NCBI RefSeq assembly: GCF_900177665.1
Contig: NZ_FXAW01000001.1
Location: 434,001-498,000 of the forward strand
Direction: 5' to 3'
DNA: 64,000 bases
DNA from: Marivirga sericea
GTDB taxonomy: Bacteria; Bacteroidota; Bacteroidia; Cytophagales; Cyclobacteriaceae
The notes under the pieces: generated by a model
Databases searched by the model: none
Told to the model about the DNA's origin: nothing
The model's input: the letters and a program-made list of their open reading frames with translations, nothing else
Part shown: one piece after another, positions 1 to 64,000 of the stretch
Numbering within the stretch: the first letter of the stretch is position 1
How the letters are laid out: each line of letters opens with the position of its first letter
Translations under genes and position numbers: made by a program

Positions 1-49
1 TCGAGAAGGCACTACTATTAGCTTTGTTTTGCCTAATATGAAAAATTAG
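1..49 (+). CDS. C-terminal tail of a probable sensor histidine kinase (partial, cut by window edge)
   Basis: Reading from base 2, sixteen codons run in frame to a TAG at 47-49 and give REGTTISFVLPNMKN. A glycine followed by TT and an alternating hydrophobic strand ending in LP is the usual last beta strand of a HATPase_c domain, where a GxGTxFxxxLP pattern closes the protein. The rest of the gene lies outside the window, so the call depends on this short pattern alone. No other open frame covers these bases convincingly. Confidence 0.5.
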   Translation, partial: REGTTISFVLPNMKN

Positions 50-597
50 TTCAAGTTTCCTGATTAATAGAGCTACCGTTCCCAAAGAATTGGAAAGTGT
101 ATACTGGCAAATTAAGACTTAATTTCTTAAAAAGTCTTAATTTATCCTGTTTGTGCCGATCTATCGGTATATCTCCTTCAAATTAGGGCTTTCTTGATAA
201 ATACTACAAAGCTTTCAAGCCAAATAAAATTTGCTCATAGAGAGCGGGTTGGGGGTCAAAAATGCGGGCCAGACGAGGGTGTGGGTTGTAGCATATTTTT
301 GTCTTGAATTTTTGTTTCTTTTTGTTCAAGCAAAAAGAAAAGATATAAAGCACAAAATTTAATTTGGAATACACATATGTCTATAATTTCTTAAACTTCA
401 GATGATACCCAAAATCACTAATTTTGAGATCTTAAACATAATTATATTTCAAAAATGATGCTTTAATTTTCGTTTAAAAATATATTAAAGATACTTTATA
501 TTTTTCAAGAGAACCCAAATTACCATCTTATGATTTAAAGAGTAAAATCAAATTTCAGTTTCTTTATACCGTTAATTAGCAAGTTAAACCACTTTCT
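50..597. other. Non-coding stretch with a G-rich island and an A/T hairpin
   Basis: No convincing gene is visible in these 548 bases. A G-rich island at 246-285 has five runs of three to five G (246-248, 251-255, 266-268, 277-279, 283-285) in otherwise AT-rich DNA. It is followed by a perfect 10-bp inverted repeat, TTTCTTTTTG at 315-324 and CAAAAAGAAA at 331-340, with a 6-base loop. The arrangement resembles a dispersed non-coding element or a decayed leader rather than a clear terminator, because the stem is almost all A/T and no separate T-run follows it. A specific promoter for the gene at 598 could not be picked out. Confidence 0.4.
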
Positions 598-1731
598 ATG
601 AAGAATTTATTGATATTAGCTTTTTTTAGTACTATCCTCTGGTCTTGTGAATCAGCAAATAGAAAAGAAACCACATCAGCTTATTTTAATTTTGAATTGG
701 AAATTGATACAGTTCAGCTAGATTCTAGAAATGAAATAATAATGGCAGGAGCCTATATGGACAACCCAGCGGTCTCCTTCGATAAAACTAAGTTTTATAA
801 TTTTGATAATGAAAATTACGTGCTTGAAGTATTTGACATTGAAAATTATAAGCTTGACAAAAAAGTAAATTTTCAAAAAGATGGACCAAATGGATTAGGT
901 TCAAACCAGGTGAGGAGTTTAAAAATTTTTCCAAATGGTAATATTGGAATTGAGGATTTTGAGTCTTTTAAGGTTTTTGATTTGCAGGGAAACCAGGTGA
1001 AAAATGTGAATTTTAACAAAGATTGGATAAAGGGAGATTTTACTGCCTCCGAAAGCTTTGAATTTGCTTCAGTTAATAAAGACGGTTCACTCATTGCAGG
1101 CATGCATTTTGGTACTGATAATTTTAAACCACTTATGTTTCTACTTGATATTGAAGAAAAGAAAGCGAAACGGATATTGCTATCCCAATTTGATAAGTTG
1201 AAAAGGTATAAAATTGTTTTTCGAAGAAATGGGGGATACCTAACAGATCATCATGAGCGAGTTCAATTCGGTTTTAAAGGAGATAGTATTATTATTTCAA
1301 ATTCTGCCTATAACGATCTGTATATCTATAATGAAAAAACCAATGAATTGGAATATAGAACATTTGCTCATAAGTTAATACCAGAAAGAAAGGAAAAAGA
1401 GTATAAAAACAGCTCTGAATCTCGAGAAGAAGTAGTTGAAATAATCTATTCGATAAGCGAAGAAGTAAGATTTACAGAGTTTTTTTGGGATGAGGATACC
1501 AGAAAATTTTACAGATTTACAAATCAGACCATTTATGATGATAAGCGAGAAAACTCTACCTATAAAGTTTCAATGCTGGTATATGATGAATATCTGCAGT
1601 TAATCGGTGAAAAAGAATTGATGAAGTTTAAAGATTATGCCGAACCTCTTTTTGTAAAAGACGGAAAAGTCCATTTCCATTTAAATATGGAAGATGAATT
1701 AGGTTTTATACGAATAGGATTGAAAAACTAA
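598..1731 (+). CDS. Lipoprotein, probable DUF4221-type beta-propeller
   Basis: This 377-residue protein begins with a short lipoprotein signal (hydrophobic residues 4-14, lipobox LWSC with Cys17), so it should be lipid-anchored in the envelope. The body has repeated strand-rich blocks with phrases such as YNFDNENYVLEVFDIE and the DGPNGLG turn near residue 95. These match what I recall of the DUF4221 family of Bacteroidota lipoproteins, thought to form a six-bladed propeller. No catalytic residues can be named and the function is unknown. It stands alone: the next gene starts about 120 bases downstream after a short direct repeat. The family assignment is from memory of its pattern and is moderately sure. 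Confidence 0.6.
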   Translation: MKNLLILAFFSTILWSCESANRKETTSAYFNFELEIDTVQLDSRNEIIMAGAYMDNPAVSFDKTKFYNFDNENYVLEVFDIENYKLDKKVNFQKDGPNGLGSNQVRSLKIFPNGNIGIEDFESFKVFDLQGNQVKNVNFNKDWIKGDFTASESFEFASVNKDGSLIAGMHFGTDNFKPLMFLLDIEEKKAKRILLSQFDKLKRYKIVFRRNGGYLTDHHERVQFGFKGDSIIISNSAYNDLYIYNEKTNELEYRTFAHKLIPERKEKEYKNSSESREEVVEIIYSISEEVRFTEFFWDEDTRKFYRFTNQTIYDDKRENSTYKVSMLVYDEYLQLIGEKELMKFKDYAEPLFVKDGKVHFHLNMEDELGFIRIGLKN

Positions 1732-1733
1732 CA

Positions 1734-1784
1734 ACCTCAACACTTACAAACTTAATCACCTCAACACTTGCAGACTTGCAAGTC
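1734..1784. repeat. 24-bp-period direct repeat and adjoining palindrome
   Basis: ACCTCAACACTTACAAACTT at 1734-1753 is repeated with two differences at 1758-1777. A perfect 12-bp palindrome, GACTTGCAAGTC, lies at 1773-1784. The repeat fills the gap between the lipoprotein gene and the MoxR ATPase gene. It could be slipped-strand duplication or a weak regulatory site; nothing visible decides between them. Confidence 0.5.
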
Positions 1785-1852
1785 CAAACATTTAATTTCA
1801 ATTTTGCTTGTTCATTTTGGAACTATAATCATATCAGTCAGTTTTAATCATT

Positions 1853-2758
1853 ATGGCAGAAACATCTCATTGGACAGGATCCGAAAAATATTTATGCGAC
1901 CCAGCTTTAGCGCAGGCATTTCACATGGCAAGAACTTTAGGAATGCCTCTTCTAATAGAGGGGGAACCTGGAACGGGAAAGACCGAATTACCTATTCATT
2001 ATGCAAAGGACAGGGGATTGGACTTAGAAGTTTATCCTGTTGGTTCGAAAAGCAATGTAGAACAATTTGTAGCTCGCTTTGACCACGTTAAGTATTTGCG
2101 TGACTCTCAAATCGAAATTTTGAATGCTCAACGCGAAGAAAAGGGGCTGGACAACAAATTGACTACGGGAGATCGTAATCCTGAATCTTTGAAGGATTAT
2201 GTTGTAAAAGGTCCTGCAGCAGTTGCTTATAGCAAGCCTAATTCTGTTTTACTAATTGATGAAATTGATAAAGCACCTCGTGAATTCCCTAATGATCTAC
2301 TGTATGCCTTAAGTCATAGGAAATTTATAATGCCTGAATCAGGTGAAATCATTGAGGTTTCTGAGGAGGATATGCCTGCTATAGTCATTACTTCCAATCG
2401 TGAGCAGGAGTTGCCAACTGCCTTTAAAGGAAGGTGTATTTATCACTATATCGATTTTCCAGATCAGGATACGATGAACAAAATCATTGATAAACATCAC
2501 CCTGGAATGGATGAAAAAGTAGTCCGTGTAGCTTTAGATGTATTTTATCATTTGAGAAGGTTAGGTTTGGAGAGAGCACCGACAACTCGCGAAATCTTAA
2601 ATTGGCTGAAATACATGAGTCAAATAGCTCCTGCAGAGGCTGTTAAGAAAATATCAGGATTGGAAGGAATTGGAGCCTTGATCAAAACTCAAGAAGATAT
2701 GGAAAGGGTAGGCAGAATGATAGGGGCTGATGAGAGCTTTGGTACGAATTTAAATTAA
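1853..2758 (+). CDS. MoxR-family AAA+ ATPase
   Basis: This 301-residue cytoplasmic protein is a single AAA+ module. Walker A is GEPGTGKT at residues 37-44, and Walker B is the LLIDEIDKAP segment near residues 133-142. A sensor-1 region VITSNRE and an arginine-bearing segment KGRCIYHYIDFP follow. MoxR ATPases act as chaperone-like remodelers, usually together with a von Willebrand factor A (VWA) protein that supplies metal-dependent binding. The partner here is the next gene, starting 6 bases after the stop, so the pair is almost certainly co-transcribed. The ATG at 1853 leaves about 20 residues before the AAA+ core, normal for the family. The client complex cannot be told from the sequence. 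Confidence 0.88.
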   Translation: MAETSHWTGSEKYLCDPALAQAFHMARTLGMPLLIEGEPGTGKTELPIHYAKDRGLDLEVYPVGSKSNVEQFVARFDHVKYLRDSQIEILNAQREEKGLDNKLTTGDRNPESLKDYVVKGPAAVAYSKPNSVLLIDEIDKAPREFPNDLLYALSHRKFIMPESGEIIEVSEEDMPAIVITSNREQELPTAFKGRCIYHYIDFPDQDTMNKIIDKHHPGMDEKVVRVALDVFYHLRRLGLERAPTTREILNWLKYMSQIAPAEAVKKISGLEGIGALIKTQEDMERVGRMIGADESFGTNLN

Positions 2759-2764
2759 ATATTT

Positions 2765-4090
2765 ATGCTCAGCTCATTACCTGAACATTTCCGATCCCAT
2801 GGCCTAAAAGCAGATGTCAGAACATTGCTTTTATTACGGAAGGCTATGCAAAAAGGCCTAGTCAAGACTTTAGGTGATATTTATAATGTTTTGAAGGGGA
2901 TTATTGTAAAGGAATCATCAGACCTAGGACCCTTTACGAAAGCCTATTATGCTTACTTCCTTTATATTCCTATCAAGCCAGGTCAAACCTTAGAAGATGC
3001 CATTTTGCGATCTGAAACTTTCCAAAAGTGGAAAACGGATTACGTTGAGGAAGCAGATCGAGATTTTACGGATGAAGAGCTGGTTAGTACATTTTTGGAC
3101 GAGGTACATTTGACCAGTTACGATATTAAGGAAGTAGTTTCGGGCAAAGAGATCTGGGATAAAGACAATCCTGATCAGGAAGATAGTGATCCGATGGATG
3201 AAGACGGGGAAGTAGCAGAGCGTAAGTTGGATAAGATGGCAGATTACTCCGAATTATCTTTAGAGGAATTGCTAGAGCGAATGGAGAAAGTCCGTGAACA
3301 GCAAAAAACCAGACACGGTGGTGGAAGCCATTGGATTGGAACTGGCGGAATTTCACCTTATGGACATGGAGGCGCTGCCAAAAACGGCATCAGAGTAGGT
3401 GGCCAAGGAGGAGGGAAGATGGCCCGGAAAGTGATGGGTGATAAAAATTATTTTCCAATTGATAGAAATTCTACATTGAATGATAATAATATAGATGCAG
3501 CATTAGCCTCTATTAAGGGGGTTATTGAAGAAAGTGCAACGGAGAAACTGGATGTTCCCCAAACCATTAAATCTGGCTTAAAGCGTGGTGGTTTGTTTAT
3601 TCCCGAAATGTCAAGTGAGAAAAATGAGGAACTGAAAATCATTGTTTTGATTGATAATGGAGGTTATTCAATGGCGCCTTATGTACGTACTGTTCAAAAC
3701 CTTTTCAGAAAAATGCGTACTCGTTTTGCCCATGATTTGGAAGTTTATTATTTCCATAATACCATTTATGATAGGGTTTACACAGATGAAAGAAGAACCA
3801 AAGCCATTTCAATAGAAAAACTCCTTAGTCATAATAAAGATTACAGGGTATTCATCATGGGTGATGCCGCGATGGCCCCTTACGAAATCAACTCATTAAG
3901 CATGGAAAGTCTAAAAGCTATTCCTCAAAAATTCAAAAAATGTGTTTGGCTTAATCCGGAGCCTCTTAAATATTGGCCACATACTTATACGATTCAATTG
4001 ATCAAGCAACTGATTCCGATGTTTCCTTTAACCCCTGCAGGTATTGAAAGAGCCGTTAGAAGCATGAATAGTAAGGGGACTGAAAATTGA
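2765..4090 (+). CDS. VWA-domain protein (CoxE-like), partner of the MoxR ATPase
   Basis: This 441-residue protein has a helical N-terminal half, an acidic linker near 125-150, a glycine-rich segment near 182-215 (HGGGSHWIGTGGISPYGHGG), and a C-terminal VWA fold. The usual MIDAS motif DxSxS is replaced by D297-N-G-G-Y-S302-M, so two metal-coordinating serines of the classic motif are absent. From memory, variants of this kind occur in CoxE-like VWA proteins paired with MoxR ATPases, so this is probably a family trait rather than damage. The gene follows the ATPase by 6 bases. A role in assembling or activating a partner complex is inferred from the pairing only. Confidence 0.8.
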   Translation: MLSSLPEHFRSHGLKADVRTLLLLRKAMQKGLVKTLGDIYNVLKGIIVKESSDLGPFTKAYYAYFLYIPIKPGQTLEDAILRSETFQKWKTDYVEEADRDFTDEELVSTFLDEVHLTSYDIKEVVSGKEIWDKDNPDQEDSDPMDEDGEVAERKLDKMADYSELSLEELLERMEKVREQQKTRHGGGSHWIGTGGISPYGHGGAAKNGIRVGGQGGGKMARKVMGDKNYFPIDRNSTLNDNNIDAALASIKGVIEESATEKLDVPQTIKSGLKRGGLFIPEMSSEKNEELKIIVLIDNGGYSMAPYVRTVQNLFRKMRTRFAHDLEVYYFHNTIYDRVYTDERRTKAISIEKLLSHNKDYRVFIMGDAAMAPYEINSLSMESLKAIPQKFKKCVWLNPEPLKYWPHTYTIQLIKQLIPMFPLTPAGIERAVRSMNSKGTEN

Positions 4091-4121
4091 TTTTCATAAT
4101 TTTTTATAATTAACATAATCA

Positions 4122-5006
4122 ATGCAACAATCTTTCGTAGATTTTATCATGCCATTTGCAATTGCTGTGATCATGCTAGGCATTGGTTTAGAGTTAAAGT
4201 TTAAAGATTTTGAAAGGGTATTTATCCAACCAAAGGCTGTGATAACTGGCATTGCAAGTCAAATGATTTTAATGCCAGTAATTGCCCTAGGTTTAATTTA
4301 TTTTTGGCCAATTGATCCTGTCTATAAAGTTGGCTTAATGCTTTTGGCAGCATGTCCTGGTGGAACAGCTTCAAACTTAGTGACAAAATTGTTAGGTGGA
4401 AGAGTGGCACTTTCCATTTCTATGACTGCTTTCAACAGCTTTATTATTTTATTTACTATTCCAGCCATCCTTAAGCTAAGCTTTTATTTATTTTTAGGGA
4501 AGGAGCAGTCCATTGATTTAAGTTTTTGGCAAACGACAGCACAGGTTTTTTATACTGTTATTATCCCTGCTACTATAGGTGTGCTAGTGAATGAATTTTC
4601 TTCAGAAAGATTCACTGATCCATTAAAAAAGCCATTAAAGTATATTTTGCCCATTATATTAATTGTCGCGCTTTTAGCCGTTGTGTTTTTAGATGAGGAC
4701 AATAAAGAAGTAAATTACCTGGACCATCTTAATTTATTAATACCGCTTATTATTTTCAATGTTATAACCATGCTTTTTGGATATCGAATTGGCAAACTCT
4801 TAGGGCTAAGACATGACTCTAATTATACTATTGCAATCGAAATGGGCTTACAAAATAGTGTTTTGGCGCTGTTTATAGCCAATCAGGTAGTGGAGATTTC
4901 AGCGATCAGTACTATGGCAATTTTATATAGTAGTTTTTCTTTTATCACCACTTTTGGAATTGCTTTTTTAATGCAAAAACGAGTAATCCCAGGTTTTAGA
5001 GGCTAA
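4122..5006 (+). CDS. Bile acid:sodium symporter (BASS/SBF) family transporter
   Basis: This 294-residue integral inner-membrane protein has roughly nine to ten hydrophobic helices. The segment LLAACPGGTASNLVTKLLGG near residues 76-95 is the signature crossover region of the SBF family, which contributes to sodium and substrate binding. A second polar helix (EMGLQNSVLALFIANQ, near 240) matches the other conserved crossover. Members move organic anions such as bile acids or pantoate-like acids with sodium; the substrate here is unknown. It starts 31 bases after the VWA gene and is followed by another sodium-coupled transporter, but no functional link can be shown. Confidence 0.9.
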   Translation: MQQSFVDFIMPFAIAVIMLGIGLELKFKDFERVFIQPKAVITGIASQMILMPVIALGLIYFWPIDPVYKVGLMLLAACPGGTASNLVTKLLGGRVALSISMTAFNSFIILFTIPAILKLSFYLFLGKEQSIDLSFWQTTAQVFYTVIIPATIGVLVNEFSSERFTDPLKKPLKYILPIILIVALLAVVFLDEDNKEVNYLDHLNLLIPLIIFNVITMLFGYRIGKLLGLRHDSNYTIAIEMGLQNSVLALFIANQVVEISAISTMAILYSSFSFITTFGIAFLMQKRVIPGFRG

Positions 5007-5101
5007 AAATTATCCATTCATAACAATTTCTTCACATCTGTAAAGGTTTCATATTGCGCTATTGGATTTATCCTATATATTTACGACCTAAAATTTCATA
5101 C

Positions 5102-6490
5102 ATGGCATCAAGAGGAGGTTTTTCAAACCGTTTAGGTTTTATAGCAGCAGCAGCAGGTTCTGCAGTAGGTTTAGGTAACATTTGGAAGTTTCCTTATGAA
5201 GTAGGAGAAAATGGAGGAGCTGCATTTTTGGTAATTTATTTGGCTTGTGCTTTTCTAATTTGTTTACCCATCATGCTGGCGGAAACAGCTATTGGTAGAA
5301 ATACTAGGCTGAATCCTTTTGGAGCATTCAACAAAATCGGAAACCGTAAATGGGGATTGGTTGGATTATTAGGAGTATTATCTGGTATCATGATCCTAAG
5401 CTTCTACAATGTTGTGGCTGGTTGGGCTTTTGGTTATTTTATCCAAATTGGTTTTGGGGGCTTGCTCAGTAAAGGAGTAAATTATGGTGAATATTTTGGA
5501 AGCTTTGTCTCTGACATTACAGATAACCTTTTATTCTCGATCGGCTTTATGGTGTTAACCGCCTTGATTGTTGCTGGCGGTGTGCAAAAAGGAATTGAAA
5601 GGTGGACAAAGATTTTGATGCCTTTGCTTATAGCTATGATCCTCGGTTTGATTTCTTATGGATTGACATTAGATGGAGCGATGGATGGTTTATCTTTCTA
5701 TTTGGTTCCTGATTTTAGTGAAATAAATGCCAATACGTTTTACACTGCCCTAGCTCAGGCTTTCTTTTCTCTTTCATTAGGAATGGGAGCCTTGATCACA
5801 TACGGTTCCTATGTTGGTAAAGATGATAGTATTGTAGGAGCAGCAGCTTTAATCACTATAGCAGATATATCTATTGCATTTTTAGCAGGTTTGATGATTT
5901 TCCCATTAGTATTCAGTCAGCCTAGCATAGAAGCAAATGCTGGCCCAGGTTTGGTATTCGTTGCCTTGCCAGGGATTTTTGAAACCATGGGAAGCGTTGG
6001 GCCATTCGTAGGAGCATCCTTCTTTTTGCTTTTGTGCTTTGCAGCACTAACTTCTACGGTTTCATTATTGGAGGTTCCAGTAGCATTTGTGACCGATCAG
6101 TTTAAGACCAATAGGAAAAAGACTGTGTACCTAGTGGCTACGTTCATTTTCTTTGTAGGCTTACCGACCATGCTATCACAAGGAGCTTCAGATTTCTTTA
6201 CAAATTTCACTTATTACGGGGGAGAAAGTAAAGACTTTTTCACACTAATTGAGAATTTGTTTTCAGATTTAGCCTTGCCCTTAGGTGGATTCTTTATTGC
6301 AATATTTGCCGGTTGGTCTTGGAAAAATAAAGGTTTTCAGAAAGAATTATATTTTGGAAATGCTGCATTAGAAGGTACCTTTCTAGAAAAAATGATTTTA
6401 TTCATGGTGCGCTTCGTTTCACCATTTGTAGTTGGAGCTATTTTTATTATTAGTGTTCTGCAGATTTTCTTCAATGTGTCATTATTCTAG
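5102..6490 (+). CDS. Neurotransmitter:sodium symporter (NSS, LeuT-fold) family transporter
   Basis: The protein is 462 residues from the ATG at 5102. An upstream in-frame TTG at 5054 would only add 16 unlikely residues before the conserved MASRGGFSNRLGF start, so it was rejected. The first helix carries AAAAGSAVGLGNIWKFPY, the unwound TM1 that binds sodium and amino acid in LeuT-type carriers. About eleven membrane helices follow, the number usual in the short bacterial MhsT/Tyt1 group. The likely substrate is a hydrophobic amino acid or a related amine, but specificity cannot be read from the sequence. The gene is closed by a strong hairpin shared with the convergent stress-protein gene. Confidence 0.92.
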   Translation: MASRGGFSNRLGFIAAAAGSAVGLGNIWKFPYEVGENGGAAFLVIYLACAFLICLPIMLAETAIGRNTRLNPFGAFNKIGNRKWGLVGLLGVLSGIMILSFYNVVAGWAFGYFIQIGFGGLLSKGVNYGEYFGSFVSDITDNLLFSIGFMVLTALIVAGGVQKGIERWTKILMPLLIAMILGLISYGLTLDGAMDGLSFYLVPDFSEINANTFYTALAQAFFSLSLGMGALITYGSYVGKDDSIVGAAALITIADISIAFLAGLMIFPLVFSQPSIEANAGPGLVFVALPGIFETMGSVGPFVGASFFLLLCFAALTSTVSLLEVPVAFVTDQFKTNRKKTVYLVATFIFFVGLPTMLSQGASDFFTNFTYYGGESKDFFTLIENLFSDLALPLGGFFIAIFAGWSWKNKGFQKELYFGNAALEGTFLEKMILFMVRFVSPFVVGAIFIISVLQIFFNVSLF

Positions 6491-6515
6491 AATAAATAGT
6501 AATGGTTGATAACAT

Positions 6516-6543
6516 AAAAAGGCTCGAGATTCGAGCCTTTTTT
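6516..6543. terminator. Bidirectional intrinsic terminator
   Basis: A hairpin with stem GGCTCGA / TCGAGCC (6521-6527 and 6531-6537) and a three-base loop is flanked by an A-run on the left and a T-run on the right. It therefore works on both strands. It separates the rightward NSS transporter gene from the leftward universal stress protein gene. Confidence 0.9.
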
Positions 6544-6556
6544 ATAGAAATTTTTT

Positions 6557-7414
6557 TCAGTCTGTTTCAATAATTTTCCTTTTAGAAGAGGAAAGTGCTA
6601 ATAAAGGAACCTTAGTATGGAAAATTAGAGATTTGGATTCGCTTCTAGCAAACAAGCTTTCGAATAACCCTTTTTTCCTTGGCAAGACCACTAATAAATC
6701 AATTCTATTCCTCTCTGCAAACTCATCAATTCCGGACTCTACATTTCTGTTAACCATAAAATGGTATTGATGCGGTAGGCCCTTTAAATGGAGCTCTAAG
6801 TTTTTTGCCTCTTCCGCTTTTTCCTTATCTAGCATAGGCTCAGCACTTACATGGATCAAATGAATTTCAGAGGCATAGGCTTGTCGAATAGCTTTGACTG
6901 GGCTTAGAAGCTCCGCAATAATACCTTTATAGTCACTTGATAATGCGATATTCTTAATATCAACATATCGTGCATCTTCTGGGATGACTAAGACGGGTGC
7001 AACTTCTGCTTTAATAACTCGATGAGCATTTGTACCTAAAATAACTTCATCTACACCGCTTGCGCCCTTTGTTCCCATAATGATCAAGTCTACATCATTT
7101 TCCAGACAAAATTCTTCAACCGCATCTTTAACATAATTCTCAGTTTTAACGGGTTCATATTCAAAATCCTTTATCATGGGGACTTTCTCTTCAATTTTAT
7201 CAAATTCTGAATCGATGAATTTCTTAATGTCTTCAACACTTTCACCCACATCATACGCTATATTAAAATCAGCGTAAGCCAATGGTACGGTATAGGCGTT
7301 TAAAATAGTGATTTCCGCTTGTGGATTGATATGTTTTGCAAATTTAAGTGCATATTCCAAAGCATTCATTGCGCAATCAGAAAAGTCGGTTGGAACTAAT
7401 ATGTGCTTTATCAT
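6557..7414 (-). CDS. Tandem universal stress protein (two UspA domains)
   Basis: This 285-residue cytoplasmic protein contains two UspA folds. The first (residues 1-147) begins with KHILVPTDFSD and ends with an intact ATP-binding motif, GTKG-N9-GT followed by the APVLVIPE strand. The second (about 153-280) starts at IKNIALSSDY but has PRKKGLFESLFARSES where the G-2x-G-9x-G pattern should be, so it probably does not bind ATP. One active and one degenerate domain is common in tandem Usp proteins. An 11-bp inverted repeat sits 30-74 bases upstream of the start and may be an operator. Confidence 0.9.
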   Translation of the reverse strand: MIKHILVPTDFSDCAMNALEYALKFAKHINPQAEITILNAYTVPLAYADFNIAYDVGESVEDIKKFIDSEFDKIEEKVPMIKDFEYEPVKTENYVKDAVEEFCLENDVDLIIMGTKGASGVDEVILGTNAHRVIKAEVAPVLVIPEDARYVDIKNIALSSDYKGIIAELLSPVKAIRQAYASEIHLIHVSAEPMLDKEKAEEAKNLELHLKGLPHQYHFMVNRNVESGIDEFAERNRIDLLVVLPRKKGLFESLFARSESKSLIFHTKVPLLALSSSKRKIIETD

Positions 7415-7443
7415 GGCTTCTAATTTTAGAATTCAAAAAAGTT

Positions 7444-7488
7444 ATACAAACAGCTTTTGTCCAATAATGTATTGATTGCTGTTTGTAT
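7444..7488. promoter_or_regulatory. 11-bp inverted repeat upstream of the universal stress gene
   Basis: ATACAAACAGC at 7444-7454 is perfectly matched by GCTGTTTGTAT at 7478-7488, with 23 bases between. It lies 30-74 bases upstream of the leftward stress-protein start codon at 7414, where a promoter or operator would be. There is no T-run beside it, so it is not an ordinary terminator for the DUF2062 gene that ends at 7595. Confidence 0.45.
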
Positions 7489-7594
7489 TTTAAAATTAGA
7501 AATATTTAAACCGAAATACGTTGACTTAAAGTATATCTTAAGCTGATATAAGTCATCTTATTAAGAGTTATTTTTGTGTCAAAAAATAAAAACT

Positions 7595-8113
7595 TTAAGC
7601 AGTAATTCCACCTCTCCTTTGGGTCTGTCGAAGCCTCATTTTTCTTGCTAATTGTAGCAGCAATATTGCTAAGAAATAGCTTCCGATGGAGATGGGTATA
7701 GTTAAAGTTAAATTACCTAGTGCAAATTGCTTGAAAAACAGTAAGATTTGTCGCATAGTTTCATTTTGAACTTCTACATCGGGTAGACTGTTGGAAATCC
7801 TACTTCCTATCTTGTAACTTAGCCAAAAAATAGGGATTATGGTAATGGCGTTCCAAACCATCATGGAGAGCAATACAGCCATTTTGTTGAGCTGTTTGAA
7901 TACAGTTATAAAACCGATCCCAATTGCCGTACTAAAACCAGGTGTTGGTAAGAGGGCAATTAAGGTTCCGAAAGCGTAGCTCAAAGCAATTGATACATCT
8001 GATTTATCAGAAGTGAGTATTGCTATGGTATAGCGCTTGAGTTTAAATATATATTTATCTTTATAAAAGCGTAAGCGTCTAACCGCCCACCTTTTTAACT
8101 TTGCTGTAGCCAT
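7595..8113 (-). CDS. DUF2062 membrane protein
   Basis: This 172-residue protein has a basic N-terminus ([23 protein letters not shown]) followed by the DUF2062 core: [25 protein letters not shown] near residues 43-67, a further hydrophobic pair around [17 protein letters not shown], and a C-terminal helix. Proteins of this family are small inner-membrane proteins of unknown biochemical function. Its start overlaps the end of the eIF1-like gene by 35 bases on the same strand, so the two are translationally coupled. The basic N-terminus has no later methionine before the first helix, which supports the given start. Confidence 0.82.
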
Positions 8114-8429
8114 CTTTTTGTAAAACTTCTACTATTTTATCTCGAAAATCTCCCTGAATGAGGATTTCTCCTTCTTTTACGCTTCCACCAACTCCGCACT
8201 TTGATTTGAGTACCTTTCCAAGATCTTTTAGATCATCTTCAGTTCCAATGAACCCGCTAATCAAACTGACTTTCTTGCCAGCTCTTGCTTTTTTGTCTAG
8301 TTGTACCTTCAGATTTTGTTGAGAGGCGGGGAGTGTCTCCTGTTCTTCTTGCCCCTCATACTCGTACTCGAAATCATCTGAAGTGGAATAAACGATACCT
8401 TCTCTTTGCTTTTTACTTTTCTTGCTCAT
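8079..8429 (-). CDS. eIF1/SUI1-like translation factor (YciH family)
   Basis: This 116-residue protein has a charged, probably disordered N-terminal 45 residues and then the SUI1 fold: [51 protein letters not shown], given here in shortened parts as [13 protein letters not shown] (about 82-94) and [13 protein letters not shown] (about 98-110). The basic-glycine loop CGVGGS matches the rRNA-facing loop of eIF1 and bacterial YciH. YciH is thought to modulate initiation fidelity. The downstream DUF2062 gene overlaps its 3' end, and the pseudouridine synthase gene lies upstream on the same strand after 64 bases. Confidence 0.88.
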
Positions 8430-8493
8430 TGTTAGTTTTTCTATACTTCTTATACGTTTAGTAAACTCAAAGTTTAGTCCTTTTCTATCAATT

Positions 8494-9234
8494 CTAGCTA
8501 ATTATTTTTTCAAATTTAAGAAAGCTTAAAGTCCTTTCAAATTCCGATGAAATTTTAGCTCTTAGACGTAGAACATCATGAGTCACAGGATGTTTAAATT
8601 CAAGCTCTTTGGCGTGCAAGAGCATGCTATCCATAGACCATTTGTCTTTAAATAGTCTATTCTGCTTATTGCATCCGTGCGGTCGATCTGCGATAATAGG
8701 ATGATGAATATGCGCCAAATGCTTCCTGATTTGATGCATTCGCCCAGTTTCAGGTTGTACTTCTACTAGAGAGTATCTAGATGTTTCAAATTTTCCTAAG
8801 GGAACTGGTATTTCAGTTTGTGCTAAGGTTTTATAATGGGTAATAGATTCCTGTAACTGACCGTTGTCTTTTTTCAGGGCATAATCTATAGTTCCTGTAG
8901 CATCAGTAAAACCCCTGACTATTGCCCAGTATGTTTTTGCAATTTGTTGCTCTCTAAACAGAGTACTTAAACGAGCATTAACATCTTCATTTAGGGCAAA
9001 TAGTAAGATACCCGATGTTTTCCGATCGATTCTATGAACTGGATAAACACGCTGGCCAATTTGATCTCGCAACAATTGTAAAGCAAAAACATCTCTTTCC
9101 GTTGCTATCTTGGTTCGATGAACGAGTAAGCCGTGTGGCTTGTTAATAGCTATGATTTGTTCATCTCTGTAGATGATTTCTAATGGACCATTATTCACTG
9201 CTAATCTCTTTTGAATACTTCCTCCACCATCCAT
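8494..9234 (-). CDS. truC: RluA-family pseudouridine synthase, TruC-like
   Basis: This 246-residue enzyme carries the RluA-family catalytic motif [15 protein letters not shown], with the aspartate of HRIDRKTSG as nucleophile (near residue 70). The C-terminal [11 protein letters not shown] block follows. The later segment [17 protein letters not shown] resembles TruC, which modifies U65 in some tRNAs, more than the large-subunit enzymes RluC and RluD. There is no S4 domain at the N-terminus, which also fits TruC. The start overlaps the end of the upstream metallo-beta-lactamase-fold gene by 44 bases. The exact RNA target is an inference from motif resemblance. Confidence 0.8.
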
Positions 9235-10321
9235 TATTACTCTTATCTGACAGTTTAAACCATTTACCTTGCGGGTGACTCAAAAGAGGCAAGTCTGTTT
9301 CACTTGAAAGTTGTTCTAATTCATGAATAGGCTCGTACCAGCTGTGCAATGCCAAGTCAAAAGTTCCCCAATGAATAGGAAATAATCTAAGGGCTCTCAT
9401 TTGCTTGAAAGCCTCAATAGCTTCTTTAGGATCCATGTGGATATCATGCCAAGCTTCATTATAAGCACCTATGGGCATAATTGCAATTTCGAATGGGCCC
9501 AATTTAGCATCAATCTCTTCAAATCCATCGAAAATTCCAGTATCTCCACCAAAGTAGATATTATCCCCATCCATTTCAATGGCCCAAGAAGCCCAGAAGG
9601 TGTTGTTTTGACTCAATAATCTACCACTAAAATGGCGGGCAGGTGTGGCAGTGATTGTAATTCCATTTTCAGTATGGGTATCCCACCAGCTAAATTCCTT
9701 TATTTTTTCTTTTGGAACACCCCAATACTCTAAACTAGCACTTACACCAGTAGGTACATAAAAATATTTTGTTTTGGCTGTTATTTTTTTGATGGTTTCA
9801 TAATCCAAATGATCGTAATGGTCGTGAGAAATCACTACAGCTTCCAACTCAGGAAGATTTTCAGCAGAAATAGGAGGGGCACTGAATCTTTTCGGGCCCA
9901 TGAAGGTAAAGGGTGAAGCACGCTCACCCAACATTGGATCCGCTAATACATACTTACCATTTTTGTAGAAAAGGATTGCGGCATGCCCCAACCAATTAAC
10001 TTGCAAAATACTGTCATTTTCCTGCTTGTTGGTTTCAGAAAAAATATAGTCTTCAGTAGGATTTGTTTCTACATCTCTTTTAAAATAATTTCTAAGGATG
10101 CGAGGCGTTTGGGAGAATTCAGCACTTTTCGTCTCAACTGAGTTGATGAATTTTCCTTTATGGTAATAAGGAGATTTTGCCATCTTTTCTGAATTAGGAG
10201 CTTTACCAACTGAGGGAACAAAATATTTTACCATATAATAGCCTAAAAAGAAAAAGGCTACTACGATGAGTAAGCCTTTTACGATGTTAATTAAAATTTT
10301 CATTATTTGTTTAAACTGCAA
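9191..10321 (-). CDS. Metallo-beta-lactamase-fold hydrolase, NAPE-PLD-like, membrane-anchored
   Basis: This 376-residue protein starts with a single N-terminal membrane helix (ILINIVKGLLIVVAFFFLGYYMV, about 9-31) and then has the metallo-beta-lactamase fold. The zinc motif HDHYDHLD lies near residues 168-175, a later GGDTG motif near 263 and an HWGTFDLA histidine near 326. The VNWLGHAAILF opening and DPMLGERASPF segment match the group that includes N-acylphosphatidylethanolamine phospholipase D and bacterial relatives. The predicted topology puts the catalytic domain in the periplasm. Phospholipase-type activity is possible but unproven. It overlaps the pseudouridine synthase gene downstream. 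Confidence 0.85.
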   Translation of the reverse strand: MQFKQIMKILINIVKGLLIVVAFFFLGYYMVKYFVPSVGKAPNSEKMAKSPYYHKGKFINSVETKSAEFSQTPRILRNYFKRDVETNPTEDYIFSETNKQENDSILQVNWLGHAAILFYKNGKYVLADPMLGERASPFTFMGPKRFSAPPISAENLPELEAVVISHDHYDHLDYETIKKITAKTKYFYVPTGVSASLEYWGVPKEKIKEFSWWDTHTENGITITATPARHFSGRLLSQNNTFWASWAIEMDGDNIYFGGDTGIFDGFEEIDAKLGPFEIAIMPIGAYNEAWHDIHMDPKEAIEAFKQMRALRLFPIHWGTFDLALHSWYEPIHELEQLSSETDLPLLSHPQGKWFKLSDKSNNGWWRKYSKEISSE

Positions 10322-10346
10322 AATGAATTTAATGTTCCAATGAATG

Positions 10347-11981
<1,635 letters not shown>

Positions 11982-11993
11982 TCAATCAAAGTG

Positions 11994-12001
11994 CAAAGGT
12001 A
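11994..12001 (-). promoter_or_regulatory. Possible Bacteroidota -7 promoter element for the ABC-F gene
   Basis: On the minus strand this reads TACCTTTG, an exact fit to the Bacteroidota housekeeping -7 consensus TAnnTTTG, 21 bases before the ATG. No TTG is found at the usual -33 distance, so the call rests on one element. Confidence 0.35.
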
Positions 12002-12414
12002 CGGATATTCATTGAGAGTGGTGAGCTTTAAAGACTAGATATTTGTGAAAAATAGTATAGCTCCTTCCCTAATTGGGCTTAGGTAACATAACAGTAGCCG
12101 CTTAGTACTAAAATATCCTTCCGAATGGAACTTGGACGTTTCGATTTTAGTGAGTAGACATGTTTTTTTTGTTTACTATTTTTAAAAGAGTAAATGCAGA
12201 AGTATGATAAATTTTTGCCCTAGCGGTATAATATTATGGTAATTAATAACCGAAACAGCAATACCAAGCTCATGTGATGAGCATTGCCTGCAATGGCTTT
12301 ATGTTTTAACAACACTAAGCACCTATATTTATCGACAAATCAATTATTTCTATCGACAAATATAACTTTCTCCTAAAAATACGTTACAAGACGTGTACTA
12401 AACAATTGTATGAA
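12002..12414. other. Divergent intergenic region with stem-loops and operator-like repeats
   Basis: No gene was found here. The stretch separates the leftward ABC-F gene from the rightward four-gene exported cluster. It holds a small hairpin, GCTCAT / ATGAGC at 12268-12282, a second overlapping one with CATTG / CAATG arms just after it, and the pair of direct repeats listed separately at 12330-12361. The promoter for the rightward genes is presumably close to the direct repeats, but a clear -7/-33 pair was not identified. Confidence 0.5.
12330..12361. promoter_or_regulatory. Direct repeat TATCGACAAAT, 21-bp spacing
   Basis: TATCGACAAAT occurs at 12330-12340 and again at 12351-12361, exactly 21 bases apart, that is two helical turns on the same DNA face. 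The second copy ends 54 bases before the likely start codon at 12415. This geometry is typical of a binding site for a dimeric or tandem regulator. A reverse-oriented copy of TCGACAAATA lies at 24234-24243, upstream of the TPR histidine kinase gene. Confidence 0.5.
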
Positions 12415-12918
12415 ATGAACAAATTGAAATCTATTTTTAGGCTAACCGCCTTGTGTTTGATTTTAAGTGCAGGCTTATTTGCTTGCAAGAGTAGTAAGAA
12501 AATGGCAGATACTTCTAAAAATGATGAAGCCGTTGAGACTCAGCAAGAGAAACCGGATAATACGACAGTAGATGTGGAGATGAAAGGAGAGTCTGAATCT
12601 CAGAAGAAGGAAATTAAAATGAAAACTATTTCCTCCAAGTTGGATGATTATTTTAACGCTATTGCTAGTTCTTCAGCTAATACCACTCAAGCTAATAGAA
12701 ATATAAACGAAGCTAAATCAATGTTTGCTTCTCCTGATGTTCCAGTTTTGATTATCATCAATGAATCAGCAGATGGCACTAAGGATTATGATCAGCCTAC
12801 CAATATTTTGGATTACATGAACTATTTAAAAGATCAAGGTAAAAATCTGAATGATATCTACAAGGTCAAAACCAATGAAAGGGGTAGAATTACCGAACTA
12901 GAATTGATCAGAAAATAA
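12415..12918 (+). CDS. Hypothetical lipoprotein
   Basis: The ATG at 12415 gives 167 residues. An in-frame TTG nine bases earlier was rejected. A lipoprotein signal (hydrophobic 10-22, lipobox GLFAC with Cys24) is followed by a polar, probably disordered stretch to about residue 65. A folded C-terminal part follows, with the phrases FASPDVPVLIIINES and NILDYMNYLKDQGKNLNDIYK. I do not recognise a named family. It is the first gene of an exported cluster (lipoprotein, two signal-peptide proteins, LRR protein) and the genes probably act together at the cell surface. Confidence 0.75.
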   Translation: MNKLKSIFRLTALCLILSAGLFACKSSKKMADTSKNDEAVETQQEKPDNTTVDVEMKGESESQKKEIKMKTISSKLDDYFNAIASSSANTTQANRNINEAKSMFASPDVPVLIIINESADGTKDYDQPTNILDYMNYLKDQGKNLNDIYKVKTNERGRITELELIRK

Positions 12919-12948
12919 TTCATAAAAGTCACTTAAAATTGTAAAAAA

Positions 12949-13533
12949 ATGAAACTATTAAAGATAAGATATATAGGTTTAATCGCCTTGCTAATTACTT
13001 TTTCAGCGGGTGCTTTCGCACAAACGGATGACGTTTCGCCTCAACGAAAGCAGGCCATTGATTCATTAGCACTGGAAAAAGTACGGGACCTTAGTAAATA
13101 TATTAGCATTATTGGCGACAAAGAAACAGCTTATTCGGAAGCTAATCGAGTAATGGATAGAGCTGAAGAACTTTTTGCTCCCGATAGCGAGATGGGTGTT
13201 TCTTCCTTAACTACTGAAGAAATTGAGTATTATAAGGTGAGAAAATACTTTGAGCGTTTGATGGCTTTGAATTATGATAAGGTAAAAATCAGTTGGTATG
13301 ATATTCATTATATCAGTGATTTGGAAAAGCAACCAGATGGTAAATATGTTGGCATTGTTACTGTTTACCAAAGGTTTGAAGGATCTTCAGATGATGGCTT
13401 GAATTATAAAGACACCACCAAAAAAGATATTACCATATATGTTGAGAAAAAGAAAACTCAAATTTCTGGTAGAACTATCGAGTTTTGGGACGTGATGTTA
13501 GGCGATATTCGTGTGACGGAAACTTCTTCATGA
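12949..13533 (+). CDS. Hypothetical exported protein
   Basis: This 194-residue protein has a clear signal peptide (IGLIALLITFSAGAFAQ, cleavage likely after residue 25). The mature part has a helical segment with ANRVMDRAEELFAPDSEMG and a strand-rich half (YVGIVTVYQRFEG, KKDITIYVEKKK). The first segment resembles the NINEAKSMFASPDVP segment of the preceding lipoprotein, so the two may be distant relatives. The family is not recognised. It lies 30 bases downstream of the lipoprotein gene and its stop overlaps the next start (ATGA), showing tight coupling. Confidence 0.72.
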   Translation: MKLLKIRYIGLIALLITFSAGAFAQTDDVSPQRKQAIDSLALEKVRDLSKYISIIGDKETAYSEANRVMDRAEELFAPDSEMGVSSLTTEEIEYYKVRKYFERLMALNYDKVKISWYDIHYISDLEKQPDGKYVGIVTVYQRFEGSSDDGLNYKDTTKKDITIYVEKKKTQISGRTIEFWDVMLGDIRVTETSS

Positions 13534-14360
13534 TACGAATTGTCATTCTCAATTTATTATTAAGTTTACCTTTCATGCTCCCTGCCCAAATTGTGCAGGG
13601 AGATGGAAGCACTTCAGATGAATCTGAATTGTATGCGTCAACTAAGCAGGTTAATCAATTTTTTAGACGATTTAATGGGGAAGAGGACCAAAAAGGGAAT
13701 CGCTTTTATGAAAATGATAAATCCTTTAGGGAAACTTCTTTGCGAAAGGATTATATTACACTACTTTTTGACAGAGAGAACCAAAACATTTCTATTGATC
13801 AGAAAAAGTCTTTTATAAATGATGTTACTGATAAAAGGAATCCCCAGTTCTTAGATTTCCATCGAGAAGGCTGGTTTGCAGAAGTCAATGCTGTTTTTAA
13901 TCGGGATGGTCAGCAAGAGAATATATTGCTTTTCTTTAAAATTCAACAAGAGGGAAAAGGTTATGAGTGGGTTTTAGAGCAGGTTGCTTCAAGTTATTAT
14001 CAGGAGTTTTTTGATAAAGATGAAGGAGATGAAAAAGCCTTTTTGCACCCTATGAGTCATGAGTTGGATTTCATGAATTTACATAAATCTTTGAATCAGG
14101 AAAATGCTGTAGATTTTACTGGCGATGATTTTGAAGTAGATCCTTTGTCTATTTTTCTTTATGAAATGGCTTCAAAGCAGCTTCAGTTTAAAACCGTTAA
14201 GAACAGTAGATTTCATTTCTTCCAATGTGAAGGCTGGTATTTTCAAATTACTGAATACAACCGATCTGGTTATAATAGTGGTTGGTTAATTTCTGATTTG
14301 ACAAAACTCCAAAGGCAAGATATTCCAAAACTGAAAGCATTTATCTATGAGGCAAAATAG
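13530..14360 (+). CDS. Hypothetical exported protein
   Basis: The ATG at 13530 overlaps the stop of the previous gene by four bases and places a signal peptide (MIRIVILNLLLSLPFMLPAQ) at the very start. A longer in-frame reading from 13485 would bury that signal and was rejected. The mature protein of the 276 total residues has QVNQFFRRFNGEEDQKGNRF near residues 32-51 and strand-rich segments such as EGWFAEVNAVFNRDGQ and EGWYFQITEYNRSGY. The latter two look like a duplicated fold unit. No family is assigned. It overlaps the LRR gene by 14 bases. Confidence 0.72.
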   Translation: MIRIVILNLLLSLPFMLPAQIVQGDGSTSDESELYASTKQVNQFFRRFNGEEDQKGNRFYENDKSFRETSLRKDYITLLFDRENQNISIDQKKSFINDVTDKRNPQFLDFHREGWFAEVNAVFNRDGQQENILLFFKIQQEGKGYEWVLEQVASSYYQEFFDKDEGDEKAFLHPMSHELDFMNLHKSLNQENAVDFTGDDFEVDPLSIFLYEMASKQLQFKTVKNSRFHFFQCEGWYFQITEYNRSGYNSGWLISDLTKLQRQDIPKLKAFIYEAK

Positions 14361-16806
14361 TGTTGTATTCATTCTTTTTAGCTTTGTTTTTTTATTGAGT
14401 ATAGAGCTTGATGGACAAGATATTGAAGGTTTTGATAATAAGGAAGTTAAATCCTATCAGTCTAAAGCAGAAGACCAAGTTCGTTTTCTAGAGTATTTGT
14501 TGAATACACTAGGTAGCAAAGAGGCAAGTCCTAGAGATAAAGATGTAATCATTAGAGAGAGCTATTTAAAGATCTTCAGGGATAGTAAAATTCAAATTGA
14601 AGATGATTTAACTGAAAATCGAAATGTATTAATTAATAAAGATGTAACTGCTTATCTGAAAGACATAGATTTCTTCTTTCAAGAAGCGTCTTTTGATTTT
14701 GACGTTAAATCAAGTGAACCCTTTTTACGAGATAATGGGGGCTTGTCTTTTAAATTTGAGCTTACTAGGACATTAAAAGCTACAGGGATTGAAGGGGAGT
14801 CTATTCTTAATAGTAAAACTCGGTTTGTTGAAATCAATTTGAATAAAGAAAATAATGAACTTCAGATTGCAAGTATTTACACGACTAAGGTAAGCAGAGA
14901 TGAAGCAATTAAAGAATGGTGGGATAATCTTTCCTTAGGTTGGCAGAATATTTTTAAAAATGAGATTGGAAGTGAAGATGATAGTTTACAGATCAACCAA
15001 TTAAATAAGATAGCTTCCATTGATTCATTAGATTTTTCTGGTAATGAAACAATCATAAGCCTCGAACCCATCAGCTTTTTGGTTGATCTAGAATTCATAG
15101 ATTTGAGCCATACTGGAATTGAAGATATTGCTCCCCTTAGTAGTCTTACAGAATTGAAGCATTTGAATATTTCTTACACTGCAATAAAGAATTTAAGCTT
15201 TTTACGCTATGCTGAGAACATGGAGCATCTGGATATTTCATTTACTCCGGTTGAGAAGATTGATGAATTGGAAAATCTTAAAGCTTTAAAAGAATTACAT
15301 CTATCCGGTGCAGATATCAGTGATTTTAAAGTACTGGCGCACTTCCAAAAACTATCAAAGGTAGATCTTAGTGAAACGTTTTTTAACGAACCTGAAGTGT
15401 TTTCTGAAATGAAGATGCTAGAAGAGCTCAATATGGCAAAAAGTAATTTATCCAGTTTGAATAATAGAATGAGTCCAGAAACATTGAAAAGACTTGATGT
15501 TTCATTTGCCTTTATTTCAGATTTGTCTCCTTTAGAAAATTACCAGAAGCTACAAATCCTCAATATCAATAATACGCAGGTTGAAAATTTGGAACCATTG
15601 CAAAGCTTAAAAAAGCTAGAAAAAATTTATGCAGACAACACATTTGTGAGTGAACAAGATATCAGTGACTTTGTGGATTCAAATCCTACGAAATTACTGA
15701 TAGTAAATTCAGAAGAATTGTCGCATTGGTGGACGAATCTAGATCAATCTTGGAAAAATGTCTTCTCTGGATATTTCGAAAGACAGTTGAGTAGCAAACC
15801 TGAAAAAGAAGAGCTAACAAAGCTGATTTTGAAAGATAGTCTTAGCCTTGATGATTATGGCTTAACTGATTTAGATCCGCTGAGTAAGTTTTCAAGATTA
15901 CGCTATTTGTCTATTTCCAATAATAGAATAAAAAGTTTATTACCTATTGAAGGCTTAAATTCTTTAAGCGTTTTGGAGGCTGAGAATATTGAATTGAATT
16001 CAGTTAAATCAATTCTTACTTTAAAGAAATTAAAGAGGTTAAATTTAGCAAATAATCAACTCTCAGAAGATCAGTTTTTGCAACTAAGCAAGTTGAATAG
16101 TTTAATTGAACTAAATGTCGATAGAAGTGGAATCGAAAAGGAAATTGTGCGCGACTTTTTATCCCAAAAATCTATGGAATGTGCGGTGATATACGATCAG
16201 AAAGGGATGAATACTTGGTGGAATGAACTGGACCCTAATTGGCAATCAATTTTTAAGTTACAATTTCCGTTGAGTAACAATCCTACAGTCAAAGAATTAC
16301 ATGAATTAACAGCTATCAGAAGTATTGCGATTATAGATGAGGATATTAAAAATCTGCATCCTTTGTCACAATTTATCTATGTAGAACAATTGGTTTTGGA
16401 AAAAGTTGGTTTGAGTAATTTAGAAAGTATATTCGCTGTAAAAGATGTAAGAATATTGAGTATTAAGGAAAGTCCTATCACAGATTTACAACCTTTAAAC
16501 AGACTGTCTAATTTGGAAAAATTGACTTTAGATTTTTCAGCAGTTTCCGATTTAAGGCCATTGGAAAGAATGGAAAACCTACGATACTTGAGTCTAAAAG
16601 GAACTCAAATAAAAAACATTAAAGGTATAGAAACATTAATTGGCTTAAACTACTTGGATATATCAAGTACACAAGTCCGTTGGATAGGAAGACTTGAAGA
16701 CTTGTATAATATTGAACAGTTTGTATGCTACAATACTAGAATCTTTGATTTCAGTATTAATAAATTTAAAGAAGGCCACCCAGATTGTATAATAAGGTTT
16801 TATTAG
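14347..16806 (+). CDS. Exported leucine-rich repeat protein with three WW-L-W blocks
   Basis: This 819-residue protein has a short signal peptide (VVFILFSFVFLLSIELDGQ) and a non-repeat N-terminal domain of about 185 residues. Leucine-rich repeats of about 21-23 residues of the type L-x-x-L-x-I-S-x-T-x-I-x-D-L-x-P-L follow. The repeats come in three arrays, each introduced by the motif WWxxLxxxWxxxF: W191/W192, W461/W462 and W624/W625. This type of repeat array generally makes a curved solenoid for protein binding. No membrane anchor or T9SS domain is seen at the C-terminus, so it may stay periplasmic or associate with the upstream lipoprotein. It ends the exported four-gene cluster. Confidence 0.85.
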   Translation: MRQNSVVFILFSFVFLLSIELDGQDIEGFDNKEVKSYQSKAEDQVRFLEYLLNTLGSKEASPRDKDVIIRESYLKIFRDSKIQIEDDLTENRNVLINKDVTAYLKDIDFFFQEASFDFDVKSSEPFLRDNGGLSFKFELTRTLKATGIEGESILNSKTRFVEINLNKENNELQIASIYTTKVSRDEAIKEWWDNLSLGWQNIFKNEIGSEDDSLQINQLNKIASIDSLDFSGNETIISLEPISFLVDLEFIDLSHTGIEDIAPLSSLTELKHLNISYTAIKNLSFLRYAENMEHLDISFTPVEKIDELENLKALKELHLSGADISDFKVLAHFQKLSKVDLSETFFNEPEVFSEMKMLEELNMAKSNLSSLNNRMSPETLKRLDVSFAFISDLSPLENYQKLQILNINNTQVENLEPLQSLKKLEKIYADNTFVSEQDISDFVDSNPTKLLIVNSEELSHWWTNLDQSWKNVFSGYFERQLSSKPEKEELTKLILKDSLSLDDYGLTDLDPLSKFSRLRYLSISNNRIKSLLPIEGLNSLSVLEAENIELNSVKSILTLKKLKRLNLANNQLSEDQFLQLSKLNSLIELNVDRSGIEKEIVRDFLSQKSMECAVIYDQKGMNTWWNELDPNWQSIFKLQFPLSNNPTVKELHELTAIRSIAIIDEDIKNLHPLSQFIYVEQLVLEKVGLSNLESIFAVKDVRILSIKESPITDLQPLNRLSNLEKLTLDFSAVSDLRPLERMENLRYLSLKGTQIKNIKGIETLIGLNYLDISSTQVRWIGRLEDLYNIEQFVCYNTRIFDFSINKFKEGHPDCIIRFY

Positions 16807-16807
16807 C

Positions 16808-16834
16808 CCCTTAATCCTCAAAGGGAAATTTTTT
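16808..16834 (+). terminator. Weak candidate terminator after the LRR gene
   Basis: CCCTT (16808-16812) can pair with AAGGG (16821-16825), followed three bases later by a run of six T. The stem has only five pairs, so this is a tentative call. The T-run overlaps the last codons of the convergent floA gene. Confidence 0.3.
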
Positions 16835-17720
16835 AATAGAATCTCCCTGTTCTGAAAGCGCCAGATAATGCTACCGGAATTTCAGCCTCGGCTTGGATAA
16901 CGGTGGCTTTTGCTCTTTGTACGCGAGCGGACATTTCCTGTTCCAAAGCAACCGCCATAGCCCTTCTTTTTTCCGCTTTTGCTTTCGCAATATTCAAATC
17001 CGCTGAGGCTTGATCTATTTGTAGAAATGCACCAATGTTTTTTCCTATATCGATATCTGCTATATCTATTGATAATATCTCAAATGCAGTTCCAGCATCT
17101 AAACCATCTGCTAATACTTTTTTAGAGATACTTTCAGGATTTTCCAGTACCTCGTAATATGTTTTAGCTGTTCCAATACAGGAAATTACGCCTTGTCCGA
17201 CTCGAGCCTTGATAGTTTCTTCACCAGCTCCACCCACTAATCTACCCAAATTAGTACGTACTGTGACCCGTGCCTCAGCGATTAGCTGAATTCCATCAAG
17301 AGATACCCCAGTAATGGCGGGAACTACAATCATATAAGGGGTTACTGAAACTTGTACGGCTTGTAAAACATCTCTTCCTGCTAAATCAATTGCAGTAGCT
17401 TGTTTGAAAGAAAGTTGCAAATTTGCCTTATCAGCAACAATTAATGCTTTAATGACATTAGGTAAATTGCCATTGGCTAAATAGTGTGTTTCCATTTCTT
17501 CAGTCGTGACATCAAGTATACCGGCCTTTGTGGCATTTATCATGGCATTGGCAATTAGCACAGGAGGTACTTTTCTGAACCGCATAAAAACTAATTCTAA
17601 CAAATTAATTTTTACGCCAGAGAAAATGGCCGTAATCCAAATATTAACCGGAAATATGAATAGCAATAACCATATACCGACCAAAATGGCAAGCAGTAAA
17701 AAAATAGAATATAATGCCAT
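16833..17720 (-). CDS. floA: Flotillin-like protein FloA, shortened C-terminus
   Basis: This 295-residue protein has an N-terminal membrane helix ([20 protein letters not shown]) with a second hydrophobic stretch near 28-45. The long SPFH-related region of the FloA/UPF0365 family follows ([28 protein letters not shown], split here, near 58-85; [20 protein letters not shown] near 157-176). The C-terminal helix is rich in A, E and K. FloA scaffolds membrane microdomains. Family members usually run to about 330 residues and end in a GNLGVMDYYNMKN-like tail. Here the protein stops at AFRTGRFY, so roughly 30 residues are missing. The neighbouring convergent LRR gene ends 26 bases away. Confidence 0.88.
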
Positions 17721-17878
17721 TTGATATCAGCGTTAATAAGTGTGCTGAAAGGTAGTGAATTGCCCTTATATTTTGTCTTAATTATGTTTATTTAATTTTT
17801 GACTAAACTACCAACTTCCTTAATCTTTATTTGTACTAGAATTGAATATTTGGTAACATGCACTATATTTCAAGGGTG

Positions 17879-17895
17879 CTTATATTTTAATTAAT
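17879..17895 (+). repeat. 17-bp leader sequence, copy 1
   Basis: CTTATATTTTAATTAAT lies directly before and into the start codon of the pseudo-ATPase gene (ATG at 17894). An identical copy stands at 21954-21970, before the PD40-OmpA gene. Both are at gene starts in the same orientation, which suggests a shared A/T-rich leader or promoter part. Confidence 0.4.
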
Positions 17896-20824
17896 GACAG
17901 AAAATCTAGAACAGCTTGCAGCACAATGGCATTCATTTTTGCAAGATTATTTTCAGAGACTTATTGCGCAAAAAAGAGAATTTCTTACAGCTCATTTTGA
18001 ATTTGTGAGTCTACAAAAACCCGTGCAGACAGAGGAATCGAATTTCAAAGCAGATGATGAATATAAGCAAGCTATTTTCGAATTTATAAAAAACACTTAT
18101 TCGGAACGTCCTAATTTGCAGCAATCAGATTTCGAAGTGCTACACGCTAGCTTGATTACAGAATTTAGAAACTTGCAGACTTCAGTACCGGATGTTACTG
18201 TTAAGCAACAAATATCAAATAGGTTTCAATTATTAAAAGAAGACCGTTTCCGATTAAAAGTGCAGAAGCCATTTAAGATTTTCATCTTCCACTTGAGCAA
18301 ACTGCCTTTTTACTTTATTAATTTGTTTCGCAAGCAAAAGAAGCCTTTAAAATATTGGAAGCATGAAATTAATGTAAAACAACTCTTTGAAAGGCATTTC
18401 TTTAATGGATTTCAAGATTTCATAAGTGAACTCAATCAATCTATTTTAAAAGAATTTACAGCTTCGCTGGTCAAACTAAAAGATTACGAGGATTTGCCCA
18501 CAGAAGAAATTAGCACAGACAGCGAAAGCTTTGATGTTGGTTTTAATCCAGATTTCGTAAAAGCCATCAAAACCAAGATTAATGACGAATATCTGGAATT
18601 ATGTAAGTCATTTGAAGAAGAGTACGATCTTGCAGGTACTATTGAGTTGAAGGATAAATTACTTAGCTCTCAGCGACTGAAAAATGATTTTAAGCAATTA
18701 AAGAAGCAGTTTTCTAGAAAAAATCATCAGTGGAATAATACAATTCATGCGCTTTTCGAAGATTGGCGTTCCGAACTTGAATTATCAGCTTTGCAGTCTT
18801 TCGTAAATAAAAGCATTGACGAATTAAACACTAATGTTGGAGAATGGAATAGTAAACTTCAAAGTAATTTCATTAATTCTATTAAATCCTTTCTAGCAGA
18901 AGCGCAATCAACTTTTAATGAGGGAGGAAGCGAAGAAGAAGATATTTCAAAAAAGATTACTCAGGTAAAATATATTACTAATAAGCAATTGGATAAGGGT
19001 TTGTTACAGAAGTTGCAAGAGAGCCTGTCTAAGAATACTATCTTAAATCAAATGGATCGCCTAGAGCATTTGATTGGGGAGCGTATAGAAAAGTTGGCAA
19101 GTGATTATGCAGTTACTAAGTCTAACCATTTTGATAAGCCGTTAGAAGATAGTGAGCTCTCTTCTATTTCAAATTACGAGTTACTCTCGTTCGAGCTTAA
19201 ACCAAAATTGAATCAGCAACTGGAAACTTTAAAAAGTAATATTTTCCAGAAGATGGGAGATATATTGATTAAGGTAGGAGATATTGATGAAATAGTAAAT
19301 TATGTATTGAGCGCTGCCTCCAATTCTTTGAGTTCAGAAGCAAACGTTAGCCAGGCGCGCAGCATAATAGTAGATGGATTTGAAAGAGCTGAAAACACCG
19401 CTCAGGAAGCTGATGTCCAAATTCAAGAAGTAATTAAAAATGCGCAGCATGAGCTTAAAGTCATGAGCGAAGAGCTTATTAAAGAATTGCAGGGCCTTAA
19501 GCAAAATGAAAATGTATCTGCAATAAAATTAAGAATAAACAAAGCAAAAGCAATTCAGAAGTCAGAGGCACTCACGCAACAAGGCTTAGATTTTGTAAAA
19601 AAATATTTTGAGGTTGCCAAGAAATTTACATTGGTCTATTACCAGAAGGCTTGGGAGTTAAAGGAAGAACTGTCGAAGCGGTTTCTATCCGCCACTATCG
19701 AAAATGAGCCTAACCGGGCAGTTTCTGATTTTCTTAACGAATCTAATCAGGTGATTGATGGCTTACCTGTTATTTATAAAAGATTATATGCTATTGAGCC
19801 CTTAACCGATATGGTCCTTTTTGAAGGAAGGGAAAGTGAAATTGAAAAGTTATCGACAGCCTATTTAGCTTGGTCGGGTGGTAAATATGCTTCAGTTTTG
19901 ATAACCGCTGAGAAATGGAGTGGAATGACATCGCTCATTAATTATGCAGTTAAAAATATCAAATTCAACAGTGTTCCACTTCGTACGGAATTTAAAGTAA
20001 ATGATCCTGATCCGCAAGCATTGTTTCAAGGGTTATCGGACTTATTGGAAACTAAGCTCATGGATAAACAGGCTATTATTGACTTTTTGAATTCAGGTCG
20101 GAAGAGAGTGATTATCTTTGAAAATTTACAGAAGCTTTTTTTACGTGAAATGCATGGTCAGAAAGCTCTGATTGAATTTATTGATATCATGACTGCTACC
20201 CAGAGCAATGTTTTTTGGATAGGAACCATGTCTATCTACACTTTTGAGTATTTGGAGAGATCTTTGAAAATGAGTGCATTTTTCAGTTATCATATTCCGC
20301 TTGAGCCTTTAAGCGATACTGAAATCAGTCAGCTTATTATCAAAAGAAATCGTATTAGTGGCTTTAGGATAAAATTTGAAGCTGTGGAAAGAGATAGCAG
20401 TGACAAAAAGTTTAAAAAGCTAAATGATGCGGAGCGACAGCAGTATTTGAAAGAACGTTTCTTTAAAGATTTAAATAATTTTGCAAAGAGCAATATAAGT
20501 ATGGCCTTAATGTTTTGGTTGTTATCTACGAAAAAAGTGGATGATCAAACTATTATTATTAAGAGCTTTAAAAAACCTGATTTGAGCTTCTTAGCATCCC
20601 TTAAGAATGATAGGGTTTTTGTATTACAAGCTTTGATCATGCATGATGGTCTAAAACTGGAGCAAGTTGCCAAAGTCTTGTCATATAGTGTTACAAAAGC
20701 TAAATTCTTGTTGTTGGAGTTATTAGAAGATGGTGTTCTTATTGAAAAAGAAACACAGTATCTAGTTAATCCGATTATTTATAGAAATACTGTGCAACTC
20801 CTTAAATCTAGAAATTTATTATGA
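17894..20824 (+). CDS. Large coiled-coil protein with degenerate AAA/STAND-like ATPase domain
   Basis: Of 976 residues, about 1-640 are helical and coiled-coil rich with no clear transmembrane segment. A domain built like a P-loop ATPase begins at GRESEIEKL (645-653). The expected Walker A is ITAEKWSGMTSL (670-681): the first glycine is Ala672 and the catalytic lysine is Met678. The Walker B strand reads VIIFENLQ (739-746), with Glu743 where Asp is usual. A probable winged helix closes the protein (EQVAKVLSYSVTKAKFLLLE, near 930). It probably does not hydrolyse ATP and may be a scaffold or sensor. Its stop overlaps the MscS start (ATGA), so the two are coupled. No named family recognised. Confidence 0.75.
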   Translation: MTENLEQLAAQWHSFLQDYFQRLIAQKREFLTAHFEFVSLQKPVQTEESNFKADDEYKQAIFEFIKNTYSERPNLQQSDFEVLHASLITEFRNLQTSVPDVTVKQQISNRFQLLKEDRFRLKVQKPFKIFIFHLSKLPFYFINLFRKQKKPLKYWKHEINVKQLFERHFFNGFQDFISELNQSILKEFTASLVKLKDYEDLPTEEISTDSESFDVGFNPDFVKAIKTKINDEYLELCKSFEEEYDLAGTIELKDKLLSSQRLKNDFKQLKKQFSRKNHQWNNTIHALFEDWRSELELSALQSFVNKSIDELNTNVGEWNSKLQSNFINSIKSFLAEAQSTFNEGGSEEEDISKKITQVKYITNKQLDKGLLQKLQESLSKNTILNQMDRLEHLIGERIEKLASDYAVTKSNHFDKPLEDSELSSISNYELLSFELKPKLNQQLETLKSNIFQKMGDILIKVGDIDEIVNYVLSAASNSLSSEANVSQARSIIVDGFERAENTAQEADVQIQEVIKNAQHELKVMSEELIKELQGLKQNENVSAIKLRINKAKAIQKSEALTQQGLDFVKKYFEVAKKFTLVYYQKAWELKEELSKRFLSATIENEPNRAVSDFLNESNQVIDGLPVIYKRLYAIEPLTDMVLFEGRESEIEKLSTAYLAWSGGKYASVLITAEKWSGMTSLINYAVKNIKFNSVPLRTEFKVNDPDPQALFQGLSDLLETKLMDKQAIIDFLNSGRKRVIIFENLQKLFLREMHGQKALIEFIDIMTATQSNVFWIGTMSIYTFEYLERSLKMSAFFSYHIPLEPLSDTEISQLIIKRNRISGFRIKFEAVERDSSDKKFKKLNDAERQQYLKERFFKDLNNFAKSNISMALMFWLLSTKKVDDQTIIIKSFKKPDLSFLASLKNDRVFVLQALIMHDGLKLEQVAKVLSYSVTKAKFLLLELLEDGVLIEKETQYLVNPIIYRNTVQLLKSRNLL

Positions 20825-21924
20825 AATTTGGGCAAATAAAATGGCTAGCAATCCTTTTGATGGGGCTTTTGATTGCATTTCAAGTTTCGGCTCAAGATAG
20901 TATTGAGAGTCAAGAGAAAAGCTTGATAGGAGTGAAGCCTACTGTTCAAGATAATACTCCTAAAACTAAAAAGGCTAAAGTTCAAGAGCCACTTTTGAGC
21001 GTTGATTCCTTACAATTTCAAGCAGACAGCGTAAACACCATAAAGAAATCAGAAAAAAACCAAGAAAACGGTCTTATAGCAGCTGATACTTTAGTAGTGA
21101 AAACCGAAGACAGTGGAGATGGAAAAGGGTTAGATGATAGTAAAATTGAAGAATTATCAAACCTCATTTCAGGTGGTAATCTTTTTTACACCGTGGTTTT
21201 TATGCTTTTTGGATTTCTATTCATAAAAGTCATTACCTTCATATTGAATGCGTTAGCCGAGCGGAGTACCAAGTACAGGATTGCATTTAAGGGTTCTATC
21301 CCAATTGTTAAGATCATAGGCTGGGTCATCATCGTTACTTTAGTGATTGTAGTGATTTATAAACCCTCCGTAGCTTCTATGTTGGCAGTGTCTGCTTCAA
21401 TCGGAGTTGCTATAGGCTTTGCTTCGCAAGATATTCTGAAAAACATATTCGGAGGTATAGTTATTTTGCTGGATAGACCTTTCGTATCTGGAGACAAAAT
21501 TGAAGTTGATAAATATTATGGGGAAGTAGTAGAGATCGGTCTCCGTTCTACACGAATCGTTACGCCTGACGATTCTTTGGTTTCAGTTCCCAATGCCGTA
21601 ATGATGAACAGCTCTTTATCAAACTCTAACGCTGGAGAGCCTAATTGTCAAGTAGTGGCTGAGATTTATTTACCACTTACAATTGATACTATTAAGACCA
21701 GAGAAATAGCTACTCAAGCAGCAACAGTTTCCAAATATATTTACCTTGGAAAACCTATTACTATACTTTTCTTGAATGAAGTCAATAATACGCATTCATA
21801 CTATAAAATGAGGGTAAAGGCTTATGTAATGGATATAAGAGATGAATTCCGTTTTAAAAGCGATATGACAGAGTTGATTATCACAGAATTAGTTCAAGAA
21901 GGGATATTGACTGGCGAATTTTGA
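20821..21924 (+). CDS. MscS-family mechanosensitive channel
   Basis: This 367-residue inner-membrane protein has a signal-like N-terminus (about 1-24, ending VSAQ), a polar periplasmic extension of about 95 residues, and three membrane helices. The third is the pore helix, ASMLAVSASIGVAIGFASQDILKN (about 189-212), followed by the conserved FGGIVILLDRPFVSGDKIE stretch and the beta domain. MscS channels release solutes on membrane tension. The unusual extension and the four-base overlap with the preceding pseudo-ATPase gene suggest that the two proteins work as a unit, with the large partner possibly gating or placing the channel. That is inference. Confidence 0.9.
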   Translation: MKFGQIKWLAILLMGLLIAFQVSAQDSIESQEKSLIGVKPTVQDNTPKTKKAKVQEPLLSVDSLQFQADSVNTIKKSEKNQENGLIAADTLVVKTEDSGDGKGLDDSKIEELSNLISGGNLFYTVVFMLFGFLFIKVITFILNALAERSTKYRIAFKGSIPIVKIIGWVIIVTLVIVVIYKPSVASMLAVSASIGVAIGFASQDILKNIFGGIVILLDRPFVSGDKIEVDKYYGEVVEIGLRSTRIVTPDDSLVSVPNAVMMNSSLSNSNAGEPNCQVVAEIYLPLTIDTIKTREIATQAATVSKYIYLGKPITILFLNEVNNTHSYYKMRVKAYVMDIRDEFRFKSDMTELIITELVQEGILTGEF

Positions 21925-21953
21925 AAACTACAAGCGGATACTTTCTTAAAATA

Positions 21954-21970
21954 CTTATATTTTAATTAAT
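21954..21970 (+). repeat. 17-bp leader sequence, copy 2
   Basis: Identical to 17879-17895 (CTTATATTTTAATTAAT). Here it ends 18 bases before the likely ATG at 21989. Confidence 0.4.
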
Positions 21971-21988
21971 TTGCACAAAAAACAAGTC

Positions 21989-23986
21989 ATGCGTGAATCT
22001 TTAATTGTTCTATTAGCTATCTTATCTGTCAAGTTTGCAGTCGGTCAGAGCGAAGTCCCAAAGAGTTTGGGGTCTAATGTCAATTCATCTTATCAGGAAA
22101 CTAAACCCGTGATTTCACCAGATGGCAACACCTTATATTTTGCAAGGCAAAACTATCCTGAAAATTATTCTGGCTCCAACGACCCGCAGGATATTTATGT
22201 TTCTCAGAGATTAAATGGGAATTGGTCAGCAGCCCGGAATATTGGAGAGCCTTTAAATGATAAATATCCAAATGGGGTGAGTTCAGTGACTCCTGACGGT
22301 AACACTTTGCTAATAATTAATGCTTACAATGAGTATGGGGATGTATTAGATGGGGCCTCTATTTCGCATAGAAAAGGTGGGCGTTGGCAATATCCTCAGA
22401 TGATTAATATACAAGAGTTTTATAATTTAAATGAGTATATAGATTATTACTTAGCCAATAATGAAAGAACACTTTTGCTGGCTATAGAAACAGAAGAAAG
22501 CTTTGGCGACCAAGATTTATACGTAAGCTTTAGAATTGATGAGAGAAATTGGTCTAAGCCAGTGAACTTAGGTAGGCAAATAAACTCAAATTCTCCTGAG
22601 TTTTCTCCTTTTTTAGCAGCAGATAATAAGACACTATTTTTTGCATCATACGGCCACGGTGGATATGGAGATGCGGATATTTTTTATTCCAAACGATTGG
22701 ATGACAGCTGGCAGAATTGGTCTAAGCCAGAGAATTTAGGTACTGAGGTTAATACAAAGGAATTCGAAGCATACTATACCATTGACGCAGGAGGAGAAAA
22801 TGCTTATTTCGTGACTACCAAAGGAAGTGTTGCAAATTCTAAGGATATCTATCAGATGAATCTGCCCTACAAATTCCGACCAGATCCTGTTTTACTATTG
22901 AAGGGCGAAGTAGTAAATATTTCAAACGGAAGTAAGTTGGAAGCAGATATTGAATTTGTGAATACCACTAATTACCAAAAGAATGAGGATGTGGCATCAA
23001 ACACAGAGAATGGATTTTTGCACATTTTAGAACAAGGGGCACTTTATCAATATTTACCTGTAAAAAAGGGTTATGTTGGTATCTTACAATATCAAGATTT
23101 GACTAAGCTCGGCGAATACTTAGAGAAAGAACAACAGCTCGGAATGGTACCGATTGCTGTTGGATCTCAAATCCCAGTCCATCATATCACTTTTGTAAAT
23201 AATGCTGATATTTTTAGGTCGGATGCCTATTTTGAGTTGGATAGATTTGCTTCGCTTTTACAAAGCAATCCTCAAATGCAAATAGAAATCATTGGCCACA
23301 CTTCTCAGTTACCGCTCGAAGCCGAAAATGAAAGACTTTCTTATAATAGAGCTCAATTAGTAGCTGAGTATTTTGAAAAGAAAAATATTCATCCTGATAG
23401 ATTAAGAATTAAGGGTGCCGGTGAGAAGATTTCTTTCTCTTCAAATGGAGATGTTGCTTTAAAGAACGGAATCGCATTAGAAGATCGAATTACAATTAAA
23501 ATCATAAGCATGAATTGGGAAAAGCCAAAACCTAAAGATTCTGATGAGGATGGCATAATTGATATTGAAGACGATTGCCCAACTCTGGCGGGTGTTTTCG
23601 AAAACAACGGCTGTCCTGAGATTACTGAAGAAACTAAGGAGGTATTAAAAGAAGCATTAGAAGGGATTGAATTTGAATTAGCTTCAGATGTTATTCGCAG
23701 CCAATCTCTGCCGATTTTAGATAAAGTGGTTACTGTAATGGAAGAGAATCCAGATTATAAATTAAAAATTTCAGGACATACTGATAATCAGGGAGATGAT
23801 GATGCTAATTTGTTACTATCTCATAAAAGGGCTCAAGCCACCAAAAAGTATTTGATGGACCAGGGAATTGCAATTTTAAGATTAGATGCCGTTGGCTATG
23901 GAGAAATGCAGCCGATAGAAAGCAATGACACTGCGGACGGTAGAGCGAAAAATAGGAGAGTTGAATTTGAAATTGTGTTTTTTTAA
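21989..23986 (+). CDS. Exported PD40 (WD40-like) and double OmpA-domain protein
   Basis: The ATG at 21989 gives 665 residues with a signal peptide (ESLIVLLAILSVKFAVGQ). An in-frame TTG at 21971 was rejected. Residues about 30-290 hold PD40 propeller repeats (VISPDGNTLYFARQ, SVTPDGNTLLII, FLAADNKTLFFAS). A small carboxypeptidase-like region follows. The first OmpA-like domain has IEIIGHTSQ and the RLRIKGAGE end (about 405-500). A thrombospondin type 3 calcium loop (DSDEDGIIDIEDDCP, near 518-532) comes next. The second OmpA-like domain has KISGHTDNQGDD and GRAKNRRVEFEI. It should span outer membrane to peptidoglycan. Two OmpA domains in one chain is unusual. Confidence 0.85.
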   Translation: MRESLIVLLAILSVKFAVGQSEVPKSLGSNVNSSYQETKPVISPDGNTLYFARQNYPENYSGSNDPQDIYVSQRLNGNWSAARNIGEPLNDKYPNGVSSVTPDGNTLLIINAYNEYGDVLDGASISHRKGGRWQYPQMINIQEFYNLNEYIDYYLANNERTLLLAIETEESFGDQDLYVSFRIDERNWSKPVNLGRQINSNSPEFSPFLAADNKTLFFASYGHGGYGDADIFYSKRLDDSWQNWSKPENLGTEVNTKEFEAYYTIDAGGENAYFVTTKGSVANSKDIYQMNLPYKFRPDPVLLLKGEVVNISNGSKLEADIEFVNTTNYQKNEDVASNTENGFLHILEQGALYQYLPVKKGYVGILQYQDLTKLGEYLEKEQQLGMVPIAVGSQIPVHHITFVNNADIFRSDAYFELDRFASLLQSNPQMQIEIIGHTSQLPLEAENERLSYNRAQLVAEYFEKKNIHPDRLRIKGAGEKISFSSNGDVALKNGIALEDRITIKIISMNWEKPKPKDSDEDGIIDIEDDCPTLAGVFENNGCPEITEETKEVLKEALEGIEFELASDVIRSQSLPILDKVVTVMEENPDYKLKISGHTDNQGDDDANLLLSHKRAQATKKYLMDQGIAILRLDAVGYGEMQPIESNDTADGRAKNRRVEFEIVFF

Positions 23987-24297
23987 TAGTTTATGAGTAC
24001 CTATTTTAGGTATCAATGGCTAATTAATTTAGAAGACTCAAACCAGGCATACATTTCAGAATGCTTATTTTTAAACATTTCTGTGTTTGGTTTTGAGTGC
24101 TTTTTTTAAATGGGATTTTTAAAATGTCCCTTCTGATATCCAGAGTAGTAAAAACGAATCAGCCTAATTTCAATTTTTGCTATTTGAAGTTTTAGAAAGA
24201 GTTAAGCTGCAGTTTTTATCCATTAAAAGGGGTTATTTGTCGATTTGATGATGGACTTATAAATATTTTGACGATATTATATTGAAGAGTTGCACCT
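23987..24297. other. Intergenic stretch with terminator and possible regulatory site
   Basis: No gene is seen in these 311 bases. The left part holds the hairpin listed at 24036-24107. The right part contains TATTTGTCGA at 24234-24243, the reverse complement of the repeat found upstream of the exported cluster at 12351. It lies 54 bases before the TPR kinase start codon. No clear -7/-33 promoter pair was recognised. Confidence 0.5.
24036..24107 (+). terminator. Candidate terminator after the PD40-OmpA gene
   Basis: ACTCAAACCA (24036-24045) pairs with TGGTTTTGAGT (24088-24098) with one bulged base, and a run of seven T follows at 24101-24107. The loop is long (about 42 bases) and contains a smaller hairpin. 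Confidence 0.6.
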
Positions 24298-26334
24298 ATG
24301 TTATATCCGAAAACGTACATTTTTGTATTTATTTTAATATCGTGCGGGTGTTATGGGCAGTTAAATGCGCAGCCAAGCAGTTTAGTAGATAGCTTAAAAA
24401 TTGAGTTGTCCAAAGCGGAAGTCAAAAGCGATCAAGTGCAAATACTAAATGAGCTAGCAGAAACTTTGAAATCCAGTGACGTTACAGATGCTTTAGAATA
24501 TGCTAGAGGAGCATTGAATCTAGCTATTGAAATTGGAGATAAAGATGGGATTTTATCAGCTTACTCAAATTTAGGTTTAGTGAAAACCTATTCTGGTGAT
24601 TACGATAGTGCTCTAATAGATTTCTTCAAAGGCTTACATTTATCTGATTCCTTCGATAATTCTTTTTTCAAAGCACGTATTTTAAATAATATTGGAAATA
24701 CATATTGGAAGGCAAGCAGGCTGGAAGATGCTTATCAGTATTATAAAAGATCCTTAGAAATCAGAACGCTGATTGAAGATAGTTTAGGTATGGCAAAATC
24801 TTATGGTAATCTTGGGAATATTGCAAATGCCGTACTACATGACTTGGATTCCGCAGAATATTATTATCAAAATGCTTTACGTCTATTTTTACTTTTACAG
24901 GATTCAGTTAGTATTTCGATAACCTATATCAATTTGGGTAATATAGAAGGGTCAAAAGGTAATGATAGCTTAGCTTTAAGATTTTACAGCAGATCTCTGC
25001 AACTAGATTTACAACGTAATGACTTATATGGGGCTACATATGCATTGTCAAATTTAGGGGGTACTTATAAAGAACTTAAGAAATATGACTCAGCTTTGCA
25101 TTATTTTCACACCTTGTTATATGTGGCAGAAGCTGTTAAATCGCTACCAAGAAAAAAGCAAGCTTATGAAAGGCTTGCATATATTCATAAAGAATTGAAG
25201 AGTTTTGATAGTGCTTTTTACTATTTGGAAAAATACCAGTCTGCAAATGACAGTTTAATTGATGAAAGAACGCAAAGAAGTATGTCCTCTTTGCAAGCTG
25301 AATACGAGAAGGAGGTTCAAAGTAAGCAGTTGCAAATTCTTAAAACGAAGAGCCAACTCGATTCGGAGAAGTTAGAGACTAAGTATTGGCAGAACTTATT
25401 ATTAGTTTTTTTGGTCTTTTTTTTAGTAACCGGCCTTCTAATTCTTATCATCAGAATTAAAGAAAAGAGTAAGCTGAACACACAGTTGTCCTTAAGACAA
25501 AAAGCGCTAGAAGATAAAACTTTGCAGCTTGAGGAGGCTAAAGAATTAATTGAGGAGAGTCATCAGGAGTTATTGACATTAAACGACAATTTAGAGTCAA
25601 AAGTGGCGCTTCGTACACAAGAGCTGAACGAATCATATCAAAATCTACTAATCACTAAGGAGAGATTGAACCATTTTACTTATAGAAGTGCCCATGATTT
25701 GAAAGGACCAATAGCTAGTATCCTGGGCTTATGTAATTTAATGAAGAAAGATATTGAATCGATTAAAGGAAATCAGGACGAAACGTTTCACTATGTCAAT
25801 TTAATTCTGGATACAGCCAATAGCATGAATGTGTTGTTGAAGAGGATATTGAAAAGCAATCAACTAAATGAGAGTATTTTAAAATTTGAGGACACCAACA
25901 TTTCTCAATTGTTAGAAGAGATAAAAGAAGTTTTTCAGGAAACTGTAGATAATAATAATGTTCAATTACTTATTGACGCTGAAGATCATTTTATTGTTCA
26001 TACCGACCCGACTATTTTAAAGCTTATCATAAAATACATCTTGAAAAACTCATTCCAACATATCAACAGGGCGCAAGAAAAACCCATTATTGAAATCCTA
26101 GTAGAAAGCCAGATCAGTAAGGGAATTAAAATTCACATCAAGGATAACGGAATAGGAGTAGAGCCTGAACTTGTGCCTGATTTGTTTAAAATGTTCAGTA
26201 AAGGTAGCCGAAACCCGAAAAATACTGGATTAGGATTATATGATGTTAATTTACTGGCAGAAAAAATAGGAGTAAGCGTTTACTATGATCAAGATGATGA
26301 CGTTTTTACACATTTTGTAATATCATTAGATTAA
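24298..26334 (+). CDS. TPR-domain sensor histidine kinase
   Basis: This 678-residue protein has a signal peptide (FVFILISCGCYGQLNAQ). About six to seven tetratricopeptide repeats lie in the periplasm (about 45-330, for example ILNNIGNTYWKASRLEDAYQYY). One membrane helix follows (LLLVFLVFFLVTGLLILIIRI, about 364-385), then a coiled coil and the kinase core. The phosphoacceptor histidine is in YRSAHDLKGP (about 461-470). The N box is IIKYILKNSFQH, the G1 box DNGIGV and the G2 box GLGLYDV. This architecture is common in Bacteroidota. No response regulator gene adjoins it, so its partner is elsewhere. Confidence 0.9.
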   Translation: MLYPKTYIFVFILISCGCYGQLNAQPSSLVDSLKIELSKAEVKSDQVQILNELAETLKSSDVTDALEYARGALNLAIEIGDKDGILSAYSNLGLVKTYSGDYDSALIDFFKGLHLSDSFDNSFFKARILNNIGNTYWKASRLEDAYQYYKRSLEIRTLIEDSLGMAKSYGNLGNIANAVLHDLDSAEYYYQNALRLFLLLQDSVSISITYINLGNIEGSKGNDSLALRFYSRSLQLDLQRNDLYGATYALSNLGGTYKELKKYDSALHYFHTLLYVAEAVKSLPRKKQAYERLAYIHKELKSFDSAFYYLEKYQSANDSLIDERTQRSMSSLQAEYEKEVQSKQLQILKTKSQLDSEKLETKYWQNLLLVFLVFFLVTGLLILIIRIKEKSKLNTQLSLRQKALEDKTLQLEEAKELIEESHQELLTLNDNLESKVALRTQELNESYQNLLITKERLNHFTYRSAHDLKGPIASILGLCNLMKKDIESIKGNQDETFHYVNLILDTANSMNVLLKRILKSNQLNESILKFEDTNISQLLEEIKEVFQETVDNNNVQLLIDAEDHFIVHTDPTILKLIIKYILKNSFQHINRAQEKPIIEILVESQISKGIKIHIKDNGIGVEPELVPDLFKMFSKGSRNPKNTGLGLYDVNLLAEKIGVSVYYDQDDDVFTHFVISLD

Positions 26335-26351
26335 TTCCTAATACTTAATTT

Positions 26352-26359
26352 TATCTTTG
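26352..26359 (+). promoter_or_regulatory. Candidate Bacteroidota -7 element of the NeuD-XrtF operon
   Basis: TATCTTTG is an exact fit to the consensus TAnnTTTG and lies 43 bases before the first start codon of the operon at 26403. No exact TTG is found at the -33 position; TTA is there instead. Confidence 0.45.
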
Positions 26360-26402
26360 TAATTAATTTGACAGTTAATCCTTTAAAATTATAATATTTC
26401 GT

Positions 26403-27002
26403 ATGCTATTATTCGGAGCCAGTGGACATGCAAAAGTGATTATTGATATTCTTTTGTCAAAAGGCGTGCAAGTGAAAGGTTTTTATGATGAGGATGAGGC
26501 AAAGAGAGAACTTTGGGGCATACCTGTTATGGGTAAAACGAAAGATTTCAAAGATTCAATAGAGGAATGCATTGTGTCTATCGGTGAAAATGCCACTCGC
26601 AAGAAGGTAGTGTCAGATTTAGGTGATGCAGAATTTGGTTTTGCCATCCATAAAAAATCAAATATCGGATCACATGTGGAAATAGGAGAGGGCACAGTAG
26701 TGATGGCGGGTACTGTGATAAATGCAGATGCTAAAATTGGTAATCATGTAATCATTAATACATGTGCAAGCGTAGATCATGACTGTAAAGTGGGAGATTT
26801 TGCACATATTGCCCCAAATGCCTCACTTTGTGGTGGTGTTGAAATTGGTGAAGGAACTTTGATCGGAGCAGGCTCAACTGTAATTCCTCTGATTAAAATC
26901 GGTAAATGGTGCACAATCGGAGCCGGAGCAGTTGTAGTAGAAGATATTCCTGACAATTCAATAGTGGTGGGGAATCCTGCTAGAGTGATAAAGACAATTT
27001 AG
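26403..27002 (+). CDS. NeuD/PglD-family sugar O/N-acetyltransferase (copy 1)
   Basis: This 199-residue enzyme begins with a nucleotide-sugar-binding Rossmann-like lobe (LFGASGHAKVIIDILLSKG). A left-handed beta helix of hexapeptide repeats follows, with the catalytic histidine in SVDHDCKVGDFAHIAPN (about 122-138). The end SIVVGNPARVIKTI is typical of acetyltransferases of this group. They acetylate amino-sugars or sialic-acid-like sugars for glycan or lipid building. It is the first gene of a four-gene operon with a second acetyltransferase (adjoining, no gap) and the exosortase XrtF genes. Confidence 0.9.
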   Translation: MLLFGASGHAKVIIDILLSKGVQVKGFYDEDEAKRELWGIPVMGKTKDFKDSIEECIVSIGENATRKKVVSDLGDAEFGFAIHKKSNIGSHVEIGEGTVVMAGTVINADAKIGNHVIINTCASVDHDCKVGDFAHIAPNASLCGGVEIGEGTLIGAGSTVIPLIKIGKWCTIGAGAVVVEDIPDNSIVVGNPARVIKTI

Positions 27003-27632
27003 ATGACGGAAATAGCAATATATGGTGCCGGAGGCTTTGGAAGAGAGGTGAATTTAATTATTCAGCAACTTATTAAAAAAGGTCATCCTTATCATTTTTT
27101 AGGTTTTTTTGATGATGAAGATAAGACTCTAGAACTTGGTAATTCTTATCTGGGTAATACAGAAAAACTGAATAACTGGAAAACTCCAATTTCAATAGCA
27201 CTAGGAATTGGAAGCGGAAAGATTCGGAAAAAAATAGTGGAGCGAATTACAAATCCTCAGGTGGACTTTTCTAAGGTAATTTCGCCTTATGCTTTTTTTA
27301 ATGATATTATTTCCATTGGAAAAGGAAGTATTATTTGTGCGGGAGCTAATCTTACAACGAATATTGTGATTGGTGATTTCGCGGTCGTAAACTTAAATGC
27401 TACCATAGGACATGACACTCGCCTTGGAGATTATAGTTCTGTAATGCCTGGAGCTAATTTAGCGGGAAATGTTAATCTGAAGGAATGTGCCTATGTTGGC
27501 AGCGGAGCATCGATTTTAAACGGAATTGTAATGGGCGAAAATTCAGTATTAGGGTCTGGCGGAGTGCTCATCAAAAACTTGGAAGCAAATAGAATAGCCA
27601 TTGGAGTGCCTGCAAAAATTTTAGAAAAGTGA
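27003..27632 (+). CDS. NeuD/PglD-family acetyltransferase (copy 2)
   Basis: This 209-residue protein starts directly after the stop of its paralogue. The N-terminal lobe is AIYGAGGFGREVNLIIQQL. The beta helix carries NATIGHDTRLGDYSSVMPGA (about 132-151), whose histidine is the likely catalytic base. The end RIAIGVPAKILEK is family-typical. It differs enough from copy 1 to be an old duplication with its own substrate. The exosortase gene overlaps its stop codon (GTGA). Confidence 0.9.
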   Translation: MTEIAIYGAGGFGREVNLIIQQLIKKGHPYHFLGFFDDEDKTLELGNSYLGNTEKLNNWKTPISIALGIGSGKIRKKIVERITNPQVDFSKVISPYAFFNDIISIGKGSIICAGANLTTNIVIGDFAVVNLNATIGHDTRLGDYSSVMPGANLAGNVNLKECAYVGSGASILNGIVMGENSVLGSGGVLIKNLEANRIAIGVPAKILEK

Positions 27633-28153
27633 GCTTATATCAAGATTTTAAACCTTCGATCCTTTTCTTGGCTAAATTTATTGGTCTATACATCATTTTA
27701 AATGTGCTATATGGTTTTTATTTAGATGCCTCAAAAGGAGAAGCAGATATTATGACCAAGTGGGTCACAGAACAGACTGCAACTATAATAGGTACATATG
27801 AAGATAAGATTGGTACTGGTCCTAAAGATGATTTAAAGAGCATTTATATTTATAAAGAGAGTAGCGCAATATTATCAGTTTATGAAGGTTGTAACGGCTT
27901 GAATGTGATGATTATTTTCGTTTCGTTTTTAATTGCTTATGGTAAGATCGGGGCAAGGTTGTTGTGGTTTATTCCTTTAGGGTTAGTAGTAATTCATCTA
28001 TTCAATATTCTCAGGATATTACTATTATTTCACGTCACCATTTCTATGCCTGATTTCTTGTATTTTAGTCATAAGTATTTATTTACAGCCTTTATTTATA
28101 TTGCCGTATTTGGCATGTGGGCACTTTGGATCTTTAAAGTAAATGAAAAATAA
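27629..28153 (+). CDS. xrtF: Exosortase family protein XrtF
   Basis: This 174-residue inner-membrane protein has about five helices and the exosortase catalytic triad: Cys88 in YEGCNGLN, Arg129 in NILRIL and His148 in SHKYLF. Exosortases cut and re-anchor proteins bearing a short C-terminal sorting tail. The length and the next gene place it in the Bacteroidota XrtF group. The start is a GTG overlapping the TGA of the acetyltransferase gene (GTGA); the next methionine is far inside. No protein in this window carries an obvious matching sorting tail. Confidence 0.88.
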   Translation: MSLYQDFKPSILFLAKFIGLYIILNVLYGFYLDASKGEADIMTKWVTEQTATIIGTYEDKIGTGPKDDLKSIYIYKESSAILSVYEGCNGLNVMIIFVSFLIAYGKIGARLLWFIPLGLVVIHLFNILRILLLFHVTISMPDFLYFSHKYLFTAFIYIAVFGMWALWIFKVNEK

Positions 28154-28556
28154 CCATTGGTTACAACCAGATCGGAGCCTTAGAGTTTCTCTAATCTTAA
28201 TTAGTTTGATAGGGCTAGGTGTTATTTTCATTGTTCAGCGTTTCAATTACAGCATTCTTTTCTTCGATTCATTGAGTGGTGAAAATAAGTTTATATTTAA
28301 CAGAGGTATTAGATTTTTATTGAATGATAATTTAGTGCTCTTACTGATCTACGCACTTTTCTACGATAAAAAATACGTGAAATTTGGTTTGGCAGTTGAG
28401 GGAGTAGGATTTTTCTTTTTATTGATCCCTTATTTCATCTTAAGATTCTCGACTGACATTGATCATATGTATATTAGTTTTATTCATAGATTGATAATCA
28501 ATCCTACCTTGATGGTGCTCTTGATCCCTGCTATCTATATTCAACGAAACAATTAA
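28143..28556 (+). CDS. Exosortase F system-associated membrane protein
   Basis: This 137-residue protein has four hydrophobic segments (LILISLIGLGVIFIVQRFNY, split near 15-34; LVLLLIYALFYDKKY; a helix after FGLAVEGVGFF; and a last one near LMVLLIPAIYIQ). It overlaps the xrtF gene by 11 bases. From memory of the family, the XrtF gene is regularly followed by a small membrane protein with an RFNYSILFFDSL-like segment, which is seen here. Its role is unknown; it may help substrate handling. Confidence 0.8.
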   Translation: MKNNHWLQPDRSLRVSLILISLIGLGVIFIVQRFNYSILFFDSLSGENKFIFNRGIRFLLNDNLVLLLIYALFYDKKYVKFGLAVEGVGFFFLLIPYFILRFSTDIDHMYISFIHRLIINPTLMVLLIPAIYIQRNN

Positions 28557-28628
28557 GCGATAGAGTCAAAATAATCTAGAAGTGAAAAGTACCAGAAAAA
28601 TAAACATTTTTGTCTAAGCTTAAGCTTC

Positions 28629-28859
28629 TTATCTTCTCTGGTTAAGAAGAGGCTTTAGTAAATCTTCCAAACCATTGGTCTTAATCACCCAAAGCGTTTC
28701 CATTTGCATGCCTAGCTTTCCGGCAGGGAAGCCATCTTTTCTTTTGAACCACTCCAGATAGGAGACGGGAAGATTACAAAGTAAAGTGCCCTTGTATTTT
28801 CCAAAGGGCATCTTTACTCTGACTAAATCTTTTAAGATTTCAGGATTTAATCCTTCCAT
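28629..28859 (-). CDS. DUF3820 family small protein
   Basis: This 76-residue protein has the compact pattern KMPFGKYKGTLLCNLPVSYLEWF (shortened: MPFGKYKG ... LPVSYLEWF) typical of DUF3820, a small family whose FGKYKG loop also appears in nuclease-related folds. The function is not established. It follows the 3-hydroxyacyl-CoA dehydrogenase gene on the minus strand; the start and the upstream stop share a base, suggesting co-transcription. Confidence 0.8.
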   Translation of the reverse strand: MEGLNPEILKDLVRVKMPFGKYKGTLLCNLPVSYLEWFKRKDGFPAGKLGMQMETLWVIKTNGLEDLLKPLLNQRR

Positions 28860-29749
28860 TATTTTTTGAAAGTATCGGCCACCACCAAATCTTTAGTTCC
28901 ATGGCTATAGTTGTAAAAGCCTTCACCTGACTTAGACCCCATTTTTCCAGCTTGCACCATATTAATTAGTAGTGGACATGGTCTATACTTAGGATCTCCT
29001 AAGCCATCATGCAATACATTTAAAATACTCAAGCAAACATCCAAACCAATAAAATCAGCTAATTGAAGCGGTCCCATAGGATGAGCCATTCCCAACTTCA
29101 TAACGGAATCAATTTCCTTCACACCAGCAACGCCCTCGAATAAGCTAAATATTGCTTCATTGATCATAGGCATTAAAATTCTGTTAGCTATGAATCCAGG
29201 ATAGTCATTTACTTCTTCCGGAATTTTACCCAATTTTTTAGACATTTCCATGATTCGGTTAGTCACCTCGTCAGAAGTAGAGTACCCACGGATAATTTCC
29301 ACCAATTTCATAACTGGAACGGGATTCATGAAGTGCATTCCGATTACTTTGTCAGGTCTTTTAGTAACAGACCCAATTTTGGTAATAGAAATAGAACTAG
29401 TATTTGAAGCTAGAATAGTTTTTTCATCACAAACTTCATCTAATTCTTTAAAGATCTTTAGTTTTAAATCAGTATTTTCTGTTGCAGCTTCTACTACTAA
29501 ATCAGCATTTTTTGCGCCATCTTTAACTGATGTGAAAGTCGTAATATTATTTAAAGTTTCAGTCTTCTTTGCCTCGTCTATGAGTTCCTTTTTTACTTGT
29601 CTGTCCAAATTCTTTCCGATGGTGGCCATTCCTTTTTCAAGGGCTGCTTGACTGATGTCGATTAAAGAAACTTTGAAACCGTTTTGTGCAAATACATGCG
29701 CAATGCCGTTACCCATTGTTCCCGAACCTATTACTGATATATTTTCCAT
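28859..29749 (-). CDS. 3-hydroxyacyl-CoA (3-hydroxybutyryl-CoA) dehydrogenase
   Basis: This 296-residue cytoplasmic enzyme is the stand-alone NAD-dependent dehydrogenase of the HBDH type. The Rossmann motif is VIGSGTMGNGIAHVFAQNGF (5-24). The catalytic stretch ASNTSSISITKIG (about 114-126) is followed by GMHFMNPVPVMKLVEII (about 136-152) with the active-site histidine, and the C-terminal domain has ADFIGLDVCL. It oxidises 3-hydroxyacyl-CoA to 3-oxoacyl-CoA in fatty-acid or butyrate-type metabolism. It is divergent from the M1 peptidase gene across about 227 bases. Confidence 0.92.
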   Translation of the reverse strand: MENISVIGSGTMGNGIAHVFAQNGFKVSLIDISQAALEKGMATIGKNLDRQVKKELIDEAKKTETLNNITTFTSVKDGAKNADLVVEAATENTDLKLKIFKELDEVCDEKTILASNTSSISITKIGSVTKRPDKVIGMHFMNPVPVMKLVEIIRGYSTSDEVTNRIMEMSKKLGKIPEEVNDYPGFIANRILMPMINEAIFSLFEGVAGVKEIDSVMKLGMAHPMGPLQLADFIGLDVCLSILNVLHDGLGDPKYRPCPLLINMVQAGKMGSKSGEGFYNYSHGTKDLVVADTFKK

Positions 29750-29976
29750 AGTTTATTTTTATTTATTATTAGCTGTGGCAAAGATATAAAATATGCATTG
29801 CCTTAGTAACCCGTGATTCGAAAAGATGTTGGAAAAAGTGTATATGGAGAAACCAAGAATTAAGGTATTTAATACCAAACTTCTAGCTTCAAACCCATTT
29901 ATCAAACAATACTGTGGATGACAATAAAAATATACTAATTTCGTGTATTATCGAATACAAACCTTAAACGAAATAT

Positions 29977-31926
29977 ATGAGAGTATTAAAATTATCGATT
30001 TTGATGTTTTTAGGCGTAATGACTAGCCTATTTGCACAGGATCCGCAAGAGAGCAACCAGGATTTGTTTAAATTTTTTGGAGACAGAAGTGGAAATGAGT
30101 TCAGATCGGCTTCTGGTAAACCAGGTTACAATTATTGGCAAAATAGTGCTGATTATAAGATTGATGTGACTTTAGATGAAGAGAATGAAATGATTAATGG
30201 TAAAATCACTATTAGTTATGTTAATAATAGTCCGGAGGATTTAGAATTTGTTTGGTTGCATTTAGAGCAGAATCGATTTACTGAAACCTCAAGAGGTACA
30301 CTAACTACCCCAATTCAAGGAAACAGATATGCAGGAGATATGGATGGCGGTTATAAGATCACTAATTTGAAAGCAGTTAGTGGGCGAAGAGGAAATCCAT
30401 CAAGTGAGTATATTATCAATGATACTAGAATGCAAGTGTTCTTTGATGAGCCAGTTGAAGCAAAAGGTGGGACAGCTAGCATCAGTATGAATTTCGAATA
30501 TAAGATTCCAGTAAAGGGAATGGATAGAATGGGTCAGCTGAAAGTTGATGATGGGACAATTTTTGCAATGGCGCAATGGTATCCTAAAATGGTGGTATTT
30601 GATGATATACAAGGCTGGAATACCCAACCATACTTAGGTGCTGGAGAGTTTTATTTGGATTATGGTGATTTTGAATACAATGTTACAGTTCCTTACAACC
30701 ATATAGTAGTTGGTTCTGGTGAACTATTGAATCCCTCAGAAGTCTTGACTTCTGAGCAGCAAAATAGAATGGCGAAAGCTGCTAAAAGTGATGAAACAAT
30801 CCATATCATTACTGCAGATGAAGTGGGTGATCCCTCTAAGACAAGACCAAAACAATCAGGAAACATAACATGGAAGTTCAAGATTGAGAATGCTAGAGAT
30901 GTAGCTTGGGGATCGTCACCAGCCTTTATATGGGATGCGGCTAAAATCGATTTGCCCAGCGGTAAAAAAGCAATGGCACAATCTGCATATCCAAAAGAAA
31001 GTGATGGGGAAGATGGCTATGGTCGCTCTACTGAGTACTCTAAAGCTTCCATTGAGCATTATTCTAACAAATGGTTTGAATATCCATATCCTAATGCAGT
31101 GAATGTTGCGGCTGATATTGGAGGAATGGAATACCCAGGACTAAATTTCTGCGGATACCAATCTAAAAATAAATCCCTTTGGGGAGTAACAGATCACGAG
31201 TTTGGCCATAATTGGTTTCCCATGATAGTAGGAAGCAACGAAAGATTGTATGCTTGGATGGATGAAGGGTTCAACACTTTTATCAATTTCTATTCATCTG
31301 AAGAGTTCAATGATGGAGAGTTTGCAGATGATTTGGACGAAACCAGAAGCTATACAGGCTGGTTAACAAGTGAAAATAGAGAAAAAATAGCGACTTACCC
31401 GGATGTTGCTAACACTAGAAATTTAGGAATGATTGCGTATATGAAACCTGCTATGGGATTATTAATGCTAAGAGAATACATTATAGGTCATGAAAGATTT
31501 GATAATGCTTTTAAAGCATATATCAACAGATGGGCTTATAAGCACCCAACACCAGGTGATTTCTTCAATACAATAGAAAATGTTTCGGGAGAAAATTTAT
31601 CTTGGTTTTGGAGAACATGGTTCTACGGAAATGGTAATATTGACATTGCATTAGATGGTGTATATCCTTATCAAGGTAGTTATTTACTTGTATTAGCAAA
31701 TAAAGGTGAAGTACCCATGCCTGTTAAGATGAAAGTTACTTATGCCGATGGTTCCGAAGAAATAGTAGAACTGCCTGTAGAAATTTGGCAAAGAGGAAAT
31801 TCTTGGAATCACTTGTTAAGCACCGCTAAAGAAGTTGAAAAAATAGAACTTGATCCTAATAAAATACTACCAGATATCAATGGAAGTAATGATGTTTGGC
31901 CTAGTCCTTATTATGAGGAAAAATAG
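29977..31926 (+). CDS. Exported M1-family metallopeptidase
   Basis: This 649-residue protein has a signal peptide (LSILMFLGVMTSLFAQ). The N-terminal saddle domain (about 35-260) precedes the gluzincin core with HEFGH at 407-411 and the third zinc ligand Glu430 in WMDEGFNTF, the classic HExxH-x18-E of M1 enzymes. An EYPGLNFCG segment (about 386) stands where the GAMEN-like substrate motif should be, with G-M-E-Y-P. Such enzymes trim peptides in the periplasm. The gene has its own promoter region and a strong terminator. Confidence 0.92.
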   Translation: MRVLKLSILMFLGVMTSLFAQDPQESNQDLFKFFGDRSGNEFRSASGKPGYNYWQNSADYKIDVTLDEENEMINGKITISYVNNSPEDLEFVWLHLEQNRFTETSRGTLTTPIQGNRYAGDMDGGYKITNLKAVSGRRGNPSSEYIINDTRMQVFFDEPVEAKGGTASISMNFEYKIPVKGMDRMGQLKVDDGTIFAMAQWYPKMVVFDDIQGWNTQPYLGAGEFYLDYGDFEYNVTVPYNHIVVGSGELLNPSEVLTSEQQNRMAKAAKSDETIHIITADEVGDPSKTRPKQSGNITWKFKIENARDVAWGSSPAFIWDAAKIDLPSGKKAMAQSAYPKESDGEDGYGRSTEYSKASIEHYSNKWFEYPYPNAVNVAADIGGMEYPGLNFCGYQSKNKSLWGVTDHEFGHNWFPMIVGSNERLYAWMDEGFNTFINFYSSEEFNDGEFADDLDETRSYTGWLTSENREKIATYPDVANTRNLGMIAYMKPAMGLLMLREYIIGHERFDNAFKAYINRWAYKHPTPGDFFNTIENVSGENLSWFWRTWFYGNGNIDIALDGVYPYQGSYLLVLANKGEVPMPVKMKVTYADGSEEIVELPVEIWQRGNSWNHLLSTAKEVEKIELDPNKILPDINGSNDVWPSPYYEEK

Positions 31927-31940
31927 TAATCAATTAAAGA

Positions 31941-31967
31941 AAGCTCTCCGATCGGAGAGCTTTTTTT
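31941..31967. terminator. Bidirectional intrinsic terminator
   Basis: A perfect 22-base palindrome with arms AAGCTCTCCGA / TCGGAGAGCTT at 31941-31962 is followed by a T-run and preceded by A-rich DNA. It serves the M1 peptidase gene and the convergent metallopeptidase-like gene. Confidence 0.9.
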
Positions 31968-31972
31968 ATAGT

Positions 31973-32542
31973 CTATTTTTCAATAATTGGTTCAAAAGGT
32001 ATTTCATTTAAATTGCAGAGTTCGACTTGTTCAATAGATAAATAGTATTTATTGAGTTTGTTTTTATAACCTTGATCAACGAGATCATGATTTAATAACC
32101 ATTCTTTAGTCGCAATTATTTCTTCTCTAAAACCCCTTTCAATAGCAATATAATCAGCTTCATGCTCCGCTTTCATTTTAAAGGAATCAGAAAAAACGTA
32201 TTTTAGCCCGTATTTAATCATTCCTAGGTTAGAATAAGATAGATAGTCGACCAAATGTCCTAATTCATGGGCGAACCAACCTTTCATGACTTCTTGTGGT
32301 ACATCCTCTACTTTTAGGGTGTCACTACTGCTCACAAAAACGCCTAATTTAATTCTGTATTTTTTTACTCCGCTCAATATGTTTGATAAATTAATGATAG
32401 GTTGAGCTTGCATAGTAGAAGATTTCACTCTTTTTTGATATAATGTAATCGAGTGAACATGTAAATCATCATATGCCTTAAGAGCTTCTAAGAAACTGTC
32501 TTTTATTTTTTGACTTTTAACTTCTTTAAACTTTACTTTCAT
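31973..32542 (-). CDS. Small soluble HExxH protein, putative metallopeptidase
   Basis: This 189-residue protein has no signal peptide. It carries HELGH at residues 92-96 in a helix (GWFAHELGHLVDYLSY) and EHEADYIAIERGF at about 126-138, where Glu128 could be the third zinc ligand. This spacing and the Hxx(A)D ending recall small gluzincins such as those of the M48- and ImmA-like groups, but I do not recognise a specific family. It converges on the M1 peptidase and is divergent from the M16 gene, so three metallopeptidase-type genes are adjacent. Confidence 0.65.
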   Translation of the reverse strand: MKVKFKEVKSQKIKDSFLEALKAYDDLHVHSITLYQKRVKSSTMQAQPIINLSNILSGVKKYRIKLGVFVSSSDTLKVEDVPQEVMKGWFAHELGHLVDYLSYSNLGMIKYGLKYVFSDSFKMKAEHEADYIAIERGFREEIIATKEWLLNHDLVDQGYKNKLNKYYLSIEQVELCNLNEIPFEPIIEK

Positions 32543-32674
32543 ACCAACTATACAACGATGGTAAATTCTGATTGTTTATCGTTCAAGATTACAAAATAAA
32601 ACTAACGAGATAGTTGTGTGTGAGCGTATTTTATAATAATTTAAGCATTTATAATTAAATAAAAACTTAAAATT

Positions 32675-35503
32675 ATGCTTAAAATGAAGAACTTATTGAT
32701 TGCTTTTATGCTGGTCATTTCGACAATTCCAGCCTTTTCGCAATCTTCAGAAATTAACAAAGCCTTACAAAAACCTATTCCATTGGATCCTAATGTGAAA
32801 GTTGGGCAATTAGAAAATGGTTTAACTTACTATATCCGACAGAATGAAAAACCTGAAGATAAGGTTGAGTTTCGTCTTGTCATTAATGCAGGTTCCATGC
32901 AGGAGAATGATAAACAATTGGGCTTAGCTCACTTCACTGAGCATATGGCCTTTAACGGTACCGAAAACTTCAAGAAGAATGAGTTAGTTGATTATTTACA
33001 ATCAGCTGGTGTTAAATTTGGAGCTGATTTGAATGCTTACACAAGTTTTGATGAGACTGTGTATATTTTACCAATACCAACTGATGAAGAGACTCTAGAT
33101 AATGGTTTAACCGTTTTGCAAGATTGGGCATCTGGGTTATTAATGACCGAGGATGAGATTGATAAGGAAAGAGGGGTTGTATTGGAAGAATGGAGATTAG
33201 GGCAGGGTGCCAGTCAGAGAATGAGAGATGAGTATTTCCCGGTTCTTTTTAAAGATTCTCGATATGCAGAAAGGTTACCTATAGGTAAAAAGGAGATACT
33301 AGAAAATTTCAAATATGAGACGCTACGTTCTTTTTATGAAGATTGGTATCGACCGAATTTAATGGCTGTAATTGCTGTCGGAGATGTAGATCCTGCAGAA
33401 ATGGAGAAGGAAATCAAAGAACGTTTTGGAGATTTAAAAAATCCTAAAAAGCCTAAGGAGAAAAAACTGTATGAGGTTCCTTCACATGAAGAAACCTATG
33501 TTAGCATCGTTACCGATAAAGAAGCTAATTTTAATCAAATCCAGATTTATTACAAGCATGACAATGAAGTGATGAAATCTTTGTCAGATATGAGAAGGGA
33601 TTTGGTCTACAGTTTATATAATGGCATGCTGGGCGAAAGATTAAATGAATTAAGTCAGTCTGCCAATCCTCCATTCTTATTCGCTGGAACTAGCTTTTCT
33701 CCTATGGTAAGAAGTAAGAGTGCTTATTCTTCATTTGCTATTGTAGGTGAGGGTGGATTTGAAAGAGGAGTGGAAGTACTAGCTGAAGAAAATAAAAGAA
33801 TTAAAGAGCACGGATTTACCTCTTCCGAACTAGATCGCTATAAAAAAACATTTTTAAATAATGCAGAGAAAAGTGTAAAAGAGTTGGATAAAACAGAATC
33901 GAATAGATTTGCAAGTGCATATATCCAGCATTTTTTAAGAAACAGTCCAATCCCTGGAGCTGAATTTGAATATGATTTCTATAAGAATTTGATCAATACG
34001 ATCACTTTACCTGAGATCAATATGTTAGCCGATAAGTGGGTTACAGATGAAAATATGGTTGTAGTATTAACCGGTACTGAAAAAGAAGGAGTGGAGATGC
34101 CAACGGAGGATGATATATTGAAAATCATCAATGAGGTGGAAAATTCTGAAATCGAAGCCTACGAAGAAGAAGAAGTAGCAGAGGGTTTTATGACTCAAGC
34201 ACCGAAAGCAGGTAAGGTTGCTAATTCAATTTCACATGAAGAGTTAGGAGTAACTGAACTAGAATTAAGTAATGGAGTAAAAGTTGTGTTGAAACCCACA
34301 GAATTTAAGAATGACGAGGTTAAAATGAGAGCTTATAGCTTTGGTGGACATAGTCAGTATGAGATGGAAGATTATTACTCCGCTTCTAATGCTACTTCAC
34401 TAATTTCAGAGGCAGGTGTTTCAGATTTTTCAAATACTGAAATTCAAAAAATGCTATCGGGAAAAACTGTCAGAGTAAGTCCATATATAGGATCTTTATC
34501 TGAAGGTTTTAGAGCTGAAACAAGTCCTCAGGATTTAGAAGAGATGTTTCAGTTGACACATCTTTATTTTACATCTCCTCGAATGGATGAAGAGGCATTT
34601 GGTTCATATGTAAGTAAAAATAAAATGCTTTATGGTAACTTGATGTCCAATCCTCAATTCTATTATAGCGATAAGCTGAGTATGATTTTATCACAAGGTA
34701 ATCCTCGTGGTGGTGGATTTCCAAAAGCAGAAGATTTAGATAAAATAGATTTTCAGAAAGCATATGATATTTACACAGAAAGATTTGCAGATGCCAGCGA
34801 TTTCACTTTTGTTTTCGTAGGCAATTTTACTGTGGAAGGTATCACACCATTATTGGAAACCTATTTGGGTAGCTTACCAACTGTTGAAAGAGAAGATGAT
34901 TGGGTGGATTTGGGAATTAGACCACCAAAAGGTGTTGTAAAAGAAGAAATCATTAAAGGAACGGATCAAAAAAGTTATGCTACTATCTTATATCATGGAG
35001 CAACAGAATATGATAAGCAAAAAAGCTATCACTTAAAATCCCTTGGTGAATTGGTTACTAATGAGCTAATTGATATTCTTAGAGAAGAAAAAAGCGGAGT
35101 TTATGGAGTTGGTGCTTCTGGAAGTATGCAAAGATTACCTGAAAGTCGTTATTCTTTTAGAATAGCTTTTCCTTGTGGACCGGAAAATGTGGATGATTTG
35201 GTAAAAACTACGCATGAAATTTTAGCTGACATTAAAGAGAATGGAGTTAAAGAGGAAGATTTAACTAAAGTGAAAGAAGCGCAGCTTAAAAGTTTAAAGG
35301 AAAATTTAAAGACAAATGATTACTGGTTGAATAGGCTGTATGATTTTTACTATTACGAAGATGATTTAGGTAACTTTGTGATTACCGAAGATAAAATCGA
35401 AGCCTTAACTACTGAAGATCTTAAAGTAGCTGCAAATGAGTTCTTAAATGAAGATCAGTTTGTAGAAGCCATTTTATTACCTGAAGGAGCATCGGCCGAA
35501 TAG
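32675..35503 (+). CDS. Exported M16-family (insulinase/pitrilysin) metallopeptidase
   Basis: This 942-residue protein has a signal peptide (LLIAFMLVISTIPAFSQ) and two homologous M16 halves. The inverted zinc motif HFTEH is at 86-90, and the distal glutamate lies in DKERGVVLEEWR (about 163-174). The second half (about 520-940) has no HxxEH, as in single-chain pitrilysin-like enzymes, where it helps to form the chamber. ATGs at 32675 and 32684 are both possible starts and differ by three residues. It should degrade peptides in the periplasm. A hairpin follows the gene. Confidence 0.92.
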   Translation: MLKMKNLLIAFMLVISTIPAFSQSSEINKALQKPIPLDPNVKVGQLENGLTYYIRQNEKPEDKVEFRLVINAGSMQENDKQLGLAHFTEHMAFNGTENFKKNELVDYLQSAGVKFGADLNAYTSFDETVYILPIPTDEETLDNGLTVLQDWASGLLMTEDEIDKERGVVLEEWRLGQGASQRMRDEYFPVLFKDSRYAERLPIGKKEILENFKYETLRSFYEDWYRPNLMAVIAVGDVDPAEMEKEIKERFGDLKNPKKPKEKKLYEVPSHEETYVSIVTDKEANFNQIQIYYKHDNEVMKSLSDMRRDLVYSLYNGMLGERLNELSQSANPPFLFAGTSFSPMVRSKSAYSSFAIVGEGGFERGVEVLAEENKRIKEHGFTSSELDRYKKTFLNNAEKSVKELDKTESNRFASAYIQHFLRNSPIPGAEFEYDFYKNLINTITLPEINMLADKWVTDENMVVVLTGTEKEGVEMPTEDDILKIINEVENSEIEAYEEEEVAEGFMTQAPKAGKVANSISHEELGVTELELSNGVKVVLKPTEFKNDEVKMRAYSFGGHSQYEMEDYYSASNATSLISEAGVSDFSNTEIQKMLSGKTVRVSPYIGSLSEGFRAETSPQDLEEMFQLTHLYFTSPRMDEEAFGSYVSKNKMLYGNLMSNPQFYYSDKLSMILSQGNPRGGGFPKAEDLDKIDFQKAYDIYTERFADASDFTFVFVGNFTVEGITPLLETYLGSLPTVEREDDWVDLGIRPPKGVVKEEIIKGTDQKSYATILYHGATEYDKQKSYHLKSLGELVTNELIDILREEKSGVYGVGASGSMQRLPESRYSFRIAFPCGPENVDDLVKTTHEILADIKENGVKEEDLTKVKEAQLKSLKENLKTNDYWLNRLYDFYYYEDDLGNFVITEDKIEALTTEDLKVAANEFLNEDQFVEAILLPEGASAE

Positions 35504-35524
35504 ATTATTTTGAATACATAGAGT

Positions 35525-35563
35525 AAAAGCTGTCTCAGATTTAGTTTTGGGACAGCTTTTTTT
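35525..35563. terminator. Intrinsic terminator
   Basis: AAAAGCTGTC (35525-35534) pairs perfectly with GACAGCTTTT (35551-35560), with extra pairs inside the loop, and a T-run follows. It ends the M16 gene; the A-run on the other side lets it also serve the convergent pth gene. Confidence 0.88.
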
Positions 35564-35606
35564 ATAAGTTTTTTTGGAGGGAAATTATGTGCAGAAAATA
35601 ATATCT

Positions 35607-36167
35607 TTAATCATTAAATTGGCTCATGGTCATATTTACTCCTATTGTAGAAAATCCTAAGATCATGTCGCAAGCTTTATCCATCGCAAAAGGTAATTCC
35701 TCAAATTCCTGCTTTGTGAATGGGCTCAAGACATAATCCACTTGTTGGCCTTTATGGAAATTATCACCAACCCCAAATTTCAAGCGCGCATAATTTTGAC
35801 CTCCCGTGAGTTGTTCAATGTTTTTCAAGCCATTATGGCCAGCTGATGATCCTTTTGCACGAAGTCTCAATTTTCCAAAAGGAAGTGCAATATCATCAGT
35901 GATAACTAAGACATTCTCTTTGGGGATTTTTAATTCTTGCATCCAATAATTGACAGCCTTTCCAGAAAGGTTCATATAAGTAGTAGGCTTAATTAAGTGG
36001 ATTTGTCTGCCTTTATATTTAAACTCGGATTTCATGGCGAGTTTTAAGGTTTCAAACTCCACTTTCTGCAGATCAGCCAGACGGTCTAATGTCAAGAAGC
36101 CTATGTTGTGACGAGTAATTTCATATTCTGGTCCAATATTGCCTAATCCTACTATAAGATATTTCAT
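35607..36167 (-). CDS. pth: Peptidyl-tRNA hydrolase
   Basis: This 186-residue enzyme recycles tRNA from peptidyl-tRNAs dropped by stalled ribosomes. It shows the family opening [20 protein letters not shown] with the catalytic His20, the block [17 protein letters not shown] (about 55-71) and the [13 protein letters not shown] segment (about 106-118). The length is the usual one for Pth. It has its own promoter region of about 211 bases, divergent from the NtrC-type regulator gene. Confidence 0.95.
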
Positions 36168-36378
36168 TTGAGGTATTTTGAATTAAAATTCTTTCGGGGA
36201 GCGAAATTACAGTTTTTCATTTTAAAAAATGGTCATAGAGAAAAGGAATCTAAATTTATCTTGAGATGTTAAAAAATGAACTTTCTAAATAGTTGATGAA
36301 ATTATTACATATGATCATTAGTTTACAGGATTGTTTTTATCTTTTGAGATTAAATAGAAATTTAACGAACTGCTGAGA

Positions 36379-37731
36379 ATGAATTACAAAATCTTTATTG
36401 TAGAGGATGACCCTTGGTACGGGGAAATGTTGAAATATCATTTAGAAATGAATCCCGAATATGAAATTACACTATTTGATAATGGTCGTGAAGTACTCAG
36501 TAACTTATATCGGAAACCTGATTTGGTATGTATTGATTTTGGTTTGCCTGATATGAATGGCGAAGTTTTGTTGAAGCGACTCAAGCAGGAGAATGTTAAT
36601 TTACCTGTAATCATTATCAGTGGTCAGGAGGATATAGAAGTTGCTGTATCTCTACTTAAGATAGGAGCTCGTGACTATATCATAAAGAATGATCATACGA
36701 AAGAAAATTTATGGCAAGCGGTGATCAACGCCAGAGAGAATACTATCTTAAAACAAGAAGTAGAAGAATTAAAGGATCAACTGGAAGAGAAATTTGATTT
36801 TTCAAATTCTATAATTGGTCAAAGTCAGCCAATACTGAAAGTATTTAAAACATTAGAAAAAGCAATCAAGTCAAATATCAATGTTTCCGTGACAGGTGAA
36901 ACGGGAACAGGTAAAGAACTTGTAGCAAAAGCTATTCATTTTAATAGCGATAGAAAGAGGAAGCCTTTAATTGCGGTTAATATGGCTGCTATTCCTCCAG
37001 AGCTAGTAGAGAGCGAATTGTTCGGACATGAAAAAGGAGCTTTTACGGGTGCTACTTCTCAGAAAACGGGGAAATTTCTTGCGGCTAATGGTGGTACTTT
37101 ATTTTTAGATGAAATTGCTGAGCTGGATTTAAGTATACAGACCAAACTCCTTAGAGCCTTGCAGGAGCGAGAAGTGGTTCCAATAGGCTCTAATAAATCT
37201 ACTATATTTGATGCAAGGTTGATAACAGCCACACATAAAGATTTGGCAAAAGAGGTGCAAGAGGGACGATTTCGAGAGGATTTGTATTATCGAATAATAG
37301 GTTTGCCCATAGAACTACCTCCCTTGAGAGAACGAGGCAATGACATTTTACTGCTGGCCAATAATTTTGTTCAAGATTATTGTAAGACTAATAAAGCTGG
37401 AAAGATTACATTTTCTGAGGATGCTAAGCAGAAGCTTTATAATTATGAATATCCAGGAAATGTAAGAGAGTTAAAAGCAATAGTAGATCTTGCCTGTGTA
37501 TTATGCGATGAAGACAAGATACAGCCTAAAGAGATTTCTTTCAATAAATTAGCTAAGGATAATTTTATCAGTTTTCAGGAAAAGTCTCTGAAGGAATATC
37601 AAACGGACATTATAAGTTACTTTCTGAATAAATATAATCAGAATGTGGTAATGGTTGCTGAAAAACTTTCAATTGGAAAGTCAACCATTTACAATTTAAT
37701 AAAAGCAGGTGATATAAAACTGGAGGAATAA
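36379..37731 (+). CDS. Sigma-54-dependent response regulator (NtrC family)
   Basis: This 450-residue regulator has three parts. The receiver domain has acidic pocket D10/D11, phospho-acceptor Asp53, Ser81 and Lys103. The AAA+ domain (about 140-375) has Walker A GETGTGKE (173-180), the sigma-54 contact loop GAFTGA (220-225) and Walker B with D244-E245. The C-terminal helix-turn-helix is of Fis type (about 410-446, VAEKLSIGKSTIYNLIKAG). The intact GAFTGA loop means it can act with sigma-54. The hybrid kinase starts 12 bases downstream. Candidate target sites (TTCCA-N5-TGGAA with GG-N10-GC promoters) lie further on; that link is inferred. Confidence 0.93.
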   Translation: MNYKIFIVEDDPWYGEMLKYHLEMNPEYEITLFDNGREVLSNLYRKPDLVCIDFGLPDMNGEVLLKRLKQENVNLPVIIISGQEDIEVAVSLLKIGARDYIIKNDHTKENLWQAVINARENTILKQEVEELKDQLEEKFDFSNSIIGQSQPILKVFKTLEKAIKSNINVSVTGETGTGKELVAKAIHFNSDRKRKPLIAVNMAAIPPELVESELFGHEKGAFTGATSQKTGKFLAANGGTLFLDEIAELDLSIQTKLLRALQEREVVPIGSNKSTIFDARLITATHKDLAKEVQEGRFREDLYYRIIGLPIELPPLRERGNDILLLANNFVQDYCKTNKAGKITFSEDAKQKLYNYEYPGNVRELKAIVDLACVLCDEDKIQPKEISFNKLAKDNFISFQEKSLKEYQTDIISYFLNKYNQNVVMVAEKLSIGKSTIYNLIKAGDIKLEE

Positions 37732-37743
37732 TTTTCAAAAGTT

Positions 37744-40700
37744 ATGAACAGTCAATTTAAGGATAATCTGTTTTCTAATAATCAATTATTTAAGACAATA
37801 ATAGAAAACGGAAGTGATTTGGTATTAGTGAGTGATTTGGAGATGAATATCATCTACGCTAATCCTTCTGCAATCGAAAAACTGGGGTTTAATCCAAAAA
37901 AACTCAAAAGCATTATTCCAGATAGCGAATACGATGCTTTCTTAAAATTCTTTAATTTGAAACAGGAAAACTTGCTCAGTACTGATTCCAATTTTAGGAC
38001 ATTATTTCAAAGCAAGGCAGGAAAATTAGTTAATATTCACTTCAACGTGTCGGTATACTCTGTAGATGATAAGCAAAACTATTTCATTTTTGATTGCAGG
38101 ATAATAGATAATCTAGTTGCAAAGGAAAACAGTGTAAAAAGAATGCAGTCTATTTTAAAAGGGACTGCCACTGCTTCTTTAAAGTTAAACGAAAAAGGAA
38201 GTTTTGAAGAAAAAATTCAGGAATCATTAATTGAAATTGGAGATGTACTAAAACCTCAACGAATAACTTTCTATCGAAATCAGAGTGATCAGACTAGTAT
38301 TTGTACTATTAAGCATTTTGAATGGTCATTTGACAAAGGAGTAAAAACTTTTAAGTCCGAACCCATTTCAATAGATGGTTTAGTCCATGTGTTGCCAGAA
38401 ATAAAGGAGGGCGAGCCTCGCTATTTCTATAAGCAAGAGGTGGATGAAAGGTTTCATTTTCTATTTGAGAAAGACGGGACATCAATTTTATTTCTTCCTA
38501 TTTATATTCAGGATCAATTTGCAGCTTTTATTATTTTTGAAAATTGTAAAGATGGAGATTCATGGTCAGAAAATGAATTATCGGTTTTAAAAAGCTACGG
38601 AACAAGTGTTCAGTCTGCTATAGTGCGTGGAAGATATCAGGAAAAATTACAGGAAGTTGCCAGCTTAACTAGTCTTAACCCCAATCCAGTTATAAGACTG
38701 GATCGATCGGGAAACATATTGTTTCGCAATAAAGCAAGTGAGCATATCAAAAGTCCAAGTATCATAAACTCATTGGAGGATCTTGCTTCTGAACATTGGA
38801 TAGACTACATATGTTCAAATATAGATGAGGAAACAACCATATTAAATTTTGAAATCACTGAGAACAGACGCTATTTTTCAGTTCGTGCTATTTTATCGGA
38901 AGATAGAAATTATATCAATGTTTATTTAGCGGATATTTCAAGTCAGAAGGTTGCTGAGAAATCTATAATCAGGGCGACAGAAAGCCTAAGTTTATTTAAA
39001 AATCTTATTAATTATTCATCCGATGCAGTGCAAGTGACCTTAGAAAATGGAGATCTTTTCTACTTAAATCAGGAAGCAGCTAACAATCTATCTATTGATC
39101 TTGCCGATTTTGGTAAATACAGTATTCTGGATATTGAGAATAGATTTCAAAATATTGAACAGTGGAAAGGGCATGTTGAAGAACTTAAGAAATTGCAGAA
39201 TTATACTGCAGAAGGAATTCATATTAACCAGCAAACAGGAAAAGAATTTCCTGTTGAAGTCAGTGTTAAATACCTGAAATTGAATGACCGAGGCTTTGTG
39301 GTAGCCAGCGTACGGGATATCTCTGAAAGGAAAAAGAAAGAAAACCAATTAAGATTACAAGAGGAGAAATATAGAAATATTATTTCCAATATGAACCTGG
39401 GACTATTGGAGGTAGATAAAAAGGAAAATATAGTCTATGCTAATAAAAGCTTTGAAAGTATTTCAGGATACAGTTTAGATGAATTACTCGGTAAAAATGC
39501 TTCTAAAATTTTCTTAACGAAAGATTTAGCCAAGGTTATGAGAAAGAAAAATCTTTCTCGCCTTCGTGAAGAAACCGACAGTTATGAAATACAGGCAATA
39601 GATAAAAACGGGAAGGTGAGATGGTGGTTAATCTCAGGTGCACCTAACTATAACGATAAAGGCGAAATAATCGGATCTATTGGTATCCATTTAGATATTA
39701 CGGAAGAAAAGAATAGTGAGGTCAAGCTTGCTGAAGAGAGACAAAGGCTTGAATATGTCATTAGAGGTACCAATCTAGGGACATGGGAATTAGATATATA
39801 CCGACAGCAAAGAACTTTGGCAGAAGGATGGAATCATATCCTGGGAGGAAGAAGTAAAAAAGATCTAACTTTTTCTCAGACCGAATGGGAAAACTGTATT
39901 CACTCGGAAGACCTTCCTTTAGAAATTGAGAGCTTACGAAAGCATTTAGAAGGTGAAACGGACTTTTTCCAGGTGCAAGTGAGAATGAAACACAAAAAGG
40001 GTCATTGGGTATGGATTGAATTGACTGGAAAGATCTTAAGTAATTTGAATACGGATACTCAACGAATATATGGAACTGCCAAAGAAATTACAGAAGCTAA
40101 GAATCTTGAATATGAGCTAAAAGCCAATGCAGAGAAATTCCAGTCTATCTACGATTTAAATCCTGTTGGCATTGCTTTAAACGATTTCAAAACAGGTGAC
40201 TTTATTGAAGTAAATGATGCATTAGTTAAGTCCACAGGCTACACTAGGGAAGAAATTCTAAGTCTTGACTATTTTGATTTAACTCCAAAAGAGTATGCGG
40301 AAAACGAGCAAGAACAGCTTTCATACTTAGAAAAAACTAGAAAGTATGGACCCTATGAAAAGGAGTATATTTCAAAGTCAGGACAGCGCTACCCTGTTCT
40401 ACTAAATGGGGTGATATTTACAGATCAAAATAATAGAGAAGTTATTCTCTCCACTGTTCAGGATATAAGCGAAAGAAAGAGATATGAAAATCAGTTGAAA
40501 ACACAAAGAAGTGCCTTACGTTCTTTGAACGAAATCAATTCACTTGCTCATTTAAGTCTTGATGAACAACTCAATGAAGCTTTAAAGCTGGGTGCTGAGT
40601 TCCTTGGTATGGAGCTAGGGATAATTAGCGAAATTGATTTAGATTCTAGAGAATACACTATCACCCACCAATATTCCAATGAAGGACAATTGGAAGCTGG

Positions 40701-42555
40701 AATGGAGTTTTCCCTTGATCAAACCTATTGTGATATTACTATTGCAGAAAAAGATCTGGTTGCAATCAAGAATATGGAGCAATCAGAGTATAAGTCTCAT
40801 CCTTGCTACAAAAGCTTTAATTTAGAATCGTACATAGGAATTCCTTTCATTGTCCATGATGAAGTGCAAGGAACTCTTAATTTCTCTTCTGTTATGCCAA
40901 GAGAACGAGAGTTTTACTCTAGTGAAATTGAATTTATAAGATTATTAAGCAGGTGGGTGAATTCTGTGATGGAACGAAATACTTTCATAAAATCCTTAAA
41001 GATCGCTAAAAGCCAAGCAGAACAGGAAGGGCTTGCAAAAGAATCATTCCTAACCAATATGAGTCATGAAATCAGGACTCCATTAAATGGAATTATCGGC
41101 ATGATGCGTGAACTCCATAGAGAGGAGTTAACTAAAAAGCAATCCACTTATATTGATCGAGCTTCACGGGCTTCCCAACATTTGTTAGAAATTGTTAATA
41201 ATATTTTAGATATATCAAAAATCGAATCTGGAGAGTTGCTGTTAGAATCTAATGACTTTGAGATTGCGGTTATAATGAAGGATATAGCTGATATTTTGCA
41301 GTCTCCAGCAAAAGAAAATCTGAATACGATTGATGTTCAAATTGCGCCAGAAGTCAATAAATACTTTAGAGGGGATGCTTTCAGGTTAAGACAAATATTA
41401 TTAAATCTAGCAGGAAATTCTGTTAAATTTACAAAGGAAGGACTTATAACACTATCCGTAAACCTGCTAAGTGATAATAGCAATCATCAGTTACTTGAAT
41501 TACAAGTGACTGATACGGGGATCGGTATTGATCGAGATTATCTAAATAGAATATTTGATAAATTCCAACAAGAAGATGCTTCTATTAGTAGAAAATATGG
41601 AGGCACAGGCTTGGGAATGTTGATCACCAAGGAGCTTGTTGAATTAATGGGGGGAGATATTGCCATAACAAGTGAAAAGGGGAAGGGTACTAAGGTCGAT
41701 ATTCACTTGCGTTTAGAAAAAGCTGCAAAAGGTAATTACAAACCGGTCGAAAAGAGGGCTGCGACACAAGTCAAAGACATAGCACCTATCAAGATATTAT
41801 TAGTTGAAGATAATGAGATTAATAGACTCGTAGCGGCAAATAGCTTAAAACTCATTCCTTGTGAATTAACGGAAGCCACTAACGGATTAGAGGCGATAGA
41901 TATTCTTAAAGCCCAGTCCTTCGACTTGATCCTTATGGATGTTCAAATGCCAGTGATGGATGGGATCGAAGCTACTAAGATCATAAGAAATGAATTGAAA
42001 TTAAATACACCAATTATTGCGCTTTCAGCAAATGCTTTCAAATCAGAAATAGATCTTACTTTTAGTATTGGAATGAACGATTACATCTCTAAACCATATC
42101 AGGAAGAAGACTTTTTACAAAAGGTAATAGAAATAGCTGGAATGAGCAGTAATTTATCTATTGTAGCTGATTCAGTAGAAGAAGTTGAAACAACTAAAGA
42201 GACTGATTTGGATTCATTATATAGTCTTAAGGTGATAGAAGATATGAGTAGAGGGAATCATGAATTTGTAGTAAGGATGTGTAATATCTTCATTCAATCG
42301 GTTCAAGAAAGCAAATCTGAGATTAGGGAAGCACTTGACAGCGAGGATTTCAGCCGAATAGCGAAGCTAGTTCATCGAATAAAGCCTAGTATCTTAAATA
42401 TGAAGATTAACAGTGTGACGAATGATATAGAATTTTTTGAGGGGTTAGATAAAAATGCAAATCCTGATGAAGTCTCTTTTCGCTTAGATAATTTCTTTTC
42501 GGTTTTAGATCGTGTTATTAAAGACCTTGAATTGAAAAGCCATAATTCCAAATAA
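37744..42555 (+). CDS. Multi-PAS/GAF hybrid histidine kinase with receiver and HPt domains
   Basis: This 1603-residue cytoplasmic protein has no evident membrane helix. Reading order: PAS (about 12-120), GAF (about 150-300), five further PAS units (about 305-915), a second GAF (about 930-1080), HisKA with His1108 in MSHEIRTPLNG, HATPase with N box Asn1225 and G1 DTGIGI from 1257, receiver with Asp1399, and HPt with His1544 in VHRIKPSI. Phosphate could therefore pass from H1108 to D1399 to H1544 and then to a separate regulator. The NtrC-type regulator 12 bases upstream and the receiver protein at 47463 are likely recipients. The input signal is unknown; the two GAF domains suggest an internal small-molecule signal. 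Confidence 0.93.
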   Translation: MNSQFKDNLFSNNQLFKTIIENGSDLVLVSDLEMNIIYANPSAIEKLGFNPKKLKSIIPDSEYDAFLKFFNLKQENLLSTDSNFRTLFQSKAGKLVNIHFNVSVYSVDDKQNYFIFDCRIIDNLVAKENSVKRMQSILKGTATASLKLNEKGSFEEKIQESLIEIGDVLKPQRITFYRNQSDQTSICTIKHFEWSFDKGVKTFKSEPISIDGLVHVLPEIKEGEPRYFYKQEVDERFHFLFEKDGTSILFLPIYIQDQFAAFIIFENCKDGDSWSENELSVLKSYGTSVQSAIVRGRYQEKLQEVASLTSLNPNPVIRLDRSGNILFRNKASEHIKSPSIINSLEDLASEHWIDYICSNIDEETTILNFEITENRRYFSVRAILSEDRNYINVYLADISSQKVAEKSIIRATESLSLFKNLINYSSDAVQVTLENGDLFYLNQEAANNLSIDLADFGKYSILDIENRFQNIEQWKGHVEELKKLQNYTAEGIHINQQTGKEFPVEVSVKYLKLNDRGFVVASVRDISERKKKENQLRLQEEKYRNIISNMNLGLLEVDKKENIVYANKSFESISGYSLDELLGKNASKIFLTKDLAKVMRKKNLSRLREETDSYEIQAIDKNGKVRWWLISGAPNYNDKGEIIGSIGIHLDITEEKNSEVKLAEERQRLEYVIRGTNLGTWELDIYRQQRTLAEGWNHILGGRSKKDLTFSQTEWENCIHSEDLPLEIESLRKHLEGETDFFQVQVRMKHKKGHWVWIELTGKILSNLNTDTQRIYGTAKEITEAKNLEYELKANAEKFQSIYDLNPVGIALNDFKTGDFIEVNDALVKSTGYTREEILSLDYFDLTPKEYAENEQEQLSYLEKTRKYGPYEKEYISKSGQRYPVLLNGVIFTDQNNREVILSTVQDISERKRYENQLKTQRSALRSLNEINSLAHLSLDEQLNEALKLGAEFLGMELGIISEIDLDSREYTITHQYSNEGQLEAGMEFSLDQTYCDITIAEKDLVAIKNMEQSEYKSHPCYKSFNLESYIGIPFIVHDEVQGTLNFSSVMPREREFYSSEIEFIRLLSRWVNSVMERNTFIKSLKIAKSQAEQEGLAKESFLTNMSHEIRTPLNGIIGMMRELHREELTKKQSTYIDRASRASQHLLEIVNNILDISKIESGELLLESNDFEIAVIMKDIADILQSPAKENLNTIDVQIAPEVNKYFRGDAFRLRQILLNLAGNSVKFTKEGLITLSVNLLSDNSNHQLLELQVTDTGIGIDRDYLNRIFDKFQQEDASISRKYGGTGLGMLITKELVELMGGDIAITSEKGKGTKVDIHLRLEKAAKGNYKPVEKRAATQVKDIAPIKILLVEDNEINRLVAANSLKLIPCELTEATNGLEAIDILKAQSFDLILMDVQMPVMDGIEATKIIRNELKLNTPIIALSANAFKSEIDLTFSIGMNDYISKPYQEEDFLQKVIEIAGMSSNLSIVADSVEEVETTKETDLDSLYSLKVIEDMSRGNHEFVVRMCNIFIQSVQESKSEIREALDSEDFSRIAKLVHRIKPSILNMKINSVTNDIEFFEGLDKNANPDEVSFRLDNFFSVLDRVIKDLELKSHNSK

Positions 42556-42560
42556 TGGAA
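42546..42560. promoter_or_regulatory. Palindrome TTCCA-N5-TGGAA (site A), candidate upstream activator site
   Basis: TTCCAAATAATGGAA overlaps the stop codon of the hybrid kinase gene (TAA 42553-42555), about 90 bases before the sigma-54-type promoter at 42632. A degenerate second copy with a good right half (TGGAA at 42576-42580) lies 20 bases downstream. The same palindrome precedes three other transcription units in the window. Confidence 0.65.
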
Positions 42561-42631
42561 ATTTGATCTAATATTTGGAATGGATAGTAGATCAAAAGCG
42601 ATCTAGGATTATATTTTAAAGGTTTTCTCAA

Positions 42632-42648
42632 TTGGTATATCACTTGCA
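42632..42648 (+). promoter_or_regulatory. Sigma-54 promoter of the T9SS cargo gene
   Basis: TTGGTATATCACTTGCA has GG and GC exactly ten bases apart and the TTGCA -12 box, the strict sigma-54 layout. The predicted start of transcription near 42659 leaves a leader of about 18 bases before the ATG at 42677. Confidence 0.75.
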
Positions 42649-42676
42649 GTGAGGTGAAAATCCAAATTAGAGAACT

Positions 42677-45600
42677 ATGAAAAGATTTTTCCTATTTTTA
42701 TTGTTGCTTGGACTTACAACTGTTAAGAGTTTAGCTACTGGTGAACCAAGTACATACTTTAACATTTATGTTCCTTCCAACAATGATGCGGTCAAAAGAA
42801 ACGTAGCGTTGATCGTTACCGCTATTCAGGATAGTACTTATTTTTCCATTGTCGATGATGATATGGATGGAGATAGTGATGATACAGTAGAAGGCTGGTT
42901 GAATGCTGGTCAGTCCTATATTTTGTATATAAAAGATAATGGAATTAATGATGATGCGAAATATGCATCCGGTGGCGAATTGAAATCTGATGGAGACTAT
43001 TTTACCATTCAAAGTTCGAAATTGGTGTATGCATCTATGTCTACTGATAGTGATTGGCAACATGATTTTGTAGCGGCTATCAATAAAAAATCTGTGGGAT
43101 TAAAATTTTATGTGTACGCACCAAAAATATCCTCCTCAAACCGAGATTTGAATGTTTTTGCGTACGAGGATAATACGAGTATTACTATTTCCAGAATTTC
43201 TCAATCTTCAACTTTTAGCACGGGTTATACTAATGTTGATGTTAACCAATCAGAAATTGTAGTTCAAAAGACATTAAATGTCGGGGAAGATCTGATTCAC
43301 TATTATACTGAAGGCCGAGATGTAATGTCTTCCGGAGAGACCTACATGATTGAATCTAATAAGCCGGTAAGTTTGCAATATGGGGCTTTGTGGGGTAATT
43401 CACGTGATGGAGGTGCTTATGTGCCAAGTTTTCAAGGAAGTTCTTCTGGAGATTTGTTTTATTTTGCTGTTCCGTACCAGGCTAATGGAGAGCAGGAGAT
43501 AAGAATGGTTTCTTGGGATGATAATAATGAGGTTCAATTCGACAGATTTGATAAAGGTAGTTGGATTAGCATGGGTAGCTGGAATATTTCAAAATTTGGG
43601 ACAGCAGATTGGGTGGGGAAGGAAAACGATAATAGTACTTTTGCTACTGTTTTTAGAGTTAAATGTACCGAAGGGAAATCCATTTCAGTTTTCGAAGCAA
43701 ACTGGATGGAAACGGGAAGTATTGGAACCTCGGATATGGCCAGTATGATGAGTTCTTCAAACGGCTCCTCTTCAGGTAAAGAGTTTTTGGCCTACATCGC
43801 ACCTCCAGGAAACCAAAAAAATGTTAGAGATCCATTTACAGGAAATACCTTTGGAGGTAGTTTTTCACATTTATTTATTTTCGCTGGTAATACAAATGCT
43901 ACAGTTTCTGTAGTGGATGCTAAAACAGGAGGTGAACTGTTTTCTAAATCAGTTTCAGTTGATTCAGCCCGATATGCAGATATTAAAATAAGTGAAGCAG
44001 AATGGAAGTCAATCTATAATGGGACCGGATACAATAGTGGTTCAGACCGACCTTATTTGTTAATCAATTCAGATCAGAATATATCCGTGCTCAATACAAA
44101 TTTCAATGACAACTGGATGACGTATTTTGGGTCTTCTTTAAAGCCAGCTTTTGATCAAAGCATAGTTTCTAATACAAGTACAGCAATTCCAGGAGATACT
44201 TCTGTTCTTGTTTCTGAAATAATATTAGATCCATCCGTAACAGTGCAGAATCCTGATGTGAAAGTAGTAATTAGCTCTGGTGCCACAGCGGTTAGAAGTT
44301 CTTTAACTAATACTACTACTCAAGTATCTGTTGAAGGGGATATAGTTAGGACTAATGAAAACACTACTATAACCTTCGACAGCGTACCAGATATAACTAC
44401 GCAGGATAAGTATGAGGTGAATACTGAGATTGTTTTATCTACTTCATACAATGATGGAACACCCATTGAAGATAATACGGTGATAAGTGTTGAAACAGTA
44501 GTTTCGGGAGAAATTGACGGCTATGTGCAAGAAAGTGTCGTATCCCAGGGTATCGAAAATGAAACTTCTAACACATCCGCTTTAGTTTTCAATACTTGCA
44601 GTGTGGCAGAAATTGAAAATAAACTGTGGGATACTTGGAATAGTTCATGGGTTGATTTTAATAATGATGGTTGGGATGATCTATGGGTGAATTCTAAATC
44701 AACTGATCAGGTCAATTATTTGTACCAAAATGTTGACGGAGTTTTGAGTGAGTTTCAGGGAACTGGTCAGTTTTTTAATGAGAAAGCAAAGACCGTCACT
44801 ACAGTTTGGGGCGATATTAATAACGATGGCTATCCAGATCCATTTGTAGTCAATGCTACTGAAAAAGGTAGTATGCTTTACTTGAATTACGGCAATGGTA
44901 ATTTTGAGCCATTGACTAATTCAGGTATTTATGTTCATCCTAAGTATTTTCATGGCGCAAGTTTTGCAGACTTTGATAATGATGGATTTTTAGATTTATT
45001 GATTACCAATTTCTTTCAAACAGAATTTCATCAGTTATATCGCAATAATGGCGATATGTCTTTTACCCTATTGAATGATAACGCTATTGCAACGGTTTCT
45101 GCAAGAGCAACTGCGCCTGTTTTAGCAGACTATAATAATGATGGATTAGTAGATGTTTTTATTCCAAATGGAAACAATGAGGCCAACAGTTTATTCAAAA
45201 ATCTTGGCAATTTTACTTTCGAAAAAGTATCTGAGTCAGGATTAGAAAATGAATTGAAGAACTCTGTCGGTGCGAGTTGGGGTGATTTCGATCGTGACGG
45301 AGATTTTGATTTATTTGTTACCAATTCTTCTGATCAATTCAATGACCTTTATCTCAATAACGGAGATGACACCTTCACGAGAGATTCACAAAGCTTACTA
45401 TCAAATCAGAAAGGACATAGCCATGGCGCTATATGGAAAGACGTTGAGAATGACGGAGACTTAGATTTATTAGTTAACAACGATCAGGGGAGAAATTTCC
45501 TTTACATCAACGATGGAACTGGCGATTTCTATCAAAATGTTGACGAGACTATTAGTGGTGATATTGGAAATGCTTACGGAGTAGCCACTTCTGATTACAA

Positions 45601-47296
45601 CAATGATGGTGCTGCAGACTTTTTCATTTCTACCCATGGAAATCAAGCGAATAGGTTATTCTGTAATCAAAACAATTCCAACCACTGGATTCAAATAAAA
45701 CTAGTCGGTAATAAAAGTAATAAGAAGGGGATTGGAGCCGTAGTTAAAGTCAAATCAGGCGGACAATGGCAAATGCAACAAGTACAACCGATCAGCGGCT
45801 TTGGCAGCCAGCATAGTTTAACTCAAACTTTCGGATTAGGAAATAATTCGCAGGCAGATTCGGTGCAGATAGTATGGCCTTCAGGATTAGTTCAAAACAT
45901 CGTTTCACCACTTCTGGATACATTACATGTGGTAGAAGAACCCGATGCAAACAGGATTATATTTGTTGTGTTTAATGATTCAAATAACGATGGTTTGTTA
46001 AATATCAATGAGGAGAGGATCAAAAATATAAACCTATCTATCAATCCGATCGGAAGAATAATAAGAACTAATGCAAACGGAAAAATTCAAACTAGTCTGC
46101 CTGCAGGAGAGTACGAAATAGCTATCGAAAATAGCACACTTTATCAACAAACGGTTCCGATTAGTTTTACAGTAAGTGGAGCGGTTTTAAGCGATGCTAT
46201 AGCGGTTCCCTTATCCGTTGTGACCTTGGGATTTGATTTGGACTTAGAAATTGTAAGAACGCCATTGCGAAGAGGCTTTTCTAATAATACTGTAGTGCAA
46301 GTCAGAAATAAAGGGAGTGTAGCGGCCGAGAATGTAGAGTTGCTAATGACTTACCCTAGTGATATCGTGATAAAAAACTCAAGTGAAACTTTACAAATAC
46401 CAGAGACCAGTGTGTATAGCGTAAATCTAGGAGATTTAGGTGCTGGAGATGTGTATACAATGCAGATAGAGGACAGCGTAGGTTTAAATCTAAGAACAGG
46501 CGATTTTGTTAACTTTTCAAGTGAAGTGTCGGCGGTAGGCTTAGATCTTGATTTGACCAATAATACAGTCCAGGAGGATATTGAAATAGTAGGAGCTATT
46601 GATCCTAATGATTTATTAGTAAGTCCTAAAGGATATGGCGATAAAGGATGGATTTCCAAAGAGCAGTGGCTTACTTTTACTATCCGATTTCAAAATGTTG
46701 GGAGTTATTTTGCCACTTTTGTGAGACTACAATCAAGCTTAGATCAAGAGTTAGATCTTAGTACTTTCGAATTTATTGCAAGTAGTCATGAAGCGGATAT
46801 CACACTAACACAAGATAGGAATTTAGAAGTGTTTTATGATCATATTATGCTTCCGTCAACTGAGGTTAATGAACTGGAGAGTCATGGCTTCTTTAAATTT
46901 AGAATAAAGCCAAAATATGATTTGCAGGGAGGTGAACAGATAGAAACTGATGCTGATATCGTCTTTGATTATGAAGATGCTATACAAACTAATAGAATTC
47001 AACACTCGATAAAGTTTCAATTAGATTCTGACCAGGTGAAATTAAGTGTTTACCCGAATCCTAGCATTGATCAGATTAAAGTGAACACTCATAAAAACTA
47101 TTTCACTGTTGAAAATCTTCCTGCGATTGCATATTACAGTATAAGAGATCTATCCGGTACCATGGTGATGGAGAAAAGCAATCTGAAAGAAGATCGGCTT
47201 CAAGTATCGATTACGGGCTTGAAGAATGGCTTGTACATGATAGAAATATTGGATGAATCAGGGCAGAGATTTAATGCCCGATTTATCAAAAGATAA
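42677..47296 (+). CDS. Giant exported T9SS cargo protein with FG-GAP and UnbV domains
   Basis: This 1539-residue protein has a signal peptide (FFLFLLLLGLTTVKSLA). Residues about 25-500 resemble an IgGFc-binding-type N-terminal region (FNIYVPSNNDAVKRNVALIVTA; sections on tissue-contact strands). A linker follows to about 640. FG-GAP/VCBS-like calcium repeats span about 650-1005 (for example DFNNDGWDDLWVN and DFDNDGFLDLLITN). An ASPIC/UnbV domain follows (about 1010-1080, GIGAVVKVKSGG ... QVQPISGFGSQHS), then adhesin-like strands and a C-terminal T9SS sorting domain starting at LSVYPNPSIDQI (about 1455) and ending GLYMIEILDESGQRFNARFIKR. It should be secreted and surface-bound, as adhesin or matrix protein. 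The family of the first part is uncertain. Confidence 0.82.
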   Translation: MKRFFLFLLLLGLTTVKSLATGEPSTYFNIYVPSNNDAVKRNVALIVTAIQDSTYFSIVDDDMDGDSDDTVEGWLNAGQSYILYIKDNGINDDAKYASGGELKSDGDYFTIQSSKLVYASMSTDSDWQHDFVAAINKKSVGLKFYVYAPKISSSNRDLNVFAYEDNTSITISRISQSSTFSTGYTNVDVNQSEIVVQKTLNVGEDLIHYYTEGRDVMSSGETYMIESNKPVSLQYGALWGNSRDGGAYVPSFQGSSSGDLFYFAVPYQANGEQEIRMVSWDDNNEVQFDRFDKGSWISMGSWNISKFGTADWVGKENDNSTFATVFRVKCTEGKSISVFEANWMETGSIGTSDMASMMSSSNGSSSGKEFLAYIAPPGNQKNVRDPFTGNTFGGSFSHLFIFAGNTNATVSVVDAKTGGELFSKSVSVDSARYADIKISEAEWKSIYNGTGYNSGSDRPYLLINSDQNISVLNTNFNDNWMTYFGSSLKPAFDQSIVSNTSTAIPGDTSVLVSEIILDPSVTVQNPDVKVVISSGATAVRSSLTNTTTQVSVEGDIVRTNENTTITFDSVPDITTQDKYEVNTEIVLSTSYNDGTPIEDNTVISVETVVSGEIDGYVQESVVSQGIENETSNTSALVFNTCSVAEIENKLWDTWNSSWVDFNNDGWDDLWVNSKSTDQVNYLYQNVDGVLSEFQGTGQFFNEKAKTVTTVWGDINNDGYPDPFVVNATEKGSMLYLNYGNGNFEPLTNSGIYVHPKYFHGASFADFDNDGFLDLLITNFFQTEFHQLYRNNGDMSFTLLNDNAIATVSARATAPVLADYNNDGLVDVFIPNGNNEANSLFKNLGNFTFEKVSESGLENELKNSVGASWGDFDRDGDFDLFVTNSSDQFNDLYLNNGDDTFTRDSQSLLSNQKGHSHGAIWKDVENDGDLDLLVNNDQGRNFLYINDGTGDFYQNVDETISGDIGNAYGVATSDYNNDGAADFFISTHGNQANRLFCNQNNSNHWIQIKLVGNKSNKKGIGAVVKVKSGGQWQMQQVQPISGFGSQHSLTQTFGLGNNSQADSVQIVWPSGLVQNIVSPLLDTLHVVEEPDANRIIFVVFNDSNNDGLLNINEERIKNINLSINPIGRIIRTNANGKIQTSLPAGEYEIAIENSTLYQQTVPISFTVSGAVLSDAIAVPLSVVTLGFDLDLEIVRTPLRRGFSNNTVVQVRNKGSVAAENVELLMTYPSDIVIKNSSETLQIPETSVYSVNLGDLGAGDVYTMQIEDSVGLNLRTGDFVNFSSEVSAVGLDLDLTNNTVQEDIEIVGAIDPNDLLVSPKGYGDKGWISKEQWLTFTIRFQNVGSYFATFVRLQSSLDQELDLSTFEFIASSHEADITLTQDRNLEVFYDHIMLPSTEVNELESHGFFKFRIKPKYDLQGGEQIETDADIVFDYEDAIQTNRIQHSIKFQLDSDQVKLSVYPNPSIDQIKVNTHKNYFTVENLPAIAYYSIRDLSGTMVMEKSNLKEDRLQVSITGLKNGLYMIEILDESGQRFNARFIKR

Positions 47297-47321
47297 CTCA
47301 TAGTAGTTTTGGTTGAATATG

Positions 47322-47360
47322 GAGAGGTTTTCCAAATATTGGAATTCCTCTCTTTTTTTT
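47322..47360 (+). terminator. Intrinsic terminator of the cargo gene, containing regulatory palindrome
   Basis: GAGAGG (47322-47327) pairs with CCTCTC (47347-47352), with the inner arms TTCCAA / TTGGAA extending the stem; a run of eight T follows. The inner arms are also the TTCCA-N5-TGGAA palindrome (site B). Confidence 0.85.
47330..47344. promoter_or_regulatory. Palindrome TTCCA-N5-TGGAA (site B)
   Basis: TTCCAAATATTGGAA, with six-base arms, sits inside the terminator stem, about 120 bases before the receiver gene at 47463. A possible sigma-54 element downstream (TTGG at 47417-47420, TTGTA at 47428-47432) has the GG-to-TG distance one base short, so the promoter of this unit is not settled. 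Confidence 0.5.
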
Positions 47361-47462
47361 GGACATATACCAAGATTAAATAATTGTAAAGCACTGAAAA
47401 TCAATGTGTAAGATTTTTGGATTGATTTTGTATAAGTATTATACATATAAAATAATAAGATT

Positions 47463-47897
47463 ATGAAAGAGTTCGAAAAGTTCAAAATGTTTTTAGTAGA
47501 TGATGATCCATTCTTCTTAATGCTTTTGGAGCAAAGTTTTCAAAATTTAGGAATAACAGAGATTGATACCTTTAGCAATGGAGCAGAATGTCTAAATCAC
47601 TTACACGAAAATCCTGAAGTGATATTTCTAGATTACAATATGGATAACCTAACTGGTTATGAAGTCTTAAAGAAGATTAAGCGTTACGATCCTGACATAT
47701 TTGTGATTTTAGTATCTGCACAAAAAGATATTAAACCGGCAGTCGACTCTTTAAAGCATGGTGCTTTTGATTATATCCAAAAGTCAGATGATACAATGAA
47801 TCAAGTAGAGTCAGTTTTGAAAAAAATAGTGGAGGTGAAGCAATTAATTGAGAAGCGAAAACCAACTGTTATCCAACGAATGTTCAAAGTATCTTAA
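47463..47897 (+). CDS. Single-domain response regulator, first gene of the polysaccharide unit
   Basis: This 144-residue protein is a lone receiver domain: acidic pocket in VDDDPFF (about 13-18), phospho-acceptor aspartate in VIFLDYNMDNLTG (about residue 60) and the lysine in FDYIQKSDD (about 108). About twenty basic residues follow. There is no output domain. Its receiver resembles that of the NtrC-type regulator (both read ...AV..LK.GA.DYI.K.D). It starts the exopolysaccharide genes; one base separates its stop from the Wza-like start. It could be a phosphate sink or a phosphorylation-dependent regulator of export; this is inferred. Confidence 0.85.
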   Translation: MKEFEKFKMFLVDDDPFFLMLLEQSFQNLGITEIDTFSNGAECLNHLHENPEVIFLDYNMDNLTGYEVLKKIKRYDPDIFVILVSAQKDIKPAVDSLKHGAFDYIQKSDDTMNQVESVLKKIVEVKQLIEKRKPTVIQRMFKVS

Positions 47898-47898
47898 T

Positions 47899-48645
47899 AT
47901 GAAGTTTAGATTTCTCTCATATCTTTTAGGAGTAATATCGGTTGTCAGTTTCTCTTCTTGCAAGACTCAAAATATTTATATGACGGGACTGCCAGAAGAG
48001 CAAAGACTGGATAGTGCTTTTCTTCTATCAGATGACTATCAGTATAGAATACGGAAAGACGATAAGCTTACCATTAGTTTATGGGGGCAAGATGAATTAA
48101 GTGTTGGATCAACTTACGGAATATATAATTCAAATGAAGTATATGGGAAATGGTTAATGGTTGATTACAATGGCGAAGTTCCTTTACCCAAGATTGGGGA
48201 TTATAAAGTAGAAGGGAAAACGCTAATAGAATTGAAAAACGAATTAACAGTCCGATACAGTGAATGGATTCGTGAACCTGTGGTAGATGTCAAAGTACTA
48301 AATCGAGAGATCACAGTTTTAGGAGAAGTAAAAAGTCCTGGGACCATATCAATAGATAAAGAGCGAAATGAGTTTTTCGAAATAATAGCGAAGTGCAATG
48401 GCTTTGATTCCTATGCTAACTTGAAATACGTGAAGGTTTTAAGACAGAAAGGTCAAGATGTTGCAGTTGCTACTCTTGATCTAACAGATGCTAGCCGATC
48501 ACCGCTAACGGATACACCACTTTTACCGGGAGATGTCGTGATCATTCCTTCAAAGAAGTATAAGGAGTTTGATAGAAGGGTGTCGGTAATCATTCCATTT
48601 ACATCGACTATGACAGCCGCGGCCATTTTTATAGGCTTATTTTAA
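47899..48645 (+). CDS. Wza-like polysaccharide export lipoprotein
   Basis: The ATG at 47899 gives 248 residues with a lipoprotein signal (lipobox FSSC, Cys21). A longer in-frame reading from 47848 was rejected because it buries the signal. The core has the Poly_export opening YRIRKDDKLTISLWGQDEL (about 47-65), followed by a SLBB-like domain VLGEVKSPGTISIDKERN (about 138-155). A C-terminal hydrophobic helix (STMTAAAIFIGLF) fits the Wza group, whose helices form the outer-membrane pore. The Wzc-like gene follows after 8 bases. Confidence 0.9.
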   Translation: MKFRFLSYLLGVISVVSFSSCKTQNIYMTGLPEEQRLDSAFLLSDDYQYRIRKDDKLTISLWGQDELSVGSTYGIYNSNEVYGKWLMVDYNGEVPLPKIGDYKVEGKTLIELKNELTVRYSEWIREPVVDVKVLNREITVLGEVKSPGTISIDKERNEFFEIIAKCNGFDSYANLKYVKVLRQKGQDVAVATLDLTDASRSPLTDTPLLPGDVVIIPSKKYKEFDRRVSVIIPFTSTMTAAAIFIGLF

Positions 48646-48653
48646 CTAGAACT

Positions 48654-50852
48654 ATGAAAGAATTATTAACCTTTTTGAGGCCTTATTTTAGAGGATTACC
48701 TATAATAATCTTGGCGATGGTAGCATGCTACATGATAGCTGCTAAGTACTTGAATTATGTAACCCCAATGTATGAAAGTACAACCAAGATTAAGTTAGCT
48801 GATATAAGTGAAGGCATCACAAACAGTAATCTCTTTAAGGATTTTGATGTTTTTGCTACTTCTAATAAAGTTGCCGGTGAAATTGAGGTTCTAAAGTCTG
48901 AAGTTCTACTTAACCAGGCCTTGGATCAGCTCAATTTTGATGTGGAGACTTTTAGAGTAGGTAAAATACGGCAGGTGGAGTTATACGAAGACAATCCATT
49001 TAAATTTCACTTTATTAATTTTAACCCAAGCTATAAAGATCGCTTATTATCCTTCTCTTTCAACAAGGATCAAAAAATAAGCTTTAACTATGCTGACGGC
49101 TCCTCGGAAAGCGGAAATTTATCTGACACTTTACAAACTAGATTTGGCTCAGTGAAAGTTGAACTAGACAGTGCAGTACTCCGAAGATTCCCTGTTATTA
49201 ATTTGTATGACAATTATGGACTAAAGGTTCGCTCAAGACCTAAGTTAATCAGTGATGTTAAGAAGAACCTTGATGTAACAGCAGTTGATAAAGATGTAGC
49301 CGTAATCAGAATTATTTATAAGTCAGCAAACCCAAACAAAGCGGCTGTTTTTGCGAGTACTTTGGCTGACGTTTACATTCATGATTATATAGATGTCAAA
49401 TATAAGGTAGCGAATACTACTTCTGAATTTCTTAAAAGTCAGATAGAGCAGATAAACAAGAAACTTCAAACTTCGGAGAATGAAATTGAGAAGTACCGAA
49501 ATAATAAAGGGATTACAAATATCATTCAGGAGACTGAAACTGAATTAAGAAAAATATCTCAATTAAAGATTCAACAGACAAACCTTAAAATGTCTTTGTC
49601 TGCCATAAAAACTCTTGAAGAATATATAGCAGAAGGAAAAGATGATTTCCTAAATCTGGCACCAAATTTTGAAGCTTTCACTGATTTATTATCAACGGAA
49701 ATCGTAAAATCCATTAAAGCTTTACAAGCCAAGAAGAAAGAACTTTTAATGATTTATACTGCTGATGCTGAGGAAGTAAAGATCATTGATGCTAAAATTG
49801 AAGATCTTAAAAATTACCTGATTGAAAGTATTAGTAATACAAGGAAGAATTTAGAAGTTAAATACGAACTTTTAACAAAGGATATTATTGAGGCTGAAAA
49901 GGTTTTCTTAAAAGTGCCGGAGAATGAAAAGGTCTTAGCAACACTCAATCGAGAGTTCAGAATTTACGAACAGTCATACAATTTCTTGAACGAGAAGAAA
50001 ATTGAAGCGGAAATTGCCCGAGCAGCCACAATAGCTTTTCACAGAGTAATTAGTCCAGCCACTGTGCCAAATGTTCCAGTTTCTCCAAACAGAACTATTA
50101 TCAAGATTGTATCGGCATTATTGGGCTTGTTTGGAGCCATAGCACTGATTTTTGTAGTGCATATGTTGAAGGCTAGAGTCAATAACAGAGATAATATTGA
50201 AAGTAACTCTTTGATCCCGGTTGTCATGGAGACACCGAAATTTAAATCTAGAGATCTTGAAGTTAAACACTTTCAACGGGTTTTAACTCACTTAGAGATA
50301 AAGGGCTTGCTAAAGGATCATAACGTCATGAATTTCACGCACTTTAAGAAAAATGAAGGAGCGGAATATAATGCTTTTAACCTTGCTTATACACTAGCAA
50401 ATCAAGGAAAGAAAGTGTTAATTATTGATGTTTTGGATAGCCTATCAGATAGGAGGAGAGCCAATTTAAATGAGTTGATTAATGGAGAAATTGCCATTCA
50501 GCAAGTAGATATTCAAGAGTTCAGACTGTACTCCAATGCTGATGCGAAAAACTGGTTAGTTTCAAAAAGTCAGTCATTTGACTATACTATTATCATTAAT
50601 GATTACTTAACAGAAAGAGATGGAATGCTTTTGATGGCTATCTCAGATTTAAACTTCATTAGTCTGGATGCAAGATTAACGCTAGCTAGCAAGATTGAGG
50701 AGGCTAATCTTATTGTTGATGAGTATAAATTGCCAAATGTTCATTTTATTCTGAATAGGGCTCATTACAATCCGAATATTGTTTTAGAAGCCTACTGGTA
50801 CCTCAGAAAATTTTTCATAGCACTTAAAGGAAGATTCTATGAGAAAGCTTAA
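48654..50852 (+). CDS. Wzz/Wzc-type chain-length protein with degenerate BY-kinase domain
   Basis: This 732-residue inner-membrane protein has two membrane helices (about 13-31 and 484-506) flanking a long periplasmic Wzz domain with coiled coil (about 265-440). The C-terminal domain (about 555-705) has the fold of a bacterial tyrosine kinase. The P-loop position reads FKKNEGAEYNAFNLAYTL (564-581) instead of GxxxGKS/T, so the ATP-binding lysine is lost. The Walker A' strand VLIIDVLD (with Asp592) is kept. There is no C-terminal tyrosine cluster. It probably controls chain length and partners the Wza-like pore without kinase activity. It overlaps the flippase gene by 14 bases. Confidence 0.87.
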   Translation: MKELLTFLRPYFRGLPIIILAMVACYMIAAKYLNYVTPMYESTTKIKLADISEGITNSNLFKDFDVFATSNKVAGEIEVLKSEVLLNQALDQLNFDVETFRVGKIRQVELYEDNPFKFHFINFNPSYKDRLLSFSFNKDQKISFNYADGSSESGNLSDTLQTRFGSVKVELDSAVLRRFPVINLYDNYGLKVRSRPKLISDVKKNLDVTAVDKDVAVIRIIYKSANPNKAAVFASTLADVYIHDYIDVKYKVANTTSEFLKSQIEQINKKLQTSENEIEKYRNNKGITNIIQETETELRKISQLKIQQTNLKMSLSAIKTLEEYIAEGKDDFLNLAPNFEAFTDLLSTEIVKSIKALQAKKKELLMIYTADAEEVKIIDAKIEDLKNYLIESISNTRKNLEVKYELLTKDIIEAEKVFLKVPENEKVLATLNREFRIYEQSYNFLNEKKIEAEIARAATIAFHRVISPATVPNVPVSPNRTIIKIVSALLGLFGAIALIFVVHMLKARVNNRDNIESNSLIPVVMETPKFKSRDLEVKHFQRVLTHLEIKGLLKDHNVMNFTHFKKNEGAEYNAFNLAYTLANQGKKVLIIDVLDSLSDRRRANLNELINGEIAIQQVDIQEFRLYSNADAKNWLVSKSQSFDYTIIINDYLTERDGMLLMAISDLNFISLDARLTLASKIEEANLIVDEYKLPNVHFILNRAHYNPNIVLEAYWYLRKFFIALKGRFYEKA

Positions 50853-52089
50853 AAACTTATTGAGTAATCCCAAAGCACTTCTGTTCGGGGATCAAGCAGT
50901 GTACAGTGGAACAAGTTTTCTTTTGACGCTATTTATAGCTAGAAATTTTTCTAAGGAAGAGTTCGGTACTTATTCGCTCTGGTTAATTGGAGTTTACTTT
51001 ATTCTCAACATAATCAGCACTTTAAGCATTCAGCAGTATCAGGTACTAGCACCAGGATTCAAGGAATATAAAAGCTATAAATCCTTTAATTTATTTCTGC
51101 TACTAGCCTTACTAATTCTTTCTGTTTTAATAGTTTTTGGTGCTATTAGTCCTTTTTTATCTGATTTTGAAAGACTACAAGAATTCAAGTTGGTCATTGT
51201 AATTTTTGGGATTGGATTCTTACTTCACGATTTCTTAAGACGATTTGCTATTGCTAATGATCATATAAGAACCGCTTTTTTCATGGATGTAAGCTATACC
51301 TTCTTGGTAGTCTTACTTTCTGTAGCACAGTACCTTTTTGCCTTTTCATTCAAAAATTTTATGGTGCTATTTCCTCTTGTTTACTTTCCGGCAGTAGTAA
51401 TTGGCATATTGCAGTTTAGGAACGAAAGTATTGAGACTAAACATTGGAAGTATTTCATGAGTCAGCATTGGCAACATGGTAAATGGTTAGTATTATCAGC
51501 AATGGTGCAATGGTGGTCTAGCAATTTATTTGTGTTAGCATCAGGCTTATATTTAGGTATTGAGGCCCTTGGTGCATTTAGATTAGTTCAATCTCTATTT
51601 GGCTTATTAAATGTCTTTTTGCAAGCTATTGAGAATTATGCCATCCCTACAGCAGCAAGGATTTACAATGAATTTTCGATTCCAAGAACGGTAGATTACT
51701 TGAATAAGTTAAGTCTTAAAACTGTCATCGCTTTTGGATTAGTACTGGCCATGTTATTTCTATATGCTACACCTTTGCTAGTTTTAGCAGCAGGGGAAGG
51801 CTACGAGAATTATGGTTTTGTGGTAAAAGGAATGGTGATATTATACGGTATAATCATAATTGGTTATCCCATCAGAATAGGAATTAGGATTTTACTCTTG
51901 AACAAATATAATTTAACAGGTTATCTGTTTTCACTCCTCATCAGTTTCGTCAGTTTTCACTTCCTCCTTGAAAGATTTCAACTAGTTGGAGCCATCGCAG
52001 GATTAATATGCTCTCAGCTTATTTTACTTAGTTTTTGGTACTACGCTCTTCGGAGGCAAAAATTTTACATATGGAAATCATACATTTAA
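50839..52089 (+). CDS. Wzx-like polysaccharide flippase
   Basis: This 416-residue integral membrane protein has about twelve hydrophobic helices and the opening LLFGDQAVYSGTSFLLTLFIARN, with the FSKEEFGTYSLWLIG loop that marks the polysaccharide-biosynthesis flippase group. Such proteins carry lipid-linked repeat units across the inner membrane. It overlaps the Wzc-like gene (14 bases) and the next glycosyltransferase gene (19 bases). Confidence 0.85.
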   Translation: MRKLKNLLSNPKALLFGDQAVYSGTSFLLTLFIARNFSKEEFGTYSLWLIGVYFILNIISTLSIQQYQVLAPGFKEYKSYKSFNLFLLLALLILSVLIVFGAISPFLSDFERLQEFKLVIVIFGIGFLLHDFLRRFAIANDHIRTAFFMDVSYTFLVVLLSVAQYLFAFSFKNFMVLFPLVYFPAVVIGILQFRNESIETKHWKYFMSQHWQHGKWLVLSAMVQWWSSNLFVLASGLYLGIEALGAFRLVQSLFGLLNVFLQAIENYAIPTAARIYNEFSIPRTVDYLNKLSLKTVIAFGLVLAMLFLYATPLLVLAAGEGYENYGFVVKGMVILYGIIIIGYPIRIGIRILLLNKYNLTGYLFSLLISFVSFHFLLERFQLVGAIAGLICSQLILLSFWYYALRRQKFYIWKSYI

Positions 52090-53171
52090 TACTAGGCAAG
52101 GCGAATCCGGACAGGATGAATGGGGTGAATAAAGTAGTTTACCAATTAGCTACTAATCAAGCTAAGCGAAATTTGAAGGTAGAAGTTTGGGGTATTACAA
52201 AGGATTTGACTCACAATTACGAGGATAGGGTATTCAATACTCAACTATTTAAAAAGCAACATAATCCTTTTAAGCTAAGTGAGTTGCTAAAATTAGCCCT
52301 GATTAAAAAAAGCGGAAAAGCCGTAGTCCATTTGCACGGTGGCTGGATTCCAGTTTATGCTACTTTAGCGAAGTTTCTGTCAAAGCATGATATTCCTTTT
52401 GTTATAACTCCTCATGGAGCTTACAATACGGTAGCGATGAACAAGAGCAAATGGATTAAAAAGGCATATTATCAGCTGTTTGAAAAATCAGTACTCAAAA
52501 ATGCGAAAGCCATACATGCTATAGGCAAAAGCGAAATTGACGGTCTTGCAGGCTTGGGAAATTATAGCAATACATTTTTGTCACCTTACGGGTTTGAGAT
52601 TGAAAGTATTAAACCCGTAATGCCTAATAATGAAAAATTTGTAATAGGATTTGTGGGAAGAATCACTGCCTACACAAAAGGTCTTGATATTATTATTGAT
52701 TCTTTCAAAAACGTGCTTCAAAAGAATGCTAGAGCAGAATTGTGGATTGTGGGGGAAGGTGATGATTTGAATAGTCTTAAATCAAAAGTTCAAGGAGAAG
52801 GTATTTCTGGTGTAAAATTTTTTGGAGCTAAGTATGGCGAAGAAAAGAATGCAATTATTAGAAAAATGAATGTATTCGTTCATGCCTCAAGAAATGAAGG
52901 GATGCCGAGCGCTGTAATAGAAGCAGCTAGTTTTGCGGTTCCTGTTATTGTTTCGCCTGAAACTAATATTGCTGAATTGGTTGAAAAATATAAGGCGGGA
53001 ATAGCATTGAATGAAAATACTGTAGAAGAATTAACATCTGCATTTTTAGAGGCTATTAGTTCTTCAACAGAAGATTTATACTTACAAGGACTTTGTGCAT
53101 TAAAGATGATAAAAGAAGCTTTTAACTGGACTCAAATTGTCCGTAGTATGAATGATTTATACGCTAAATGA
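52071..53171 (+). CDS. Family 4 glycosyltransferase
   Basis: The ATG at 52071 gives 366 residues starting MEIIHLILGKANPDRMNGVN. A longer reading from 52035 was rejected because the conserved GT4 start would be internal. The GT-B fold shows VVHLHGGWIPVYA (about 80-92), FVIGFVGRI (about 187), and the donor site segment HASRNEGMPSAVIEAASFAVPVI (about 268-290). It adds one sugar from a nucleotide-sugar donor. It overlaps the flippase gene and the ligase gene (ATGA). Confidence 0.9.
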   Translation: MEIIHLILGKANPDRMNGVNKVVYQLATNQAKRNLKVEVWGITKDLTHNYEDRVFNTQLFKKQHNPFKLSELLKLALIKKSGKAVVHLHGGWIPVYATLAKFLSKHDIPFVITPHGAYNTVAMNKSKWIKKAYYQLFEKSVLKNAKAIHAIGKSEIDGLAGLGNYSNTFLSPYGFEIESIKPVMPNNEKFVIGFVGRITAYTKGLDIIIDSFKNVLQKNARAELWIVGEGDDLNSLKSKVQGEGISGVKFFGAKYGEEKNAIIRKMNVFVHASRNEGMPSAVIEAASFAVPVIVSPETNIAELVEKYKAGIALNENTVEELTSAFLEAISSSTEDLYLQGLCALKMIKEAFNWTQIVRSMNDLYAK

Positions 53172-54463
53172 GGACCACTAGTCAAAATATCGACCATGAT
53201 ATTTTCTTCAAAAAGGTAAACCGTTTGCTTCTGGTCATCTTATTGTTGATGGTCGCTTGTTTTTTTACCTGGAGTGAAAACGTACTCATAACTAGAGCAA
53301 TTAAAGTAGTAGGTAGGATGGGAGTCCTGTTCGGCTCTTATTTAGTCTACAAAAAGATTATAGCTTATGGTGCTATAGATAATCTAAAGTGGCATAATGT
53401 CCCCTCCATATTTATGTACGTATTATACCTCTTGTTAGGCTTTGCTTCTTTTCTGTGGACAACTAACATTGGAGTTAGTGCTTTACAGTGGTTTATGACC
53501 ACTCAAACATTGGTGTTTTGCTACTTCTTCATCAAATGTCTGTATTTGTTAGATAAGTTTTTTCCTGAACATAAGATCCGTTTATTCAATCTTTTAGGAA
53601 ACGTATGTTTTGTCCTGATCACGATTTTTGTGGTAGGAATGTGGGTGAATCCTGACGTTTTTTTTCGCTATACCCATGGAGGAGAAGAGGCAAGGTTAGG
53701 AGGCTATATGATGAATCCGAATGAGCTAGGTATGTTGGCTGGAGTAGGGGTTGCGGGTCTGTTGTTTGATTTAAAAAGAGACCACAAAAAAGCCTGGACG
53801 ATTTTCAAATTATTGGTCTTGTTTTACGGGCTTTATGCCACAGGATCACGATCTTCCCTGATTGGAGCATTATTAATTATAGGCTTTCATGTAAAGCAGT
53901 CTTCAAATACAAAACTGAAAATTTTAATTATCACGGGTATGATTGTCGTTGCTCCTGTAGCGATATATAAAGTAGTACTTAAAGATGGTGATTCAAGTCG
54001 TATTGAAGAAGTGTTAAGTATGACAGGCAGGCTTCCATTTTGGACTGCTTTGATAAATGAAGGTTTGCCCAGAGAACCGATGCTTGGATTTGGCTTTATG
54101 AGAATTGACTACAAGGAATATTTTCAGAGTACGCATACATATCCTGGAAAAATGACCCACAATACCTTTTTACAAGTGCTAATGAATTTAGGGTTTGTCG
54201 GCATCACAATTGTCATTTTCCAAATGATATTCACCTTTAAAGGCATATCAAAAGAGCATAGTGAAAAAAGACTCATGTTGCTCAGCATGTTGATTCCATT
54301 AATCATTAATTCCTTAACAGAATTTGGGATATTCGGAGAGTCAAATTACGGTATTCTGTTTTACCAATTGATTATTTTATACATATCATTCAAGCAAAAC
54401 GATATTTTAACACCCGCTCAGAAATTATACTTGAAGAAGAGAAGACCTGATTTAGTTTACTAA
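53168..54463 (+). CDS. O-antigen ligase/polymerase-like membrane protein
   Basis: This 431-residue protein has about eleven hydrophobic segments. The segment RLGGYMMNPNELGMLAGVGVAGLL (about 177-200) and the arginine-bearing ATGSRSSLIGALLIIGF (about 223-239) match the Wzy_C / O-antigen ligase group, which polymerises or transfers lipid-linked glycan. The large loop with ARHxxxL-type features is replaced by THTYPGKMTHNTFLQ (about 320-334), where the conserved histidine HN lies. It closes the first exopolysaccharide unit. A 138-base gap follows. Confidence 0.85.
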   Translation: MRTTSQNIDHDIFFKKVNRLLLVILLLMVACFFTWSENVLITRAIKVVGRMGVLFGSYLVYKKIIAYGAIDNLKWHNVPSIFMYVLYLLLGFASFLWTTNIGVSALQWFMTTQTLVFCYFFIKCLYLLDKFFPEHKIRLFNLLGNVCFVLITIFVVGMWVNPDVFFRYTHGGEEARLGGYMMNPNELGMLAGVGVAGLLFDLKRDHKKAWTIFKLLVLFYGLYATGSRSSLIGALLIIGFHVKQSSNTKLKILIITGMIVVAPVAIYKVVLKDGDSSRIEEVLSMTGRLPFWTALINEGLPREPMLGFGFMRIDYKEYFQSTHTYPGKMTHNTFLQVLMNLGFVGITIVIFQMIFTFKGISKEHSEKRLMLLSMLIPLIINSLTEFGIFGESNYGILFYQLIILYISFKQNDILTPAQKLYLKKRRPDLVY

Positions 54464-54490
54464 ATCAAGAATCTCAAATCAAAACCCTTT

Positions 54491-54505
54491 TTCCATATTT
54501 TGGAA
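54491..54505. promoter_or_regulatory. Palindrome TTCCA-N5-TGGAA (site C)
   Basis: TTCCATATTTTGGAA, with arms extending to seven bases (54489-54507), lies in the gap after the ligase gene, about 70 bases before the sigma-54-like element at 54569. An additional half site TGGAA stands at 54536-54540. Confidence 0.6.
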
Positions 54506-54568
54506 AATACTCCTAGTGATTATTATGTAATGATCTGGAATTCAGGCCATTAATTTTTAGGTATCAAT

Positions 54569-54586
54569 TTGGCATATCACTTTTCA
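54569..54586 (+). promoter_or_regulatory. Sigma-54-like promoter with altered -12 box
   Basis: TTGGCATATCACTTTTCA shares 14 of its first 17 bases with the promoter at 42632, but has TT at the -12 GC position. If it works, transcription would begin near 54596. The 30-base distance from the -12 site to the ATG at 54614 equals that of the cargo gene. Confidence 0.4.
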
Positions 54587-54601
54587 TCTAAGAGAAATCA
54601 A

Positions 54602-56992
54602 ATGACCGAAAAGATGAAAAGTAATTCAGAGCATTTAAAAAGCTACTATGTTGTTAAGAATGGGGATGGAAGTATTAGATGGGTTTCACCTGTAAGTGCT
54701 AGTAAGCCATATTTTTTAGCATTCTATTCCATTACAAGTTTTAAATCTCTGTTAATCAGTATTTATTTCAAAGTGCTGTTCTTGTTTAAGATTCAAGCTC
54801 TTTTTATGAAGAAAGAAAAGTTAGATCTTAAGCTTGAAGAGCTAGATGTTTTCGGATTTGATGAACATGCTAATAATGAATGGTCTTTATTTATGGGGAC
54901 AATTGGTCCCAATAATAAACGATTACTCTACTTTAGAAATGCTAGTGATGAATTTGATTTTATTAAAATCCCCACTACAACTAATGCCAAAAGGATAATT
55001 GAAAACGAAGCAAGAGTTCTCTCGCATATGGAAAGAAATGGTGCTTCTAGTTTTAATTTCCCGAAAATGAAATTGTATCGGAATGAAAAACTATTGCTTT
55101 CTGATATATCAGGTGAAGCAAAGAGGTCAATGAACCTTAGTTCAGCTCATTTAAATGGCTTAGCGGAGATTGCAAAAATAGAGCTTGAGAAAGGATCAGA
55201 TGAGAACTATAATGATGTGATTAGTGCGATCGGGGGATTTATTGATGAGTTTTCCTCTGTAAATCAACAGAAATTTCCGAGTAGTATTGTCCGAAAAACA
55301 AAGGAATTGTTCCATATCTTAAGTAAATATGACTTAAATATGGAGTTTTCGCATGGCGACTTTACGCCCTGGAACACCTATTTAAATAACAATAAATTAG
55401 CAGTGTATGACTGGGAACTTGCAGATTACAGAACTAAGGGTTTTGACTTTTTCCATTTCATCGTTCAAAAGAGTATTCTCGTTGAACGAAAATCGTGGAA
55501 GGAAACTTATGAGGAAATTTCAGAAATTATAAAAAATGAAGAGTTTAAGAAGTTCTTGCCTGAAGTAGTAGAAAACCTTAATCTTTACCTATCTGCTTAT
55601 TTTCTGCAACAAATTTACGATTCATTCAAATTATATTCAGTTCAATTGAAATGGCATGAGCAAATATTGTGGATGATTGAATTTTGGGATTCAGCACTTT
55701 CTTTTGTTTTAAGTAAATTTATTGATAGCAGAACAGTATTGCTGAAGGATACTGTTGACTTTTTGTCCAATAAAAGATATGCAGCTGTTAAATTAGAAGA
55801 TCAGCCAATTGAAGAACTGAATATTTTCTCTGATGTAGACTGGTGTATAGAACGGAAAGATATAAAACCGATCCTGTCCTTTTTAAAGAAGCACCCATCA
55901 GTATTTAGCTACAGCATTCAAGTTAAAAGCTTCATGAGTTCTATTCAAATGGTCTTAAAAGATGGGTCTACTTTGAATTATGATTTCATTTGGAAGTTCA
56001 AAGTAAAAGCAATTGAGTTTTTAAGTGCTAAGCATGTCTTGGGTAATAGAGTGATAAACAGCTTTGGCGTTTATGTGTTTTCAGATCTGGATCTGGCTCG
56101 GTACATAAGTCTGTTCTATTTTCTAAATGGAGCTCATGTTCCGGAAAGATATCATAAATCGATCGAGTCTCTGAATAATTTAGAAACGGTGCTTGATATA
56201 GCACTGGTTCATCAAATTAGAAATAATATTAATTCTAACTTTAGTTTATCTGTAATATTAGATGATTACCCAGTAAATAAGAAATGGAGTGGCCTAGCCA
56301 ATAGGTTTTCCTATTTATGGGACACGATCCGTTCTTTCTTTGGGACGAAAGGATTCTTGGTGACTTTTAGTGGAGTTGATGGTGCTGGAAAGTCCACCAT
56401 AATTAATGCCTATCGAGCTATTTTAGAAAAGAAATACCGTAAAAAAGTAGTGGTTTTAAGACACAGACCGTCCGTACTTCCGATATTGAGCGTCTGGACT
56501 AAGGGCAAAAAGAAAGCGCATGAAGATGTTATTAATTCATTGCCACGACAAGGTGAAAATTCCAGTAGTTTATCTTCCATAATCAGGTTTGCTTACTACT
56601 ACACTGATTATTTGTTCGGTCAATTTTACATATATCTCCGATATATTTTAACAGGATATATCGTTCTATACGATCGCTATTATTTTGATTTCATAAATGA
56701 TAGCAAAAGAAGCAATATTGCCATTTCACCGGCTGTTGCTAAGCTGGGATATCATCTTCTTATGAAACCTAAATTCAACTTCTTTCTATATGCGGATCCA
56801 CATGTAATTAGATCAAGAAAACAGGAATTGGAAGAGTCAGATATACTATCCCTTACCTCTAAATATTTAGACTTGTTTATCGAATATGATAAAAGTAAGA
56901 AAGCTAATTATTTCAGTTTACATAATACTGAAATGGATAGGACTTTAGAAATTATTGAAAATCATACATTTAATTATTTATGGAAGGCCTAG
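54602..56992 (+). CDS. Three-domain protein: APH-like phosphotransferase, NTase-like, thymidylate-kinase-like
   Basis: The ATG at 54602 gives 796 residues; an ATG at 54614 is an alternative and fits the promoter distance better. Domain 1 (about 30-380) is a kinase-like phosphotransferase fold with SHGDFTPWN (catalytic Asp253, Asn258) and the metal-binding Asp270 in YDWE. Domain 2 (about 385-570) has FSDVDW (Asp411, Asp413) and a later YDFIW, resembling a nucleotidyltransferase. Domain 3 (about 580-796) is a thymidylate-kinase-like P-loop domain, GVDGAGKST (591-599) with YDRYYFDF further on. All three seem intact. It probably phosphorylates or activates a sugar for the polymer; this is inferred. 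Confidence 0.78.
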   Translation: MTEKMKSNSEHLKSYYVVKNGDGSIRWVSPVSASKPYFLAFYSITSFKSLLISIYFKVLFLFKIQALFMKKEKLDLKLEELDVFGFDEHANNEWSLFMGTIGPNNKRLLYFRNASDEFDFIKIPTTTNAKRIIENEARVLSHMERNGASSFNFPKMKLYRNEKLLLSDISGEAKRSMNLSSAHLNGLAEIAKIELEKGSDENYNDVISAIGGFIDEFSSVNQQKFPSSIVRKTKELFHILSKYDLNMEFSHGDFTPWNTYLNNNKLAVYDWELADYRTKGFDFFHFIVQKSILVERKSWKETYEEISEIIKNEEFKKFLPEVVENLNLYLSAYFLQQIYDSFKLYSVQLKWHEQILWMIEFWDSALSFVLSKFIDSRTVLLKDTVDFLSNKRYAAVKLEDQPIEELNIFSDVDWCIERKDIKPILSFLKKHPSVFSYSIQVKSFMSSIQMVLKDGSTLNYDFIWKFKVKAIEFLSAKHVLGNRVINSFGVYVFSDLDLARYISLFYFLNGAHVPERYHKSIESLNNLETVLDIALVHQIRNNINSNFSLSVILDDYPVNKKWSGLANRFSYLWDTIRSFFGTKGFLVTFSGVDGAGKSTIINAYRAILEKKYRKKVVVLRHRPSVLPILSVWTKGKKKAHEDVINSLPRQGENSSSLSSIIRFAYYYTDYLFGQFYIYLRYILTGYIVLYDRYYFDFINDSKRSNIAISPAVAKLGYHLLMKPKFNFFLYADPHVIRSRKQELEESDILSLTSKYLDLFIEYDKSKKANYFSLHNTEMDRTLEIIENHTFNYLWKA

Positions 56993-57672
56993 TTTCAAGT
57001 TTAGTTAAAAAGCGAAATCCTGATTTTCAATTTGACAGTCAGTTGAGCATTGGCATCTTTTTTTCCTTTTTTGTGCAAGCTGCATTTTCAGTTTTGAGAG
57101 GGTTCAAACTTTTACTAAAAGGCAAGATGCCAAAATATGCAATGCTTGGTAGAGGTGTAAGATTTCAGTATAGTAGCAAAATCTGTTTCGGAAAGTTTCT
57201 GAAAATAGGAGATGGAGCAAGATTGTCAGGACTTTCAAGAGATGGTTTAGTCATGGGAGATAACGTCAGTATTGGGGCTTACAGTAGCATTATAGTTTCT
57301 ACTTCTTTGAATGATTTAGGAAAGTCTATTAGAATCGGAAATAACGTAGGAATGGGAGAGTACGCATATTTAGGAGGTGCTGGAGGACTTGAGATAGGGG
57401 ACGCCTGCATAATTGGCCAATACTTTAGTTGTCATCCAGAGAATCATAATTTTAATGATACATCAGTAGAAATAAGAAAGCAGGGAGTCAATAGAAAAGG
57501 AATTAAAATTGGAGAGGATTGCTGGATTGGAAGTAAAGTAACAGTCCTGGATGGTGTAGAAATCGGAGATGGTTGCGTTATAGCTGCCGGAGCAGTAGTC
57601 ACTAAATCTTTTCCAAAAAACTCAATAATTGGTGGAGTACCTGCCAAATTATTAAAATCTAGAAAGCCATGA
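56980..57672 (+). CDS. Hexapeptide-repeat acyltransferase
   Basis: This 230-residue protein has a hydrophobic N-terminal patch (FFSFFVQAAFSVLRGF) and a left-handed beta helix of hexapeptide repeats, such as IGDGARLSGL, IGNNVGMGEYAYLGG and IGSKVTVLDGVEIGDGCVIAAGAVV (given in parts). The histidines HPENHNF (about 149-155) fit the CoA-dependent acetyltransferases of the WbbJ/maltose-acetyltransferase group. It probably acetylates the polysaccharide. It overlaps the three-domain gene by 13 bases and the next gene by 4. Confidence 0.9.
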   Translation: MEGLVSSLVKKRNPDFQFDSQLSIGIFFSFFVQAAFSVLRGFKLLLKGKMPKYAMLGRGVRFQYSSKICFGKFLKIGDGARLSGLSRDGLVMGDNVSIGAYSSIIVSTSLNDLGKSIRIGNNVGMGEYAYLGGAGGLEIGDACIIGQYFSCHPENHNFNDTSVEIRKQGVNRKGIKIGEDCWIGSKVTVLDGVEIGDGCVIAAGAVVTKSFPKNSIIGGVPAKLLKSRKP

Positions 57673-58892
57673 AAACAATATTAGCCACGGCATATGCTGT
57701 GAACCCATACAAAGGTTCGGAAGATGGAATGGGATGGAATATGATCCTGCAAATAGCTAAGAAAAACAAAGTAATAGCTATCACCAGAGAAAATAACCAG
57801 CCCCATATTGACAAATACATGGAGGAAAACCCTAGTGATTTATACAAAAATATAAGGTTTGCCTATTTTGATTTGCCCTACTGGATGCGCTTTTGGAAAA
57901 AAGGAGGGAGAGGGGCTATGCTTTATTATTGGATGTGGCAAAGAGGAATCGTTTCCTTTATTAGAAAGCAGAAGTTTCAGTACGATATTGTTCACAATCT
58001 CAATTTTCATAATGACTGGACTCCCAGTTATTTATGGAAACTTAAAAAACCCTTTGTGTGGGGTCCAGTAGGTCATCATCCACGGATTCCCTCTAAATAT
58101 TTGCAGTTTTATGACCGCAAGATTAAAGTGGTAGATGCTGCTACATGGTTGGTGAAAAAGACCTTTTGGAGATTATCTTCATCTCTCAGGGTAACTGCAA
58201 GAAAGGCAGATCATATTTTATGTATGAATTCATCGGTAGCAAAAGTTCTTCCTCATATCACCCACAAATCAACTGTGTTACCGTCTGTGGCTACACAAGA
58301 CTTCGGTTATCAAGAGAAATCTACAAATGGTTTTAATATCATTTCTGCTGGTAGACTAGTAGCGCTAAAAGGATTCGACTTGACCATCAAAGCTTTTGAA
58401 AATTTCTATCACAGGTTAAACCAAGAGGAGCAAGCAGCAGTAAAGCTTACGTTGGTGGGAAGCGGACCAGAAAAAGAAAGATACTGCAAAATGATTGCGA
58501 ATGCTGGGCTGACAGATAAGGTAGAAATTATCGCTTGGATAGATCGAAAAGACCTTCTCAATTTATATAGAGAATCATCTGTGTTTCTTTTCCCCTCGCA
58601 TGAAGGTGCTGGAATGGTAGTGGCAGAGGCCATGTCTTTTGGTTTGCCCGTTGTTTGCTTAGACAATGAAGGGCCAGGAGAATTTGTAGATCAAAGCTCG
58701 GGAATAGCAGTTAATCAAAGTAGTAGCTACAATGAAACCATTGAAGAATTAGCTGATGGATTATTGCACCTTTATAGAAAACCAGACTTCTATCAGAGAT
58801 TAAGCCAAGGAGCTAGAAAGAGATTTGAAAATAATTTTGATTGGGAGACTAGACATACAATATTAGATAAAGTCTATAAAAAGGTCTTATAA
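57669..58892 (+). CDS. Family 4 glycosyltransferase
   Basis: This 407-residue GT-B enzyme starts ILATAYAVNPYKGSEDGMGW. It has the VWGPVGHHPRIP segment (about 128-139), FNIISAGRLVALKGFD (about 223) and a donor-site stretch FPSHEGAGMVVAEAMSFGLPVV (about 312-333). It is probably a hexosyltransferase of the exopolysaccharide. Its stop shares one base with the next start (TAATG). Confidence 0.9.
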   Translation: MKTILATAYAVNPYKGSEDGMGWNMILQIAKKNKVIAITRENNQPHIDKYMEENPSDLYKNIRFAYFDLPYWMRFWKKGGRGAMLYYWMWQRGIVSFIRKQKFQYDIVHNLNFHNDWTPSYLWKLKKPFVWGPVGHHPRIPSKYLQFYDRKIKVVDAATWLVKKTFWRLSSSLRVTARKADHILCMNSSVAKVLPHITHKSTVLPSVATQDFGYQEKSTNGFNIISAGRLVALKGFDLTIKAFENFYHRLNQEEQAAVKLTLVGSGPEKERYCKMIANAGLTDKVEIIAWIDRKDLLNLYRESSVFLFPSHEGAGMVVAEAMSFGLPVVCLDNEGPGEFVDQSSGIAVNQSSSYNETIEELADGLLHLYRKPDFYQRLSQGARKRFENNFDWETRHTILDKVYKKVL

Positions 58893-59974
58893 TGAGGATT
58901 TTTGCAGCCCACTTATTTAACGATTATAGCGGTAGTCCGAAAGTACTCATGCAATTGATAAAATCATGGGTGGATGATAATCATGAAGTTCATTTGTATA
59001 CATGCTCTGGTCGAGAAGGCTTTTTATCTCATTTGAACGGAGTCCAGTATCATTTTTATTGGTACAGCTTATCTTCCAATCCTTATATTAGATTGCTTTT
59101 CCTTATGGCTAGTCAATTCATATTGATGGCTAAAATTTTAATGAAATTAAGAAAAGATGATCTAGTTTATGTGAATACCGCTCTACCTTTTGGTGCTGCT
59201 ATTGCTGCTAAAATGAAAGGAGCGAAGCTTGTCTACCATGTTCATGAAACTAGTCTGAAACCTGAAATATTCAAAAGTTTGGTCTTTGGCATTATGAAAT
59301 GGTCGGCTGATCATTTAGTTTTTGTATCTGATTATTTAGCAAAGGAAGAAGCAATCGGGAATATTCCTTATACCGTGATTCATAATGCAATACCTGAAGA
59401 CTTTTTGGAAGAATCCAGTTCTTATGAAAAGGAGGTAATAAATCAAGTAAAGCATGTTTTGATGGTTTGTTCACTTAAATGGTATAAGGGAGTAAATGAA
59501 TTCTTAGAATTAGCGAAAAGTAATCCACGTTTAGAATTTAGGTTGGTTTTGAATGCAGAGGAGCATGAAATTGCTGAGTATTTTTCAAAATTGAATGTAG
59601 CTGAAAACATAGAAATATTAAGCACGCAAACTAATCTACATCCTCATTATCAGTGGGCACATATAATAGTGAATCTTTCTCGTGCAGATGGGTGGATTGA
59701 AACTTTTGGATTGACTATTATCGAAGGGATGGCATATGGGCTGCCTGCCATGATTCCAACTGTTGGAGGAATTACTGAATTGGTAGTGGACGGAACCAAT
59801 GGCTATCAAGTAGATAGTAGAAATATAGATCGGTTGAATAATGCACTTTGCAAAATGACCGACCTGGACCATTACCAATACCTATCAAATATGGCTTCTC
59901 AACAGTTGAACTCATTCAGAGAGCTTGTATTTAAGCAGAAAAGCCGAGCATTATTGGAATTATTTTCCAAATAA
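58892..59974 (+). CDS. Family 4 glycosyltransferase
   Basis: This 360-residue enzyme has a GT-B fold with VYVNTALPFGAAIAAKM near residues 90-106 and LVYHVHETSLKPEIF (about 110-124). The donor-site region is SRADGWIETFGLTIIEGMAYGLPAMIP (about 263-289, given for position). It follows the previous glycosyltransferase without a gap and ends the second exopolysaccharide unit. The sugar added is unknown. Confidence 0.88.
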   Translation: MRIFAAHLFNDYSGSPKVLMQLIKSWVDDNHEVHLYTCSGREGFLSHLNGVQYHFYWYSLSSNPYIRLLFLMASQFILMAKILMKLRKDDLVYVNTALPFGAAIAAKMKGAKLVYHVHETSLKPEIFKSLVFGIMKWSADHLVFVSDYLAKEEAIGNIPYTVIHNAIPEDFLEESSSYEKEVINQVKHVLMVCSLKWYKGVNEFLELAKSNPRLEFRLVLNAEEHEIAEYFSKLNVAENIEILSTQTNLHPHYQWAHIIVNLSRADGWIETFGLTIIEGMAYGLPAMIPTVGGITELVVDGTNGYQVDSRNIDRLNNALCKMTDLDHYQYLSNMASQQLNSFRELVFKQKSRALLELFSK

Positions 59975-59979
59975 TGGAA
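59965..59979. promoter_or_regulatory. Palindrome TTCCA-N5-TGGAA (site D)
   Basis: TTCCAAATAATGGAA overlaps the stop codon of the glycosyltransferase gene (TAA 59972-59974). The 18 bases TTCCAAATAATGGAAATT are identical to those at site A, including the position of the stop codon. It precedes the GG-N10-GC element at 60032 by about 60 bases. Confidence 0.65.
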
Positions 59980-60031
59980 ATTCAGGCTTTGGATTCATGT
60001 GTAACTAACTAATAATCAATTGAATAAGATA

Positions 60032-60048
60032 TTGGTATGATTTGAGCC
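60032..60048 (+). promoter_or_regulatory. Sigma-54-type promoter of the galE unit
   Basis: TTGGTATGATTTGAGCC has GG (60034-60035) and GC (60046-60047) exactly ten bases apart. The -12 box reads GAGC instead of TTGC. The -24 half TTGGTAT matches the promoter at 42632. The distance to the ATG at 60073 is 26 bases. Confidence 0.5.
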
Positions 60049-60072
60049 ATAGTTGAAATAAATAGTTCAAAT

Positions 60073-61122
60073 ATGGAAGACTTAAAAAATATCTTAGTTA
60101 CAGGAGGAGCAGGATACATTGGCTCTCACACCGTAGTGAAGTTGAGTGAAGCCGGTTACAGAGCTATAATTGTAGATGACTTTAGAAATAGTCATCAATC
60201 TGTAATTGAAAATATTCAGTTCCTGTGCGAAATACCTCCAGTCTTATTCAAAAAGGACTGTACTGATGCAGTGGAAATGAAGAAAATATTCTCGACCTAT
60301 CCGATTGAAGGTGTGATTCATTTTGCTGCACTAAAATCAGTGGAAGAATCCATTGAAGAACCACATGCCTATTTTGAGAATAATATGAATAGCTTGTTGT
60401 TAGTAACAAAGCTTATGAATGAGTTTGGAGTGTCCAAACTTGTGTTTTCATCCTCGTGCACGGTCTATGGAGAAAATGATATTGCAGCAGGCATCAATGA
60501 AAGCTGTCCCCTTCAGGAAGCAAAAACACCTTACGGCTATTCAAAACAAATGGCTGAGAAGTTTCTCCACTATTTAATAAAATCAAAACACAATCAGGTA
60601 AAACCTATAATTTTAAGATACTTCAATCCCATTGGAGCTCATAGTTCAGCATTAATCGGTGAAAACCCAATTGCTGAGCCTAAAAACTTGCTTCCTTTAA
60701 TATGCAAGAGTGCGTATGGATTAAACGGTCCAATTAAAGTATTTGGTGATGATTATGATACAAAAGATGGTAGTTGTATTCGCGACTTCATTCATGTTGT
60801 GGACTTAGCAGATGCCCATATTCAGGCCTTAGCATATAGTGAGAGAATGGAAGTGTCACTTGATATTTTTAATGTAGGGACTGGGGAAGGGCATTCGGTT
60901 TTAGAACTACTGGAGATATTTGGGGAAGTGAATCAAGTGGATGTTCCCATAGAAATGCATGATAGACGAGAGGGTGATATTCCATATATCTATGCAGACA
61001 CTCAAAAAATACAAAGCTTATTGGGTTGGAAACCAGCATATAGCATTCAAGATGCACTAAGACATTCCTGGATGTGGCAATTAAAATTAGTAGCAAAAGA
61101 AGATTTAATACTTGAATTATGA
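60073..61122 (+). CDS. galE: UDP-glucose 4-epimerase
   Basis: This 349-residue extended short-chain dehydrogenase has the NAD motif GGAGYIGSHT (about 11-20), the catalytic YGYSK pair (Y156/K160 region in TPYGYSKQMAEK), FSSSCTVYGE (about 126) and the substrate-binding ILRYFNPIGAHSS (about 180). It interconverts UDP-glucose and UDP-galactose and so feeds the polymer. Residue numbers are by eye. It opens the third exopolysaccharide unit; the next gene overlaps its stop by 4 bases. Confidence 0.93.
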   Translation: MEDLKNILVTGGAGYIGSHTVVKLSEAGYRAIIVDDFRNSHQSVIENIQFLCEIPPVLFKKDCTDAVEMKKIFSTYPIEGVIHFAALKSVEESIEEPHAYFENNMNSLLLVTKLMNEFGVSKLVFSSSCTVYGENDIAAGINESCPLQEAKTPYGYSKQMAEKFLHYLIKSKHNQVKPIILRYFNPIGAHSSALIGENPIAEPKNLLPLICKSAYGLNGPIKVFGDDYDTKDGSCIRDFIHVVDLADAHIQALAYSERMEVSLDIFNVGTGEGHSVLELLEIFGEVNQVDVPIEMHDRREGDIPYIYADTQKIQSLLGWKPAYSIQDALRHSWMWQLKLVAKEDLILEL

Positions 61123-62327
61123 AAACGAGATTATCAATAATAGGGACAGTCGGCTTGCCCGCTAATTATGGAGGTTTTGAAACCTTGGCAGAACATTTGG
61201 TGACGAATCTATCAGTAGAATATGCGATTGATGTTTACTGTTCAGGAAAGAAATATGCAGCAGATGCAAGAAAAAAAACGTACAAAGGTGCAAATCTTTT
61301 TTACTTGCCATTTGATGCTAATGGAGTTCAAAGTATTATATATGATTCTATTTCTATATTACATGCATTATTTAGAAGTGATGTATTGCTGGTCTTAGGA
61401 GTAGCTGGGGCTTGGTTATTGCCTTTTGTTAAACTATTTACCAACAAAAAAATCATTATTTCAATAGATGGAATCGAATGGAAAAGGGATAAATGGAATG
61501 TTTTGGCAAAATGGTATTTGTTTTGGGCAGAGGGCTTAGCTGTTAAATATTCCCATATCGATATTTCTGACAATGAAGCTATTCAAGACTATACAGCTAG
61601 CCGATATGGTTCTTTGAGTAGAATTATTGAGTATGGTGCAGACCATGTACTAAATGTTAAAGTACAAGAATCAGATCTCAATACTTATCCTTTTTTATCT
61701 TCTGATTATGCGGTAAAAGTTTGTCGAATTGAACCAGAAAATAATGTTCACAATGTATTAGAGGCTTTTTCTAGAGTTAAAAGCCAGAAACTAGTCATCA
61801 TTGGGAATTGGGAGAATAGTGATTATGGAAAAAATCTTAAATCGACTTACAGTGGGCTTGAAAACATTACAATATTAGATCCTATTTATGATCAGGAAAA
61901 ACTTGATTTAATTAGAGGCAATGCATCCTTGTATGTCCATGGACACTCTGCTGGCGGTACCAATCCTTCTTTAGTAGAAGCCATGTACTTAGGCCTACCA
62001 ATCATTGCTTTTGGGGTATCTTATAATCGCGTTACCACCGAGGAAAAAGCACTATATTTTAATTCCTTGGGGGAGTTGGTAGATCAACTTCAAGGAATTG
62101 ATGATGGATATTTAAAACCATTAGGCGCAAAAATGCTAGAAGTTGGGAAGCGAAGATACAATTGGAAATTGATTTCTCAGAAGTATAGACAACTTGTTTT
62201 AGAAGCTTTATCTGCTCCAAAGAAGAAGTCAATACTTTCTAAATCTAATAAGTTGGACAAAGATGTCCTGTCAAAACTTGAACTTAACCATATTCTTAAT
62301 CAAGAGACTTTTTATTCTAAACGCTAA
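61119..62327 (+). CDS. DUF1972-type glycosyltransferase
   Basis: This 402-residue GT-B enzyme opens with LSIIGTVGLPANYGGFETLAEHLV, the hallmark of the DUF1972 N-terminal domain found in rhamnosyltransferase-like enzymes. A family 4 C-terminal half follows, with HGHSAGGTNPSLVEAMYLGLPIIAF (about 270-294) as donor site. It probably works early in repeat-unit building. It overlaps galE (ATGA), and its end is 4 bases before the next start. Confidence 0.88.
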   Translation: MKTRLSIIGTVGLPANYGGFETLAEHLVTNLSVEYAIDVYCSGKKYAADARKKTYKGANLFYLPFDANGVQSIIYDSISILHALFRSDVLLVLGVAGAWLLPFVKLFTNKKIIISIDGIEWKRDKWNVLAKWYLFWAEGLAVKYSHIDISDNEAIQDYTASRYGSLSRIIEYGADHVLNVKVQESDLNTYPFLSSDYAVKVCRIEPENNVHNVLEAFSRVKSQKLVIIGNWENSDYGKNLKSTYSGLENITILDPIYDQEKLDLIRGNASLYVHGHSAGGTNPSLVEAMYLGLPIIAFGVSYNRVTTEEKALYFNSLGELVDQLQGIDDGYLKPLGAKMLEVGKRRYNWKLISQKYRQLVLEALSAPKKKSILSKSNKLDKDVLSKLELNHILNQETFYSKR

Positions 62328-62331
62328 AACT

Positions 62332-63423
62332 ATGAATGCAATCCTTACTGCCCTGGCCCCCTATTTTTTCTCGGTTATATTTCCACTGATTATATTTTTA
62401 TTGCTTAAACGACCTGCAATGGTTGTTGCCAATAGAATTGGTCTAGTTGATAATCCAAATGAGAGGAAGTTGCATATTGGTGCAATACCTTTAGTAGGTG
62501 GAATACTTATTTTTTTATCCGTGTTTATCACCAATTTTCTTATCAGTAATATTGGCGAAGAGTGGGCGTTTTTTCAAAATTATTTCTTTGCTGGTGGATT
62601 AATATTGCTCATGGGCTTGTTAGATGACAGGTTTGATGTAAGAGCAGTAATAAAGCTACTTTTTCAGCTTAGTTTAGCTTTATTTGCCTTTTATAATGGA
62701 ATAAGAGTTGAATCTTTAAATGGAATTTTGGGGTTCTATGAAATCTCTTTTGTAGCACAGCTACTGATTACCGTCCTTGGGATTACAGGTTTTATAAATG
62801 CATTTAATTTAATGGATGGGGTAGACGGTTTAGCATCTGGATTTGCTTTTTTGACCCTTTCATTATTTTTAATATTAAACTTAATTCTAGGTAATTATAC
62901 GGAAATTTTGCTGCTGATAAGCCTGTGCACTGCATTAATTGTTTTTTTTAAATTCAATGTAGGTCCTAAGATATCGAAAATATTCTTAGGTGATGCTGGC
63001 TCATTGTTTTTGGGTTTTACAATAGTTTTAGCTGCAATATCTCTTTTAAATAGTGGTACTGTCTTAGAAAGCAATTTATACTTTGCATTGGTGATCGTTG
63101 CATTATCGATTCCTATGATAGATTCAATTCGTGTATATATATTCAGAATTAATAAAGGTAGAAGTCCTTTTAGAGCGGACCGGAGTCATTTTCATCATTT
63201 GATGGTGGAAGCTGGAGTGAAGCCGGTGAAAGCTTCAGCAATTATTATCGGCTACAGCTTTCTGATGATTTCCATTTCAATAATTCTAATCAACTACCTC
63301 AGCATTAACGCTTTTCTCATTGCACTGATAGTGTCATTCACTGTTTTCGTAATGCTCTTGAACTTTAATTTAAAGATTTCAATGTGGAAAGTTAGAATTA
63401 GAGAGATGGAGAATAAAACTTAA
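62332..63423 (+). CDS. WecA/TagO/MraY-type undecaprenyl-phosphate sugar transferase
   Basis: The ATG at 62332 gives 363 residues; a longer reading from 62263 overlaps the previous gene and was rejected. About eleven membrane helices carry the family motifs: RIGLVDNPNERKLHIGAIPLVGG (about 39-61), LLDDRFDV with the metal-binding DD (about 99), NLMDGVDGL (about 160) and FLGDAGSLFLGF (about 217), plus SHFHH near the end. It transfers a sugar-1-phosphate to undecaprenyl phosphate and thereby starts the repeat unit. This is the only initiating transferase seen in the locus. Confidence 0.92.
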   Translation: MNAILTALAPYFFSVIFPLIIFLLLKRPAMVVANRIGLVDNPNERKLHIGAIPLVGGILIFLSVFITNFLISNIGEEWAFFQNYFFAGGLILLMGLLDDRFDVRAVIKLLFQLSLALFAFYNGIRVESLNGILGFYEISFVAQLLITVLGITGFINAFNLMDGVDGLASGFAFLTLSLFLILNLILGNYTEILLLISLCTALIVFFKFNVGPKISKIFLGDAGSLFLGFTIVLAAISLLNSGTVLESNLYFALVIVALSIPMIDSIRVYIFRINKGRSPFRADRSHFHHLMVEAGVKPVKASAIIIGYSFLMISISIILINYLSINAFLIALIVSFTVFVMLLNFNLKISMWKVRIREMENKT

Positions 63424-63455
63424 TTACCTGCTTTTTTTGTTTTCGCGAATTCCTT

Positions 63456-64000
63456 CTACAAGTATTTAACTATAATTTCATTAATAGGAGAGGGCTTGGT
63501 CAAGGTCATCATGTGCGATCCTTCAACGATAACATGAGTAGGATTTACATTTCTTAATGGAATCGTATGATCTTTAGTGCCATGGATATGGATAATATTT
63601 TCTTTTGCAGTTTTTCTGTCCCAGTTGATAATCATTGCCACTGTCCTTTTCATGTATATAGGATCTTTGGCTGCCAGCATACTTTTAAACGTGGTTTTGT
63701 TGCTGTTCCTATCTGGTTCTACAATAGGTTGGAGCAGTTTGGCACCTGCCAACATTAATTTAGGAGGGACTATTCTGTATATAGGAATTACTTTTTGAAA
63801 TCTGTATCTGAATGGAAGCTCTGATCGTGTCTTAGCACTTGAAATGATGAAGGATTGTTGAGGGCTTAGAAAATCATTCAGCTCTGAAATTATCATTCCT
63901 CCTAAGGACACGCCAATAAAGATGTACTGACGAGAGGTATCTATCTGACTAGAAATTCTATGGGCATAATCTTTCACAGAACTTCCTTTTTCAGGAATAG
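63456..64000 (-). CDS. Alpha/beta hydrolase (partial, N-terminus beyond window)
   Basis: The reading frame stays open from 63977 to the window edge (codons for IPEKGSSVKDYAHRIS), so the GTG at 63977 is unlikely to be the true start. The visible part has the nucleophile elbow GVSLGG, a catalytic aspartate in HGTKDHTIP and the last histidine in VEGSHMM, the full Ser-Asp-His set. The substrate is unknown. It converges on the WecA-type gene with 32 bases between; no clear hairpin was seen there. Confidence 0.85.
   Translation of the reverse strand, partial: IPEKGSSVKDYAHRISSQIDTSRQYIFIGVSLGGMIISELNDFLSPQQSFIISSAKTRSELPFRYRFQKVIPIYRIVPPKLMLAGAKLLQPIVEPDRNSNKTTFKSMLAAKDPIYMKRTVAMIINWDRKTAKENIIHIHGTKDHTIPLRNVNPTHVIVEGSHMMTLTKPSPINEIIVKYL

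Follow-up and report, generated by a model that had tools for sequence, protein, structure and literature searches.

A palindrome and sigma-54-type promoters before four surface-glycan units of Marivirga sericea suggest a local regulon of one NtrC-type regulator

Organisation of the locus

The window, i.e. the whole stretch of 64,000 nucleotides of the Marivirga sericea genome that was analysed, carries the genes of an NtrC-type response regulator (REG) and of a hybrid histidine kinase (HHK), followed by CARGO and by the RR, KIN3 and galE units (Table 1). Judging by their gene content, these four units appear to build the surface sugar coat of the bacterium.

REG matches the Pfam families Response_reg (74.5 bits) and Sigma54_activat (227.1 bits), and its GAFTGA motif was read in the sequence. 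At its C-terminus no helix-turn-helix family was found at E <= 0.001, and the helix alignment has there a conserved VA-KL-IGKSTIYN stretch. Its joint best NCBIfam match, TIGR02915 (PrsR), falls below the curated cut-off (353.3 versus 502.6 bits), as does TIGR01818, NtrC proper (353.3 versus 558.6 bits), and neither assignment was retained. The sequence-only reading had regarded REG as the sole GAFTGA-type activator of the window, and indeed it holds the only PF00158 match there; the genome has ten such matches, five of them strong (REG included), and one RpoN gene was found in it. A haem-NO domain is absent from the Pfam listing of HHK, and no PF07700 (H-NOX) match was found in this genome.

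The sorting domain of CARGO scores 35.5 bits for Por_Secre_tail (cut-off 27) and 28.8 for TIGR04183 (cut-off 23); a PEP-CTERM tail was ruled out, the tail being of the type IX sorting kind. As for KIN3, the exact -24/-12 element at 54557..54574 makes ATG 54602 a likelier start than TTG 54569.

Table 1. Features of the REG locus (window positions)
Feature	Position	Strand	Sequence	Description
REG	36379..37731	+		NtrC-type response regulator: receiver, sigma-54 AAA+ with GAFTGA, C-terminal helix IGKSTIYNLIK
HHK	37744..42555	+		Hybrid histidine kinase: several PAS, GAF, HisKA, HATPase, receiver, sub-cut-off Hpt (Pfam)
Palindrome 1	42546..42560		TTCCAAATAATGGAA	Before CARGO, overlapping HHK stop codon (stop ends 42555)
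-24/-12 before CARGO	42631..42648	+	ATTGGTATATCACTTGCA	GG 42634, GC 42646; leave-one-out score 11.6
CARGO	42677..47296	+		1539 aa FG-GAP/DUF7619 protein, type IX sorting tail (Pfam, NCBIfam above cut-off)
Terminator-like hairpin	47321..47360	+		After CARGO, palindrome 2 at apex, then eight T
Palindrome 2	47330..47344		TTCCAAATATTGGAA	Before RR; RR slot also used in other loci
IHF-like box, RR promoter	47395..47411	+	AATCAATGTGTAA (core)	Core at 47399-47411, 8/9 positions, beginning 20 bases before GG
-24/-12-like before RR	47416..47433	+	TTTGGATTGATTTTGTAT	GG 47419, weak -12; score 8.0
RR unit	47463..54463	+		RR (lone receiver), Wza-like export, Wzz/Wzc-like, Wzy-like polymerase (ORFs, Pfam); flippase-like (no Pfam match; named by eye), glycosyltransferase-like (by eye)
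Palindrome 3	54491..54505		TTCCATATTTTGGAA	Before KIN3
IHF-like box, KIN3 promoter	54540..54552	+	ATTCAGGCCATTA	8/9 positions
-24/-12 before KIN3	54557..54574	+	TTAGGTATCAATTTGGCA	Exact; GG 54560, GC 54572; score 14.1
KIN3 unit	54569..59974	+		KIN3 kinase-like (sub-cut-off Pfam only), hexapeptide transferase; two glycosyltransferase-like proteins (named by eye)
Palindrome 4	59965..59979		TTCCAAATAATGGAA	Before galE-like gene, overlapping preceding stop (ends 59974)
IHF-like box, galE promoter	60014..60026	+	AATCAATTGAATA	8/9 positions
-24/-12 before galE unit	60031..60048	+	ATTGGTATGATTTGAGCC	GG 60034, GC 60046; score 11.0
galE unit	60073..63423	+		galE-like epimerase, GT4 glycosyltransferase (sub-cut-off rhamnosyltransferase match), WecA-like transferase

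The palindrome in the window and in the genome

Pattern matching of the window recovered TTCCA-N5-TGGAA exactly at the four positions at which it had been claimed. They had also been described as lying in the gaps before the units, which holds fully for the sites at 47330 and 54491, both wholly intergenic, and in part for those at 42546 and 59965, each of which begins inside the gene before it and runs across the stop codon. The earlier chance figure of 0.06 per 64 kb proved too low, about 0.15-0.3 being expected from the genome copy counts; four palindromes within 17.4 kb are far above this expectation as well.

The 4.74 Mb genome holds 24 exact copies, versus 11 of a reversed control pattern. 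The check that had been proposed, whether the palindrome is common at random places, was run genome-wide: random copies do occur, but 19 of the 20 copies elsewhere in the genome are within ORFs of 100 aa or longer. A fifth intergenic palindrome (C17:1222583), preceding a 459 aa ORF with no Pfam family and with no good -24 element, was taken as chance.

Association of the palindrome with one regulator clade

Comparison of 75 regulator loci, read over lengths of 3.9 to 64 kb, yielded 91 palindromes, 3 of them in sister-clade loci, and TTCCA/TGGAA ranked first of the 1024 inverted 5-mers. When loci were classed as N/K- or R-helix by the residue in one alignment column of the recognition helix (L141, counted under R, comes from a damaged reading), 68 intergenic sites fell in 28 of the 37 N/K-helix loci and 2 sites in 2 of the 37 R-helix loci. 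Nine N/K loci are negative in this interval count; five of them (G045a, G221, G179, G173 and G195) have exact copies elsewhere, either beyond the interval, within called ORFs or on a different contig. The exact palindrome is absent from the other four, G059, G060, G115 and L142, and G115 carries TTCCAAAATTTGGAC before RR.

On the regulator tree, where the palindrome tally was entered by hand, the regulators beside a palindrome nearly all group together (clade support 0.97), and for 33 of the 35 members of this clade an exact site lies close to the regulator or to the KIN3 piece of the same genome; sister clades rarely have one beside them. The same four slots recur in other genera: that of palindrome 1 is kept in 6 of the 7 further loci, among those fetched, in which CARGO follows REG-HHK, and 15 of the 18 KIN3-bearing genomes of the family have an exact palindrome at the cluster. 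An H-NOX gene adjoins the regulator in 16 of the 75 loci, all of the TTCCA clade, and HNOBA is present in two tested kinases from such loci.

Two loci, G059 and G314, share the cluster and differ in the recognition helix; there TCTC-N5-GAGA takes the place of the palindrome, standing ahead of RR, GT4 and one further gene in G059 and ahead of GT4 in G314. The helix that goes with this second form is of the IGKSTLYKMIKRG type. One genome, G028, has homologues of CARGO, GT4 and KIN3, with neither palindrome kind nor a regulator in the 36 kb read, the TCTC form having been sought over 16.5 kb of it.

The palindrome might be the operator of another DNA-binding protein, the regulator clade being merely a travelling neighbour. 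Linkage could indeed arise through co-inheritance, regulator binding is a prediction from sequence, and the genome encodes four further strong activators. In addition, locus G294 pairs an exact palindrome before GT4, in a truncated cluster, with an R-helix regulator, which was the only match at E <= 1e-120 and lies some 40 kb off; this cluster may be a remnant, and since it looks like one, it leaves the odds of the main explanation unchanged. Three observations speak against another protein. A second kind of locus, devoid of the polysaccharide cluster, has palindromes before the regulator gene, H-NOX genes and RR, so that the regulator is the common partner of the sites; the site changes where the recognition helix changes; and no exact copy falls within the 10-11 kb of sequence examined around each of the four remaining strong activators. 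We therefore regard this alternative as unlikely.

Sigma-54-type elements downstream of the palindromes

For promoter analysis, 41 loci (sister clades and G060) were removed and 81 of the remaining 88 palindromes were kept by a gene-nearby rule; of these, 17 before the regulator gene, one x131 site and the first copy of each of three tandem pairs were dropped, leaving 60 sites in 25 loci. A blind motif search downstream of these returned TTTGGCAT-N5-TTKG, i.e. the -24/-12 element, with a score of 257 versus 58-62 in three shuffles, and the element is present at 60/60 sites. The -24 GG occurs in all 60 promoters and the -12 half is loose, strict GG-N10-GC being found in 14 and GG-N10-G in 48. 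Three of those 14 are in the window, where three of the four promoters are strict; the RR promoter (47330 site) has GG-N9-G only and the lowest score of the four. The GG-N10-GC elements previously placed at 42632 and 60032 were both recovered, with positions that agree to within two bases. Before KIN3 an element does exist, but the near copy proposed at 54569 is not the best one, the GG of an exact GG-N10-GC standing 11 bases before the GG of that near copy.

Leave-one-out matrices returned to the same position in 60/60 cases, with an AUC of 0.911 versus 165 natural upstream regions. At a score of at least 8 the same matrix retrieved 54/60 sites versus 27/165 control regions, some of which may be genuine sigma-54 promoters. 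Palindrome-element spacings are confined to 48-53, 59-65, 69-73 and 79-82, about one helical turn apart; we make only a moderate claim of phasing, because the tests assume independent draws and merging inherited spacings leaves 16 values (p 0.003). Scanning the window for the sigma-54 consensus, with 3 mismatches allowed, stayed at chance level (55 found versus 51.8 expected) and was discarded, the palindrome-anchored blind search having performed better. Sigma-70 matches in 42400-60200 were about as many as in shuffles (68 versus 67.0). Overall, the -24 GG gives the sigma-54 reading good support, and the -12 element gives it only loose support.

REG could instead bind the palindrome as a repressor, or act with a sigma factor other than sigma-54, leaving the GG element incidental. 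This would fit the weak -12 half and the 17 sites that precede the regulator's own gene, which by eye overlie a seemingly ordinary promoter, suggesting autorepression. An incidental element is hard to reconcile with a GG in every target promoter, clustered spacing and leave-one-out recovery, and REG retains GAFTGA; we hold this alternative to be quite improbable.

IHF-like box and hairpin

The IHF consensus is WATCAA-N4-TTR, and it was scored here allowing A or G at the sixth position. In polysaccharide-type promoters a blind motif search found an IHF-like box at a fixed distance, and at least 8/9 positions match in 28 of 39 of them (shuffle mean 5.7). In the window three of the four promoters have the box, that of CARGO being the one without. 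It was also sought in the second kind of promoter, with 1/21 found versus 2.1 in shuffles; the blind motif of that kind, a terminator-like stem common to close relatives, was set aside. As for an IHF heterodimer to occupy the box, the genome has one PF00216 match, PF00216 being the one HU-like family searched.

Palindromes acting as RNA hairpins, i.e. terminators or attenuators separating operons, were also considered. A strong hairpin with palindrome 2 at its tip and eight T behind it was predicted by folding 47312-47368 as RNA (-21.2 kcal/mol, z -4.6), and the counterparts of palindrome 2 in G008 and G309 resemble long hairpins by eye. The consensus terminator scan does not list this hairpin, and over 42400-60200 it gave slightly more hits than shuffles (13 versus 9.5). 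Against a hairpin as the general function, the other three window sites fold more weakly (z -2.0 to -2.7) with no T run, the lower stems vary among species by eye while TTCCA/TGGAA is kept, and palindromes also stand before the regulator gene, all of which makes it very unlikely. Dual use as enhancer and hairpin is possible at site 2.

Chance clustering of an AT-rich inverted repeat has in its favour the background copies in the genome and is negligible, being already contradicted by the slot recurrence in other genera, besides the 19/20 genic copies, the contrast between N/K and R loci and the first rank among 1024.

Proposed mechanism

The proposal of one local regulon under the regulator encoded at 36379 finds support in the clade-bound palindrome, the recurring slots and the site change linked to the helix; REG probably switches all four operons together. 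We put at roughly 0.85 the probability that the palindrome is the enhancer site of REG, activating four sigma-54 promoters with the aid of an IHF-like box for joint expression of surface protein and polysaccharide. In this model, a signal sensed by the adjoining kinase (37744) would lead to phosphorylation of REG, which would oligomerise on the palindrome, centred 59-93 bases upstream of the -24 GG, and from a fixed helix face would spend ATP in opening RNA polymerase-sigma-54 at the four promoters. Three of the four -24 elements have an IHF-like box shortly before them, whose probable role is to bend the DNA or to stabilise the complex. In this way a type IX surface protein would be expressed jointly with the enzymes for assembly and export of a surface polysaccharide. 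The sequences themselves show the sites and how they recur, the link to a single regulator clade, the spacing, the third box and the gene content; binding, phosphorelay, sigma-54 dependence, the role of the box, the signal and the product are our inference.

A broader and more speculative idea, which we rate as possible though not probable, is that TTCCA-type regulators form a transferable switch. A three-part promoter (enhancer palindrome on fixed faces of the helix, IHF-like box at a fixed distance, loose sigma-54 element) would couple matrix polysaccharide and type IX protein to interchangeable sensors, namely H-NOX for nitric oxide or oxygen, FIST, and PAS/GAF. The 15 bases between CARGO and RR would double as enhancer and terminator apex, and regulator binding could therefore also change read-through. 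H-NOX proteins signal with an associated histidine kinase; TTCCA-clade loci of relatives would share this arrangement, whereas the present genome has no H-NOX gene.

Relation to known systems

In the available part of its description, the PrsK/PrsR pair of the Proteobacterial PEP-CTERM/EpsH system is an NtrC-type response regulator with a kinase near polysaccharide genes. Its cis-site consists of an activator motif, sometimes repeated (motif 1 being a 17-nucleotide motif ending TTTACA), a spacer of mean 62.8 nucleotides (32-92) and a sigma-54 -24/-12 motif, and it serves genes for surface proteins that end in a sorting tail at the C-terminus (PMC1569441). The present locus resembles it in the regulator and kinase by polysaccharide genes, in the site-spacer-sigma-54 layout and in the sorting-tail target. 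It differs in that REG lies below the TIGR02915 cut-off and the CARGO tail is type IX, not PEP-CTERM; moreover, relative to PrsR as described in that part, the polysaccharide operons themselves carry sites, and the IHF-like box and clustered spacing are added.

According to the portions of the two further accounts consulted, pepA of Aquincola tertiaricarbonis is RpoN-dependent by experiment and tied to exopolysaccharide and floc formation, thus likewise linking a sorting-tail surface protein to exopolysaccharide, but it encodes a PEP-CTERM protein in a proteobacterium and the enhancer is only predicted there (PMC9850573). In Flavobacterium psychrophilum, of the same phylum, motif SM4 likewise represents sigma-54 -24/-12 promoters, one of which, tested by mutagenesis, precedes remFG-sprCDBF, the adhesin SprB being secreted by the type IX system; that account concerns other genes and, in the part seen, gives no activator binding site (PMC9723704). 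Nor was an activator binding site for a Bacteroidota sigma-54 regulator met in the literature searched, whose scope left most subscription journals outside.

The comparison suggests a counterpart, outside Proteobacteria, of the PrsR-PEP-CTERM logic, with one activator for a sorted surface protein and polysaccharide. The site, its probable regulator, the promoters and the natural helix and site changes together make the binding code directly testable, and, given the recurrent H-NOX neighbour, control of polysaccharide by nitric oxide or oxygen can be tested in relatives.

Palindrome Copies and Gene Layout in the Window

The TTCCA-N5-TGGAA palindrome, proposed in the sequence-only reading to mark four surface-glycan units, was exact at all four positions, and no further exact copy was found in the window (bases 434001–498000 of contig C17, genome 4.74 Mb). 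All four copies end 63–118 bases before the unit start given by ORF finding, and two of them overlap a stop codon. An XrtF exosortase family protein, above the NCBIfam cut-off, is encoded at 27629–28153, 8 kb upstream of the regulator gene REG; the two genes preceding it resemble, by eye, sugar O-acyltransferases.

Features of the putative regulon (window positions; GG, the GG of the −24 element; ATG, start codon following the implied transcription start)
Feature	Gene position	Palindrome	GG	ATG	Description
REG	36379–37731 (+)				NtrC-type response regulator, close upstream of the four units
HHK	37744–42555 (+)				Large hybrid histidine kinase, close upstream of the four units
CARGO unit		1, at 42546	42634	42677	1539-aa FG-GAP protein with type IX sorting tail
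RR (lone receiver) unit		2, at 47330	47419	47463	Receiver-Wza-Wzc-Wzx-Wzy; flippase named by eye
KIN3 unit		3, at 54491	54560	54602	First gene a kinase-like protein; some glycosyltransferases named by eye
galE unit		4, at 59965	60034	60073	galE-GT4 (glycosyltransferase)-WecA

The expectation of 0.06 copies per window understated the chance level roughly two- to fivefold, the whole genome holding 24 exact copies versus 11 of a reversed control pattern. As to whether the palindrome is simply common at random places, of the 20 copies elsewhere in the genome, 19 lie within ORFs of 100 aa or more and the last is intergenic. Four of the five copies not buried in an ORF thus fall within this 17.4 kb, and the clustering beyond chance holds despite the corrected expectation.

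Palindrome 2 forms the top of a hairpin (z −4.6) that precedes a run of eight T; this hairpin is absent from the output of a consensus terminator scan. Its counterparts in two relatives (G008, G309) are, by eye, long hairpins with different lower stems; TTCCA/TGGAA being the constant part, the comparison favours a DNA site that also serves as hairpin top, which would place the putative enhancer inside a terminator-like structure.

Putative Sigma-54-Type Promoters

A blind one-per-sequence motif search in the 115 bases downstream of each of 60 target palindromes returned TTTGGCAT-N5-TTKG, with GG in 60/60 and a score of 257 versus 58–62 in three shuffles. Leave-one-out matrices recovered the same position in all 60 cases, with an AUC of 0.911 when 165 natural upstream regions from sister-clade loci served as controls; a score of at least 8 was reached by 54/60 sites and 27/165 controls. 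Strict GG-N10-GC occurs in 14/60, including three of the window's sites, and the relaxed form GG-N10-G in 48/60; the −12 element is therefore loose. In the window, the implied transcription starts fall 14–19 bases before the ATG codons of the four units. The TTG at 54569, taken as the KIN3 start by ORF finding, lies upstream of the implied transcription start, and translation more probably begins at ATG 54602.

Measured from the end of the palindrome to the motif, the spacings group at 48–53 (29 sites), 59–65 (11), 69–73 (16) and 79–82 bases (4), with none between. A test for a 10–11-base period gave p = 0.0002 for all 60 sites; reduction to 32 distinct slot-distance pairs gave 0.0008, and merging to 16 values gave 0.003. 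The distance at the same slot shifts between species by about one or two turns. The pattern is consistent with an activator constrained to one face of the DNA helix relative to the polymerase.

An IHF-like sequence (at least 8/9 positions) was found in 28/39 polysaccharide-type promoters (shuffles: mean 5.7, maximum 11) and in one of the 21 other promoters (shuffles: 2.1). Upstream of GG in these 39, a blind search returned TGAwwATCARTnntTT (score 165 versus 46–52), starting 23–26 bases before GG in 31 and 34–35 in eight. Similar boxes are retained, by eye, in G059 and G314, where the palindrome differs; the box thus seems to track promoter type and not enhancer sequence. The search of the window's genome yielded one PF00216 (HU/IHF) gene, so binding at an IHF-like box would call for a homodimer or a different protein.

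Conservation among Relatives

Relatives were found by regulator protein search in 79 genomes and in 390 family genomes (203 at E ≤ 1e-120), and the neighbourhoods of 75 regulator loci, window counted, were read. The palindrome precedes CARGO, RR, KIN3 and galE or GT4 in several genera, with all four slots occupied in G008, G010, G227, G102 and G309 and part of them in G056, G045a, G335, G287, G337 and G173. KIN3 homologues occur in 18/390 family genomes (E ≤ 1e-50), 15 of which carry the exact palindrome at the cluster; of the others, G184 has a copy with a mismatch, G314 another palindrome and G028 none. The G028 loci (L283, L291) hold a CARGO-KIN3-GT4 type cluster with kinase-like neighbours, and neither the palindrome nor this regulator was found within the 36 kb read; the same glycan may be under different control there.

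In a second locus type, lacking the polysaccharide cluster, the palindrome precedes the regulator gene, an H-NOX gene and a lone receiver. Before the latter, one locus (L253 of G348, ~7640–7700) shows by eye a terminator-like hairpin, GTGCCT...AGGCAC plus a T run, between palindrome and −24 element, placing the enhancer beyond the apparent terminator of the previous operon; counterparts were seen by eye in G180, G213, G344, G358, G366 and G368. The sites at the regulator gene (e.g., L253, ~918) have a further TTC(C/T) half-site 19 bases on in 16/17 and overlie, by eye, an apparent ordinary promoter, which suggests autorepression. This locus type (L253, 8128–10833) also encodes a DUF4184-TPR fusion, whose C-terminal part resembles a barrel by eye, together with a divergent GT2 glycosyltransferase; these genes may form a further surface-glycan unit.

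In 16 loci of the regulator clade that has the palindrome, the regulator gene is followed by one for H-NOX, and in a 17th (G287) the H-NOX gene lies further away; none turned up by BLAST in the neighbourhoods retrieved for regulators of other clades. In G010, G102, G227 and G337 the H-NOX gene precedes the polysaccharide cluster, and in G056 FIST takes its place. Pfam assigned HNOB to three of three proteins tested and HNOBA to two of two kinases tested. H-NOX was not found in the window's genome, and HHK carries PAS and GAF sensor domains.

Probable Pairing of Palindrome and Regulator

Loci were classed by one recognition-helix column, IGKSTIY-N/K versus IGKSTIY-R. In a fixed interval, at least one intergenic palindrome was present in 28/37 N/K loci (68 sites), 2/37 R loci (2 sites) and 0/1 Q locus. 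TTCCA ranked first of 1024 inverted 5-mers with a 5-base spacer in N/K loci (68 versus 17 and 11 for the next), the second-ranked being the register between tandem palindrome copies. When 78 regulators were placed in a tree, with the palindrome tally entered by hand, those with the palindrome fell in one clade (support 0.97), with an exact copy at 33/35 leaves (exceptions G060, G115). Of the other 43 leaves, G028 and G045b each carry a single intergenic copy and L144 an intragenic one, and one of the G184 regulators has a copy ~1.2 kb upstream of it.

Strict pairing is challenged most clearly by G294, absent from the tree, where KIN3 is truncated and an exact palindrome precedes GT4, while the only regulator match at E ≤ 1e-120 is ~40 kb off and has an R helix (SSLYRYL). 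A palindrome left over from a lost switch would explain the mismatch.

Known Systems and Overall Reading

The nearest system in logic is, from the available portions of the literature, PrsK/PrsR-PEP-CTERM, which likewise combines a sorted surface protein with a polysaccharide neighbourhood and has an activator motif, a spacer averaging 62.8 bases and a −24/−12 motif (PMC1569441); pepA was shown to be RpoN-dependent in one species (PMC9850573). Membership of REG in PrsR was ruled out, as it scores below the PrsR cut-off and the surface protein tail differs from PEP-CTERM. Sigma-54 promoters are known in Flavobacterium psychrophilum (PMC9723704). The portions available of a cross-phylum survey of sigma-54 regulons, which concerns sigma-54 targets in general (PMC12316311), and of an earlier comparative study linking such targets to the cell exterior (PMC3162934) name no site for these regulators, and our literature search found no paper on this regulator or palindrome.

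The observation stands with small corrections, the proposal of one local regulon is well supported by comparison, and the palindrome is very probably (about 85%), judging from sequence comparison, an enhancer of REG at sigma-54-type promoters.

A natural change of helix and site was seen in two related cases, outside any survey: G059 and G314, sister leaves (support 1.00), share the polysaccharide cluster and the regulator helix IGKSTLYKMIKRG, and the exact TTCCA palindrome was not found in the stretches read. G059 (L079, L099) carries TCTC-N5-GAGA three times, upstream of RR, GT4 and a third gene at distances of 103–132 bases, TCTC being its commonest intergenic inverted 4-mer (3; others at most 1 among six listed); in G314 (L281, L288) it is exact before GT4 and, by eye, imperfect before RR. 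This related regulator type seems to use TCTC-N5-GAGA, which would be a first step towards a code linking helix and site throughout the regulator family.
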